64,000 nt of DNA. Origin: Ceratodon purpureus. Taxonomy: Eukaryota; Streptophyta; Bryopsida; Pseudoditrichales; Ditrichaceae. Position 1 is the first letter of the stretch; every line of letters begins with the position of its first letter. Below, one piece after another: positions 1 through 64,000 of this stretch. Below the pieces are notes generated by a model that was not told the DNA's origin, made no database searches, and was given only the letters and a program-made list of their open reading frames with translations. Location of the stretch: NCBI GenBank assembly GCA_014871385.1, contig CM026426.1, positions 16,244,183 through 16,308,182 on the forward strand. Direction: 5' to 3'. The position numbers and the translations under genes are program-made.

Positions 1-1390
1 GGATATTCAAAAACCGCTCGCGGCCGCAAGATCAGGGTCTCCTGTTTGGCCTTCTTGAGAGCTGCCTCGGCTTCAACACGCACGGCCATGGCCTTCTTCT
101 GATCCCGGACGGCCATGGACAGTGGACCGTTTTCCTCGGCAAGACTTCGCATGGCAAATCTTGCGGTCATCAACTCCTCCTGCAGCTTGGCCACCTTCTC
201 AGAACTTGCCCGCACCACTTCAACCTGGGCCTTGTATTCGGAAGGTGTCCCACTGAGGAAAACTCTTCTCTGCTCCACCAAGGCCGCGTTACTCTCGGAT
301 TCAGCCTTCGCCACGTCCTCCTCCGTGCACCTCTCCAGCACCGCCACCGCCAAGTCCCTCTCCTTCTGAAGTCCTCGCAGTACCTCCGCCGCGGCATCCG
401 CAGCTGCTGTAGCCGCAGTCAACGCCCCCTCTGCTGCAGTCACCGACTCTGGTAAACCAGGAGTCAACGGTTGTCCACGGGCGAGATCCTTGATGATACC
501 GCATAAGCCCTCAACTTGACACCGGAGAGCAACTAGACCAAGCTTGTATTGATTCTTCGTCGCCGTTGCTATACGTCTGCATCGACGCCCTTGTGCTTCA
601 GCCACCCAATTCACCTCCAAGCCATGCACAAACGTCGCGCTAGCGGCCTTCAAGAACCGCATTGCAAAATAAGCATTATCCGGGCGATGTCCATAAACTT
701 CAAAACAAAGCTTGGAAAACTGCCGAGCCTGGATCTTGCTGGTGCAGTTGACAAGCTCGTACCGATTCTGCTGCATCCCCGGCCTCCAGATCTCCTTGAT
801 GTCACCCTCCAACACTTGCGGGTAGACCTTCCCCACATCATCTACCAGAGCACCCCGGTCGCACAAGCCCACATGGTTGGTGAAGAACTCATCCTTGTAC
901 TCTGCCTCACGGCCCGCAAGAGCAGGAGCTACTGCAACCATGGGAGACTGCAACCCTACTGGAATACCACGAAGCTCGAATGTTGCATCCCACTCTGAGT
1001 TACCAATCTCGTATGCAAGATCCACTTCGGTCAAATCACCTTCACCTTGCAAGGAATGTGACCCGGATCCTTTCTCTTCCTCGCTATAATCGATGGATGA
1101 TCGACGCCTCCCACCTCGAGCACTGTTTGGAGTGTTGCCGCCCCTAGACACCTTCCGCTTCCTCTGAAACACCATATTGACGTTCTCTCCAACCTGTATG
1201 TACAGCAGAATAGACGAATTAGGAAACTTAGAATCAAGCAAAGGAAATTCGCAACACAAAAGATCAAGCCTGTAACTCCACAATAGAGACAGTAGGAAAT
1301 CACCTCAACAGGCTCAACTGCACTGTTTTGCTGCAGCCGCACCCAAACAGCTCGAGCAGGCACAAAAGATGTGCGTGGAGTGCCATGCAT
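1..1390 (-). CDS. Unknown spliced protein with coiled coil, 5' part only (3' end outside window)
   Basis: Reading leftwards, an ATG at 1390 opens a short exon (1390-1304) ending at a GT donor. A 110-bp intron (1303-1194) follows, with a TACAG acceptor, and joins in phase to an exon that stays open for about 395 codons to the window edge. The second exon starts basic (FQRKRKVSRGG), suggesting nuclear localisation. An unrecognised globular part follows (about residues 60-250, including the motif EVYGHRPDNAYFAMRFLKAA), then a long Ala/Glu/Lys/Arg-rich stretch (about 280-420) typical of a coiled coil. An uninterrupted frame of this length across a clean splice junction argues for a real gene. I recognise no family and infer no function beyond probable nuclear coiled-coil protein. 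The several plus-strand ORFs here are shadows. Confidence 0.6.
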
Positions 1391-1399
1391 GGTTCTCCA

Positions 1400-3727
1400 C
1401 CTTCTCAAAATCTAGATGGGACAGTCAGGGTCTGCTTTGTTCAATCCTTGGAGACAATGCATGCTCAAGTTAATGAGATTGGACGTGTTAGTGGTGCTGG
1501 ACTGATTGAGTTGGGAGACAATGCATTCGAGGACACCCACATTGTAGTCATGTAGCCGCTGAGATTAGACGTCGTCATCGAGTGGGACCATGGCATGCAG
1601 TTATGGGGTTTGATGACAAAGAATCAAAATAATACATTGCAACTCCCCATAACCCATTCATCCATGTGGCCCCAAGCAACATCACAAACCGGATGCAAAT
1701 CCGCTGAATATTTGCAAGCCATTTAAATGTACACTTAGAACTGATTTCAATATTCAATCTATGTTAGTATAAATGTATAGGTAGAATTTGTTTCTAACAT
1801 GTTGTGAGCCCCATGACCAGAGCCTTGGGCCCATGTCCGCTACTTCTAGACCTGTGACCGTCGCAGACGTAAGATTAACCTTGAAGCCTGATTTGCTTGG
1901 AATCTGTTACAAACTCCCTTGCCTAACTTGGCGTCCAGTTAAAGCAATTAGGAATTCTTCGTTTTTTAATTTTTTTTAATTTCTAGGATCTCAAATTCGA
2001 TATAAGTATGCTCAGAAATTTTACATACTCGTCAAAGCCTTGGTGGCTTGGTGTTCCGAGGCTTCGGGTTTGAACCGACGTGGCAGCCCCAGGGTGCTGG
2101 TGCCGGGTTCAAATCAATCCTCCGACACCCACCCTACCACGCTTTCTTATGCGCAGTGGATGGTGCAAACTTTTTATTTTCTAATTTTTTCTTCTTTTAT
2201 AAGTTATTTTCACTAAGGTGTTCTTTTACTGTATATGAAGATTTTACTATCACCATTTTTTCAATACTTAGAATTATGTTTGACCATTAGCATAGTCTTC
2301 TATAATTCTGAAACTAAATTAAGCAACTGAGTATCCAAGGTTCTTTCCAGAAGTATCTTTATATTCCAAAGTCTAATTAGGTTGAGTACCCCCATGGAAA
2401 ATTTGAGAGACTCATTCCTTTTTTTGGCTCTCATAAAAATTGTTTTCTAGAAGCACATCTAAAAACCTTGATATAGTAAAACATGCATGACGTCACGTAT
2501 ATTTGGTTTTAGAAAAATCTGAACGGTGGTTAGGTGCCTTTATAAGTCTTCAATTTTTGAGCCAAATTATTTTTGAAAAATTCCAAAATCTCAAATTTTG
2601 ACGAATTTTGAAAGAATAATTTCCTATTGATAATAATTGTTATGAATTTAGATTAACATGAACTATGTGATGGTATAATTTCCATTATTTAATTCCACTT
2701 GTTCTGGAAAATCATATTTAAGATCTCACTTTTTGAACCAGGGATGAAACTTGACATAAATCAAATCTATGATTTTTCAAAAAATCACAAGATCTTATCT
2801 TGAAGATCCACACCGTGCAAATGGTAGTAACTAACACAAGAATTCAAGAAGAAATCAAAATAGACGAAAAGCATCCAACCCCTCAAAAATAGCTTCGCTG
2901 AAAGTCGTCCAACGTCGAGAATTTGGACGCTGGAGCGTTAAAGGGTCAAAGGGTCAAGTGCAAACCTCCATCATCATTATTAACCTTTTATGACAACAAC
3001 GATGCTTTGGTAAGATTAAACTTCCAAATTAATGAATCTGAAAATTATAGATTCTTTTTCATTTATTTCCCATTTGCTTGAGCAAGGAGGCTTTGGATGT
3101 TTCCCTTTAGTCTCCATTGTGGAGATTCTTTCACACTTGACGAATGTAACTACTAAGATGGTATTTAGGGGATGGAGATTTTCCCCACACTCATTTAATT
3201 TCCGTAATGGTTCAATTCAGTCGGATAGATTTGACCTTCAAACTTTGTGCCTCCACTAATTTCTAAGAGTCGGAAGGTATGGTTTGAATAATTAGAAGTG
3301 GATTACTTTGGCTCTATTTGAATCAAATCCTATGCTGTGAAGAATTCACAGTGTCTTCAAGTTTTAAAGATGGTAGTGGTTAAATAAATTAAAATAATTA
3401 AAAAATGGAAAATCTTGAATTGGTTCATTTACTCCTGTCTAAGCTAATCACACTTCACTAAATTTTGCAAACTAACCAAATCAGGTTCTAAGCTAATCAG
3501 ACTTTCATCTTAATCAAAACATGTAATAATTATGATTCAAAACGCATATCAAATATCACTAAAAAATGGTGAACCACCGTTTTAGCTTCGGCATAAAGCA
3601 ACTTCAACATTTACAAGCACAACAAAATGGTTTAAAGCAAGTGCACAGTGTTTAGATACACACAGCAACATGTTCTCACACTGCTTCATTTTCTATAGCA
3701 TGCTTGAAATTCTCTGTACTAGGCTAT
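1400..3727. other. Non-coding AT-rich interval
   Basis: Apart from the SINE-like repeat near 2.03-2.17 kb I see only AT-rich sequence with frequent stops in all frames. The interval lies upstream of the partial gene on its left and downstream of the BAH-like ORF on its right, both on the minus strand. No promoter motif stands out. Confidence 0.5.
2033..2165 (+). repeat. tRNA-derived SINE-like repeat, copy 1
   Basis: A GC-rich island in AT-rich DNA carries an A-box-like stretch (TGGCTTGGTGTTCC) followed by two B-box-like strings (GGTTTGAACC and GGGTTCAAATC), the arrangement of an internal RNA polymerase III promoter. A second copy lies in reverse orientation near 63.25-63.37 kb; both share the core TCYGACACCCACCC and GTGGCARCC. 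No complete cloverleaf can be folded by eye, so this is not called a tRNA gene. Confidence 0.45.
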
Positions 3728-5068
3728 CTACACTACAACCATTTTGAATTGACCATGATCGGCCAGGACCGCACCGATGAGTGTAATCTTCTCGTGTCGA
3801 CCATTTATCTGCACAACATTGGCGTGCAAAATTAAATTCAGCTGAGCATTTTGCACATACAGTCTTTGATTAATATTGCAATGTCCATTAGCAACCAACT
3901 GAACTTGCAATTGTACCTTGGTGTCAGGCTGGCCTGGCCGCTGTATGACTAGGTCATACTCTTCTGGAAGTGAGTCTCTGGAGAGGATGATCGAAATCTC
4001 GTTCCGAAGATGCGACACAGGCCACGTTCTGCCCACTTCAATGGTCGGCAACAAAGACTCTCCCAAAATTACAGAGGTCCTAACCATCTCCACTGCAACT
4101 GCTTGATCAATGGCAGTCCAAGCGTCTCCCTCCACACATCTATAACGCGGGTACTGGTAGTTCACATAAAGCATTTGCCGACTTAGATGATATCTAAACT
4201 TAATGCTGTCATGACTCACTACACACTTCAACACATCCCGCCCCTTCTCATACTTGACATCCCAACCCAGTGACATCAAGCTACTCAAAAGTTCCTCTGA
4301 AGGGTTGTTAAAAATGTACATGGATCTGGTTTTCCGTACACTATCCGCACAGGCAAACAAATCCACCATCACATGCACCGGCATGAACCAGTGCACATGA
4401 ACAGCCCTACTGCCTGTGGAGCCTTTCATTGCGGCAGCAATGTCGACAGCACGCTTTCTTCTAAAAAACTCACTTGTGTGCATGTCAGGGAGGGGCCACT
4501 CTGAGTCCGTTAGCTCTGGAAGGGGATGTGCCTCTTGAGTGCCATAGAGCTGATTGCCAGACCGCGGCACATACACAGCCCTCAAGTAAAAAGTTCCATC
4601 AGCCCTCAAATCCTTGTAACCTCGGCCATTACGAGTCGCCTCACCAACCTCATGATGCAGCACAAGGATGACATCTAAAATCGACGTGGGCGGGATCCAA
4701 TCCTCCCAGTATGATGCATAGAGATAGTTGCAGGCTCTAGGCTCGGTGGCTGAAACTACAGGGTCCAAATGGATTTGCCTACGCTCATATGCATGCCTCA
4801 CTAACACGGACTCGAGTTTCATCACAACCTTGCCTCTAACAGTGCTGTAACTCCACTGGAACTCAACGATCCGTGCCTTGTAAGCACCTGCGTTACTCTC
4901 CTCTCCTTGTCTGCGTGAGTCTCGAGCCCACGGCCCAGTGGACGCAGGCTTCAGCGTCACCCAGCTGCCAACCTCCAGTCGCAACGGGATCCACTGTCCA
5001 CCAACGTCTTGGTCGTTGTAGACGACTATTGATTGCACCCCTGCCCGTGGACGCCGACTATTTGCCAT
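3728..5068 (-). CDS. 446-aa protein with BAH-like N-terminal domain
   Basis: Single uninterrupted ORF from ATG at 5068 to stop at 3728. Residues about 30-150 read like a bromo-adjacent homology fold: a Gly-Ser-Trp-Val entry strand with LKP, the segment YKARIVEFQW, a basic patch around VRHAYERR, then SATEPRACNYLYASYWEDW and PPTSILDVILVLHHE, matching the BAH pattern of a chromatin protein interaction module. The middle (about 200-330) is unrecognised. The last 100 residues (WPVSHLRNEISIILSRD onward) alternate hydrophobic positions as a ubiquitin-like or beta-rich domain would, but I cannot assign a family. If the BAH call is right, a nuclear chromatin role is likely. It is one of the few long intact frames here, in contrast to the decayed transposon genes nearby. 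A TATATAAT string sits only about 8 bp upstream of the ATG, too close to act as a TATA box for this start. Confidence 0.6.
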   Translation of the reverse strand: MANSRRPRAGVQSIVVYNDQDVGGQWIPLRLEVGSWVTLKPASTGPWARDSRRQGEESNAGAYKARIVEFQWSYSTVRGKVVMKLESVLVRHAYERRQIHLDPVVSATEPRACNYLYASYWEDWIPPTSILDVILVLHHEVGEATRNGRGYKDLRADGTFYLRAVYVPRSGNQLYGTQEAHPLPELTDSEWPLPDMHTSEFFRRKRAVDIAAAMKGSTGSRAVHVHWFMPVHVMVDLFACADSVRKTRSMYIFNNPSEELLSSLMSLGWDVKYEKGRDVLKCVVSHDSIKFRYHLSRQMLYVNYQYPRYRCVEGDAWTAIDQAVAVEMVRTSVILGESLLPTIEVGRTWPVSHLRNEISIILSRDSLPEEYDLVIQRPGQPDTKVQLQVQLVANGHCNINQRLYVQNAQLNLILHANVVQINGRHEKITLIGAVLADHGQFKMVVV

Positions 5069-5640
5069 CGATTATATACCCGTATCACAAACCAAGTAAT
5101 ACAGCAGGAAGCGCTACTCTGCTGCCGCAACAGACCACCGAGGAAGCCAAATATTCTGGCCCAAAAGACTACTCCAAATCTTCGAAGCTGACTGTGTGCC
5201 AACCAATTACCCTCGGCATCCACTTTCCCGCGCCATTATGTCACTGTTTCAGCTGACATGGCTAACCCTCCACTACCCCGTCCACATAAAATACAGAAAT
5301 AGAATCTTATAATATGAAAACTCAAGCGGCTTCAAGGATAGTCACTCGAGTATAATCAGCCCACCATGGTACAGAGATGTCCAAATCTCTCTAGTAAATA
5401 AATCCGATTGAGTACAGTCCAAACATGTGTGAGTTCCACCTAGGTCACAATGGGAAACTCAACCTCTTGCAGCCATTGGCCGAACCCTGCGAACATGCTG
5501 CTAGAACCGAAGGCTGGCACGAATGGTGATTACTTGCTGAACCGGTTACTTCACTCCGGGCACTGTACCAAGGGCACAACCGAGGCACATGTTGAGGGCC
5601 TCTCCCAGACCCAAAATAATCTCTAATGGGCATAACAATG
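5069..5640. other. Intergenic interval without a recognisable gene
   Basis: Short ORFs occur on both strands but none has convincing composition or similarity. This is the upstream side of the BAH-like ORF, so its promoter should lie here; I see no clear TATA box at a plausible distance. Confidence 0.4.
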
Positions 5641-6600
5641 TATGGGAAGAACCGTCGTGGACGGGCTCAGAAGTATTCATCACGGGATCTCTCGACACCG
5701 AACTTGACGAAGATATAAGTAAATTGCGAGCGAGATATAAAAGAATTGAGGACATTTGGGCTCCAGAGTATGTGTCACGAGATTCCCCGATAGCAACCTG
5801 ACCCAGATAATTATACGTACATTGCGAGCAAGGAACGGAAAACAGAAGAGATTTCGGCTCTACAATATTCATCACGGGATCCCCAGCAGCCAACTTGACC
5901 GAGATATACGTACATTGGGTTTAGGGTAATACAAAAGAATAGAAGAGATGGGGGCTCAGAAGTATTCATCGGGGGATCCCGCGATATTAAACTTAAACGA
6001 GATATCAGCACATGGCGAGCGAGATAGAGAACAGTAGAAGGCATGTCGGTTCAGCATTGTTTTGTCACGGGATGCCCCCAATATCAAACATGACCAACAT
6101 ATTAGAAATGGAAAGCAGATTCGAAACACATCTATAGAAATGAAATATCATTGACAGGAGGAAGGCATGTATTACACGGAAGCCTAACGATCCTTTAGGC
6201 ATGGATGAATTCGATGTCATTAACAGAAGATCAGGTAGAGAATTAACTCAGACGGACTCGTCCTGGGATCTCCCGATGTCATACTTAAACAGCACATAGG
6301 ATCTCCGATCAAAAAAATTGTCTCCCTATACGTTTGCTAATGCAAATTCCATGGCTATCTTGGGAATGATTCTACTCCTCGGATCCATGATCCACGACGA
6401 AGTTGCATACACCACTGCATCAACAGTAACCCACAGAAGAGAGGAAGAGATGTGGGCTCGGAAGTACTCTACTATTCATCGGGGGATCCCGCGATATCAG
6501 AGTTGAATGGGATATCATATGACGAACATACAATCAGGTACAGGGCCTGCGGGCTCGGAAGTATTTTTCACGCAATACCCCAATATCAAACATGACCGAC
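5640..6600. repeat. Degenerate tandem repeat carrying family-1 palindromes
   Basis: Several diverged units of roughly 90-120 bp share the order: GGCTCAGAAGTATTCATC, then a GGATC-centred element (variants of CACGGGATCTCTCGA and CGGGGGATCCCGCGATA), then AACTTGACCGAGATATA, then GCGAGCGAGATA and AAAGAATAGAAGAGATG. Clear units start near 5665, 5860, 5955, 6048 and 6465. The stretch is 3' of the DUF7869-type gene. Units are far more diverged than in the 11-12 kb satellite, suggesting an older array. Confidence 0.6.
6061..6450 (-). pseudogene. Diverged duplicate of the 3' end of the DUF7869-type gene
   Basis: This segment parallels 7605-7965. Both contain AGGAAGGCA..ATTACACGG, then an AACTCAGACG-like string and a GGATSTCCCGATGTC element, then a minus-strand coding tail. 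Read leftwards from about 6450, the tail gives MDPRSRIIPKIAMEFALANV, which aligns with KDPSTRTIPKKAMEAALANL encoded at about 7835-7900. The duplicate lacks the upstream exons and is interrupted by stops, so it is a non-functional relic. The repeat of non-coding flank plus coding tail indicates a segmental duplication about 1.5 kb away from its source. Confidence 0.65.
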
Positions 6601-7187
6601 ATGTTATACTGTAAAGCAAATTTGAAACTATTCTAGACTTGCTACTACTAAATTTATTCTAAACCATGGAAATATTAGAATACGAAATATACAAATATGA
6701 AAGCATCAAATGAATCTCTGTTTTTTATTCAAAGCAACTCTGTTTTGAAGGCATTCCATTCAAAAAATAGTTCACAACCCACACGGGGGACACCTTCGGC
6801 AAGAGTTACAAAAAGATGAAAGTGATCTGTTTTTACATCTATGGTTACCAAACATCGTAGGATATGACGGTCTTGCTAACTACTTGCTTAAGTCCCCTTC
6901 CGATATCTGAGCTGATTAGCAGCAAGAAGTTAAACCGCAGGAGTATATGGAAGATGCCTGCAAGTTCAGAAGCAAAGAGAAAAAGTGGATCAGATGGTAT
7001 GAAGTTTAGGGTTTAAAACCGACAAGTGCAGGTCAAAAGCACGGACTTATCCTCTTGACACTCACCACGAACTCAGCATCAGGCAATGGAATTTTGCGCA
7101 AGACATACAGCAACCGTAATCTATTACTATGAAAACATCAAACAAAGGGGGAGGTTAAGGGTTACGAGGAGATAACATTTCACCTCG
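6600..7187. other. Interval with no recognisable gene
   Basis: AT-rich at first, then mixed composition. No ORF with convincing coding character was seen; the interval could be 3' UTR or flank of the exon at 7188-7526. Confidence 0.3.
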
Positions 7188-7526
7188 TCACTGATGTGGT
7201 GGGCTCCCCAAATCCCCGCTCTCCTCCTCATTTGAATCAGCTATAGAGAAGACCTCCCCGGAGGTGAAGGAAAACTTGATGTCGGAAGCGTTCATGATCT
7301 CCACTTGCTCTAGACCATGTGCAATAGTCCAATCCCACTCCACACCAGGCTGAATTAGGCGTGCAATGCGGTTCCACGGGGGAATGGCTACGCCGTGACC
7401 ACGGGCGCGTTCCACCGCCTTAAACCACGGACGAAGCTCCTCCACTCCTTGTGGGAAAACAACCGGCTCCCACTCGTCTGGCGGGTAAGTTGACACCCTA
7501 AAACCACCGCCCGCCCTCCTCATCAC
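7188..7526 (-). CDS. Hypothetical ORF, possible last exon of the DUF7869-type gene
   Basis: About 110 open codons end in a Glu/Ser-rich acidic tail (SNEEESGDLGSPPHQ). The composition is coding-like, with Trp-rich motifs such as PPDEWEPVVFPQGVEELRPW and PGVEWDWTIAHGLEQVEI. It lies just 3' of the DUF7869-type gene on the same strand, and a plausible acceptor (CTTCTAG) lies upstream, but I could not join it in phase to the preceding exon. It may be a terminal exon whose connection was lost, or a separate gene. No domain is recognised. Confidence 0.35.
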   Translation of the reverse strand: MMRRAGGGFRVSTYPPDEWEPVVFPQGVEELRPWFKAVERARGHGVAIPPWNRIARLIQPGVEWDWTIAHGLEQVEIMNASDIKFSFTSGEVFSIADSNEEESGDLGSPPHQ

Positions 7527-7815
7527 GGCAAATGAACTAGAAGCAGATGAAACACAAGGGAAACTGAAGTTGGAACAACTATTTCGTCGCGCTAAGGAAC
7601 TTATGCTTATGAGGGGGCATATTATACTGTACAGCAGAAACGAAACTCATACAGAAACAAACATCATAGACACGAGGAAGGCAGATATTACACGGGGATG
7701 AGAAACGGTCAAGCAGTGATGACTCTTATTTCTTTAATAGAGAATGAGGAAGACAGGTGACTCAGACGTAATCATCGAAGGATGTCCCGATGTCGTTCGT
7801 AAGTGGCATAGAAGA

Positions 7816-10100
7816 TCATGGATCAACTACGTTATTTCTCTCTAAGTTTGCTAAAGCAGCCTCCATAGCTTTCTTAGGAATGGTTCTAGTAGACGGGTCT
7901 TTGATTTTTGACCAACTTTGAAACAAAGCTGCACCAACAGAGACCCACTCCGGAGCACGCGTCTCTACTACCCACTTAGCAGACCAACAGTTACGGTATT
8001 TCAATGCAAGGTCTCTTTCCACGCTACGAGGTTGCCAAAACTGAATTAAAAATTTCCCATGGTTTACATGGCCTTCCTCTCTGCATACAGCAGTCGCTGC
8101 TCTTCCCTGCCATACAGGACAAATGAGTGGATCTTCAGGTCTCAAAAGAACCGAGCTGCCAGGTCGAATATCACGCCACGGATTGAAAGGACTCTCCGGA
8201 GCTTGGTTTGCTGGGCCACAATACGCTTCTGGTTCCTCATCCTCAGGAGTCACATCCTCAAGTAAAAATTGTAAAAATCTTGGGCGCGGTACTCCGTTGG
8301 ATACGTCCCTCCAGTCATGGCTTGGCCAGAAACCCTCTAACAATTCAGGATTTGTCACTGGCAGAGGCTTATCAAGCTCAGACAACAAACGAGTCTAGTA
8401 GTCAACATAAGGCCCAAAAGCTGCTGCAAATCCCTCGCATTTTGCCATTCCATTTTTCCAGTACTCAATGTATTTTTGGAGTCCGCACTTCATGAATGTC
8501 TTGTTCTCAGTAGCTTTGGCTGCGGTCTCTCTCGCCTTCACCTGATTCCCAGTAGATTTAGGAACCTCACTTCCCCACATAGGTTTGAACGGAACCGGCT
8601 TCGGTGAGCCGTGAGGAAGTTTTGGGCCGCCATCCATGTTTTCATTCCACAATCGAATAGGGGGTCTGTTGAGGGGTAGCCATTGTGGGTTGACGGCTGA
8701 TTTCTTGTACCTCATAACCGGCCAACCATCATCGTCTATAGAGAACTTGAAAAGGTGCATCTCTCCAAGTCCAATAAGGCGTGGTGCACCACTACTTTGA
8801 TAGCCTTTGATGAAAGACTTGAAGTCTGCAACCTCTCGAATGAACTCCGGCATGAATGACAACTCCTGGGACTGCATGAAGGCCTTCATTAGATCCGCTA
8901 GAACAAACGTATTCTTGCTTTTTAATGCCTTCGACAAATGGCTAAAATAAGCGTCAATACCTTTGTGCGTATGACCCACTAGTAGAAATCCAGCCTGAAT
9001 TTCCTTGAAAACACCCCGTGCAGTCAGTAGGGAGAGAAACGCCATGAGATATTGGTTCTTGTTATCTTTGGCGGAGTTATCCGGCTGAAGGTATAACTTC
9101 CTCGGTAAAGGTTTCAACCCTTAAACATCGGGGGATCCCTCGATACGCGGTAGAATGTCGAGGCACCTAGACTTCCCCCTCAACAATGTCTCGAACAGTG
9201 AGTTTTACGGGGGTACTCAAATAGTTTCCCAGACTCCCGAAATGAGGGGCCTTCCAGTCGACGGAACAGCCTCGCCAACGACGATATTGTGGCGTTAGAA
9301 TATCCTGGCCAACACTGAGGACAGTAATGTGCATAGGCGCCATCCCCGTGCCCATGTGAAACCACACCAGTGACGTTCATAGGAAGTTGGCCCAAACCTT
9401 GAGTAGCCTTTGTTGTAACCCGCATCCGGGGAAGGGCGGTTTTTGCAGTATCCATCTTGTCAAGAATAATGCACAGAATCTCACTGGGATTGGGCTTTGA
9501 TTCTTCGCGCCATGCACCATACAGACGACGACAAGAGGCTTGGTGAGCAAGATGCTCCTCCCGGTGCTTCACAACGTCAACATATTCTGGACTTCCGTTA
9601 GCTGACTTCAGAATGAATTCTTGAAGTTGGTCACATGTCGAGCATTTCGCAAAAGAACTTCCAACCAGTTTGATTGCAATATTGTTGAAGAGTGAACTTC
9701 TAATTCTACTAATTGTAAATTGGCTCACTATAGGCAGAGCTAATGCAATCGCATCACTAGCTCTCCAAAGGACAGTTCAATTCAAAGCCTCCCTCAAAAC
9801 GCTGCAGCCTCTCTGGCGAGGTTTGAGGAAGAGGTCCTCTGCGTCCGACACGATGCTTGATGGTCGCACAAGAATGAATTTTGACGAACCAGGTGGAATG
9901 CAAACCCCAAGCCACTGCCCAGAAGGATTAACGTCGACAACAGATCCGATTCCAACATCTCCAAAACGGAGGACGACAAGCTTCACAGACTGCCCGGGTC
10001 GAAGCTCATCACTACGAGCAGTTGATTCCTGAGAGAAGTCGTAACGGGAAGGTCCCACAGACGGCATTTGGGGACCGTCACTGTCACTGCCAGAGTCCAT
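7816..10100 (-). pseudogene. DUF7869-type transposase-like gene, disrupted
   Basis: From ATG at 10100 (MDSGSDSDGPQ) one frame runs to about 9209, broken once by TGA at 9779-9777. An 89-bp intron (9208-9120) then joins in phase to a frame that runs to 7816, broken once by TAG at 8397-8395. The product would be about 730 residues. Its middle carries CSTCDQL, a HREEHLAHQ..CRRLY segment, DKMDTAKTALP, LQPDNSAKDNKNQYL and GHTHKGIDAYF, the order of conserved acidic and His motifs I associate with DUF7869, a presumed RNase H-fold transposase core. The C-terminal part (RPGSSVLLRPEDPL, GKFLIQFWQPRS, EWVSVGAALFQSW) looks like a BAH-type module. The intron contains a family-1 palindrome and the region upstream of the ATG is a tandem array of them. 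Family name is from memory; the gene structure is read directly. Confidence 0.65.
9120..9208 (-). other. 89-bp intron containing a family-1 palindrome
   Basis: Donor CC|GTAAAAC at 9208 and acceptor TTTAAG at 9120 restore one frame across the DUF7869-type coding region (tyrosine-proline, then RLKPLPRK). Nearly a quarter of the intron is the element ATCGAGGGATCCCCCGATG. This is the clearest case of a palindrome sitting in a short intron. Confidence 0.6.
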
Positions 10101-10109
10101 TCTGACGAG

Positions 10110-10400
10110 AGCCAAAGAAGTATCAGGGGATCTCTCGATGAGGGTCTAAATTCTATTCGATCGAGGGATCTCCCGATTAGGATCTCTAAAGCAGTATCAG
10201 GGGATCTCTTGATGAGGGTCTAAATTCTATAGGAATCGGGGGATCTCCCGATGGGGGTCTCTCGATGAGGGTCTCCAAAGAAGTATCGGGGGATCTCTCG
10301 ATGAGGGTCTAAATTCTATAGGATCGGGGGATCTCCCGATGAGGGTCTCTCCATGAGGATCTCCAAAGCAGCATCGAGGGATCTCTCGATGAGGGTAGTT
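10110..10400. repeat. Tandem array of family-1 palindromes upstream of the DUF7869-type gene
   Basis: About 3.3 units of 80-90 bp. Each begins AAAG(A/C)AGTATC, contains two GGATC-centred palindromes (GGGGGATCTCTCGATGAGGG and ATCGGGGGATCTCCCGATG variants), and has the spacer TCTAAATTCTATAGG between them. The array starts within about 15 bp of the ATG on the minus strand, so it occupies the 5' UTR or proximal promoter. Confidence 0.75.
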
Positions 10401-10755
10401 GGGTCCACTAAGAAGCAGCCTCCTCCTCGCCACCCCTGTCCGTACAGTAAAATTACTGTCCGTACAGCAAAATTTCCACAAGAACACGGAAATCACATAA
10501 GTGCAGTTCATTCCACCAACATGCAACATGCAAGGGTTAATGTTAACTAAAAATTCCCTGATTACTTTGCAAATTCTACATAACCCGCGGAGAACTACAT
10601 GAACAATTCTACTTACTATAGGGGATTCCGCAATGGATCACATGATCAGCACATGTAACGTGTACAGGAGATAGAACACACCATTCAAGAGCAATAAAAT
10701 AAACCCGATGGACAAAAGATCTTCCAAGGAAAGACCGAAATACCTGCGCTCCCTG

Positions 10756-10918
10756 CGAATATAATCGGCCCCTTTAAACACCTGAGCAGGTGCTCCCTCC
10801 GCCTCCTCGAATGCTTCTCCGGCACCTCAATCCCATCTTCGGTCCCCCGCAACCCTTCAATCTCAGGTTCTACCACCCGTCTACGACATGCAATGTTGTA
10901 GGAAACTCGTACTCTCAA
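10756..10918 (-). CDS. Possible upstream exon of the DUF7869-type gene
   Basis: A short open frame (IACRRRVVEPEIEGLRG, then HSRRRREHLLRCLKG) ends at a good donor (GCGCAG|GTATTTCG). Its position and strand fit a 5' exon of the DUF7869-type gene, whose assigned coding start at 10100 lacks any DNA-binding region. Phase linkage was not established, so this is tentative. Confidence 0.25.
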
Positions 10919-11284
10919 ACGCGCTAATGAAACAATTCAGAGGAGACTGCTCTGAATTCATGTGAATGAATCAGGAGATGGCGGTCCAGCAGAGAATTTA
11001 AATGAAGTATCCTTGTCAATTCAGAAGGGGGAAACAAGATCAAGCCCTTCAGGTTTGAATTGGAAGGGAACATACATGTCATTATGCATAAACCATCGAG
11101 CAGTACTCTCGTGAGGGTGGTTTCCCTTTCATGATGCAGCGCCACTCGATCGGTCCCCCCTACTTCTGTAGGAGTGTCCATGTCATCACCAGGTCCACTA
11201 TTGTACAAAAGTCGCTCTCTACGAAAGACCAAAATGTATTTATATGTCAAGATCTGTTACATAAATAGCCACTCTAAGGCATGA

Positions 11285-12617
11285 TTTATTAGACTCATAT
11301 TTTTTGGAAGTCACATAAATTTCGTGAGAGTCAATTTAATTTATGGTGTCTTGAAGTAAATGACAAGCAACACCAGATGCCCCCATTTGGCATTTACACA
11401 CCGTTCAAATGTGTTTTACTTTTTTTTGAAGTCACATAAATCTGGTGAGGGTCAATTTGATTTATGGTGTCTTGAAGTAAATGACAAGCAACACCAAATG
11501 CCCCCATTTGGCATTCAAACACCATTCAATTGTTTTTTTTTTTTGTTGGAATCACATAAATCTTGTGAGGGTCAATTTAATTTATGGTGTCTTGAAGTAA
11601 ATGACAAGCAACACCAAAGGCCCCCATTTGGCATTTACACACCTTTGAAATGTGTTTTACTTTTTTTTGAAGTCACATAAATCTGGTGAGGGTCAATTTG
11701 ATTTATGGTGACTTGAAGTATATGACAAGCAACACCAAATGCCCCCATTTGGCATTCACACACCATTCAAATGTTTTTTTTTTTTGTTGGAATCACATAA
11801 ATCTTGTGAGGGTCAATTTAATTTATGGTGTCTTGAAGTAAATGACAAGCAACACCAAAGGCCCCCATTTGGCATTTACACACCTTTCAAATGTGTTTTA
11901 CTTTTTTTTGAAGTCACATAAATCTGGTGAGGGTCAATTTGATTTATGGTGACTTGAAGTATATGACAAGCAACACCAAATGCCCCCATTTGGCATTCAC
12001 ACACCATTCAAATGTTTTTTTTTTTTGTTGGAATCACATAAATCTTGTGAGGGTCAATTTAATTTATGGTGTCTTGAAGTAAATGACAAGCAACACCAAA
12101 GGCCCCCATTTGGCATTTACACACCTTTGAAATGTGTTTTACTTTTTTTTGAAGTCACATAAATCTGGTGAGGGTCAATTTGATTTATGGTGACTTGAAG
12201 TATATGACAAGCAACACCAAATGCCCCCATTTGGCATTCACACACCATTCAAATGTTTTTTTTTTTTGTTGGAATCACATAAATCTTGTGAGGGTCAATT
12301 TAATTTATGGTGTCTTGAAGTAAATGACAAGCAACACCAAAGGCCCCCATTTGGCATTTACACACCTTTGAAATGTGTTTTACTTTTTTTTGAAGTCACA
12401 TAAATCTGGTGAGGGTCAATTTGATTTATGGTGACTTGAAGTATATGACAAGCAACACCAAATGCCCCCATTTGGCATTCACACACCATTCAAATGTTTT
12501 TTTTTTTTTTTTTGGAATCACATAAATCTCGTGAGGGTCAATTTAATTTATGGTGTCTTGAAGTAAATGACAAGCAACACCAAATGCCCCCATTTGGAAT
12601 GAACACACCATTCTAAT

Positions 12618-12655
<38 letters not shown>

Positions 12656-12700
12656 AAGTCATATAAATCTCATGAGGGTCAATTTAATTTATGGTGTCTT
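11285..12700. repeat. Satellite: ~120-bp monomer, 241-bp higher-order period
   Basis: Twelve or so monomers each contain GGTGTCTTGAAGTAAATGAC, AAGCAACACC, the hairpin CCAAATGCCCCCATTTGG, a T-run and AAGTCACATAAATCT with GAGGGTCAATTT. Two alternating monomer types (CATTTACACACCTT with TTTTACTTTTTTTT, versus CATTCACACACCATT with a longer T-run) give exact 241-bp spacing at 11739, 11980 and 12221. Central units are nearly identical, so the array is recently homogenised; edge units diverge and the T-run reaches 36 at 12619-12654. The 60-aa ORFs repeated here are by-products of the period. Confidence 0.95.
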
Positions 12701-14180
12701 GAATTTAACGTGTTACATAGTTTTTTGGTAAGAGATGTATTTATACGGCAGTATCAAATCAAAAACACCTTTGATGTATTATTAGAATGAGGGTAGTACA
12801 TCGCATTGTTACTTCTTTATATTCGTTCATGTGACCTTTCACGTTATGAAAATGAGTCATACGTAATGAAAGTTTGCTGCAACTTTTCAAACTTAGCCGT
12901 GACTCTTCAAAACGTGAATTTTTAATCATGCCTCTTTGTAATTTTCTAGGGATTTTATGTACTCCCATTTAAAATATGGTGCATCTCAAAGTAAAAATTG
13001 ATCTCAATCCGAATTATGATGTGAATTGTTTATGTATTTAAGTCACACATGTAAGTAATTTCTTTAAAAAGCGTCGAAGTAACGTTGTATAAAAATGCTA
13101 AATATTAAGTAAGGTATTTTTATATCACCTAACCTTTGTTATCAATGATTTTAATTTATAACGGGAATTTTTCTGATCACCGTGGGATTATAATTTATAA
13201 CGGGAAATTTTAAAAAGATAATATAAGGGTAAAATGAATGACTTAACAGTTTGCGTGAAACTAATTTCAAAGAAAAATGACTTCCACCATTTTCTTTTTA
13301 AAAATAATGATTTCATAATGAATCTTGTTGAATCTACTATGAGTCTGAATTTATCAATTATGAAAACGTAAATTTATTTATAACTCACAATATATCAATA
13401 GTGGTTGCCACTTTATTAGGTATTCAAATGAAAATTATATAAAAATAATAAATTAATGGTGGTTTTTTGAGAATGGTAAGGTTATAATCCATGCGCGGTA
13501 CCATGTGGATGACGGTAGGACAACGTATAAGGGGAACTCCATATTAGTTCTTTGAGCTCCAGGTTTATTTATCTGGGAGTATCTATTATTGCATCTTCTA
13601 TGTGACATAAATCTCTTGAGGATCTATCTAATTCATGAAATCTCGAAAGGCGTACTCCATGTTAATTGTTTTTAGTTTCATTTTTCTTTTATATTTCATT
13701 CCCGTCTCTTTTAACATGCCATTCTCTTTTCCACCATATTGCATTCCCTTCTCTTTAATTTTTCATTCGCTTCTCTTTTATCTATCATTCCCTTATCTTT
13801 TATTTTCAAATGTGCGTTTTCTTTTATGCCCGTGATATTATTATTTCCTATTCTGATTTTTGTTTTAATTCTTATTCAATGTAATTCCCTTCTCTTTTAT
13901 ATTTCATTCGGTTCTCTTTTATATTTGATTTCTTATTTTTTATTTTTAGTTTTTTTAATTTTTAATTCTCATTTACTTTTACAAGTATCCCACTAAACTC
14001 TTTTGATTCACTTCATTCTATTTTATATATTTTTTTCCGTTATTTTGAATATCTAATTTAATTTTCTATTTTCTTTGTTCATTTCCCATCATTCATTAAT
14101 TTCCAATTAATATCAAGGGGTCACTTCAATTGACTGCATGCACTCATGAGGGAGTAATTGGTGCCCCTTAATGTACGTTG
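12700..14180. other. AT-rich interval with pyrimidine-rich low-complexity block
   Basis: No coding potential seen. From about 13660 to 14060 the plus strand is dominated by imperfect TTCATTCCCTTCTCTTTTAT-like units, a pyrimidine-rich minisatellite. The rest is AT-rich without recognised motifs. Confidence 0.6.
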
Positions 14181-14379
14181 TTTTCCTCCAAGAACGTGCT
14201 AACCCGTTTTCTTTTTTATTATGGTACTAAGATTCTACAGTATAGTGCAAAGACGGCTCCCCATCATCATCGTGAGGGTCGCTCGATTGCTCCTTCGCTG
14301 TACCTTGCTTTTGCGGCACCTTGCTGTAGGTCGCTCCTCTCCCGCGTCACTCCGCTTGCGGTAGCTTCCGTATCGAGAG

Positions 14380-14670
14380 GCTTAGGTCGTCGTGGGAATT
14401 CGCAAGCTTCTGTGTCGAGTTGCGAGGGAGGTTTAGGGCGATTGAGAGGTGTTTGGCAGGTTTAGGGCGAGTAATTCGTGTTCGGGAGGTTTAGGGCGAT
14501 TGAGAGGTGTTTGGGAGGCGAGTGAGAGGTGTTTGGGAGGTGCACTGAGCCGAGATCGAGGCAGAGCTTTTGGATCGGGAGGCGGACAAGGAAATCGGAT
14601 CGTCGGAGCAGGATTTGAGCAAGAAGACGAAGCAGCGGACGAGGGGTTTTCCACCTGCGAGTGCATTCAC
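14380..14670 (+). promoter_or_regulatory. Telobox cluster and likely 5' leader of the first ParB-methyltransferase gene
   Basis: Three TTTAGGG telobox motifs (14432, 14461, 14490) lie in short GC-rich repeats (AGGTTTAGGGCGATTGAGAG, GGTGTTTGGGAGG). They are followed by a donor (TTCACAG|GTACTTC near 14671) and an acceptor shortly before the ATG at 14942 (GTGCAG near 14926). Teloboxes are typical of plant promoters and leaders, so this is probably the promoter/5' UTR with a leader intron. No TATA box was identified. Confidence 0.45.
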
Positions 14671-15298
14671 AGGTACTTCTTGCGTACATTCTTAGGTCAA
14701 TCGGGTCTGTCTCCCGATGCTGTCTCCTCTTTTGTGTTTGCAGTTGCCAATCTCTCGCATAATTGCTCGAGTCTTATGCGTTGGTATGGTTACTTGCATT
14801 GTCGGAACGAGTAGAGGGAGCTGAACTTAAAATTCGTCACAGTGTTTTCTCTTCTAAAGTGTTCTTTTATTTCTCATTCTCATTTTTTGTTTGCAATTTC
14901 CTGTGCATCGTGCCATCGCCGTGCAGAGTTTGCAGGCAGCTATGGCAGGCAGTTCATCCAGAGGGCCAGAGACCGCAAGAATCTGGGAAGACCCGTAAGT
15001 TTTTTTCTTAATCTCAAATTCTATGCTTAGTGACATATTTCCTTTACCACATTTCGAAATGCAGTAGTCCCTGTCAGTCTTATAATCAAGTGCAACATTA
15101 AGAGAGGTACTGTGAGGAGCATTCAACAACCAAAAGCAGGCCATAAATTTGACTTACTCAGATGTCGTGAAGGCAAACTGCCCTGATTGAACATTCTCTG
15201 GGTATTGTAATTGGTTTCCGTAGTGCGACGTAACCTTGTAGTGTAACAAATTAGGACTATCCACATCCATAGAAACCCAATTCCTAATATTATTTCTA

Positions 15299-15880
15299 CA
15301 CAATACACTGTACGTGCAGTGTAAATTGCTTCAGTGATCCCTTGATGCATTCTTCAAATATCCTTCCTACATCGGGGATCTCTTGATGCGTCAGTATCCC
15401 CTTCCCATCCTGTGGGAACGGCAAGCCATCGGAGGATCTCTTGATGACTTTTTCACTTGAAAACCTACTCTTTAACTATTTATCCCGTAACTAGGGAATC
15501 TCACCCTGAACAATGCACTGTATGGACAGTGTTAATATGATCATGAGGGAAAAATTGATGCATTGTGCACATATCCTGGGTCCATTGGGGGATCCCTCGA
15601 TGCGTCGGTATCCCTTTCCCATCCTATTGTTACGGCAGACATCGGGGGCTCTCTTGATGACCCACTCACTTGCAACCATATTCATAAAACATAAACTAAT
15701 AACCAGGTAACCTCACCCTGGACAATACACTGTATGGACAGTGCTAATTGCAACCGGGATCCCTCGATAAATTGTGCACATATCCATGGTTCAATCGGGG
15801 TATCCCTCAATGCGTCGTTATTCCCTTCCCATCGTGTGGGTATGGCAGAACATCGGGGGATCTCTCGATGACCTCATTGC
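15299..15880. repeat. Three ~210-bp tandem units with paired palindromes, in intron 1 of ParB-methyltransferase copy 1
   Basis: Units start near 15299, 15508 and 15720. Each opens with AATACACTGTATGGACAGTG (a near-palindrome), then ATTGTGCACATATCC, a family-1 palindrome, GCGTCGGTATCCCTTCCC, a second family-1 palindrome and GATGACC. A further family-1 element lies at about 15980 just before the acceptor. All lie between the donor at 14995 and acceptor at 16069. Confidence 0.8.
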
Positions 15881-17399
15881 CCCTTTCGTCCCTCTGCTTT
15901 TTTTTATGGTCCTTCTAGATAGTTGTTGTCCTGTAAGTGCTGCGCATAGCCCCTCATGCGTGTGTATAAATCAAAGTCATCGAGAGATCCCCCGATGATC
16001 CGATTTGTATAACTGTTAATTGATTTGGAGCAAGAATTTGACCAACAGTGGTGTATGTCTGTTCTGCAGGGAACAACAAGTATTGGAACCACCAAGTGAC
16101 CACAGACCCGTAAAGCTGTACCCCTTTATCGATAGTTGGATCCATGGCTTCAATTTTGTTGGTGAATCAAATCCCTCACAATCTACCGCTGCGATAAGAA
16201 CGTCACCGCATGGGCCATGTCGTGGAAGGATACGGCAGGAGGCATGGCCGTCATTGTCCCCCATCTCACCTGTGAATCACGGATCCATTCCCCGATTGGA
16301 TTGAACGTTCTCGAATTGAAAGGCCTTGACGCGCAGACAGCTATCATGGTGATAGAGGAGAAGATTCCGAAGTGCGATCGGACTCTAACGTATGGACAAA
16401 TCCTCGACCTCTGCAAGCTCAACCTCATTCAGTGTGCATCCCTCACTGCCAAGGGGTTCATGTAACTGCCGGAGGATAAGGCGAAGTGGACTCCGGCACA
16501 TATTGAAAATCAGTGGAACCAAATCGACAAGGCGCGCAGTGAGGCTGCAGCTGATGCTCCTGGTCAATCGCAGGCTCCGACTGCGTCTATTCCTACCAAG
16601 ACGCGGGGCACAAAACGGAAATCATCCTTGGTCAATGACGGGGAAATTGCGGTGCCTGACAGAGGGAAGGACAAGAAGGGAAATGCTGATGACAAGCTTA
16701 TTCTTCAGCAGTGTGTGACAATGTCAGCTTCGGATATTGAGAAGCTGGACAAGACCAAGCAGACAGAGATGAAGAACTTGTATAGCGAGGCTTTTGAACC
16801 CCTGTACAAGTGGGGCCACGAGAGGCTGAAGGATGAGAAGGGAGCGCCAATAACTATGCATTTATCAAAGCTGCACAGGGCCCCTCCAGGTTCAATCGTC
16901 TATTGAGGACTTATTGCGGACAGGTTAAAAGCCTTGACGAACCAGGCGCGCATCGCTCCGAGGTACAGTGGAACAAATAGAGAAATCACTGTACTTCCAC
17001 TGAAGAAGGGACCGTATGGAGAGAAAGGTCTCGTAGAGTTTTTCAATAAACCTCCGGAAAAGAATCAGATAAAGAGCTCCACGAACTTCTACATCATTGG
17101 GGCCAGCATACGGTTGAGTGTTACCGAGATCTCGTCGAGAGTGGCGAAATTGATGGGGCTGACAAAGAGAAGGCGTCGAAGTTCTTAATCATCCCAGTGT
17201 AGGCAGCCAAGCCTGAGCACATCAAGCTCATGCTCCTCTCACGTGTCCTAAACCAGGATATGGCCGGCCTACAGAAGGAGCACACATTCATGATGCAGGT
17301 GCTCAATGCCTGAATCAAGTGGAAAGAGATGGACCGTCCGATGCCAGCTTTACAGGGACGACAACACCCTAAAGAATTCCTGGTAAGTCTGTATTCCCT

Positions 17400-17500
17400 C
17401 CCTCATCGAGAGATCCCCCGATGATCCGAGTTGTAGACATGTTTATGGCCTCTTAGAGTATTCTTCATACTTCCCATCATCGGGGGATCCCTGATGGCAA
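17400..17500. repeat. Family-1 palindrome pair in an intron of ParB-methyltransferase copy 1
   Basis: CATCGAGAGATCCCCCGATG (about 17404) and CATCGGGGGATCCCTGATGG (about 17479) lie in the intron that begins at 17383. Confidence 0.7.
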
Positions 17501-18767
17501 CTTCCTTATCAGAGAGCGCTACTAACCCCTCCTCCGACGTGTGGTCTGCACGAATTTGTTCCACCTCTCGCATCGATCTTCACAAACGTGAAGGAATCAG
17601 AGCTAAGGGACTGCAAGATACCTCTACTGTTTATTGAAGACGACACGGCCGTTGACCGATGGGTGGAGATTGAGAAACAGTATATCAAGGGGAAGCTGCC
17701 AGTTGCGCAAGGGAATGTGCAGACGAACTATGACCTCAAGCGTAAGCCTTTTGTCCAGAATGACTTAAAACCGCTATACGGCCTGCGCTCAGAGGATATC
17801 CACTACCTTGCTGACCTTGTGGAGAGAAAAGAAATCTCTGTGAAGGGATCGAAGGCCACCAAAGGTGATAAAATGGCAAGATTACCGTCCCTTCAAACAG
17901 CAGGGATTACGGAACAACTGGTCAGGCTGATGAAGAACGAGTTGATGAGCACCTATTGTGGTTGGGAGCTTCCAAGCCGTAAGAGCTCATACGTAATGTA
18001 TCCTGCACATGAATGGGACGAGTTTGCCGATTCGAAGTCCATCACTCGCGCAGAGCTGGAGAGCTGGCTCGATAAGGCGTATGCATCGGCTGCGGGGAAG
18101 AAGTGGTTGGACGAACGAAACAGGAACCTCAACAAGACATCTGATCCTGCGGACGTGCCTGACTTTGTTAAGGTGATGTGGGACGCACACAACATGGTAC
18201 AAGAGGAAGCAAGTGTGGCATCGTACATCCAGAAGGGGTTCGCAACAAAGTACAAGTGCATGGTTACGGAGAGGATTAGGCCCGACATTTTTGGCCTTCT
18301 CGGTGTGAAGAAGTGTATCATTGGAGAGGAGGGGGAAAAATACACATATTCATGTACTTCCTGTTTGATGCGATCGGTGACATGCCAGTGAAAGCTCAGG
18401 TGCTGGGCGAGAATAGGCTGAATTGTATATTCGATCCTCTAGAAGGCCATGAACAAAACAATTCGCAGGTCTTTACACGCTTAGAGGCAGTTCTCTTCAC
18501 AGATGCGGCGGGATTCCATGCCACATTACGCACACTGAAACGCGCACGAGGAAAACGAAGAGGAAGTTGTGGAACTGGCATGTGATCCACTACGTCCCTT
18601 CCCGCGAGGACGGATTTCTTGAGCCAGAGGTGGATTCTTCGTACGTTGTGTACATGATTTTCTGCTTCGCTTATTCGGCAACGCAGTCGACGAAGGAATG
18701 CTTCGGGGATTTCTTTGAGGGGAAGAGGCTATTTGACGCCATGTACGTGTGTTACACTGGGATCTAG

Positions 18768-19424
18768 GATGGACGTGGGAGCTTGGAGAACGGGGTAGGT
18801 TAGGGAAGTCAGTGTCCCAGTAGGGCTGGGTAAGCGTGGTGAGAGAAGCAAGTGTTGAAGCAGTTACTGACTTGTGTGAACAATGAGCCAAAGGGTATAG
18901 TCCGGAGGAGGTGCCAAGGAGTGCCTTGTAACCCCGAGCCCATATAGGAGAGGCCAGGCTAAAAGAAGGATGTATGAAGTAAGGAGGGTAAACACAAGCA
19001 ACACTACTGTAAACAGCCAGGGAAGAATCCAAGAGTACGAGGAGGGTTTAGAAGACAACCATAGTTAGGTAGGGTTGAGACTCAAGCATGACTCATAAAA
19101 CCATCACAGAATATTAGAAAGGAGTCCCTTTACTTAGCAGTAGATAGAGTGTCGTAACAGCCCTCATGGGATACCATGGAACCCAAGGCCGAGGCCAAGA
19201 GTGTACAAAACCAGAGTCTACGCTCTAAGAATGGTTCAAGACTCATACAAACTACAGAGTGTCTTTTCACTATGATTCTATGGCTTTATACTATTGGTAT
19301 TTCCTAGGTGCCTCGGTAGTAACTGCTAGTGTCACCGCTAGGACTGAAGTCCCCTATCCTCTAAGTTTCCTTGGCAGCTTCCAAGTCTTCCTTGTCTCCT
19401 GAATCCTCTGACCTTCCTTGGCAG
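18768..19424. other. Probable decayed intron or intergenic interval
   Basis: No convincing coding frame on either strand. It lies between two placed coding blocks of ParB-methyltransferase copy 1 and ends in a good acceptor (CTTGGCAG at 19424), so it most likely holds an intron and perhaps a lost exon. Confidence 0.35.
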
Positions 19425-19852
19425 GTAACAACGTGGCCAAGGACATTACGGAAACCATCCAGCAATGGAAACGACCTGGTCAACCAACAATAAAGCTGGC
19501 GGCTGGCCGCGCTTTCTACTCTCTTTGAGCAGCACATCAAAGATAACATGGTACTTGTAAATGTCAACGGCGGGGCTCACTTCACCTACCTTGGACTTGT
19601 AAGTACTCTGTCTGCACCCTTCGAATGCTGAAGCCATATTGTAAATTTCTCTAATTGACTCGAACGCTTCCACTTTATTCACATTTGTGCGAATAGGCTG
19701 TTGTTCAAGAGGCTTATTTTGCAGATGTCATCCATTTATAATACTCGCGAGATATGCATGTGTTCACTCACGTATAGAGAATCTATGTCAGGGGTCCTTT
19801 TTTGTTCTGAGCCTCAGTGTTTCCTGATATGTCTTCAAGGATGCAAGATTTA

Positions 19853-19930
19853 TCGGGGGATCCCTCAATGGACGGTTAACGTCTGGAATGACGGTATAGG
19901 GGTTGTCAAATCATCGAGGGATCCCTCGAT
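19853..19930. repeat. Family-1 palindrome pair, one perfect
   Basis: TATCGGGGGATCCCTCAATG near 19853 and, at 19913-19930, ATCGAGGGATCCCTCGAT, an exact 18-bp palindrome. Both lie in the intron between the exons ending at 19598 and starting at 20058. Confidence 0.8.
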
Positions 19931-21724
19931 AAATCTTGCACCTTGCACCACATTTCTCGACACTTCTGAACCCTTACGCAATGAAAGTGAACTTGACATT
20001 TGGTTAGAGTGTGCTGTTCGCATTTCATACATGTTCTTAACGCCTTCATGTCTACAGGAAAACGAAGCCATGGTCCTGAAAGTTGTCTTCTTTGACGATG
20101 AGAAGGAACACGCTCAGAAGACGTTGAAGCAGATATGGGACATACTGTACAAGGATACATTTGACCCTGATGTCTTGGTAATCAATGATGATGGTGATGA
20201 TGATGATGAAGCCACCGCTGGAGAGGCTGATGATGAAGATGGCCGCGGACAGACTCCGCCTAATGTTTCCGAATCCAACTCTCAGGACGAGGAGACGGCT
20301 TGCACCTCGGTAGGTTCTGAACCGTAGGCAGGCCCTCGCACCTCTTTTTTATTTGCTTAGCACTGCACCTCGGTTAACTTCCAAGGCATTGTAGCATTCA
20401 TGTACCATATACTCGAACCCAATTTCTACTCCACTGCAACTTTTCTTACCGCTAATGATGTCCTGCGCTCATATTGCAGGGACTGCTGAACTCCGCGCGT
20501 GTCTACGGTGGTGCTGCGTCGAGGGATCACACCATTGACGATTCTCACGTGGGGGAGTCCTTGACGCCACGAAGCGATCTTGCTGCCATGTTGGGCAACA
20601 CAAAGGACGTAGCTCAGTCGTTGCTGGAGATGAGGACATCACCGTTGGATCACCAGACTCAGACAATGTATCCTGAAGGTGGCGCAGGAGACGTGGGAGA
20701 GGGTGCTGAGGGGCTGGAGGACTTGGACTTTAATGTCGTGCACGTCTCTACGGTTTCGCAAAATATTGATTTGGCACAAGCAGAAGAGGAGGACGCGGGA
20801 GTTGACAGGGATTGGGAGGGGACGAACAGGGATGATGCGGACCCGGAAGAGACTCCTCCTCTTCAAGAGCAGGAGACTGAGGGAGGAGTAGCTGATACTC
20901 AGCATGCACCAAGCATCCCAACATCGGGAGATATGCCAATGATAGAAGGTACTGCACCTGATCCAAGCCATCACCCCCCCGTAACTGAGGAGTGCACTCC
21001 TCACAGTTTGCAGTCCTTCGCTCCTCCTGTGATCCCATCCAGCCCCGCGCCGCCGAATACATTTCCCGAGGAGACCCATCAGTCTCCCCCTCTGGCACCT
21101 GACATGAACGAAGATGTTGTTGACGACACTCTGAAGGATTTAGACGCGTTCAGCCCGGAGAAGAAGACATGCGACGCAGAAGCCCTAGTGTGCGACGATG
21201 TGAAGGCATGTGACAATGTCAAAGACAAAGACGCGGAAGAGGATGAGAAAGACCTGGATTTATATGAAGGGCTTCCAGACAAGGCCCTGACGGAGGTATC
21301 TACTGAGCAAGATCTAGTCGTGGTGGAGAAATCTAAGGACGTGAATGTTGCTCACTTGTGCTGTAGAAGGGGTTGAAGCATTTGCAACAATCCCTTCCGC
21401 CGGCCCTTCCGTTGGGAACAATATCGGCCCCCCCAGCCACACGAGGCGAGGATAAGACTGGGCCTAGCACCGGAACGGGAGTGAAGGGGAAGGGAAAAGG
21501 CACCGGCGCTGAGAGAGAGGCTAAGGGAAAAAGCACTCTAGCAGGAATTCGTGCTAGTCTGGACGAACAGGTAAGGCAGCACATATCCCAGCGAGGGAAT
21601 TACACGCCACCCTCTCGCAGCGCTAAATATATTGAAGCAGTTAGACAGGCTCACGAGTTCGTTTACAAGGACTATAATGATACAATCCCATTTACTAATA
21701 ACTTTGAAATAAAACCTTTACCAG

Positions 21725-22738
21725 ATGCCGACGTCTAAGACGGTGGGCATTTCATCGGAAGTCCAAGATCCGAATTTGGACAACAATGCAAAAGGTATCT
21801 AGTCGGACTCTAATTGTAGGACTGATAGTTTTCATGTCCTCAGATTGGACATGTGTAGATCGTGTAGTGTCTCCCGTAGATGCTTGAGGAATATAGTGAA
21901 CATCTGTATCGTGGGATCTCCCGATGCTGAATTCTGATGAGACATATTTTCAGTGGACATCTATATCGAGGGATCTCCCGATGCTCAATGTTGATCTGAC
22001 CTGTCTACAGTGGACATCTGTATCGAGGGATCTCCCGATGCTGAATTCTGACGAGACCTATTTTTGTTGCATTTTCCAGGGCCCCCTCTCCCATCCTTCG
22101 TTCCTGCAAAGGTGATCGGAAAGGTACCTGGTCGAAGGTATTTGGTTGTACTAGACTTAAACGGGGTTCTCGTTCACCGTGGGAATTTTGTGAAGGGAAA
22201 AAAGCGCCCTCTAAAGATCAGACCTGGCTGCCAGGAATTCCTGAACTGGCTTTCTTGTCATGCAATGGTAGCCTTTTGGACCAGCATCGCGGCTAAGAAT
22301 GTACCTCAAACTCTTCATGTTGTTCTTCAGGGCACCTCCTTCAAGCTGCCAAATGTGCAGGTTCTTAGCTAGAACAATTGCATACGTTCGTCATACGTGG
22401 AGTCGTCAAAACCAGACAAGCTGTTCTATCTAAAGGATCTCCGTGTCTTTGCTAAGTTGCTGGTATTGGAGTCCGTTGAGGAAGTCCTACTAATGGATGA
22501 TAGTCCACAGAAGAACCTTCTCAACGATCCTCATAACGCTGTCCACCCCCCAACCTGGTCTGGGGATGATAGGGATAGGTTTATTACCATGACGCTGCAA
22601 CCGTGGCTGGAGGGTCTATTCAGATCAGACGAAGTTGTCACAGAGTATGTGAAACGGGCCCCGCTTCCGTTTGGTCAGTTACCCATGGACCGGTCGTCGG
22701 ACTTGGCAGTGAAGATATTGTGGGGCGTTGTAGTTTAG
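21725..22738 (+). pseudogene. FCP1/NIF-type HAD phosphatase-like gene with one nonsense codon
   Basis: Exon 1 (21725-21794, MPTSKTVGISSEVQD) overlaps the final codons of the preceding gene in another frame. A 285-bp intron (21795-22079) joins in phase to exon 2 (22080-22738). The protein shows YLVVLDLNGVLVHR (HAD motif I as used in plant FCP1/NIF-like proteins, with Asn at the second acidic position), MVAFWTSIAAKN (motif II region), LFYLKDLR, VLLMDDSPQKNLLN (motif IV) and HPPTWSGDD with LQPWLEGLF. Members of this family act as protein phosphatases, but the Asn variant may be weak or inactive. A TAG at 22370-22372 (LS*NNC) stands where relatives have a conserved Gln before Cys, so it looks like a CAG to TAG change. 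Otherwise the frame is intact. It is sandwiched between the two ParB-methyltransferase relics on the same strand. Confidence 0.7.
21895..22060. repeat. Three ~57-bp tandem units with family-1 palindromes, in the FCP1-like intron
   Basis: Each unit reads GTGGACATCTRTATCG, then AGGGATCTCCCGATGCT, then AATTCTGAYGAGACCTA-like sequence, at about 21895, 21950 and 22008. All are inside the intron 21795-22079. This is the rightmost cluster of family-1 elements seen. Confidence 0.8.
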
Positions 22739-24619
22739 TACAAATGACTTTGGATTTTGGAACACTCATTTCATTCAGAGTTCTTCACTGTCAACACATA
22801 CATTCTCTCACATGACCATGTAATGAAGCTGTAGCTCCCTCATCTTTGATAGCAAAATGAAACTAACCAAGTTTCTTAAAATTTGCATTTGTCTTCTTAA
22901 ATGCAATGGAGTTTTGGAACTTTGAATTTGTTTTGTTTTAAAATCGCTTTGCTGTGGTAATACTCTTTCAAGACATGGTCTGACCACCTCTGTGTGCCAT
23001 GGCGTTGGGAGGCACCATCGAGCGTTATGGCGGACGAAGTTTCGGGAAGTATCCGCAACGTGCTGGACGAGAGAGGCGATCTGGAGATGCAAATGAATGA
23101 ACAGCCACGTATTCCGCCAAGCGATGTGGATGCAGACATGGGAGGGTCAGAGGCAGAGGAGGAGGACGATCTGCCGTTTGAAGGTACTAGGGTTTTGTCA
23201 AGAGCGGCCGCCGGAGCCAATAAAAGGGTTGTTACAAGCGACGATGATGAGGTCGAGGAGGGAGTTCGCGGGGTTGAAGTTTTGGTTAGTGGAGGCGCGG
23301 TACCTGAGGAGATCTCACAGGGGTTGGCTGCGAAAATCACAGTTTCGGAAGCGCGTAGGCAGATTCAGAAGGAGATGAAGCCGGATCCGTATGGCGCAAT
23401 TCTGAAGATAGGGAGGAAGCCTGAGGAGTTCTCTATGCTTCGTATTCCGTTGTGTCGTTTATTGCCTTGCAAATTCGTTCGTCTTGCAATGGCTACTGAT
23501 GTGCTGAAGTTGCAAGGCAAATTCTTTAATGGCATACGACCTGGCTCAGCTGCGTTTTATGTAGCTGACACATCAGACAAGGGCGAAACAACGTATGTTA
23601 CTATGGAGACGAAGGCGAATTGGTGTCCAGTATGGTTGGCGTTAGACGAGGCTTTTGAGAAGGAGCTAGCCAAGCACGAGGAGACGCTGGCTCTTTCGAA
23701 GAGGATGTTCTACGTCTTCGATGGGAATCACCGTACTCGTGCGTGGAAGGGATATATTGAGGAAGAGCATTATGACGATCTTGAGTGGGCTACAAGGAAC
23801 GGTAGGCCAGACTGCATAGTGCTTGACGTGCAGGGAAGCCGCAAGGCACTCCTAACGGCAAAGCACGCCATCAACAAGTAAGTGAAGTGCATTGGGTACA
23901 ACGTAAAACTGCAAATTTGAATTTGAAAATTGCTATACCTTGTCCGATTTGAATCCTACAAGTAATGTGTAAATGAACAATCATGACAAATTATGTTGCA
24001 TTATGCTATGTCTAGGGCAAACGAGGACGCTTTTGTGAATGAGAGGGTGCCGCATCCTCTCCATAAGATTCAGACCTTTGGGAAAATGTTCGTCGAGGAG
24101 CTTGAGAAGAACAACATTCTTCCGCCGGAGCTTTTGCAGCAATGCAGGGTGAATCGAAAACAAGGGTGGACTTCAATGCCACAGGAGGTTTTTGTATCGT
24201 TCTTGCACAGTGTAAGTTATCCCCACGCGCCGTAAGCTCTGTTCCGCTGATTGAAACCTCAATATTTCATAATGATTAACGTGTTTTCCAATTGGAATAT
24301 AGGCATCCCTAGCTCGAATTGCTGAGGAAACGGCACAACTGTGAATCAGTGATCACCCTGGTGAGGATACTGGTGTGGAGATGAAAGCCGAGTCGACAAG
24401 GCAGTAAAGGAAGCACAGAATAAACTGTAGACAAAGTTTAACAAGGAAAAGGCCGTCGCCAACCCTAGCAACGGACTGGAATTCAAGATACAGGTAAGTG
24501 TGCAACCACATGTAGTATATAGACTTTCATCAAAGCCTTGTAAAATATTGTGAGAGTTGACCACGTTGTCGTGTCCAATATCCCCACGTGTTTTAGCCTA
24601 ATTGGTTACAAATTTGTAA

Positions 24620-27600
24620 ATTCATTCAAGTCATGAGATTGAATTTTGGACTATCCGATCCGACAGCTCCTTTTTTGCATTCTAGATTTGGGGGAAATGA
24701 ATACAAGTCATGTTAGTTCTTGAGTGAATTATGTGATTTCCACGAGTTCATGAGATTGAATTTTGGACTGTCGGATCTGACAGCTCCATTTTTGCATTCT
24801 GATTGTGGGAGAAATGGTTCAAAGTCATGTTGGTTCTTGAGTGAATTATGTGATTTCCTCGAGTTCATGAGATTGAACTTTGGACTGTCGGATCCAACAA
24901 CTCCTTTTTTGCATTCTAGTTCTGGGGGAAATGGTTAGAGGTCATGGTGGTTCTTGAGTGAATTATGTGATTTCCTCGAGTTCATGGCATTGAATTTTGG
25001 ATTGTCAGATCCGACAATTCCTTTTCTGCATTCTAGATTTGGGGGAAATGGTAAGAAGTTAGATTGGTCCTGAAGTGATTTATGTATTTCCTCAAGTGCA
25101 TGAGATTGAAATTTGGATTGTTGGATCCGACAGCTCCTCTTTTGCATTCTAGATTTCGGGGAAATGGTTAGAAGTCATGTTGGTTCTTGAGTGAATAATG
25201 TGATTTCCTCGAGTTCATGACATAGAATTTTGGACTGTCCAATCCTCGCTCCTTTTTAGCATTCTAATTCTGGAAGAAATGGTTAGAAGTCATGTTGGTT
25301 CTTGACTGAATGATGTGATTTCCTCGAGTTCATGAGATTGAATTTTGGACTATCGGATCCGACAACTCCTTTTTTGCATTTTAGTTTTGAGGGAAATAGT
25401 AAGAACTCATGGTGGTTCTTGAGTAAATTATGTAATTTCCTCCAGTTCAAAAGATTGAATTTTGGATTGTCGGATCCGACAGCTCCTTTTTTGCATTCTA
25501 GAATTGGGCGAAATGATTACAAGTCATGGTGGTTCTAAAGTGAATTTTGTGATTTCCTCGAGTTCATTAGATTGAATTTTGGACTGTCGGATCCGACAAC
25601 ACCTTTTTTGCATTCTAGTATGGGGGAAATGGTTAGAATTCATGGTGGTTCTTGAGTGAATTATGTGATTTCCTCAAGTTCATGAGATTGAATTTAAGAG
25701 TGTCGGATCCGACAGCTTCTTTTTAGCATTCCAAAATTGAGGGAAATGGTTAGAAGTTAGATTGGTCCTTACGTGAATTATGTGATTTCCTCGAGTTCAT
25801 GAGATTGAAATTTGGACTGTCGGATCCGACAGCTCCTTTCTTGCATTCTAGATTTGGGGGAAATGGTAAGAAGTCATGGTGGTTCTTGAGTGAATGATGT
25901 GATTTCCTTGAGTTCATGACATTGAATTTTGGACTGTCAGATCCGACAACTCGTTTTTTGCATTCTAGAATTGGAGGAAATGCTTACTAGTCATGGTGGT
26001 TCCTGAGTGAATTATGTGATTTCCTCGAGTTCATTAGATTGAACTATAGACTCTCGATTCCGACAGCTTCTTTTTTGCGTTCTAGATTTGGGGGAAATTG
26101 TAAGAAGTTAGATTGGTCCTGAAGTGATTTATGTGATTTCCTCGAGTGCATGAGATTGAAATTTGGATTGTTAGATCCGACAGCTCCTCTCTTGCATTCT
26201 AGATTTGGGGGAAATGGTTAGAAGTCATGTTGGTTCTTGAGTGAATAATGTGATTTCCTCGAGTTCATGACATAGAATTTTGGACAGTCGAATCCGACAA
26301 CTCCTTTTTTGCATTCTTGTTCTGGGGGAAATGGTTAGAACTCATGGTGGTTCTTGAGTAGATTATGTGATTTCCTCGAGTTCATGAGATTGAATTTTGG
26401 ACAGTCGGATCCGACAGCTTCTTTTTACCATTCCAGAATTGGGGGAAAAGGTTAGAAGTTAAATTGGTTCTTACGTGAATTATGTGATTTCCTCGAGTTC
26501 ATGACATTGAATTTTGGAGTGTCGGTTCCGACACGTCCTTTTCTGCATTCTAGTTTTGGGGGAAATGGTTAGAAGTCATGTTGGTTCTTGAGTGAATTAT
26601 GTGATTTCCTCGAGTTCATGAGATTGAATTTTGGACTGTCGGATCCGACAGCTCCGTTTTTGCATTCTAGATTTGGGGGAAGGGGGGAAGCACAATAAAC
26701 TGTTTAAAAAAGTGGTTATCTGTTTGACAATTTCAGCCCAATGTGTAAACGGTAGAGAAAGTGGCATGTCGGACTTCTTGATTGAAAATTAAGTTTAGGA
26801 TACGGAATTTAGACCTTATGTTCTACAACTTCCCAAATTTGCGGAAGAAGATGTTGAGTTTTGACACCTCTATGAACACCATAAAGTCCGACAAAGTGAA
26901 AGCTTTCATTTGGAAAAGTGATCGTTACACATCGTTTTTACGACAAAAATCACTTTTGACTTCGCGGGGACCTCCGTTTGTACACTACGCTTGTAGAAAT
27001 GATCTCGACAGCTGTGATTGGAATTCTAGATTGGCCAAAAGTGTCTCAAATATGTTTTTAAGATGCTTTTTCCGTGATACTTTAGGGGAGTTTTTTTTGA
27101 CCAAACATTGTTTTTTAAATAGAAAAAAACATCTTCTAAAGACAATTAGGGTCCCCAAATGAAGAAATTAAGACTCTGGAAAAGTTCATTTTCGTGATTT
27201 AGAACTAGCGGTCAAAATAAGTTCCAATTGAAGATGTTTTTTTTATTAAGAATGTATACAAGACACCTTGTGACACCCTAAAAAGTGACTAAAATGCTCA
27301 AAAACTACACCAAAATGCTCAAAATCAGCTTTGAGCTTTAAGAAACACCACACTTCATATTCTAGAATTGGGGGAAATGATTACAAGTCATGGTGGTTCT
27401 TGAGTGAATTATGTGATTTCCTCGAGTTCATGAGATTGAATTTTGGAGTGTCAAATTCGACAACTCCTTTTTTGCATTCTTGTTCTGGGGGAAATGGTTA
27501 GAAGTCATGTTGGTTCTTGAGTTAATTATGTGATTTCCTCTAGTTGATGGGATTGAATTTTGGATTGTCTCATCCGACAGCTCCTTTTCTGCATTCTAGA

Positions 27601-30600
27601 TTTGGGGGAAATGGTTACAAGTCATGTTGGTTCTTAAGTGAATTATGTGATTTCCTCGAGTTCATGAGATTGAATTTTAGATTGTCGGATCCGATAGCTC
27701 CTTTCTTACATTCTAGATTTGGGGGAAATGGTTAGAACTCATCTTGGTTCTTGAGTGAAATATGTGATTTCCTCGAGTTCATGAGATTGAAATTTGGACT
27801 GTCGGATCCGACAGCTCCTTTTTTGCATTCTAGATTTGGGAGAAATAGTAAGAAGTGATGGTGGTTCTTGAGTGAAATATGTGATTTCCTCGAAGTCATG
27901 AGATTGAATTTGGGACTGTCGGATGCGATAGCTCCTTTTTTGCATTCTACATTGGGGGGAAATAGTAAGAAGTCATGTTGGTTCTTGAGTGAATTATGTG
28001 ATTTCCTCGAGTTCATGAGATTGAATTTGGAGAGTCGGATCCCACAACTCTTTTTTTGCATTCTAGTTTTGGGGGAAATGGTTAGAAGTAATGGTGGTTC
28101 TTGAGTGCAATATGTGATTTCCTCGAGTTCATGAGATTGAATTTTGAAGTGTCGGCTCCGACAGCTTCTTTTTTGCATTTTAGATTTAGGGGAAATGGTT
28201 ACAAGTGAGGTTGGATCTTGAGTGATTTATGTGATTCCCTTGAGTTCATGAGATTGAAATTTGGACTGTCGGATCCGACAGCTCTTTTTTTGCATTCTAG
28301 ATTTGGGGGAAATGGTAAGAAGTCATGGAGGTTCTTGAGTGAAATATGTGATTTCGTCGAGTCCATGAGATTGAATTTTGGACTCTCGGATCCGACAGCT
28401 CCTTTTTTGCATTCTAGATTTGGGGGAAATGGTTACAAGTCATGGTGGTTCTTCAGTGAATTATGTGATTTACTCGAGTTCATGAGATTGAATTTTGGAC
28501 AGTCAGATCTGACAACTCCTTTTTTGCATTCTAGTTTGGGGGAAATAGTAAGAAGTCATGGTGGTTCTTGAGTGAAATATGTGATTTCCTCGAGTTCATG
28601 AGATTGAATTTTAGACTGTCGGATCTGAAAGCTTCTTTTTGCATTTTAGATTTAAGGAAATAGTTACAAGTGAGGTTGGATCTTAAGTTATTTATGTGAT
28701 TCCCTTGAGTTCATGAGATTGAAATTTGGACTGTCGGATCCGACAGCTCCTGTTTTGCATTCTAGATTTGGGAGAAATAGTAAGAAGTCATGGTGGTTCT
28801 TGAGTGAAATATGTGATTTCGTCGAGTCCATGAGATTGAATTTTGGACTCTCGGATCCGACAGCTCTTTTTTTGCATTCTAGATTTGGGGGAAATGGTTA
28901 CAAGTCATGGTGGTTCTTCAGTGAATTATGTGATTTGCTCGAGTTCATGAGATTGGAATTTGGATTCTCCGATCTCACAGCTCCTTTTTTGCATTCTAGT
29001 TTTGGGGGAAATGGTTAGAACTCATGATGGTTCTTGAGTGAATTATGTGATTTCCTCGAGTTCATGGGATTGAATTTTGGACAGTCAGATCTGACAACTC
29101 CTTTTTTGCATTCTAGTTTGGGGGAAATAGTAAGAAGTCATGGTGGTTCTTGAGTGAAATATGTGATTTCGTCGAGTCCATGAGATTGAATTTTGGACTC
29201 TCGGATCCGACAGCTCGTTTTTTGCATTCTAGATTTGGGGGAAATGGTTACAAGTCATGGTGGTTCTTCAGTGAATTATGTGATTTGCTCGAGTTCATGA
29301 GATTGGAATTTGGATTCTCCGATCAGACAGCTCCTTTTTTGCATTCTAGTTTTGGGGGAAATGGTTAGAACTCATGATGGTTCTTGAGTGAATTATGTGA
29401 TTTCCTCGAGTTCATGAGATTGAAATTTGCACTGTCGAATCCAACAGCTCCTTTTTTGCACTCTAGTTTTGGGGGAAATGGTTAGAACTCATGATGGTTC
29501 TTGAGTGAATTATGTGATTTCCTCGAAATCATGAGATTGAAATTTGCACTGTCGACTCCAACAGCTTCTTTTATGCATTCTAGTTTTGGGGGAAATGGTT
29601 AGAACTCATGATGGTTCTTGAGTGAATTATGTGATTTCCTAGAGTTCATGAGATTGAATTTTGGACAGTCAGATCCGACAACTCCTTTTTTGCATTCTAG
29701 TTTTGGGGGAAATAGTAAGAAGTCATGGTGGTTCTTGAGTGAAATATGTGATTTCCTCGAGTTCACGAGATTGAATTTTAGACTGTCGGATCCGAAAGCT
29801 TCTTTTTGCATTTTAGATTTGGGAGAAATAGTAAGAAGTCATGGTGGTTCTTGAGTGAAATATGTGATTACCTCGAGTTCATGAAATTGAATTTTAGACT
29901 GTCGGATCCGAAAGCTTCTTTTCTGCATTTTAGATTTGGGGGAAATGGTTACAAGTTAGGTTGGATCTTGAGTGATTTATGTGATTTCCTTGAGTTCATG
30001 AGATTGAAATTTGGACTGTCAGATCCGACAGCTCTTTTTTTGCATTCTAGATTTGAGAGAAATGGTAAGAAGTCATGGAGGTTCTTGAGTGGAATATGTG
30101 ATTTCCTCGAGTTCATGAGATTTAATTTTAGACAGTCGGATTCCAGAGCTCCTATTTTGCATTTTAGATTTGAGAAAATTGGTTTCAAGTTATGTTGGTT
30201 CTTGAGTGATTTATGTGATTTCCTTGAGTTCATGAGATTGAATTTTGGACTTTCGGACGCGTCAACTCCTTTTTTGCATTCTACATTGGGGGGAAATGGT
30301 TAGAAGTCATGTTGGTTCTAGAGTGATTTATGTGATAACCTTGAGTTCATGAGATTGAAATTTGGACTGTCGGATCCGACAGCTTCTTTTGTGCATCCTA
30401 TATTTAGAGGATATGGTAAGAAGTCATGGTGGTTCATGAGTAAAATATGTGATTTCCTCGAGTTCATGTGATTGAATTTTAGACTGTCGGGTCCGACAGC
30501 TTCTTTTTTGCATTTTAAATTTGGGGGAAATGGTTACAAGTTAGGTTGGATCTCGAGTGATTTATGTGATTTCCTTGAGTTCATGAGATTGAAATTTGGA

Positions 30601-33600
30601 CTGTCAGATCCGACAGCTCCTTATTTGCATTCTAGATTTGAAAGAAATGGTAAGAACTCATGGAGGTTCTTGAGTGAAATATGTGATTTCCTCGAGTTCA
30701 TGATATTTAATTTAGACTGTCGGATTCCAGAGCTTCTATTTTGCATTTTAGATTTGAGGAAATTGGTTTCAAGTTAGGTTGGTTCTTGAGTGATTTATGT
30801 GATTTCCTCGAGTTCATGAGAGAGAATTTGGGACTGTAGGATCTAACAGTTCCTTTTTTGCATTGTGGTTTTGGGGGAAATGGTTACAAGTCATGTTGGT
30901 TCTTGAGTGAATTATGTGATTTCCTCGAGTTCATAAGATTGAATTTTGGACTCTAGGATCTGACAGCTTCTTTTTTGCATTCTAGTTTTGGGGGAAATGG
31001 TTACAAGTCATGTTGGTTCTTGAGTGAATTATGTGATTTCCTCGAGTTCATGAGATTGAAATTTGAGGTGTCGGATCTGACTACTCCTTTTTTGCATTCT
31101 AGTTTTGGGGGAAATGGTTAATAGTCATGGACGTACTTAAGTGAAATATGTGATTTCCTCGAGTTCATGAGATTGAATTTTGGAGAGTCAGATCTGACAA
31201 CTCCTTTATTTGCATTCTAGTTTTGGGGGAAATGGTAAGAAGTCATGGTGGTTCTTGAGTGAAATATGTGATTTCCTCCAGCTCATTATATCAAATTTTA
31301 GACTGTTGGATCCGATAGCTTCTTTTTTGCATTTTAGATTTGGGGGAAATGGTTTCAAGTTATGTTGGTTCTTGAGTGTTTTATGTGATTTCCTTGAGTT
31401 CATGAGATTAAAATTTGGACTGTCAGATATGACAGCTCTTTTTTTGCATATTAGATTTGGGGGAAATGGTTAGAAGTCATGGTGGTTCTTGAGAGGAATA
31501 TGTGATTTCCTTGAGTTCATGAGATTGAATTTTGGATTGTCAGATCCGACAGCTCCTTTTGTGCATTCTAGATTTGAGAGAAATGGTAAAAAGTCATGGA
31601 GGTTCTTGAGTGAAATATGTGAATTCGTCAAGTTCATGAGATTTAATTTTAGAGTGTCGGATTCGAGAGCTTCTTTTTTGCATTTTAGATTTAGGGAAAT
31701 GGTTACAAGTTATGTTGGTTCTTGAGTGATTTATGTGATTTTCTTGACTTATGAGATTAAATTTTGGACAGTCGGATCCAACAGCTCCTTTTTTGCATTT
31801 TACATTGCAGGAAAATCGTAAGAAGTCATGTTGGTTTTTGAGTGATTTATGTGATTTCGTTAAGTTCATGAGATTGAATTTTGGACAGTCGGATCCGACA
31901 ACTCCTTTTTTGCGTTCTAGATTTGGGGGAAATGGTTAGAAGTCATGTTGGTTCTTGACTGATTTATGTGATTTCCTTGAGTTCATGAGATTGAATTTTG
32001 GACACTCGGATCTGACAGCTCCTATTTTGCATTCAAAATTTGGAGGAAATATTAAAGAACTCATGGTGGTTCTTGAGTGATTTATGTGATTTCCATGAGT
32101 TCATGAGATTGAATTTTGGAGTGTCGGATCCGACACCTCCTTTTTGGCATTCTACATTGAGAGGAAATGGTAAGAAGTCATGTTGGTTTTTGAGTGAATT
32201 ATGTGATTTCCTCGAGTTCATGATATTGAATTTTGAATTATACGATACGACAGCTCCTTTTCTTTCATTCTAGTTTTGGAAGAAATAGTTACAAGTCATG
32301 TTGGTTCTTCAGTGAATTATGTGATTTCCTCGAGTTCATGACATTCAATTTTGGATTGTACGATACGACAACTCCTTTATTGCATTCTAGTTTTGGGGGA
32401 AATGGTAAGAAGTCATGGTGGTTCCTGAGTGAAATATGTAATTTCCTCGAGTTCATGAGATTGAAATTTGGACTGTCAGATTCGACAACTGCTTTTTATC
32501 ATTCTAGTTTTCAGAGAATTGGTTAGAAGTCATGTTGGTTCTTGAGTGAATTATGTGATTTCCTCGAGTTCTAGAGCTTGAAATTGGGACTGTCGAATCC
32601 GATAGCCGCTTTCTTGCATTCTAGTTTTGAGGGAAATGGCTACAAGTCATGTTGGTTCTTGTGTGAATTATGTGATTTCCTTAATTCATGACAGTAAGTT
32701 TTGGATTGTACGGTATGACAGCTTCTTTTTTGCATTCTAGTTTTGAGGGAAATGGTTAGAAGTCATGTTGGTTCTTGAGTGAAATATGTGATTTCCTCGA
32801 GTTCATGAGATTGAAATTTGGACTGTCCGATCTGACAGCTCCTTTTTTGCATTCTAGTTTTGAGGTCAATGGTTAGAACTCATGTTGGTTCTTGAGTGAA
32901 TTATGTGATTTCCTCGAGTTCATGAGATTGAAATTGGGACTGTCGGATCCGACAGCTCTTTTTTTTATTCTAAGTTTCGGGAAATGTTTACAAGTCATGT
33001 TGGTTCTTGAGTGAATTATGTGATTTCCTCGAGTTCATGTCACTCAATTTTGGATTGTACGATACGACAGCTCCTATTTTGCATTATAGTTTTGGGGGAA
33101 ACGGTTAGAACTCATGTTGGTTCTTGAGTGAAATATGTGATTTCCTCGAGTTCATGAGATTGAAATTTGGACTGTGGGATCCGAGAGCTCCTTTTTTGCA
33201 TTCTAGTTTTCAGGGAATTGGTTACAAGTCATGTTGGTTCTTGAGTGAATTATGTGATTTCCTCGAGAACTTCAGATTGAATTTCGGACTGTCGGGTCCG
33301 ACAGCTCCTTTTTTGCATTCTAGATTTGGACGAAATGGTAAGAAGTAATGGTGGTTCTTGAGTGAAATATGTGATTTCCTCCAGTTCATAATATCAAATT
33401 TTAGACTGTTGGATCCGATAGCTTCTTTTTTGCATTTTAGATTTGAACGAAATGGTAACAAGTTAGATTGGTTCTTAAGTGAATTCTCTGATTTCCTCGA
33501 GTTCATGAGATTGAATTTTGGACTGTTACATCCGAGAGCTGCTTTTATGCGTTCTAGTTTTGGGGGAAATGGTAACAAGTAATGTTGGTTCTTGAGTGAA

Positions 33601-36600
33601 TAATGTGATTCCCTCGAGTTCTTGAGATTGAAATTTGGACTGTCGGATCGGACAGCTTCTTTTTTGCATTCTAGTTTTTGGGGAAATGGTTACAAGTCAT
33701 GTTGGTTCATGAGTGAATTATGTGATTTCCTCGAGTTCATGACATTCAATTTTGGATTGTATGATACGACAGCTCCTTTTTTGCATTCTAGTTTTGAGAG
33801 AAATGGTTAGAACTCATGTTGGTTCTTGAATGAAATATGAGATTTCCTCGAGTTCATGAGATTGAAATTTGGAGAGTCAGATCCGACAACTCCTTTCTTG
33901 CATTCTAGTTTTGGGGGAAATGGTTACAAGTCATGTTGGTTCTTGAGTGAATTATGTCATTTCCTCGAGTTCATGACATTGAATTTTGGATAGTACAATA
34001 CGACAGCTCCTTTTATGCATTCTAGTTTTGGGGGAAATGATTACAAGTAATGTTGGTTCCTGAGTGAATTATGTGATTTCGTCGAGTTCTTGAGCTTGAA
34101 ATTGGGACAATCGGATCCGATAGCTGCTTTCTTGCATTCTAGTTTTGAGGGAAATGGTTACAAGTCATGTTGGTTCTTGTGAAATTTATGTGATTTCCTG
34201 GAGTTCATGACATTCAATTTTGGATTGTACGGTACGACAGCTTCTTTTTTGCATTCTAGTTTTGGGGGAAATGGTTACAAGTCATGTTGGTTCTTTTGTG
34301 AATTATTTGATTTTCTCGAGTTCATGATATTAAATTTTGGATTGTACGGTACGACAGCTTCTTTTTTGCATTCTAGTTTTGGGGGAAATGGTTAGAACTC
34401 ATGATGGTTCTTGAGTGAATTATGTGATTTCCTCGAGTTCATGAGATTGGAATTTGGATTCTCCGATCTGACAGCTCCTTTTTTGCATTCTAACTTTGGG
34501 GGAAATGGTTTGAACTCATGATGGTTCTTGAGTGAATTATGTGATTTCCTCGAGTTCATGAGATTGAAATTTGCTTTGTCGAATCCGATAGCTGCTTTTT
34601 TGCATTCTAGTTTTGGGGGAAATGGTTACAAGTCATGTTGGTTCTTCAGTGAATTTTGTGATTCCCTCGAGTTCTTGAGATTGAAATTTGGACTGTCGGA
34701 TCGGACAGTTCCTTTTTTGCACTCTAGTTTTGGGGGAAATGGTTAGAAGTCATGTTGGTTCTTGAGTAAATTATGTGATTTCCTCGAGTTCATGACATTC
34801 AATTTTGGATTGTACGATATGACAGCTCCTTTATTGCATTCTAGTTATGGGGAAAATGGTTACAAGTCATGTTGGTTCTTGAGTGAATTATGTGAATTCC
34901 TCGAGTTCATGAGATTGAATTTTGGACCGTAGGATCTGACAGCTGATTTTCTGCATTCTAGTTTTGGGGGAAATGGTTAGAACACATGTTGGTTCTTGAG
35001 TGAATTATGTGATTTCCTCGAGTTCATGAGATTGAAATTTGAACTGTCAGATCCGACAACTGCTTTTTTGCATTCTAGTTTTGAGGGAAATGGTTAGAAG
35101 TCAAGTTGGTTATTGAGTGAATTATGTCATTTCCTCGAGTTCATGAGATTGAATTTTGGACTGTAGGATCTCAGAGCTCCTTTTTTGCATTCTAGTTTTG
35201 GGAGAATGGTTAGAACTCATGTTGGTCCTTGAGTGAAATATGTGATTTCCTCGAGTTCATGAGATTGAAATTTGGATTGTCGGATTCCAAAACTGCTTCT
35301 TTGCATTCTAGTTTTCAGGGAATTGGTTAGAAGTCATGTTGGTTCTTGAGTGAATTATGTGATTTCCTCGAGTTCATGACAGAGAATTTGGGACTGTAGG
35401 ATCTGACAGCTTCTTTTTTGCATTCTAGTTTTGGGGGAAATGGTTACAAGTCATGTTGGTTCTTGAGTGAATTATGTGATTTCCTCGAGTTCATGAGATT
35501 GAAATTTGAGGTGTCGGATCTGACTACTTCTTTTTTGCATTCTAGTTTTCAGGGATTTAATTAGAAGTCAAGTTGGTTCTTGAGTGAAAAATGTCATTTC
35601 TTCGAGTTCATGGGATTGAATTTTGGACTGTTACATCCGAGAGCATCTTTTATGCGTTCTAGTTTTGGGGGAAATGGTAACAAGTAATGTTGGTTCTTGA
35701 GTCAATTATGTGATTTCCTTGAGTTCTTGAGATTGAAATTGGGAGTGTCGGATTCGATAGCTCCTTTTTTGCATTCTAGTTTTGGGGGAAATGGTTACAA
35801 GTCATGTTGGTTCTTCAGTGAATTTTGTGATTCCCTCGAGTTCTTGAGATTGAAATTTGGACTGTCGGATCGGACAGTTCCTTTTTTGCACTCTAGTTTT
35901 GGGGGAAATGGTTAGAAGTCATGTTGGTTCTTGAGTAAATTATGTGATTTCCTCGAGTTCATGACATTCAATTTTGGATTGTACGATATGACAGCTCCTT
36001 TATTGCATTCTAGTTATGGGGAAAATGGTGACAAGTCATGTTGGTTCTTGAGTGAATTATGTGAATTCCTCGAGTTCATGAGATTGAATTTTGGACCGTA
36101 GGATGTGAGAGCTCGTTCTTTGCATTCTAGTTTTGGGAGAAATGGATAGAACACATGTTAGTTTTTGAGTGAATTATGTGATTTCCTCGAGTTCATGAGA
36201 TTGAAATTTGAACTGTCGGATCCGACAACTCCTTTTTTGCATTCTAGTTTTCAGGGAAATGGTTAGAAGTCAAGTTGGTTATTGAGTGAATTATATCATT
36301 TCCTTGAGTTCATGAGATTGAATTTTGGACTGTAGGATCTGACAGCTCCTTTTTCGCATTCTAGTTTTGGGGGAAATGGTTAGAATTCATGTTGGTTCTT
36401 AAGTGAATTATGTGATTTCCTCGAGTTCATGAGATTGAACTTTGGACTGTTGGATCCAATAGCTGCTTTTTTGCATTCTAGTTTTCATGGAAATGGTTAG
36501 AAGTCAAGTTGGTTATTGAGTGAATTATGTCATTTCCTCGAGTTCATGAGATTGAATTTTGGACTGTAGGATCTGACAGCTCCTTTTTTGCATTCTAGTT

Positions 36601-38860
36601 TTGGGGGAAATGGTTAGAACTCATGTTGGTTCTTGAGTGAATTACGTGATTTCCTCGAGTTCATGATAGAGAAATTTAAATTGTACGATACGACAGCTCC
36701 TTTAATGCATTCTAGTTTTCAGAAATCTGGTTAGAAGTCATGTTGGTTCTTGAGTGAATTATGAAATTTCCTCGAATTCCAGACATAGAATTTTGGACTG
36801 TAGGATCGGACTGTTCCTTTTATGCATTCTAGTTTTGGGGGAAATGGTTACAAGTCATGTTGGTTCTTGAGTGAATTATGTGATTTCCTCGAGTTCGTGA
36901 CATAGAATTTTGGATTGTTGGATCCGACTGTTCCTTTTTTGCATTCTAACTTTGGGGGAATTGGTTACAAGTCATGTTGGTTCTTGAGTGAATTATGTGA
37001 TCTCTTCGAGTTCATGACTTTGAATTTCGGACTTTCGGATCCGACAACTCCTTTTTTGCATTCTAGTTTTGGGGGAAAATGGTTAGAACTCATGTTGGTT
37101 CTTGAGTGAAATATGTGATTTCCTCGAGTTCATGAGATTGAACTTTGGACTGTTGGATCCAATAGCTGCTTTTTTGCATTCTAATTTTGGGGGAAATGGT
37201 TAGAAGTCATGTTGGTTCTTGAGTGAATTATGAAATTTCCTCGAATTCCTGAGTTTGAATTTGGGACATTCGGATCGGACACCTCCTTTTATGCATTCTA
37301 GTTTTGGGGGAAATGGTTACAAGTCATGTTGGTTCTTGATTGAATTATGTGATTTCCTCGAGTTCGTGACATAGAATTTTGGACTGTTGGATTCGACTGT
37401 TCCTTTTTTGCATTCTAGTTTTGGGGGAAATGGTTACAAGTAATGTTGGTTCTTGAGTGAATTATGTGATTTCCTCGAGTTCATGACATTGAATTTGGGA
37501 CATTCGGATCCGACACCTCCTTTTATGCATTCTAGTTTTTGGGGGAATTGGTTAGAAGTCATGTTGGTTCTTGAGTGAATTATGTGATTTCCTCGAGTTC
37601 ATGAGATTGAACTTTGGACTGTTGGATCCAATAGCTGCTTTTTTGCATTCTAATTTTGGGGGAAATGGTTAGTAGTCATGTTGGTTCTTGAGTGAATTAT
37701 GAAATTTCCTGGAATTCCTGAGTTTGAATTTGGGACATTCGGATCCGACACCTCCTTTTATGCATTCTAGTTTTGGGGGAAATGGTTACAAGTCATGTTG
37801 GTTCTTGATTGATCTATGTGTTTTCCTCGAGTTCATGACATAGAATTTTGGACTGTAGGATCGGACTGTTCCTTTTTTGCATTCTAGTTTTGGGGGAAAT
37901 GGTTACAAGTCCTGTTGGTTCTTGAGTAAATTATGTGATTTCCTCGAGTTCATGACATAGAATTTTGGACTGTAGGATCGGACTGTTCCTTTTTTGCAAT
38001 CTAGTTTTGGTGGAAATGGTTACAAGTCCTGTTGGTTCTTGAGTGAATTATGTGATTTCCTCGAGTTTATGAGATTGAATTTCGGACTCTCGGATCCGAG
38101 AGCTCCTTTTTTGCATTCTAGTTTTGGGGGAAATGGTTAGAAGTCATGTTGGTTCTTGAGTGAATTATGTGATTTCCTCCAGATCATGAGATTGAATTTT
38201 GGACTGTGGGATGCGACAGCTCCTTTTTTGCATTCTAGTTTTGGGGGAAATGGTTACAAGTCATGTTGGTTCTTGAGTGAATTATGTGATTTCCTCGAGT
38301 TCATGAGAGTGAAGAATGGAGAGTCGGATCCGACAACTCCTTTTTTGCATACTAGTTTTGGGGGAAATGGTTAGAAGTCATGTTGGTGCTTGAGTTAATT
38401 ATGTGGTTTCCTGGAGTTTATGAGACTGGAATTTGGACTGTAGGATCCGACAACTAATTCTTGGTATACTGATTTGGAGGAAATCGTTTAGAAGTAGTTT
38501 GTTTTTTGAATTATCTTCTGGTTTCCTTGAGTTTATGAGATTGAATTTTTGACTGTAGGATCCGACAGATGATTTCTGACATTTTGATTTGGAGGAAATG
38601 GTTCAAAAGTAGTTTGTCTTCTGAGTCATTTCTTTTGTTTCCCCAAATTCATGACATTGAAATTTGGGCTGTAGGATCCGACATCTCTTTTTTTGCATTC
38701 TAGTTTGGGGGAAAATGGTTAAAAGTTAGATTGCTTAAGATTCAATTAGGTGATTTCCTCGAGTTTTTGAGATTGAATTTTGGACTGTAAGATCCGTGTG
38801 CTGTTTTATGGCTGCTAGTGTTCGAGGAGATGGTTCAAAGGGATGATTAGGAATCTGTCA
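24620..38860. repeat. ~14-kb satellite of 117-bp units with a family-2 palindrome core
   Basis: Roughly 115 units, all in one orientation. Each contains GATTTCCTCGAGTTCATGAG, ATTGAATTTTGGA, the palindrome CTGTCGGATCCGACAG, CTCCTTTTTTGCATTCTAG, TTTTGGGGGAAATGG and GTCATGTTGGTTCTTGAGTG. The 117-bp period equals 39 codons, so ORFs of 60-165 aa run through it on both strands; these are artefacts of periodicity. Units vary by sub-class: TCGGATCCGACAGCTCC dominates the left two-thirds, while TACGATACGACAGC and TAGGATCTGACAG types appear to the right. Both ends are more degenerate. The array lies wholly inside an intron of ParB-methyltransferase copy 2. Confidence 0.95.
26690..27355. other. ~660-bp non-satellite insertion inside the array
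   Basis: Satellite similarity stops after GATTTGGGGGAAGGGGGGAAG and resumes at CATATTCTAGAATTGGGGGA. The insert is AT-rich and has a 126-codon ORF (26782-27162) with no recognisable family. Its 3' part has imperfect repeats (CACCAAAATGCTCAAAA and CTAAAATGCTCAAAAACTA). No terminal inverted repeats were evident. It could be an inserted element or remnant original intron sequence. Confidence 0.6.
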
Positions 38861-41360
38861 ATCTAGCTTGAATGATTAAAAGTACTAATTATCATTTACG
38901 AATTTTGGCATAGATTTGACAGCACTATGATATGCACCCAAGTAAGGTTGAGATGACGCTTGAGAAGCTGCAGTCTATTGCCACGGCTGAAGTAACTACA
39001 TAGACAAAGGGGACGTGGCTTCGTTGGTGGAATGGCACCGATAGCATGAGGAAGACTCTGAAGTTCCCTACTTCACCATGTTCTGAGAATGCACTTGAAC
39101 AATGGATTCATCGAGCAGCTTTCTGGGCATGTGTAAGTTTCTCAAATTTTTGAATTCGTAAAATAATTTTGCCTTGATACAATGTGGTTTTAATCAATAT
39201 TTTTTACTTTCAATCAGCTCAAAGAGACGGCCGAGGAGGAGTGCCAGTCTTGGCTGGGTATCATTCGCCAGGAGGAAGCAGCAAGTGCATGTTCGGAAGA
39301 TCAAACACCCGTGCTGCCTAAGAGACGGCCCATCCGCCAACCCATACCGTATTACCTTGACAAGTGGCGCGTCTTGCTTTGGGAGAAGGCGTACGGTGCA
39401 TTCTTTACGGGGAACACTCCGTACTTGAAGTCATTTCCGTTTAATGCACAGCCACGCACGGACTTGGCATGGAGGCGACTACTGTATCAATACTTCAAGA
39501 GGGAACTCATTCCCTTGGGCGTCATTGACACAATACCAGCTGCATGGGCGAACTGGTTGGAGAACACGAGTCCAGAGTTTATATATACACCCACTCAGCG
39601 GAAGAATTTCAATAGTGGCCATTTGAAAGAGGGCTGCTGGTACCTAGAGTGTCCAAAGACATTCGTGACAGCCGAGGAGAAGGATGTGAAGGAGGAGCAT
39701 ACTAAGAAACGAGATGGAGATGAAAAGCAGAGCGATGAAGCGGATGAAGAGCCTGAGCAATCAATTCCTAACGATGAGCCGGAGAAAGCCAACCAAGCAG
39801 TGTCCACCTCCACTCAAGCCGAGGAGGGGTCAGCAAGGAATCAAAAGCGAGGGCCCCTTTCATCGAAATCTGGATCCGCAATTGCGAAGGACTCTGCTCA
39901 AAAGAAACGCCAGAGGAAGGACAACTCCCTGCAGCCGGAGACGAGGTCCATCGAGCTCTCAAGCTTGGATCATGCCTTGAGGCCAACATTGTCGTCGTCT
40001 TCAGGCGGAACGAGGATGCAGGAATACTTCTCAAATCAGTCTATCAAGCAGTGGATGCAGGCTAATCCATTGATGGATCCAGCCACAAGGCCACAGTCTT
40101 ATACGGATGTTCTGGAGTGGGTAGCAAGACTTAGTCCTGTCCGAGCTAGAAAGTTCGACGGATCGTTGGTTACGTCCGGTGGGTATGCTGACTTGATTAT
40201 TGCTGATATATCGGAGGGGCTTCGCGTACCAGGAGTGTCGACCACGCCCACGGAGGTTCCAAGTTGGAATGCCAAAGATCCCTTGTTTGTGGAAGGAGCC
40301 TTTGATCTAGCGGACTTCATACTTCAAGACGATGGCGCGATGATTGTCATCTACCCCATGGATAGGGAGATAAAAGCTCTTATAGAGAGGAATATGTGGC
40401 GTACTAAAATGGAGATCAAGAAAACCTGGATTGGTGGCCAATTGATGTGCCTGGCATCTCCAATGGATCTCGAAGGCATCACTAACCAGTTTCATGTACT
40501 CTCTGTACTTGCATGGGCTCGCATTTCACATTACGAGAGCCTTCAACGGAATTTGTGAAGAAGAGCATTGATGTTTCCAGGAACGAACTCATCTTCAATT
40601 GGGTCAATCTTGAGAATTAGCCCATGTGCAACAGAGCCCCCTGGCGCGGTCCTCGAGAGAAGGACGTTCTCTTCATGGAATCTTTGATTCGAGCTACAAC
40701 AGATCCAGGGGATGTGGTCGTCGACGTAGCAGCAGGTACACGTTTCATGAAGTGCCCATTGGTCTCTACTATGTATGCATTATCGAAAGAGGTAGTAGGA
40801 ATTCTCATTCATGGATTATTGCAGGGTCTGCAATCAAGGCATGTTGTAATAGCAGAAGGCACATTGTGGCCTTGGAGGATGACACCGATATCTACAACGA
40901 TGTTCTGAAGCCAATGATGTTACCGCCGATTCCAACTCCTCCGACAACTGATCCGGCAGCATCAGCAGGCCCTAGCCAAAAGCAAGAGGGGGAGAAAGAG
41001 ATGCTTCCAGAGATAGAAGATCCATTGCCAGGTTACCAAGTGAAGCCTCGGTACAAGAAACCAACACCTTTGTAAGTGCGTCTTCGATTATGGCGTGCAT
41101 TAATCAGTGTAGTGTTCTTATTGTATGTTACAAGTGTAATATGTACTTACGTTTAAATGTTCGTTGTGTGTCATAGATATTATTCCACACCTTCAAAGGA
41201 ACCTGTACTCAGTCAATGCGTTCGAGAAATTATACCATCCCCTCAATCAGATGGGCTTCCATCGTACGCCGAATCTGAGGCACAGTTCCTAGCCGAGCAA
41301 CTGTCACCGCTTTCAGACGAAGGCAGGAGAGATAAGTTCGATCCTCGCGTTCTTACTTAG

Positions 41361-41577
41361 GTTGATATTGAGGCTGAAGTAGAGAATATACAAATCTGTA
41401 GAACAGCAGATTCTAAATGTGATTTGTGATTATGAAAGTATTCTAGTACACCTTGCCTAAGGAGTAGCTGAGTCATCTTTGTTCTTGACCAAAGTGTCTT
41501 GTACCGCTATGTCATAATAAAATATACTTGTTGATTGCACATTTTCTACATAATTCAAGATGACTCTAAATATAAAT
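41361..41577. other. 3' flank of ParB-methyltransferase copy 2
   Basis: AT-rich with AATAAA-like strings (CATAATAAAATATAC near 41512), consistent with a polyadenylation region following the stop at 41360. Confidence 0.4.
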
Positions 41578-42010
41578 TCCCCATCATTCCATGGCTTGAA
41601 CGGGTACCCAAGCCATACCAAAAAATGAGTATCATGGGGGCATCAACCGGGGGCTTGGACAACACGGGGGTAGCACCATGACTTTCCCCCGTGTATGTGT
41701 TTCTCGAAATTGGGCTGTCGGATCCAACAGCTCATTTTTGCCATCACCAACTTCCGGCGGAAACGAAAACCCGAACCCTCCTCCTTCCAGTTGTCCTCGA
41801 GCCCCACCAAATAATCCCCCCCCCCTTCACCCCCCCATGCCGCGTGGCCCCTCCACCAAGCAACACGGTCAGCACACTTAAGAGGACGAGGACGATTTTT
41901 TTTAATTCTAATATTAGGTTCAGAGTGTGAGCCGCGGCCCTTGCCCTACCCAGGAGCCCACCCTCCAGCCCCAACCCCTTGTCTTGCATGATGACTTGAT
42001 TCAACTTCAA
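41578..42010 (+). repeat. Dispersed ~400-bp repeat, copy 1
   Basis: Begins near CATCATTCCATGGCTTGAAC, then GGGTACCCAAGCCATACC, ATGAGTATCATGGGGGCATC, and a family-2 palindrome (GCTGTCGGATCCAACAGC, 41714-41731). After that come CTCATTTTTGCCATCACC, a Pro/Cys-rich GC block, CAGCACAC..GAGGACGAGGACGAT and CCTTGTCTTGCATGATGAC. Copies 2 and 3 are near 42.3 and 47.5 kb. No coding function was recognised. Confidence 0.85.
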
Positions 42011-42295
42011 ATTTAAAAATTTAATTAAACCACCCCCCTTGGCTACGATGCAGAGCAGCACGGCACCTGGGGCGGAGGCCATGTTTTTTCGAATCTTGTA
42101 TTTTTGCATACCTCATGTCTACTTAACATTTTGAGTTTGCTCATGCTGATTTTTGAGTTTACCATCACGGCATGAGATTGTCAATTACCTTCTATGAATT
42201 ACCGGCTTCATCTTCTACAAGAATGGCTTTTACAGAGCATCCTCTTAAACCAACCGTACTTCTATGATTTGACGAGGGTATATTATCAAAAAGAT

Positions 42296-42720
42296 CATCC
42301 CATCATTCCATGGCTTGAACGGGTACCCAAGCCATACCAAAAAATGAGTATCATGGGGGCATCAACCGGGGGCTGGGACATCACGAGGGTAGCACCATGG
42401 CTTTCCCCCGTGCATGTGTTTCTCGAAATTGGGCTGTCGGATCCAACAGCTCATTTTTGCCATCACCAACTTTCGGCGGAAACGAGAACCCGAACCCTCC
42501 CCCTCCCACTTGCCCCGCGGGCTCCGCAAAATAATTCCCAAACCATCCCCCCATGCCGCCTTTCCCCTTGACCAAGCAACCCGGACAGCACATTAGAGGA
42601 CGAGGTCGATGCTTTTTAAATTTAGAATCTGGTGATCTATGGCCCTGCCGAGCCCCTGAGCTTATGCTGGAGCCCATGAGCCCATGCTCGAGCCCATGAG
42701 CCAATCCTGGAGCAGGAACC
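42296..42720 (+). repeat. Dispersed ~400-bp repeat, copy 2
   Basis: Same order of motifs as copy 1, with the palindrome at 42433-42450. Similarity fades after the GAGGACGAGGTCGATG segment, so its right end is truncated or diverged into GAGCCCATGAGCC repeats. Confidence 0.85.
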
Positions 42721-42727
42721 CTTTACC

Positions 42728-43000
42728 TTGAATTCTGCTCTTGCATTCTGCATTTGCATTTTGCTTTTGCAATTTGCTCTCACTTTCAAAACCTTCTCGC
42801 ATTGTAGGTCTTGCATTCTGCTCTCGCTTTTTCTCCTTCCATTCTTATTTTGCATTCTGGTCTCGCATTTTGTCTGCTCTCACATTTTGCTCTAGCTCTC
42901 TGCTCTCACATTCTGCTCTCACATTCTAGTCTCAAACCACATCCTTGCTCTAGCATTCTGCTATTGCATTCTACTTTCAAACCGCATTCTTTCTTGCTCG
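42728..43000. repeat. Low-complexity CATTCTGCTCT-type minisatellite
   Basis: Imperfect short units such as TTGCATTCTGC, TTTTGCTCTCACATT and TCTGCTCTCACATTC repeat throughout, giving a pyrimidine-rich plus strand. It lies between the second dispersed repeat and the small acidic gene at 43353, possibly in that gene's 5' region. Confidence 0.7.
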
Positions 43001-43352
43001 TGATTACTTGCAGTGTCTTCTTTCAGTTGCAACAATTGATGAGAGATAAGGTTTTGTAGAGGTATGTGGTTGCTTAATGAGCGGAACATAGGATTCACTG
43101 TTGGTAAGGTTCATGAGCTGAAGACATGTAGTAATCAAGCTCACTGCTTGGTCATAGTGGCTCGCGCTCACTTGGTAGATGATTGAAGTGGATACGGTGC
43201 TTGCTCCCAACTCCTTGCCTTTCCATTCGCCATTTCCGTCTCCATACTCCCTGTCCCTCTCTTCCAGCAACTCTCTCTTTCCTCCGAACTCCTTGTCCAT
43301 CCTCCAAAATCCCTGTCCTCTTCCTTACGTTACTCATCTCTTTTAGATAACA

Positions 43353-44013
43353 ATGGTCCTAACGAGATCCAAGAGGCAGCAGCTCAGTAATAGAGGAGCT
43401 GATGAGGCTTTCGGCCGTCAAGTTGCTCGCCTGAATTTCGAAGTCCTGCGTGCACCAGCTGGTTTGGAGTTGCCAAGCAACCGAATTGAAGGCGAGAACC
43501 GAGAGACCAAGAAGCCAAGGTGAGAAATTTAGAGTTCAATTCATTATTTTATCAGTGCAAACTTATCAAAATGCCTTGTGATTGTTTGTTGGTAGAGTAA
43601 CTCATTTTTGTTCTTCTAATATATGCAGAATTTCACTAGAGCCAGCATTCTCGGCTACTTTGAGTTCTATGGCAATGGAGATCCCAGAGTATTCACCCGG
43701 AGGGGGTGAGATTACTGAATCCATTTATGAGTCAGAGGATCTGAACTTTGTAGTTAATGGGTTAGATGGGAATACAGTTGCCTTTGCTCTCTCGATGTTT
43801 AAAGATGGTCTCCCCCCTTGAGCGGAAATGATGATTTCCAACAACCAGGCATGGATTGAGCCTGCAGATGGCCCAATCGTAGACCGAGAGACTGAAGACA
43901 TGACAGAATGGCTCGAGAGCGTTTGTGAAGACTCAGATTGTGTAGAGATACCTTCTCCAGAGGAGAAGTCGGTTCATACAGTAATTTGGCTTAGTGATAG
44001 CGACTCAGAGTAG
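43353..44013 (+). pseudogene. Small acidic protein with C-terminal SUMO-interaction-like motif, paralog A (one nonsense codon)
   Basis: Exon 1 (43353-43519) starts MVLTRSKRQQLSNRG, basic and NLS-like. A 109-bp intron (43520-43628) joins in phase to exon 2, which runs to the stop at 44013. A TGA at 43819-43821 interrupts the frame (GLPP*AEMM). The paralog at 45409 has FPAWLNSWM at this point, so a Trp codon (TGG to TGA) was probably lost. Shared with the paralog are LNFVVNGLDGNTVAFAL (there INFFVVEG..SVLFEV) and an ending TVIWLSDSDSE, a hydrophobic run followed by acids as in SUMO-interacting motifs. If translation ends at the TGA, only a truncated protein without this tail would be made. No named family is recognised. 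Confidence 0.5.
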
Positions 44014-44540
44014 TATATCAGGCTTTTCACCTTTATATTAATCTACTGTATTCTATTTCTACTACATATATTTCTACGCATTCACAAGATCACTTAATTT
44101 TAATATTTAATAAATATATGTATATCTCCTATGAGTCTTCTCAAATACAAAGTGCTTCATTTAGTCTTCCTTAATGTTGTATGTTATTTGTATTGTTTTT
44201 GCAAACATATCTTTAAATGCAATTGATCCAAAAAAATTAGACATCAAGAAAGTAAACTATTTCAATATCAGTAATTTGAATGCAAAACATATATATGTAT
44301 CTACATCAATTTCATAATGCGGCCGTTAGTTGAAGTCATTGTTGACATATACTACTTGGCATGTATTATAGCATTCCATTTTTGCAACATAATTCAAACT
44401 ATATTAACCATTCATATGGTTCCTATGTGTATAATAGAAAAATCATCTATAGATTAATAAAAACGTTGCGATGAACCTTGGGCTGCAACACAAGTTTGAA
44501 ATCAAGCCGCTTGCTCATACACCCCCCTCCCAAGCGCTGG
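44014..44540. other. AT-rich intergenic interval
   Basis: Very AT-rich, stops in all frames, with ATATATGTATAT-like runs. Nothing further was recognised. Confidence 0.5.
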
Positions 44541-44589
44541 TCATCTTCTAAACGTGGATATACACTGAATCCGGATACCTCAAGGGTCT

Positions 44590-44690
44590 CATATGTGCTT
44601 TCCCTCGTGCATCACCATTTGAAAAAAGGGCTGTTGGATCCGACAGCCCTTTTAGTAGATGTTCCAAGATGGTGGAAACCTGAAATAGCT
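44590..44690 (+). repeat. Dispersed family-2 palindrome module
   Basis: AGGGTCTCATATGTGCTTTC, then GGGCTGTTGGATCCGACAGC (44628-44647), then CCTTTTAG, a gap, and GGTGGAAACC. The layout palindrome, T-tract, ~25 bp, GGAAA is the same as in the 117-bp satellite unit. A matching module lies at 46088-46190. Confidence 0.7.
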
Positions 44691-44819
44691 TGGCACGCTC
44701 CTCAGTGAGAACAAGCCGCTTGTGCTTAGGGCTTACGCTATAGGCTCTAGGTTCACACGAATTTACTAGTCCATTATGCATGGGGCTATTTACAAGGCAA
44801 ACAATTTTGCGGCACTTGT

Positions 44820-44885
44820 AAGATGTTTCCCCCAAATTTAGCTTCCAAAAATCTAGCTGTCGGATCCGACAGCAGATTTGGCATG
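44820..44885 (-). repeat. Dispersed family-2 palindrome module, reverse orientation
   Basis: GCTGTCGGATCCGACAGC at 44856-44873 is an exact 18-bp palindrome. On the minus strand it is followed by TAGATTTTTGGAAGC and AAATTTGGGGGAAAC, the satellite order in inverted orientation. Confidence 0.7.
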
Positions 44886-45087
44886 GGCGTTGTCAGTGGG
44901 GATACCATCTGCTTTAAGCTGGCATATGTAAGTTTTTTAATTGGTTTTGAAATAAACTATTGATTCTTCAAATAAGATTTTTATGGTGAGTCATGTTCCG
45001 GTTGTTGATCATTATTCAAGTTATGTCCACAATGTCTTGGAACGATGGTTGTTGTAGGTCTCTAATACCACAACCGTTCCCCACACC

Positions 45088-45095
45088 TATAAATA
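45088..45095 (+). promoter_or_regulatory. TATA box of the acidic protein gene, paralog B
   Basis: TATAAATA lies in CCACACCTATAAATACCG and is followed by a pyrimidine-rich initiator region (CTCTTCCACTCCCTTTACAC), the plant TATA plus Y-patch layout. The ATG is at 45409, directly after an acceptor-like TTGTAACAG, so a leader intron is likely. Confidence 0.6.
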
Positions 45096-45408
45096 CCGCT
45101 CTCTTCCACTCCCTTTACACATCTCTCTTCTTCTGAGTTGCACTTATCCCATTCTGTTCCCTTTCTTCATTTTGTATTTTGTTAAGTGCTTTGCAACTTT
45201 GGAAACTCCTCCTAGTCATCTCCCATATCTCGGTGTAAGGTCATTACATATAGTTAGAGTGATATTTTGAATTTCTATTGTGTGAGCAATATTTTGGAGC
45301 TTGGCTTAGAGTAGCAGTTTTGCGTCTAAAACATGCATAATTTCTCTCTAGTAAGGTTTTACTGAGTTTGTTTCATCGCTGTACTAAAATATGATCTTCT
45401 TGTAACAG

Positions 45409-45843
45409 ATGGCTGATCCTGTGTTGCCCGAGACACCATCGCCAAAGTGTTCTCAGCGTGCCACTAGAGACATGGCGACCTCACCTATGCCCAAGTCTCC
45501 CTTCCATGACAACACCGACGACCCTAGACCTCGTACTTCGGAAACCAAGCCGGAAGATACCATCAACTTCTTTGTTGTTGAAGGTCCCCGCCAGTCTGTC
45601 TTGTTCGAAGTAGAGAACTTGGATGATCCGTTTCCCGCTTGGCTTAACTCTTGGATGACAAAGGACGTTACTGGAGATCAAATCAGCGTAGAGTTGTGCC
45701 ACAGCGATCCCGAACAGAAGTCAAGCTCGGAAACAGGTGGATTCGGAGCTGTCGCGCGCACTGACAATGTGGAGGATGAAATTACCTCGACGCCGAGGTC
45801 TACACCTGAAGTCATCATACTCAGTGATGACGAGTCCGATTAA
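45409..45843 (+). CDS. Small acidic protein with C-terminal SUMO-interaction-like motif, paralog B
   Basis: Intact 144-residue ORF, MADPVLPETPSPK to the stop at 45843. It is Ser/Pro/Asp-rich except for a central ordered block (INFFVVEGPRQSVLFEV, then FPAWLNSWMTKDV). It ends EVIILSDDESD, a good match to the SUMO-interacting motif: three or four aliphatic residues followed by Ser/acidic residues. This suggests a nuclear or SUMO-associated role, by motif only. Paralog A about 1.5 kb upstream has the same block and ending. The ATG follows an acceptor, and a TATA box stands about 320 bp upstream, so the promoter, leader intron and ORF form a coherent gene. No known family name comes to mind. Confidence 0.65.
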   Translation: MADPVLPETPSPKCSQRATRDMATSPMPKSPFHDNTDDPRPRTSETKPEDTINFFVVEGPRQSVLFEVENLDDPFPAWLNSWMTKDVTGDQISVELCHSDPEQKSSSETGGFGAVARTDNVEDEITSTPRSTPEVIILSDDESD

Positions 45844-46079
45844 ACTAAGTAGAGTTTCAACTTTCTTTTAAGTCATTCCTAAGTAAGCGGCTATATAGGT
45901 TAGCTGTCTGTGAAGCAACTGCTAGGGGTACGAAGAATATGAGAGAGAATATCCAACTTAAGATTTGTGTCATGTACTCAAACTCCAATACAAGAATCAA
46001 AACACTTAGGATTTATGTATACTCTCTACGTTTGCTTCATCTCTCTTCTATTTTCAATTCTCATGTACACCTTGAACAA

Positions 46080-46190
46080 GGTGACATTTAGGGTCTCACA
46101 TGTGCTTTTCCCCGTTCATCAAAAGTCCCAAATATGGCTGTCGGATCCGACAGCCCTTTTAAGCCGAGGTACAGACATGGAGGAAATCGA
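46080..46190 (+). repeat. Dispersed family-2 palindrome module
   Basis: AGGGTCTCACATGTGCTTTT, then GGCTGTCGGATCCGACAGCC (46136-46155, exact palindrome), then CTTTTAAG, about 20 bp, and GGAGGAAATCG. It is closely related to the 44.6-kb module. Confidence 0.75.
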
Positions 46191-46419
46191 CAAATACCTC
46201 CACTGACATGATTGCCACTAAAACCTTTGCGAACTAAACTTATTTTAATCCGGATTTTATGTATAGTTGGAAACATTACAGCATCAAGGATGCATCTTGC
46301 CTTTTGACCTGTTGCAATATCTCATTACCTATCTCTTTAGCCAAGTATATCAAATGCGCCAAAGAGGCCTTAGCACGAAAAAAAACAATGAGCAATCGAG
46401 CATCTCACAACTCAAAGCC

Positions 46420-47061
46420 CTACATCTTGTTACTCTGATATAGAGGCTTCCGTAGAACTGCGTTCAAGTGAGCCTTCTTTCGGATTGGCCATTTCTTATC
46501 TCCGAGGGACACAAAAGTTGGAGCGTTGTATCGAGGACGAATGCTCCTTTCGCTTGAAGACGTCCCTGACCCAGTCGTCAAGGTCGTAGCAAGCGTGTAC
46601 CCAGGTGGAGGCCCCATCAATTCGACTGCATAGCTGTTGCGAAGATGGTCTCGTAGTAAAACCTTCTGTTGGAGAGACAGCTCACTAAGTGGAGTGTTTA
46701 CCAGATCCTCGTCAATCTCAAACGGAATGTTGCGGTCAGTTGTGAACAATGTCAAAGCCTCTACCCAGAACCCGTATATCATACCCGTACCCCACTCATC
46801 CTTCCTCTTCCTGGCATCCCGACTCTCCTTGCTGGCGACAACATATGCCGACCAAGCTGGCATGGTGTCAATCAAGCTCATCCACTGCTCGTCCCTCTTG
46901 CGCAAGTTCTCAAGAAGAGTCATGTAGTCGTAGCCCCATTCACGGCTTTCTATCAGTGATCGATTGATTTCCGGCATCAGATCCGGAAAGATTTCAAACA
47001 TGGCCGCCTCTGGTGTCACCCATGGCTGGTTGAAGAGGTCACTCACAGCCTCAACGTCCAT
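46420..47061 (-). CDS. Hypothetical 213-aa protein
   Basis: Intact ORF from ATG at 47061 (MDVEAVSDLFNQPWVTPEAA) to the stop at 46420. It is rich in Trp and charged residues, with predicted helices (SRDARKRKDEWGTGMIYGFW, LSLQQKVLLRDHLRNSYAVEL). A basic, Ser/Thr-rich C-terminal part follows (SSSERSIRPRYNAP, KKWPIRKKAHLNAVLRKP). No signal peptide or membrane segment was seen. I do not recognise the family. Codon use and length make it a credible gene, but a single exon with no known homolog leaves open that it is part of a transposon. Confidence 0.5.
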   Translation of the reverse strand: MDVEAVSDLFNQPWVTPEAAMFEIFPDLMPEINRSLIESREWGYDYMTLLENLRKRDEQWMSLIDTMPAWSAYVVASKESRDARKRKDEWGTGMIYGFWVEALTLFTTDRNIPFEIDEDLVNTPLSELSLQQKVLLRDHLRNSYAVELMGPPPGYTLATTLTTGSGTSSSERSIRPRYNAPTFVSLGDKKWPIRKKAHLNAVLRKPLYQSNKM

Positions 47062-47507
47062 ATCGAAAGAGAATAGAGGAATACTGCCAACCTAGACAGA
47101 AATCTATTCTACCTAAACTCAGTTGCGATGGCAGACCAGAGTGCCGTAGCTGATAAACAAGTTAGTACACTCCCTAAATCCTCCTCCCATCCTCTTCCAG
47201 ATATATGCAACATGTTCAGCCCTTGGAGAAGAAACACTCCCCTTCAGTCGAAGCATTTAATTCTGGTTCAATACTCGAGGATTTCCAGCCAAACTTGCAC
47301 TTAGTTATCAGTAAAATACATAAACATGTCAAGCTCTTGATTCGGCCTCTTCCTCAAGACATTACGTCACAATTATTTCAAAATCATTACAGTAATCAGA
47401 AAAGCTACTTGCACTGTTTCCACACGCTAGGATCTATAGCATATTTAGAATAATTTAGGATAAGAGGAACCATGCTTCAAATTACGAGAGATTCAAATAT
47501 GGGTTCC

Positions 47508-47960
47508 ACATCATTCCATGGCTTGAACGGGTACCCAAGCCATACCAAAAAATGAGTATCATGGGGGCATCAACCGGGGGCTTGGACATCACGGGGGTAG
47601 CACCATGGCTTTTCCCCGTGTATTTGTTTCTCGAAATTGGGCTGTCGGATCCAACGGCTCATTTTTGCCATCACCAACTTCCGGCGGAAATGAAAATCCG
47701 AATCCTCCCCCTCCCACTTGCCCCCAGGCCCCGCCAAATAATCCTCCCCAATTTCCCCATGCAGCGTGGCCCCTAAACCAAGCAACCCGGTCAGCACACA
47801 TACGAGGACGAGGACGATGTTTTTAAAATCTAATATCAGGTTCTGAGTGTGAGCCAAGGCCCTTGTCCTGCTCATGAGCCCGTGCTGGAGCCCCAACCCC
47901 TTGTCTCGCATGATGACTAGCTTCAACTTGATATTTGAATTTGAAATTAACCAGGCAACA
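47508..47960 (+). repeat. Dispersed ~400-bp repeat, copy 3
   Basis: Same motif order as the copies at 41.6 and 42.3 kb, with the palindrome variant GCTGTCGGATCCAACGGC at 47641-47658. The right part matches copy 1 to the end (CCTTGTCTCGCATGATGACT, then CTTCAACTTGATATTTGAA). The three copies differ by scattered substitutions and short indels. Confidence 0.85.
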
Positions 47961-49460
47961 AAACTACAGTCCAACTAAGAATGATTACTTGATGTTTGAA
48001 AGTATTGTGTGAATTGATTTGGTCGTTCCTCTTTTTCAAATTTGGGCCAAGTGTTCTACTACTCCTTGAGCAATTATCATGAAAATTAGATATTCACCAT
48101 CTTTAAGTTAGTTTATACAGTAAACAAATTGATCTATGTAATATGATATGAATTGCTTTTGAGATGAAGTCTATCTTATAATTAGGCTATGAAATTCTAC
48201 TCAACTTAGGATTTAGTAACCTCAGAAAACTTTCTAACATAGGAATTAAGTATAAGGCTGCAAAGACGAAATTACGTAGAGACATTCTAGATATTTACCC
48301 GCATTTTTCCTTCAAAATTTTCTTTCAATCCCCACATGGAATTGATAAAACCGTAATATTTTGTGTGTCTAAAAGGGAATATTTGTAACTACCCCGCATG
48401 TTTTTTCCACGGTCATAGGCCACAGTTATAGGTCATTTGAAAATTCCCCCCAAATTTGGTTTCCGAAAAAAATCTCAGCCGCCGGAAAATTCTCTGCTCT
48501 GGGCTCTGTGCTCACCGCTCTACGCTCGCACATCAGTTTTCCCCAAAAAAATTCAATTTGAACACGTATTGTAGTTTCTGATTGAACGGGGTAATGTACT
48601 AGAATGCCAAAGTACATGTACTGCCTTTTCCTGGGAACTGATTGAACAGCCCAGGAGTAGGCAAAATTTAACTCTTTGCCCTTATTTGGCAAATAATACA
48701 GGAGTTTCTGTATTTCAAATTCTGTAACCACATAGTGTAACATATTAGAAAAAAAAAATCAGTAACCGTCCATTAGAAAATCGAGTTTGTTGTAAGGCAT
48801 TTCCCTGACTTGTCTCGTCATTGTGCAGTAACTGCGGTTTCTGCAATGATAGGCAAATTCCCTCAAAATTTCTGTTATCTGGGGCAGAGGCCACTGTACA
48901 TTAAGAAACGCCTATGTTGATTCAAACATTTAAAATGCCCACAGGTATAAGAATTCCATCGTACTGACCTAATTCGAATGTTGAAGTTTCAATTTGTATT
49001 AAATGGATTGTTTATCATTATTACCACAGACTTATCTTTGCATAATTCTCTCCAAAGTTATCGCTGGTTACTGGCTAATGGCAGTGTGGAAAACTTTTAG
49101 TACGAAACAGAAAGTCATATTAGCCATACATAATGTGGGTCGCACATGGGCATGTATGGCTTCAGGTAGTGTAATCCTAAACGAAGCTGATTTAGTGTCA
49201 GAATCTGATTCGTACTGGGACGCTTTAAAATCCTTTCACTGATAGCTCATATGACGTTCATCTTGCTCCTCGCACGCTGTGGTTTTTACTATGTTTTGTG
49301 GGAACTGCATGGTCTTGCTCGAAGTTGAAATATAAAACTAGCTATGTTTGTCAAAGTAGTTGAAGATGCTATGAATACTGTGCTTTATAATTTTATGTCT
49401 GCATACTATGAGGTGTATTATGATGTCTTACACCTGTTGCTTGACTCGGTGGTTGAATAT
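47961..49460. other. AT-rich interval without a recognised gene
   Basis: No convincing coding frame. Near 48430-48540 a minus-strand string related to the satellite (AAATTTGGGGGGAAT) precedes a CTCTGCTCTGGGCTCTGTGC low-complexity run. Otherwise nothing identifiable. Confidence 0.4.
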
Positions 49461-49461
49461 G

Positions 49462-50716
49462 ATGCAACAGGAAACATGAAGAAGAATTGCTTACACGAGA
49501 GCACGAGAGAGAACAGTACCGGCGTAATCAACGCAGGCGAGGTAGAAGGACACGCTTTGCGTTTCCAAGGGAGCTGCAGCCATTACCTCCACTCGCTGAC
49601 TGGGTTCAAGACGAGGTACGACACGAACAACAAGATGGGCTAGTCGTGGATTCCATGGTGCTAGACACGGCCAGGGGACCATTAGACCCCGCATTCTCAT
49701 ACAAGTCAGTGTGTGCCTTCGGGAACCATTACCAAGTTGTAAGATCTGAGAGGGCTAGAAAGACATGTGATAGCGGTGTAGCAGCGACCTTTTCACAAGT
49801 TTGCAGAAATAGAGCACATGATGGAAACCAAGTGAATGCAGATGTAGAGTATATTGGACACATAGAGGAAATTATAGAACTCAACTACCAGTGTCATTGC
49901 TTAGTAGTAGTGGTTTGTGACTTTGTAAAGGCAAATTACAGGGGAGAGAATGCAACAATTAAAAAAGACAAATGGGGGTTCACTTTAGCAAAATTTTCTA
50001 GACGGTATGGTAGAGTTTGTAGGGACAGCTTCGCATTTCCTAGGCACTGCGAACAAGTATTTTACTCGGCAGCAAAGGAGAGTCCAGGTTGGAGAGTCCT
50101 ACTAAGGAAAGATGTAAGAGGTAGACGCGTATTACCGAACACACATGACGAGGACGGGAATCTATTTCGAATGGGCCATGCTGATAATTATGAAGGATTA
50201 AGACGAGATCGGGAAGTAGGGGAGCATGAGGTGGCAGCAGCTGAAAGAGGTGTAAATGTGGTTATCGAGCTTGTAATTCGGGGGAATAACGCAAGGCAAG
50301 GACAGCGGGTGGCAGGTAATTGTGGACTTCCACGAGGGAGACGTGGCAGGAGAGGTGCCCGTGGAGGTCGGGATGCGGAGCAGGTGAGACAGCGAGAACC
50401 ACTGGCGATGGCAGACGACTCTGAAGACGAAGAAATCCCTCTACGTAATGGGCACACTACAAATCTGGGTCGTCAAAGAAGGGGGGCACAAAGAGAGGGC
50501 GCCGACAACCGGAACGTCAGACAAAGGTTGGTAACAGAAGAGGAAGATCTTAGCAGCGAAAGCAATACCTCCGAAGATGAATGCGCACACTCCGAGAGTG
50601 AATCATCAGATTCTTCGTCATCTACTCGAGATCATAGCATCGATGAGCAGGTGAGTTGTGAACAGGAATACTACCACTCATCGCGTGGTAATAGACATTC
50701 CACTTCCAGTACATAA
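49462..50716 (+). mobile_element. CACTA (En/Spm) transposon C-terminal fragment with DUF4216
   Basis: Open frame of about 410 codons ending at 50716. Residues about 60-190 carry the layout of DUF4216, the C-terminal domain of plant CACTA proteins: FSYKSVCAFGNHYQV, RARKTCDSGVAATF, DVEYIGHIEEIIELNY, an aliphatic strand (CLVVVVCDFVK), KDKWGFTLAKF and FAFPRHCEQVFY. A basic RGRRGRRGARGGR patch and a Ser/Glu-rich acidic tail follow. The TNP2 transposase normally encoded upstream is not found, and no terminal inverted repeats were identified, so this is a truncated relic. The frame has no internal stop, unlike other elements here, and could be younger or still expressed. Confidence 0.65.
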
Positions 50717-53700
50717 TTGACTACTGCCACTTTATGTTCTCGTTATAATACACACCTTTCCTTGTTGATCTTGCAGGGTTCTGACTGATTGGAGGTGCAT
50801 GGTCTTGATTCGAATTGAAACATCGTGTTTATTTAAAGGCGTGGTACGTGGTGCTATCCCTTTGCCATGCGATACCTAGACGACATGTATTGCGTCCATT
50901 TGGACTATCTTGGGATTCAGACTCTTGATGAATTAGTTTATTTAATAACTGATCTACCAAGACCATACTAATTTTCAGCAAGTAAGATGATTAGCCATAA
51001 ATTATTTTGAAAATCAGGAATTCTCATTATCGTGCAGCTCCTCTTCCTTGTCCCTCGGTGATATTGTCGTATTTAATGCCTATTCTTTTCCTTGAGGCAT
51101 AGCATTGTGGAGGGTTACAATCTGTATTTTTCCATTTCTATGTCCTCCATGGGAAGTGTCGCTAACCGCATCAGTTTAGTGATTTATTTTATGTAAGCTA
51201 CTGGCTGACCATCAAACATATTTAAATTACTGAAGTTTTGAGTTCGGACCTGGTTACACTTGACAGGATTCCGTGCCAGTGATGCCTTCTATATACGAGC
51301 TAATTACTCCATTTTGCTCTTATAATATGATGAAGCAGGGCGAATAAGGGATGTGGCTAAGAACTCCCGTGAACGCTACAAACTTTACTATGAACGCTAG
51401 GCTTCAAACAAATCTGTGAGTTTTAATTAGAATTTATGCCCTCTAATTTTATCTGAGTTGATTTTGCGATACTTTTATACCATATTCGACGACATACATC
51501 ATATCGGATTTTGTTTTCAACTTAGTATTATTCCATCGATTGCTGTATTCTCTGCTCTTGACTGCTTGGATTTCTTTGGTGTCTGCAAACACGGGTGAAG
51601 GCGCTTGCAGATCTTCAACAAATGCAGCTTGTTTAGTTTCCATATCACTTCCTTACTCTTTTGAGATGAACTCAATGGTTTCCTTAATAGATTTGCACTG
51701 AACACATACGTAGAGTTGTTAGACATTCGTAACTTGATACCGAAGGGACATGCAGTGGAATTTCATGGTAACAATAAATTCAAAACTTGGAACACTTAGT
51801 TAATTTTTGGCCCATTACAAGTTTGCAGTCATTGCATCTAGCTTCAGAAAGCAATGTTGTATTTGCTCTGTTGAGCTTGAAACATGCATTCATTGTTTGA
51901 TTGCGAGTGCTGCCTATCAATTTTTGCAGATTGAAAAGCCGAGTCACAAACAATGCCTTTCTGTATCGCTCATCAAGGATGTGACAGACGCATGGCTGCA
52001 GGCATGACATGCTGTGCTTGTGCTTGTTGTAATCCCGTAGTACAAGAAATCGAAGGTTTGGAGCTTGAAGAGGGAATGACATACATGAACATTTGTCTTG
52101 GTAGATGATCGTTTCTCGTAACTGAAGCTGCGTTTGTTCTGAATAGCTGTTTCGTCCAGCCAAAGATTTTTGAGTACCGGCGTGTATTGAAATGGACATA
52201 TGCTTGTGGATATTACGTACCTGAAAACGAGCACACAAAAAGGCAGTTCTTTGGGTATTCTAAAGGTCAATTTCTCCTTCGACTTTTGCGACTCCTGAGA
52301 CATCCAGGCCGACGAAAACATGATTTTGTTGACAAAAGTAAATAATTAAAATTTAAATGAAAATGAAAATTGTTGGAACTTACATCTTCCATGTAAATCG
52401 CAATTTACCTGTATATGTAAATACATATGAACTGTATGCGCTAGACATGATTCTACAGTGAAAGTGGCTCCGTAAAGTGCACTGCCTGTACAGTGATATA
52501 TCGGGTGCATATTGTCGAAGGTGTTGCATCATTATCAACGTCTCAGCTGCAAGCATTGGCTACCGTCAGCTGTGAGATATTGAGTGGCCCTGAAAGCCCA
52601 TGCTAACGTGGACATTGTTAGAGGGATTATACACCTCGAGATCTGTACCCGGTAGCCGTCCTTGAAGGGCCTGGAGATTGTATGACGTAAGCCTCCCATG
52701 GATTGACATTTTCGTACATGTGCAATGGATCTTTTCCTCTAGAGTGTTCTGTTAGGGGGTACAGAGCATCTTCACACACCATTCCAGAAGTCCAGTGCCT
52801 CCGCTCCCTCTCTAATGCGTAGTGCTCTTTGTGCAGCTCTTACATTGATCTCAGCAGCTCGAGTCCGGGTGCAAAGGACTTCAAGCCTGCACAAGCTATG
52901 CCGAGGGTGCGTCCATCTAGTTCCAAGAGGACAAGAGCGGCCGCGGGCATTGCCACTGAGGCGCCACAAAGCTTGTCTGAACTACGGCCATGGCTGCGGG
53001 AAGTGGAGCGCGAACGGCGTCGCGGATTGCGCATTTGCAGAAGTGTGCACCGTGCACGTCTAACCAAGAAGGGTGTGGTCTAGCGTTGGACGGTGGCGTG
53101 TACAGTCGAGCTCCTTAACATAATGGGCGACTCTCGCATCCCATATCCCCACAGGGTTGGCCGTGAATTCAAACGATATCGCCTCTACTTACTCGGAGAG
53201 CCAGCTTAGAATGCATCAAAGTTGGTTTGCGGAGGCACCACAACAGGTATAGTACTCATACGTGAAACATCTATATGCTCAATTAGGGTAGGAAACTCTG
53301 GCAACGACTGTGTCTACGAGGTCTATGCCTTCGGGAGTATCGGGAGAGAACGCTGCATAGAGAATGACCTTCGTTAATTTGGTATATTAACCGTTCACAG
53401 ACGTGGAGTTCCACCTATGATCGATTCACCATGCCCAAAAACACCGTGAGGAAATGGTTACTGACACCGGTTCTTGCATGTTGCTAGGGTTGCGTCGACT
53501 GAACACCCTCTTGGACAGAAGAATTTTCATGTTAAATATTTCGTAGTAGCTGAATCAAACGACCTCCACTATTGCACACAAGTACAGATACGCATTATGG
53601 AGACCTGTCCCTTGTGCTTATTCCATTAATTCGTCAATCTTTCATACCTTCATTTGAACAAGTCCCGTTAGAGGCATTATAGGAATCACGGATGCCTGAT

Positions 53701-54550
53701 TTACCACTCTACAGTGGCTTCACCTTGACTCTTAGTCGACATCTTTTGCAGGAACTACAATGTAATGAAATGCAGTCCGGAAACTGGAAAACGCTGGGTT
53801 TGTGTATAGTAGTGGACAGTATTTGTCCAATAGTTTTTGACATAGGAATCAAATACTAGGATCCTGTTTTGTCCATTACCGGATTCTTTTACAGTACATA
53901 TCAATGAAAAAAATACCCTGCATTTTGCTTCCAATGGGACTGCTTGTTCGCATTAATTGAAAATTAAAATTTGCGGTTGTTATGGCCTGCAATGAGTGTT
54001 TGCCGGAGCCCATACTAAATTGCCAGTTCATGAACCTGTATCCATTTCTGATAGGTCTGTATAACTCATTGGGTAATAAATTATAAATCTTGTTGGTAAA
54101 CATGAAATCCATAATGACGTAAATTTTGCAACCACCAGCTCTGTCTATTCTAATTTAAATATTGTGAAATGCCATAAAGAAAATACAGTCATGTGAAAAT
54201 TCAGTGTGTTTTTTTTCTAACATTTACGAATTAAACAAGTCAAGGTCACCAAGTGAATTATGGGGGAAAAGGGCACTACATATAAAATAGCTGCCACGGT
54301 GTAACTTCAGGTCCATCTCATGACACCGAATTGATAGCCCATTTTCACTGGTGACCCAATTGACAGAAACAGACTCACTTGAACCCGGTTTGTTAATCAG
54401 GACATTTTTTTGTCACATTCTTGTCGATTATACACCAATATCCTTGTAGTGGTGTCTAGATTCACTTGAGCAAATAAACTCAATAAGCTATTTCAGAGTG
54501 ACCATGTGGATATTACTCAGATTGGAGATCATTTAAACATTTGTATCAAT
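50717..54550. other. Interval with no confident gene
   Basis: Mostly AT-rich with short ORFs on both strands. The only GC-richer part is about 52.75-53.15 kb, containing the small ORF listed separately. A CACTGCCTGTACAGTG near-palindrome at about 52480 resembles that of the 15.3-15.9 kb repeats. Confidence 0.35.
52829..53083 (+). CDS. Doubtful small basic ORF
   Basis: 84 codons, GC-rich relative to its surroundings, with basic stretches (PRVRPSSSKRTRAAAG and REVERERRRGLRICR). An internal ATG at the PRVRPS segment is an alternative start. Composition is weakly coding-like. No family was recognised, and it could be a fragment of a transposon protein or chance. Confidence 0.2.
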   Translation: MCSSYIDLSSSSPGAKDFKPAQAMPRVRPSSSKRTRAAAGIATEAPQSLSELRPWLREVERERRRGLRICRSVHRARLTKKGVV

Positions 54551-54559
54551 ATATTGAGG

Positions 54560-55300
54560 AGACGGTTTCTAGCAGCTAGAGGTGCAACATTTGGAAGAGG
54601 TTCAAGGGCATTGTGACCATTTTTGGAGACCTGTGCAACTTCTATGGAGATGGAGTATCCAATTGCAGATGGTGGCATGAGAACTTAATATCCAATGCAT
54701 TTGGAGAGTGTTATTGGGAGAGATGGCACTATTGAAGAGTGCAGACTTATTGGGGCTGAGTATGTGCAGAGGGTGGTGGATGCATCGAATAATAGGTTTC
54801 CAGACTTGGGCATCTTCAATGCATGCAAGCTCTTCAGCCCCAATCTTTATCCTGCAGATGATGAGGAGAGGACTCGTATTGCTGAAGAGTGGTTGGAGAG
54901 GTTATTCGTGAAGTTCCAGAGTTCTGAAGCAGAAAAAGATTGGTGTCGAGGTGAGTGCTTGGAGATGGTAGAGACCATGAGAGAGATGATCCCAAATAAG
55001 TCTTTACTTGAAGCATAGGAGTTTGCAGGTACAACTCCAGAGTGGTCAATTAATTGGCCTCGTTTGGGTAACTTGTGGAGGAGGGTTATGGTGATTCCTG
55101 TGAGCACGGCAATATGTGAGAGGGGTTTTTCCAAACAAAACCTGATCAAGAGTCATCTCCGTACTAGCTTGAAGTTGGAGACTTTAGATGCTTTGATGCG
55201 CATTTCATGTGCAAATATTCCATTTGAAAACATCAATTGGAATGCAGTGATGCTTGTTTGGAGAAACATGAAGGATAGGAGAATTCATCCACTTGTTTGA
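54560..55300 (+). mobile_element. hAT transposase C-terminal fragment, disrupted
   Basis: The frame beginning near 54695 (LESVIGRDGTIEECRL) continues past a TAG at 55016-55018 to the stop at 55300. The second half has IPVSTAICERGFSKQNLIKS, HLRTSLKLETLDALMRIS and NAVMLVWRNMKDRR, the hAT C-terminal dimerisation domain with its conserved S-T-A-x-x-E-R-x-F-S motif. The upstream catalytic region is mostly missing or broken (stops before 54695). In-frame TAG after EA and before EFAGTTPEW probably replaced a CAG. No terminal repeats or target-site duplication could be assigned. Confidence 0.75.
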
Positions 55301-55519
55301 ATGGTAAGTTCTTCTCTTCTTTTGTAAAAATCAAACATGTTTATATAAACTTATTTTAATACAATTGATTAGTTAACCTTCTTTTTAAATCTCTGCCATT
55401 GTGTTTAAAAGGTTCTAAATATTGTATTTGATGAATCAATGTGTGCAGGTGAATCAAACTCTTGAAGATTGGTATTTTGATTAGGTGTTAGTGATTTGAC
55501 TCCATTATGTTCACATTCA

Positions 55520-55537
55520 CATGTCATATATGACATG
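55520..55537. repeat. Perfect 18-bp palindrome downstream of the hAT fragment
   Basis: CATGTCATATATGACATG is an exact palindrome about 220 bp past the hAT stop. It may be a subterminal motif of the element or chance. Confidence 0.4.
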
Positions 55538-55847
55538 ATGTAATTGATATTTGCATCTTTCATTTTTTAAGGAAAAATTGTCAAAAAAAAAAATTAATTT
55601 TAGAACCCGTCCAAAGTGAAATTTACACACTCCGTGTCCAAAAACCGGTTCATTTTTGGAGAACCCGTCCACTGGAAATGTTTTTTTTTTCCAGAACATG
55701 TCCCTAGACATGTTGGGGAGCTTGTGAAAAATCACCACTGGTTACGATGGACATGTTTGGACCGAGACAATCACTACCAACATTGCTAACGACTTTGGCC
55801 TTTCTTTCCGCTATTCTAGCTGCGTTGGTTGGCTGCGCTGCAACAAC

Positions 55848-57110
55848 ATGGATTGTGAATTCCTCAACCGCCGACCTCAAATCGTGGAGGTAAACAAGAC
55901 TAAGTTTGAAGGATGTACCCTGCAACTGTTTCTGGTAGGTCAACCTCCACCAGCTGATTCAACAATTGTTTGCAAGTTATGTAAAGAACCTCTTGCATGT
56001 ATTGCTACATGTGGAGCGAAAGTTTATTACGTGATTGGGAAAAATCAACTAGACCAGGGCGTGTATCCATCTTGGATCTCACGATCACCTAGTCAAGGTT
56101 GGGGACTATAGAGACACAAAGGCGGAGATCAGTAGCCTCATTTAAGAGTAGGTAGAGATGACACCCCGAGCTATCAAGAGCGCCGTTGTGTTGGAGGCGA
56201 GCAAAGTTCTGAACAGCAGCTATCTCCTACAGCCTGAAGACGCACCACCGAAGAAGCTAAGCATGGAGGAGCTTATCCCTGTGTTGGATCGATGTAAAGA
56301 CATAGCTTAACCAAACATCCGCAACAAAGTATGACCTTTCGGCGACTGAGAAGGTAGGGTGTCATGGACGCTATCACCAAACTCCGTGGAATTAGTTGTA
56401 GGCGTTTGTCTAGGAGAATAAGTTCCGGGTCAGGGAGCTGAACGTGAAAAAGTCTTTGTCTTTAAAATGTCCGAAGTTGGGCCCGAGAGTGGTGTTCACT
56501 TGGTTAGTAGAATGCAAGCGCGCGGAGATCTCACGAACGCCTGGATCATGTACGACCATGTCAAAGTATAAGAGACTAGTTCACGATGGCCAACCATGTG
56601 AACGACGCTACGTACTGCCGAGGTATGACTATTGCAAGCTGTGACATGCAATCCGAGGACAACGAGGCCCAGCTCGTAATTTGGAAGAACCTCAATCTTG
56701 TCATGAAGAGGAATGGCGTTGCAGCGCCAAACTTTAAGGGGTTCATAGCAGATAATGCTCAGGCGAACTGGAATGCTGTGCAGATCATCTACGGCAATGG
56801 CAAGAAGGAAGACCGATTGGAGGATCGGGAGAGGTCCAGTCTGTTCCATTGGACTCAGAACATGGTGCAGTGTACCAAGAAGTACTTCCCTAAAGAGCTC
56901 CGGGAATGACACAAGAAGATGTATAACCAATACAGGTCAGCTAAGAGTTTGACAGAGGCGGACACTCTGTACCATGCGTTGCAAGCCTGGTGGGTATCTA
57001 CTGGGCTTTTGGGCGAGAAGGCACTAAGCAAACTGGAGTAGTGGCTGGCATACTGACATTACCGCTACCGCCAATGGCAGGGATTCATGTCTGCGGTAAA
57101 TTAACCCTAA
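55848..57110 (+). pseudogene. MULE-like transposase relic, heavily mutated
   Basis: ATG at 55848 (MDCEFLNRRPQIVEV) opens a segment with C-x2-C and CIATCGAKVYYVIG. It continues in a shifted frame with CIHLGSHDHLVKVGDYRDT and LEASKVLNSSYLLQPED, and in a further frame with MTIASCDMQSEDNEAQLVIW, FKGFIADNAQANWNAVQIIY, LFHWTQNMVQCTKKYF and RYRQWQGFM. This layout (zinc-binding N-terminus, then an IADxAQANWNAV motif with one of the DDE acids) I know from transposon proteins abundant in non-seed plants. Nonsense codons include TAA 56143, TAG 56149, TAA 56308, TGA 56907, TAG 57039 and TGA near 57055; several frameshifts also occur. It cannot encode an active transposase. Confidence 0.65.
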
Positions 57111-57144
57111 ACAGTCGTGCCCTTTTCCAGAGGGTAGCTTGTAC

Positions 57145-57240
57145 ATGAGTGGAGAGCGGAGAGCGGAGAGCGGAGAAGAGAGAGCGATGAGCGGAGAGCG
57201 GTGAGCGGAGAGCGGTGAGCGAAGATTTGGAGAGCAGAGA
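57145..57240. repeat. GAGCGGA microsatellite-like repeat
   Basis: Repeated GAGCGGA(GA) and GAGCGGTGA units follow the MULE relic. Confidence 0.8.
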
Positions 57241-57439
57241 CCAGAGAATGAGACCCTGAACCTAAAAATAGAACTTTTTTTACTAAATATAAAATATAAA
57301 ATTAGAAGATTTGAATATTCTCAATATATTTTTAGAAATAATCTTATTTTAGTAATTGAATTGACCCTATAACCGTGGACTACTTACAGTATTTTCATTG
57401 AATTTGTAATTCGTTTTTTCTTTTCTCGGTGATCAATTT

Positions 57440-59118
57440 TTTGACGCGCAGCAATTACTATGCTCCAGTTCCCTCTAACTAGTTCAGGGTACGGGCCCGA
57501 TCAGGGTACCCCGCCCCGGACAGTCATGGACATCCGGACAGTCATGGACACGGAAGCGGAGCTACACATTTCTGAGTGCCGTGGTCGTGGCCACGTCGGA
57601 TCCTGTCCGTCAAAGGAACTTCCAAGGGCGGGAAACCTGAGCTGCCGTGGCCAGATGCGCCCAATCAAACCGATCCCCGCCAATTTTTGCCATCAAAATT
57701 CTTTAACATTCCACCTTCCTTCAGATCTGTATCTTTTCTGCCACGCTTCTGCCATCTTGTACATTGCAATTAATACGCGGATCTTTGTTACTTCACGGTG
57801 AGTCACTCTGTTCACGGTGTGTTCACAGCTTGTGTTTCTTGCATGGCGTGGGTTTTACAGCGAGGGTTTTCTGTGCGAGGGTTTTTTTGAGCGAGTGCTT
57901 TTCAGCACGGCTTTTTGAGTGAGAGTTTAGGGTTAATTTCTAAGTCGACTGTTGCTGCTCACGTTGTAGTTCATTGTTTCCGCATGCTCACGTTGCAGTT
58001 GCTGCTTTCTTAGTTGATTGTTGTTGTTTTATCTTCTTTGGTACTTGAGGTCAAGGTTGTTCTACCGTTAAATCTTTAGCGATTTAGGGTTTTGTATCCA
58101 TTTTACTGGATATGGTCGTATTTTTACCTTCCTCTTTAGTCTCCGCAGGTTGAACGTTATGCTCGTGATTTAGAAAAGTGATGAATTTTCTAAGCAGCTG
58201 GGTTCTTGTTACCAAGTACAATCCAGTTTTTGTTGAGCTTCATTTCTTTTTTTTGGCCGTTTCACTGTCTGTGTGGAGCCTTCGTCCCAGCACATATCCA
58301 GCTCCTTCGATTATGTTGATGAGCTAGGTTATTGGAATCAGCTATTGATGTATAATAAAGAGCTTCGATTGAAAGATATAATATTCGGATTTATGTTTCA
58401 ATGCAGTACCTTTCCCCTCTTTAGGAGTATCCCAGCACTCTATTCTCATATTTTAGTGCTGCTCCTCAACTCTTTCTGTGCATTTCATTTTCGTAGTGTG
58501 GACAAAGACTGGATTGCCCTGGTACTTCTCTTGTGGAAAGACTTGTGGTGCAGTTATTTAAGTAAAGATGACTTGGATTTGAGCTTTTGTGATGAAGGAT
58601 TATAAGTTCGTTACTTGTTTTCAGCGCTGTAGCTCGATTTGGGCAATTTCTTTATTTGTCCATAAAATGCATCTGTGTGCCGGATGCTCATCGGGAAGCC
58701 CCCCAGAAACATTTGGCTGCTTCATGTTGGGGAATTAACCGATAGACCAATTGGAGTTTTTTTTGTTTTGAGAACAACTTGAAAGTCTCAAGATGGAGAC
58801 GGTGTTTCAGTCCAGTTCTTGAGATCACGTGCGTGAGTGCAAGCAGAGCCTTGTAATATAGAAGTATAATTTTTTTATTCATGATCCGGTAACGCACTTG
58901 AGCGGTTTTATTGGAATAGTGGAACAGTTTGGCTTTGTTTCTTTTTGTACATCGATTGCTTGGATGCTGGTGTGGAAGCTAGGTCTTGTAAAGGATAACA
59001 GTTGGATATTATATCTTGTGTAGTTGAGGATACCGCCTTTAGACTTCTTCTTACAGCAAGTATTTTGAGTTCTGCAAACTGATTTGTGCCTGTGAGTTTC
59101 ATGTGCATGGCACTGTAG
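57440..59118 (+). promoter_or_regulatory. Probable promoter, leader exon and ~1.3-kb leader intron of the coiled-coil/RING locus
   Basis: A donor (TTCACG|GTGAGTCAC near 57798) precedes a T-rich stretch, and an acceptor (GGCACTGTAG) ends at 59118, directly before the ATG at 59119. The T-rich content and position suit a plant 5' leader intron. Direct repeats GACAGTCATGGACA flank 57520-57550. ORFs inside are not convincing. Confidence 0.4.
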
Positions 59119-59433
59119 ATGGAGGGATCGGATGATTGTTTGAAGACGTTGAAAGAAGACCCAGTCTTCTTGAAGTTTGTTGCTGTGCTTCCCTCTACGG
59201 GTGCAATTGTTGATGATATTCGAGAGATTACTGAGAGCGAGGTCTGTAAGTATTTTGGGCCCAAAGCCTCTAAGTCCGGGTGGAAGTTTGCAAAACACAC
59301 CACTCCGGAGCAGGCTGCAGAGATTTACAATCTTTGGATAAGAGTCTACGACGACAAGTGTATCCCTAATAAGGAGATCACTCTACAATTTGCAAGAGGG
59401 TTAATTTTGCAGCAAACTCAGCCCGTTAATTGA
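59119..59433 (+). CDS. Small 104-aa protein upstream of the RING gene
   Basis: MEGSDDCLKTLKEDPVFLKF to the stop at 59433, with ATG immediately after a splice acceptor. It is acidic and helical in character (ITESEVCKYFGPKASKSGW, TTPEQAAEIYNLWIRVYDD). Family is unknown. An open stretch in another frame (GLESREVAKVGSGGVTVLG) bridges toward the 59621 ORF, so this may have been the N-terminus of one larger protein now split by frameshifts, or an independent upstream gene. Confidence 0.5.
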   Translation: MEGSDDCLKTLKEDPVFLKFVAVLPSTGAIVDDIREITESEVCKYFGPKASKSGWKFAKHTTPEQAAEIYNLWIRVYDDKCIPNKEITLQFARGLILQQTQPVN

Positions 59434-59620
59434 GCTGAGTTTGCTGTACGGCGCCAACACTACAGGGAGGTCGTGAGGTGTCCAAGAATTTGAGTGGCAA
59501 GGGTTTAGAGAGTCGCGAGGTAGCGAAGGTTGGTAGCGGAGGGGTCACCGTTCTTGGAAAGAAAAGATTTCAAGTTCAGACCCGTGAGGACGTGAGATAC
59601 CTGCGTGTGTAAAGCTAACG

Positions 59621-62311
59621 ATGAAAGAGGTTGACGAGGGTAAGCGGGTGGCGCAGAGTAAGGTGAAAGGAGGTCGGGGGAAGGGAGATGATCTGGGTCC
59701 TTCTTGGGTGGAGACAGAAATAGGGGATATGAAGTCAGTGATTGATACCACCGAAACTCTGCTTCAGGAGTGTAGAAAAGAGTTCTTAGAGAGCTCAGCT
59801 GAGGTAGAGGGTTTAGAGGGTCAGGCCAGAAGGGCAGCGATAATGCTTTCCGATAGGATAGAGATCTTGGAGGAACACGAGCGGGATTTGTCGAAGATAT
59901 CTGAACAAGAAGCCCTTCTTCAATGTGATGAAGTATCTTTGTCAATGACTCTTGCGTCAAAAACCGCCGCACACTGTAGCACTGTAGTGGCAAGATGTCG
60001 AGCAGATGTTGCTTCTGTTCAGGGTCGCTTAGAGGAAAGTGCACAACGCCGCAAGAATGTGCAGAGCAGAGTATCCGGTCTTGAGAGTTTGTTAGTTGGT
60101 ATGCACGATCAGCTACAAAGAATGAACGAGGGTAGTAGTTATGCTTTCTTTCCGAGGCCACTACCGAACAATCTACAGAAGCCAGTGACCTTTGTCCACA
60201 CACTCAACGCATGTCCATTCTGCGGTTTCTGGTATACGGAGAACAACTTCATCCCGGTGTGTTGTGGACACACCTACCATCCCTTTTGTCTTTTGCAGCA
60301 TGCAAGGTCGTCTTCATCGTGCTGTTTTCAAGACAGTGGTAAAGAATTCTCTCCATCGTCCATAGCGTCTATTGGCATTCGGTTTAGGGAGACTCGAAGC
60401 AGCATCAGTTCCACTGTCAAGACCGAAGGTGACAGCTCAAAGGACACCCAGAGAGACACGCTGCGGCTACAGAACTTAGGTAAGAATTTTTATTGTTTCT
60501 TTTAACTGATTTGTTGTTTCTTGTATCCAATATATATTGTTTCCAGTTTTAGTTGCGTGGTTTTCTTAATGGAATAGGAGATGGATTTCAGAGTGGAGGG
60601 TATATACAACTGTATCGATTTCTTGCGTGGTTTACTTTTAAGTAATTCTGAAGGTTTTTAGAGGAGTCGATGTGTTAGGTGATTACTTTTTGGGAGAAAG
60701 ATGGTTGAGGTTGTACTGAGTGATAATTCTTTTCTGTACAGTGAGTCCTTTGTTGATTCCGAGAGTCCTTTGTTGAGTTTGTGTCGAGTATTCATTTCCT
60801 CTTCAGTAATGTGAATCTGAGTCTGTGTCAAGCAACTTTAAGGTGCCTTTCTTTGTGTACCTTGTGTATATAATTTGTCTTAGAGTCCGTTCCTAGTGAT
60901 CCTCGTTTGCTCTCACCGTTGTCCTGCTCTCTCTGTATTACTCAGTAAAGGAACGCTTCGAGTCCGGTTTATAAAGTCAGTCCAGGTCATTGAAAATCCT
61001 TTCCTAGTTTTGTTTCATCCAATAGTTGGAAGACAAATTCCTTTCCAAGTTTAGGTGCATAGCACGAGTCCGCTCCTTTAGTTTCGGAGTCCGTTCTTTT
61101 AGTTTCAGAGTCTGTTCCTTTTATTTGAGGTTCTGTTCCTTGAGATTCAGGGTCTGTGATTGGGCATTCTAAGTCCGTTCCTGGCCCAGGCAAAGATTAA
61201 GACATCTGTTCGTTTATTATTAGAGACCGTTCCTTCTGATTAGAGTAAGAATGTAATCCTTAAGTTTCAGAGTCCGTTCCTTTAGTTTCAGAGTCCGTTC
61301 TTTTAGTTTCCATAGTGCGTTCCTTTAGTTTCAGATTCCTTTAGTTCTTTTAGTTTCAGCTTCCATTCCTTTAGTTTCAAATTCCGTTCCTTTAGTTTCA
61401 AATTCCTTTAGCTCCTTTAGTTTCAGCTTCCGTTCCTTTAGTTTCAGATTCTGTTCCTTGAGATTCAGGGTCTAAGAAGTTGGGATTTAGAGTCCGTTCC
61501 TTGTCATGTAAAGATTGAGAATCTGGTATTGCAGTGATAGAGTCCGTTCGTTGTCAATGAAACGATCCTTTAAAAACAGAGTCCGTTCCTTCTCATACAA
61601 TGTTTGGGCTTCACTTTCTCCTGAGTTTCAAATTCCGTTCCTTGGGCATGGATTGAGAATCACCAATCTTGTGGTCCTTGCAGGAACAGGATCAAAGCTG
61701 CGAGGTCCGGAGATTTCTCGACCAGCATTGGTCTTTGACTGTGCAACGCCAAGCACTTCAGCATCCACCGCCCAAGATTCGGAGCCCTCCAGCGAGTCTT
61801 TTCAGAGGAGGGAGGAGAATACGATCCATATATCAGCCAGAACAAGATCACCACAGCCAGAACATGTCACTAATCTCGCAGGTACTGATAGTTGTGGTCC
61901 ACGTTCATTTTCGGAGCTGGACAAGGCACCACAAGGCGGCTTCAATCAATCGCAGTCCAGTGTAAGCAATGGCATTTCAGGGAAGACACATGCGGCAGAT
62001 GGAACTACAGGCAAACTTTGCACCATGTGCAAGACCAAACCATCGTCATTGTCACTCATGGTAAGATAGTTTCTGCATTTTGCTTTTTCTACATCTCACC
62101 GTCCTTATCCACTAGTTCAATTAGCAATATTTTGTATGGTTTGGTTTATATGTAATGTTATCGTTTTAAAGTTAGCAATGTGACCGTCTTTAAGTTTTGG
62201 ATGTGCGAATGTTTTGATCAGGCATGTGGACACGATAATTTTTGCTTTAAGTGCATCTCCAGTTTGGAAAATTGCCCGATATGCCAACGAATATTGCAGG
62301 ATGGGTTGTGA
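59621..62311 (+). CDS. Coiled-coil protein with RING-variant and C-terminal RING finger (putative E3 ubiquitin ligase)
   Basis: Exons 59621-60479, 61684-62060 and 62222-62311 join in phase through GT..AG introns (TTAG|GTAAG to GCAG|GA; ATG|GTAAG to TCAG|GC). Residues about 30-165 form a coiled coil (ETEIGDMKSVIDTTETLLQE; RIEILEEHERDLSKISEQEA). At about 197-222 lies C-x2-C-x10-C-C-x-H-x4-F-C (CPFCGFWYTENN, CCGHTYHPFC), a RING-like zinc site. A Ser-rich linker follows. The last exons make a classic C3HC4 RING: LCTMCKTKP, ACGHDNFCFKC, CPICQRIL, then stop. Two zinc modules at either end of a disordered linker suit an E3 ligase, by analogy. The true start may be further upstream if the 59119 ORF belongs to it. 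Confidence 0.65.
61060..61640. repeat. Imperfect ~20-25-bp tandem repeat inside the RING-gene intron
   Basis: Units of AGTCCGTTCCTTTAGTTTCA and variants (GATTCAGGGTC, TCCGTTCCTTGTCAT) recur dozens of times between about 60990 and 61640 within the intron 60480-61683. Confidence 0.8.
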
Positions 62312-62931
62312 CGTCACATAAATCCAACCCGTCGCTATTTCCACCTGCTGAGGGTGTAGTAGATCATCTGGACGCCAGCAAAAGCGACGACAACGACAAT
62401 CAAGCAGGACTTGTCAAATGGTGCGATGACGATTTGTTCTCTCAGGGGGGGGTGCGAACGATACTGGGAAGCATAGTTGCAAATGATAGTATAGGCTTAA
62501 AGGGAGGTGAGAATTCGATAGCAAAGGAGAGGCCTAGCTTGGAAAACAATGAAGTAATGGAAACTCTAGAAAGGACTGAAGAGAGAGCTCCTTCGCCGAA
62601 GAAAACTTTCATTCGCCGTGCTACGAGGACGATGGCCACTGAGGAGCCCGCGGTTGCTGACGTAGAATTGGAGTTTAGTCGGCCAATAATTGCATTATCC
62701 AGGAAGCGACGTGGGCGAAAATCACTGGACATAGATACTTTGAATCATACCCGGGTGATGGAACGGCCACTAACAGAGATTTTAGTTGCAGTGCCACTAG
62801 CTGATCTCGACAGCAAGGGATTGGAGAAGGATGCTCAACCAATTTCGACGTGCACAGTTAAGCGACTGCGCACAGGAGCGACGCGTGGCAATCAACAACG
62901 TTTGACTGTCCCTGCAAAATTTAGAGAGTAG
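62312..62931 (+). CDS. Open Lys/Glu-rich frame downstream of the RING (possible frameshifted tail)
   Basis: In another frame from the RING exon, about 205 codons stay open to 62931 (SLFPPAEGVVDHLDASKSD, ERAPSPKKTFIRRATRTM, LSRKRRGRKSLDID). It is basic, disordered and NLS-like. It may be the lost C-terminal extension of the RING protein, cut off by a frameshift at or just after 62309, or an alternatively spliced end. No domain was recognised. Confidence 0.35.
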
Positions 62932-64000
62932 TTTTGATGCACTGTATAGATTCTATTATTTGTGGAGATGGATTTGCATACTAAACAGTACTTGTTTATA
63001 TGGTTTACTTCCCTAGTAGTATGTGGTTTTGAAAGAGTTTTGAGTGATATTTTACATTCTCAATTTGCATGAGATTGTGAGGGTTTGTGAGGGTCGGTTG
63101 GTTGTATGTAGGAGATCGTGAGTTTGTATGTTATTCTATGAGGGTGAGTTCTAAACTAAGTCATAGCATGCCATAGTGTGCAATTCATTTGCATGAGAAT
63201 CCTGCAGATGACCATTCATGAAAGAAGAAAAAAATCTTGAAAAAAATTCGACTAAAATTCTGTGGCGGGGTGGGTGTCAGAGGGTGGTTTGGGGCCCAGC
63301 ACAAGCACCCGGAGGTTGCCACGGCAGCCCCAAACCATCGGAGCCTCTTATCACCAACCCGTTCAGGCTGTACAACTAGAAGTAAGTAACTGTGTGAGAG
63401 TATATATATCAGACCAGAGATACCATGGCAAACGATATGGGATAAGTCCCGCCATGGACCAGTTTCACTTGCACCATGCTGAATAATATGTGATGCAAAT
63501 ACACTGTCATTGATTATGTAGGAACAAGTCCATCGATGAGGCATTAGAGGCATTGTCTTTGTGATTAGTGACTGATTCAACGAACAGCAAAGGTGAGCAG
63601 TGAAATCAGTGTAACAGAGTTTCTAATGCATCAGGATACTGTTCCTAGAAGTTCAGCAAAATTTAGTCTTGTCTGGACCTTTGAGGGCCTAACTGCAGCA
63701 TATTTAACCAGTATTCTAGCGTGAGAAGTACAAAATCGTTTTGAATAAGTCCATAAGTGCAAACGTTTGTGTTTTACATCCTAACACAATTCACGTTTGT
63801 TTTGAATATTCCCTCGGTACGTACAGCAAGAAGCTCTCACAAAAATTTGTAACGGGAACACTATAGAGCTCTGTGGTTTGTAACAACTATTCTGGCTAAT
63901 TAGGCTTCCACTATACAACCGGAAGGGGATTCATCGAATCTATTATATTGCAAAATTGTGTAGCTAGTGCTCAAAGACATACCTTTAGAGTTCTTGAGGA
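62932..64000. other. Intergenic interval containing SINE-like copy 2
   Basis: AT-rich flank of the RING locus; except for the repeat at 63.25-63.38 kb no gene-like structure was seen. Confidence 0.5.
63246..63375 (-). repeat. tRNA-derived SINE-like repeat, copy 2
   Basis: On the minus strand: GAGGCTCCGATGGTTTGGGG, CTGCCGTGGCAACC, GGGTGCTTGTGCTGGG, CTCTGACACCCACCCCGCC, then a T-rich run with TTTTTTTC. This parallels copy 1 near 2.0 kb. The B box is degraded here. Confidence 0.45.

Follow-up and report, generated by a model that had tools for sequence, protein, structure and literature searches.

The window (the whole stretch of 64,000 nucleotides analysed here) is almost certainly made up of two distinct transposon-like elements, both multicopy and both decayed, that are joined at about nt 23,020. 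Each carries a gene of bacterial appearance for a putative DNA-binding protein, fused in one of the two to a DNA-methyltransferase domain. Taken as a whole, the data are probably best explained by this junction of two elements combined with family-specific sequence words that would be bound by a ParB-like protein as a mark of self. Element 1, as located by blastn against an intact copy on contig C3, is truncated and partly deleted (nt 5633–23019); at its junction with the element-2 gene (nt 23018–23022) the match to the C3 copy stops at nt 23022. In two sibling copies (L023 and L024) similarity to the window starts only at nt 23007 and 23020, respectively, and the sequence upstream differs. 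The two elements met at this point by insertion, deletion or recombination. Four exon queries from the window each gave 93–150 scored genome matches, which is more than chance.

The preliminary description had interpreted the region as a tandem pair of related genes (blocks 1 and 2) in a repeated block, flanking an FCP1-like gene. The order and strand of the genes within the window fit a duplicated pair of this kind, but the blocks belong to two separate families and the junction is missing from the two sibling copies checked, and such an arrangement is extremely improbable. Tandem duplication of the blocks themselves was rejected: their ORFs give no blastp match to each other at E<=1e-3, and they belong to different families genome-wide. 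The same description was borne out in regarding both blocks as spliced and broken, as their exons are bounded by splice sites and both are interrupted by stops and frameshifts, and in proposing a mobile element, with TIRs and TSDs found for element 1 and many genomic copies of block 2. Open versions of the genes, which it suggested be sought elsewhere in the genome, are present.

Within the window, element 1 is colinear with the C3 copy at ~78–96% identity, with gaps, and has lost both TIRs (none was found in the window at <=3 or at <=8 mismatches). It includes block 1, the FCP1/NIF-like gene and, on the opposite strand, a DUF7869 gene. The last (nt 7191–10145, minus strand), a putative transposase gene, is broken and partly deleted, and matches PF25273 with E-values of 2.2e-34 (nt 8398–9120) and 6.1e-5 (nt 9183–9776); the C3 copy has a 671-aa exon with a PF25273 E-value of 3.3e-44. 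Pfam assigns no function to DUF7869, which weighs against the firmness of the transposase reading. Block 1 lies on the plus strand. Its exon 1 (nt 16020–17382, broken, start approximate) carries the ParB-like turn and is followed by exon 2 (nt 17495–19598, also broken with an approximate start, ending in MVLVNVNGGAHFTYLGL), of which about nt 18747–19430 is missing from the C3 copy, by exon 3 (nt 20058–20309, placed by splice sites and the C3 match), and by exon 4 (nt 20480–21738), which is broken and has a low-complexity tail. The FCP1/NIF-like gene (nt 22052–22738, plus strand) is split by a stop at nt 22370–22372 into two ORFs, both matching PF03031 (E 1.1e-7 and 1e-6; 32.1 and 28.9 bits). 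The 225-aa ORF of the C3 copy scores 61.3 bits (E 1.1e-16) relative to a gathering score of 21.8 and, judged by this profile, the gene is a real member of the FCP1/NIF HAD phosphatase family. The FCP1-like gene was correctly recognised, but it forms a unit with block 1 and is not flanked by a pair.

Element 1 is a DNA transposon of the cut-and-paste type, with TIRs and TSDs of constant length. All four fetched copies of subfamily 1A (22.7–23.2 kb) have perfect 26-bp TIRs and 4-bp TSDs, and the one copy of subfamily 1B has a 20-bp TIR and a 4-bp TSD. The TSDs of these five copies are TCTT, AATA, TCTA, ATGT and CTTT, a length that fits Sola. The C3 and C2 copies are 99.6% identical. DUF7869 is carried on one strand, block 1 and NIF on the other. 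In 13 block-1 copies (the long 1A-type matches on C1–C13 except C6, from 139 matches in all), NIF adjoins block 1 within 30 kb in every case, and DUF7869 is found within 30 kb in 10 of the 13, among the matches listed; the relative orientation of the three genes is the same in every linked case. The DUF7869 protein would be the transposase, cutting at the TIRs.

Element 2 forms a family of its own, multicopy on C1–C13, which carries the block 2 ParB-like/methyltransferase gene; it is inferred to be a transposon too. In the window its gene (plus strand) begins with an open exon containing the ParB-like region (nt 23027–23877, ORF 22961–23881; 129 genome matches), which reads FYVFDGNHRTRAW. The next exon (nt 24016–24211), defined by splice sites, has the junction INK|ANEDAFVNERV, which is the same in the intact copy L058. 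It is followed by an exon with stops and a frameshift (nt 24313–24493), by an intron that holds an array of a 117-bp satellite (nt 24570–38796; 84 sites with <=3 mismatches from CTGTCGGATCCGACAG), and by a further broken exon (nt 38914–39132). The methyltransferase exon (nt 39218–40555), frameshifted near its end, contains the motif-IV-like stretch ADLIIADISEG, and motif I (PGDVVVDVAAGT) follows at nt 40621–40741 within ORF 40621–40908, where weak matches to PF01555 (E 0.023) and to the phrog_3008 DNA methyltransferase (E 0.0054) are found. The following exon is at nt 40825–41071 (IKACCNSRRHIVALEDDTDIY). For all of 16 intact methyltransferase exons outside C6, the ParB exon lies less than 10 kb away in the same orientation, and none has a 1A NIF or DUF7869 gene within 40 kb, among the matches listed. 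An FCP1-like gene beside relatives of the blocks, which the preliminary description proposed to look for, is borne out for block 1.

The preliminary description assigned motif IV followed by motif I of an amino-methyltransferase, fused to a ParB-type domain, to both blocks; profile searches bear this out for the methyltransferase of block 2 but not for that of block 1. The element-2 domain aligned to nine phage methyltransferases with an hhalign probability of 96.9 (E 1.5e-10, 185 columns), a score reached in 0/200 shuffles. Among solved structures it matched DpnA (2.9e-4) and RsrI (0.0017) by phmmer, as well as MboIIA and CcrM, all of which are beta-class enzymes. PF01555 matched an intact copy with E 0.0046, below the curated cut-off. 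For block 1, even intact copies gave no Pfam match to methyltransferase profiles, and the hhalign score of 18.0 was equalled in 15/200 column shuffles, leaving this domain unsupported. Motif IV of block 2 departs from the consensus [DNS]PP[YFW]: the C12 copy has D[IV]PEG instead of DPPY, as do five of seven readable C6 copies (the window counted among the seven); by copy it reads DIPE in L058, D[IV]PE in the five C6 copies, DISE in the window and DVTE in L019. The sequence comparisons support a ParB-like/amino-methyltransferase fusion in block 2, with a non-canonical catalytic motif. PADLOC gave weak matches only (MTase_II, 0.012; PDC-M64C, 0.0019, on the 1B protein). No phage relatives of the window ORFs were detected by tblastn; the methyltransferase exon of L058 had a best phage E-value of 0.04 over 56 aa, and its ParB exon had no phage match. 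Scans of viral contigs found no relatives, the window ORFs gave chance-level PDB matches or none, and an Rfam search returned nothing.

In turn and layout the ParB-like region is as expected for ParB, but its membership of the family is statistically weak. It gave no Pfam match in the window or in intact copies, was absent from the results of the PDB profile search, and was not singled out among all window ORFs by an HMM built from phage ParB sequences. The hhalign probability was 8%, weak statistics although 0/200 shuffles did as well when both elements were aligned together; element 2 alone gave 2/200 and element 1 alone 7/200. The turns originally pointed out are borne out, for block 1 as read in an intact copy. 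DGNHR, a GxHR-type turn that aligns on the phage turn, is present in block 2 of both the window and L058. Block 1 has FFIIGGQHTV in the intact C3 copy and, after a frameshift, WGQHTV in the window. Element 1 lacks the full GxHR turn, with GGQHT in 1A and GGQHC in 1B, so that G and H are kept and the Arg is missing.

Each element-1 subfamily carries its own palindrome-like word of ~16–20 bp with a central GATC (five copies, two subfamilies), TCGGGGGATCTCCCGA in 1A and TCGTAGGATCCTACGA in 1B. The words number 36–45 per element, varying with the mismatches allowed. At <=3 mismatches, all sites lie inside the TIRs (172/172 for 1A, 43/43 for 1B) and none was found in the flanking sequence (68.6 kb for 1A, 21.3 kb for 1B). 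Genome-wide, the 1B word has 882 exact occurrences, and the 1A 20-mer has 121 forward and 120 reverse matches, with 0 for reversed controls. The palindrome of the 1A word is not a perfect one; perfect 14- or 16-bp palindromes show no clear excess in 1A copies (1–4 per copy vs shuffled means of 0–3.0). The relict in the window retains 16 copies (nt 5969–22038) within 2 mismatches of the 1A word, starting at nt 5969, 6261, 6479, 9128, 10123, 10161, 10236, 10286, 10324, 10374, 15853, 15980, 17406, 21909, 21966 and 22023. The pattern of private words is shown for element 1 only; in the C12 copy of element 2, CTGTCGGAT occurs as half-sites in arrays and forms no palindrome.

These words may simply be a neutral minisatellite that has spread without function. 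Many sites do lie in short tandem arrays (e.g. C3 local 13737–14201), and site counts are not independent for that reason. This reading is nevertheless very unlikely, as the sites lie mostly in non-coding sequence, in introns and intergenic stretches all along the element, with 8/11 (C3) and 7/11 (C5) of the non-exon gaps holding some, and their symmetric layout is preserved although the sequence differs between subfamilies. Furthermore, between segments the cores are conserved (identity 0.88 and 0.944) but the flanks are random (0.299 vs 0.298; 0.307 vs 0.302); same-segment flank identity is 0.365 and 0.352.

In ParABS partition systems ParB binds parS, and by analogy there is close to an even chance that the words are recognition sites of the ParB-like protein. 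This protein would most likely bind the words of its own family, and the bound words would mark the whole element as self, a mark that would serve transposition control, replication/segregation or chromatin. As in ParABS, element 1 combines a ParB-like turn and a repeated palindromic word in one replicon, but it carries dozens of sites. More tentatively, a ParB-parS-like self-recognition may have been taken over by eukaryotic transposons, with the transposon-borne ParB-like (or ParB-methyltransferase) protein and its private palindromic words co-diverging in each family. An element could in this way coat, mark or segregate its DNA along its entire length and be distinguished from sister families.

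The main rival binder of the words is the transposase. In CACTA or Ac elements subterminal repeats are bound by the transposase or a TNPA-like protein, and the words could be sites of this kind, the ParB-like gene being otherwise employed. In the sequence examined, neither the 1A nor the 1B word occurs outside elements carrying DUF7869, a gene likewise diverged between the subfamilies (66% identity); DUF7869 elements of a third subfamily stand at 57% identity. This is a doubtful explanation, however, since the sites are spread along the element and not gathered at its ends, the TIRs stay alike between 1A and 1B but the words do not, and the C6 subfamily of element 2 has a GATC-centred repeated word, yet no 1A DUF7869 gene lies near the 16 intact element-2 copies, among the matches listed.

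If the ParB-like protein binds the words, the methyltransferase domain of element 2 would either modify DNA at them or have become a binding domain. Active self-methylation, in which the fused enzyme modifies the words to carry N6-methyladenine or N4-methylcytosine and thereby tags transposon copies, is unlikely. Element 2 does resemble amino-methyltransferases, GATC is central in nearly every 1A and 1B site, and the idea has been put forward for a protein of Ectocarpus (PMC12477816). It is the altered motif IV of block 2 that argues against it, together with the presence of the clearest words in element 1, whose methyltransferase is unsupported.

The Ectocarpus element, Sola1-1_Ec32, is a giant 21.5-kb DNA transposon with a gene for a 1104-aa ParB-like and N4/N6 methyltransferase protein on the strand opposite the transposase; this accessory gene has been described without a target (PMC12477816). 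Similar proteins of green and red algal transposons are cited there as references 50 and 51, the second being the Bostrychia moritziana genome (Petroll 2025). Sola1-1_Ec32 and element 1 share the opposed gene layout, and the likeness is one of layout and TSD length only; element 1 differs in its moss host, NIF genes, private words and unsupported block-1 methyltransferase. Reference 50 is reportedly by Iyer, Abhiman and Aravind (2011). The methylase of Wolbachia phage WO is also a ParB-N6_N4_Mtase fusion (PMC12704722, PMC3089641). In phage fusions, as in the element-2 protein, the ParB turn is followed by motif IV and then motif I within one protein, but the six aligned phage fusions are single frames of ~400–460 aa with DPPY, whereas the element-2 protein exceeds 1,100 aa, is spliced and has D[IV]PEG. 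No description of such words was recognised in the titles and abstract openings listed, a weak form of search, of the literature on ParB-methyltransferases in eukaryotic or mobile DNA and on transposon palindromes. The moss members and their private words appear new; the kind itself is already published. The published guess, that transposon DNA is bound and epigenetically marked, is now directly testable in a moss, where relatives with open genes and near-identical copies provide a concrete candidate target word, present dozens of times per element.

A DUF4216 gene downstream of block 2 was considered as the transposase of element 2 and rejected for want of general linkage. By-eye comparison of 100 listed matches placed it within 20 kb of the methyltransferase exon in the window and at C6:12452866, and at 23–25 kb at C6:12624391 and C6:62852199; among the matches listed, none lies near intact copies elsewhere, and the linked exons are all on C6. 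This contig (110.5 Mb), which carries the window, is probably a sex chromosome, U or V.

The window (G000:C6:16244183-16308182; assembly of 362.5 Mb in 151 contigs) was taken in the preliminary description to carry a tandem pair of related blocks flanking an FCP1-like gene. This arrangement does not hold. Block 1, the FCP1/NIF gene (NIF) and a DUF7869 gene travel together as one TIR-bearing element (element 1), and block 2 belongs to a separate multicopy family (element 2, a putative transposon); no similarity between the blocks was found among ORFs of at least 25 aa. Own-genome tblastn, which scores the best candidates only and so gives lower bounds, returned at least 139 matches to block 1, 150 to NIF, 150 to DUF7869, 129 to the ParB exon and 93 to the methyltransferase (MT) exon. 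NIF lies within 30 kb of block 1 in 13 of 13 cases and a listed DUF7869 match in 10 of 13 (long rows of subfamily 1A type on contigs C1-C13 except C6; partial, small-contig, C6 and 1B rows excluded), and in every linked case NIF shares the strand of block 1, DUF7869 being on the other. The ParB exon is found within 10 kb of the MT exon, on the same strand, for all 16 MT exons considered (the first 17 rows past the window's own subfamily, minus one on small contig C45), and none of the 16 has a listed 1A NIF or DUF7869 match within 40 kb.

The boundaries of element 1 are plain in the copies examined. Five 40-kb stretches were fetched, four with element 1A (from C3, C11, C2 and C6) and a fifth (C5) with 1B. 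The 1A copies are, in that order, 22,724, 23,204, 22,726 and 22,784 bp in length, share a perfect 26-bp TIR, ATGCCATATTTAACTATTTCTGGACT, and have the TSDs TCTT, AATA, TCTA and ATGT; the 1B copy is 18,680 bp (TIR ATGCCACATTTAAGTAAATC, TSD CTTT). The window copy, in which the TIRs were not found, has internal deletions; from nt 5633 to about 23,020 it aligns with the C3 copy (identity about 78-96%). At 23,020 it runs straight into the element-2 gene, and both element-2 siblings compared (L023, L024) have a different sequence upstream of that gene. The block pair in the window is therefore a junction product.

In the C3 copy (L036), the minus strand carries the DUF7869 gene (671-aa exon, PF25273, E 3.3e-44), whose product is the putative transposase, and the plus strand carries block 1 exons of about 455, 484, 92 and 429 aa. 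The NIF ORF (225 aa, E 1.1e-16) is adjoined by a second NIF-like ORF (L036:7296-7928) with an E of 1.5e-4, just above the cut-off. A Pfam profile confirmed the NIF gene proposed earlier for the window, where the element-1 copy stops at the junction before the position of the second. Block 1 of the window has the turn WGQHTV, owing to a frameshift, and a motif-I-like MVLVNVNGGAHFTYLGL at about 19.55-19.6 kb. Subfamily 1B shows 30% identity to the window block-1 ORF over the matched part, and 66% for DUF7869. A second array (nt 11300-12634, 121/241-bp units) lies within element 1, and the C3 copy also has one at the equivalent place (blastn offsets of about 127 bp).

Block 2 reads as had been described, with a ParB-type turn followed by motif-IV-like and motif I sequences. 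The ParB-like ORF (nt 22961-23881) carries FYVFDGNHRTRAW, and splice sites join it onward to INK/ANEDAFVNERV; the MT exon (nt 39218-40555) carries ADLIIADISEG, with PGDVVVDVAAGT coming after a frameshift (PF01555, E 0.023; phrog_3008, E 0.0054). At the C12 locus of element 2 (L058) the joined exons encode 1,113 aa or more, among them KMFYVFDGNHRTRAW, GLADLIIIDIPEGL and PGDVVVDIGAGTG/ASIKACRQSGRNIVALEDDQELY, the exon borders of open copies being our own, set by splice signals and reading frames. Inside an intron of the block-2 gene, ahead of the MT exon, is a tandem array of about 14 kb (nt 24570-38796, 117-bp unit), which seems to expand and contract, since the start-to-start spacing of ParB and MT exons in four C6 copies varies between about 2.3 and 16.2 kb. 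An ORF at nt 49463-50713 matches DUF4216 with an E of 1.8e-5, short of the curated cut-off; this gene is multicopy (at least 100 genome matches listed) and has no general linkage to element 2. Own-genome tblastn also detected a distant group of ParB exons (37-40% identity), mostly open (e.g. C3:23217982, C4:5730415).

Phage sequences, nine MTases and ten ParB regions, were aligned as references. The element-2 MTase aligned to the former with an hhalign probability of 96.9 (E 1.5e-10) and a score of 73.3, against 23.7 for the best of 200 column shuffles. Among solved sequences the closest are DpnA (2.9e-4), RsrI (0.0017) and MboIIA (0.015), followed by rRNA dimethyladenosine transferase (0.033) and CcrM (0.035), the matches clustering around motif I. 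At motif IV, IDIPEG aligns beneath CDPPYN of the phage enzymes; the pattern in the family is D[IV]PEG, with DISE in the window and DVTE at locus L019. The defining motif IV residue pattern is thus absent from the putative MTase, which may or may not be catalytic. The methyltransferase previously assigned to block 1 is unsupported, its score being reached in 15 of 200 shuffles with phage MTases as reference and in 13 of 200 with the element-2 MTase. The ParB-like regions of both elements together scored 24.3, a value reached in none of 200 shuffles, and aligned at the GxHR turn, but with a probability of 8%; alone against phage ParB, element 2 was equalled by 2 and element 1 by 7 of 200 shuffles, and against each other by 6 of 200. 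Pfam and PDB searches of these regions gave no ParB match.

The window's element-2 subfamily, mostly broken, was found only on C6 among scored matches: all 14 MT-exon matches of at least 52% identity (range 52-100%, the window's own included) are there, 12 with stops. On C1-C13 a sister subfamily is mostly open, the remaining 79 matches (40-44% identity) lying on these and one small contig, 65 without stops by count. According to a review (PMC8000587), the genome of the moss Ceratodon purpureus measures 360 Mb, and its U and V chromosomes, each above 100 Mb, account for about 30% of it; C6, at 110.5 Mb, agrees in size and is probably a sex chromosome. The element-2 copies on C6 may be fossils of old transposons, kept on a chromosome that does not recombine.

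Counting palindromes with no word specified beforehand revealed repeated GATC-centred sequences (words) in element 1. The C5 stretch has 30 copies of the perfect palindrome TCGTAGGATCCTACGA; the 1A copies have recurring TCGGGGGATCTCCCGA-like sites, one mismatch short of symmetry, and no clear excess of perfect palindromes as a class. In the copies examined the words are confined to the element and conserved. At up to 3 mismatches, the four 1A elements hold 45, 42, 42 and 43 1A-type sites, with none in the 68,562 bp flanking them; the 1B element holds 43 1B-type sites, with none in its 21,320 bp of flanking sequence. The cross-match is a single 1A-type site within 1B. Core identity between sites of different segments is 0.88 (1A) and 0.944 (1B), with flank identity of 0.299 vs 0.298 at random positions (1A) and 0.307 vs 0.302 (1B). 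Within one segment flank identity is higher (0.365 and 0.352), as local arrays would give. Genome-wide, TCGTAGGATCCTACGA occurs at 882 exact places (reversed control, 0), and 48 of the 50 listed are in two 1B copies (31 on C1, 17 on C2). For CATCGGGGGATCTCCCGATG there are 121 matches in forward and 120 in reverse orientation (control, 0); compared by eye, 98 of the 100 listed are no more than 10 kb from block-1 matches, the exceptions being C3:25049351 and C4:22761396.

At up to 2 mismatches, 37 of 40 sites in C3 and 34 of 38 in C5 lie outside ORF exons, which make up 45% and 50% of the element; of the 11 non-exon gaps in each, 8 and 7 contain sites. ParB proteins bind palindromes. That the putative transposase binds the words instead is somewhat less likely, as sites are spread over interior gaps rather than ends, and the TIRs of 1A and 1B are nearly alike whereas the words are not. 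For these three reasons the ParB-like protein is, by a modest preference held at a little under even chances, the candidate binder, and would read its element's words.

In element 2, the array of the C6 subfamily contains CTGTCGGATCCGACAG-like sites: at up to 3 mismatches the window array has 84, and six more lie at 41.7-47.6 kb of the window. The same intron in the C12 copy has CTGTCGGAT half-sites (14 forward, 5 reverse) and 0 perfect 14-bp palindromes, and the C6 word occurs there only 3 times at up to 3 mismatches. No element-2-type site lies within the five element-1 copies; the C11 flank, in which similarity to element-2 locus L019 was also seen, has four. PMC12704722 surveys ParB-CTPase folds and describes N6_N4 MTase fusions in phages; as this and PMC12477816, on an Ectocarpus transposon, cover related systems, the moss elements belong to a kind already published, with a new feature added.

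Among other ORFs of the window, two long ones on the minus strand (nt 3-1304 and 3731-5071; 434 and 447 aa) have chance-level Pfam matches only. The ORF at nt 56580-56906 (FKGFIADNAQANWNAVQIIYG) has no Pfam support and presumably resembles plant transposase fragments, and one of 305 aa (nt 59588-60502) gives a weak RING-finger match (E 0.021).
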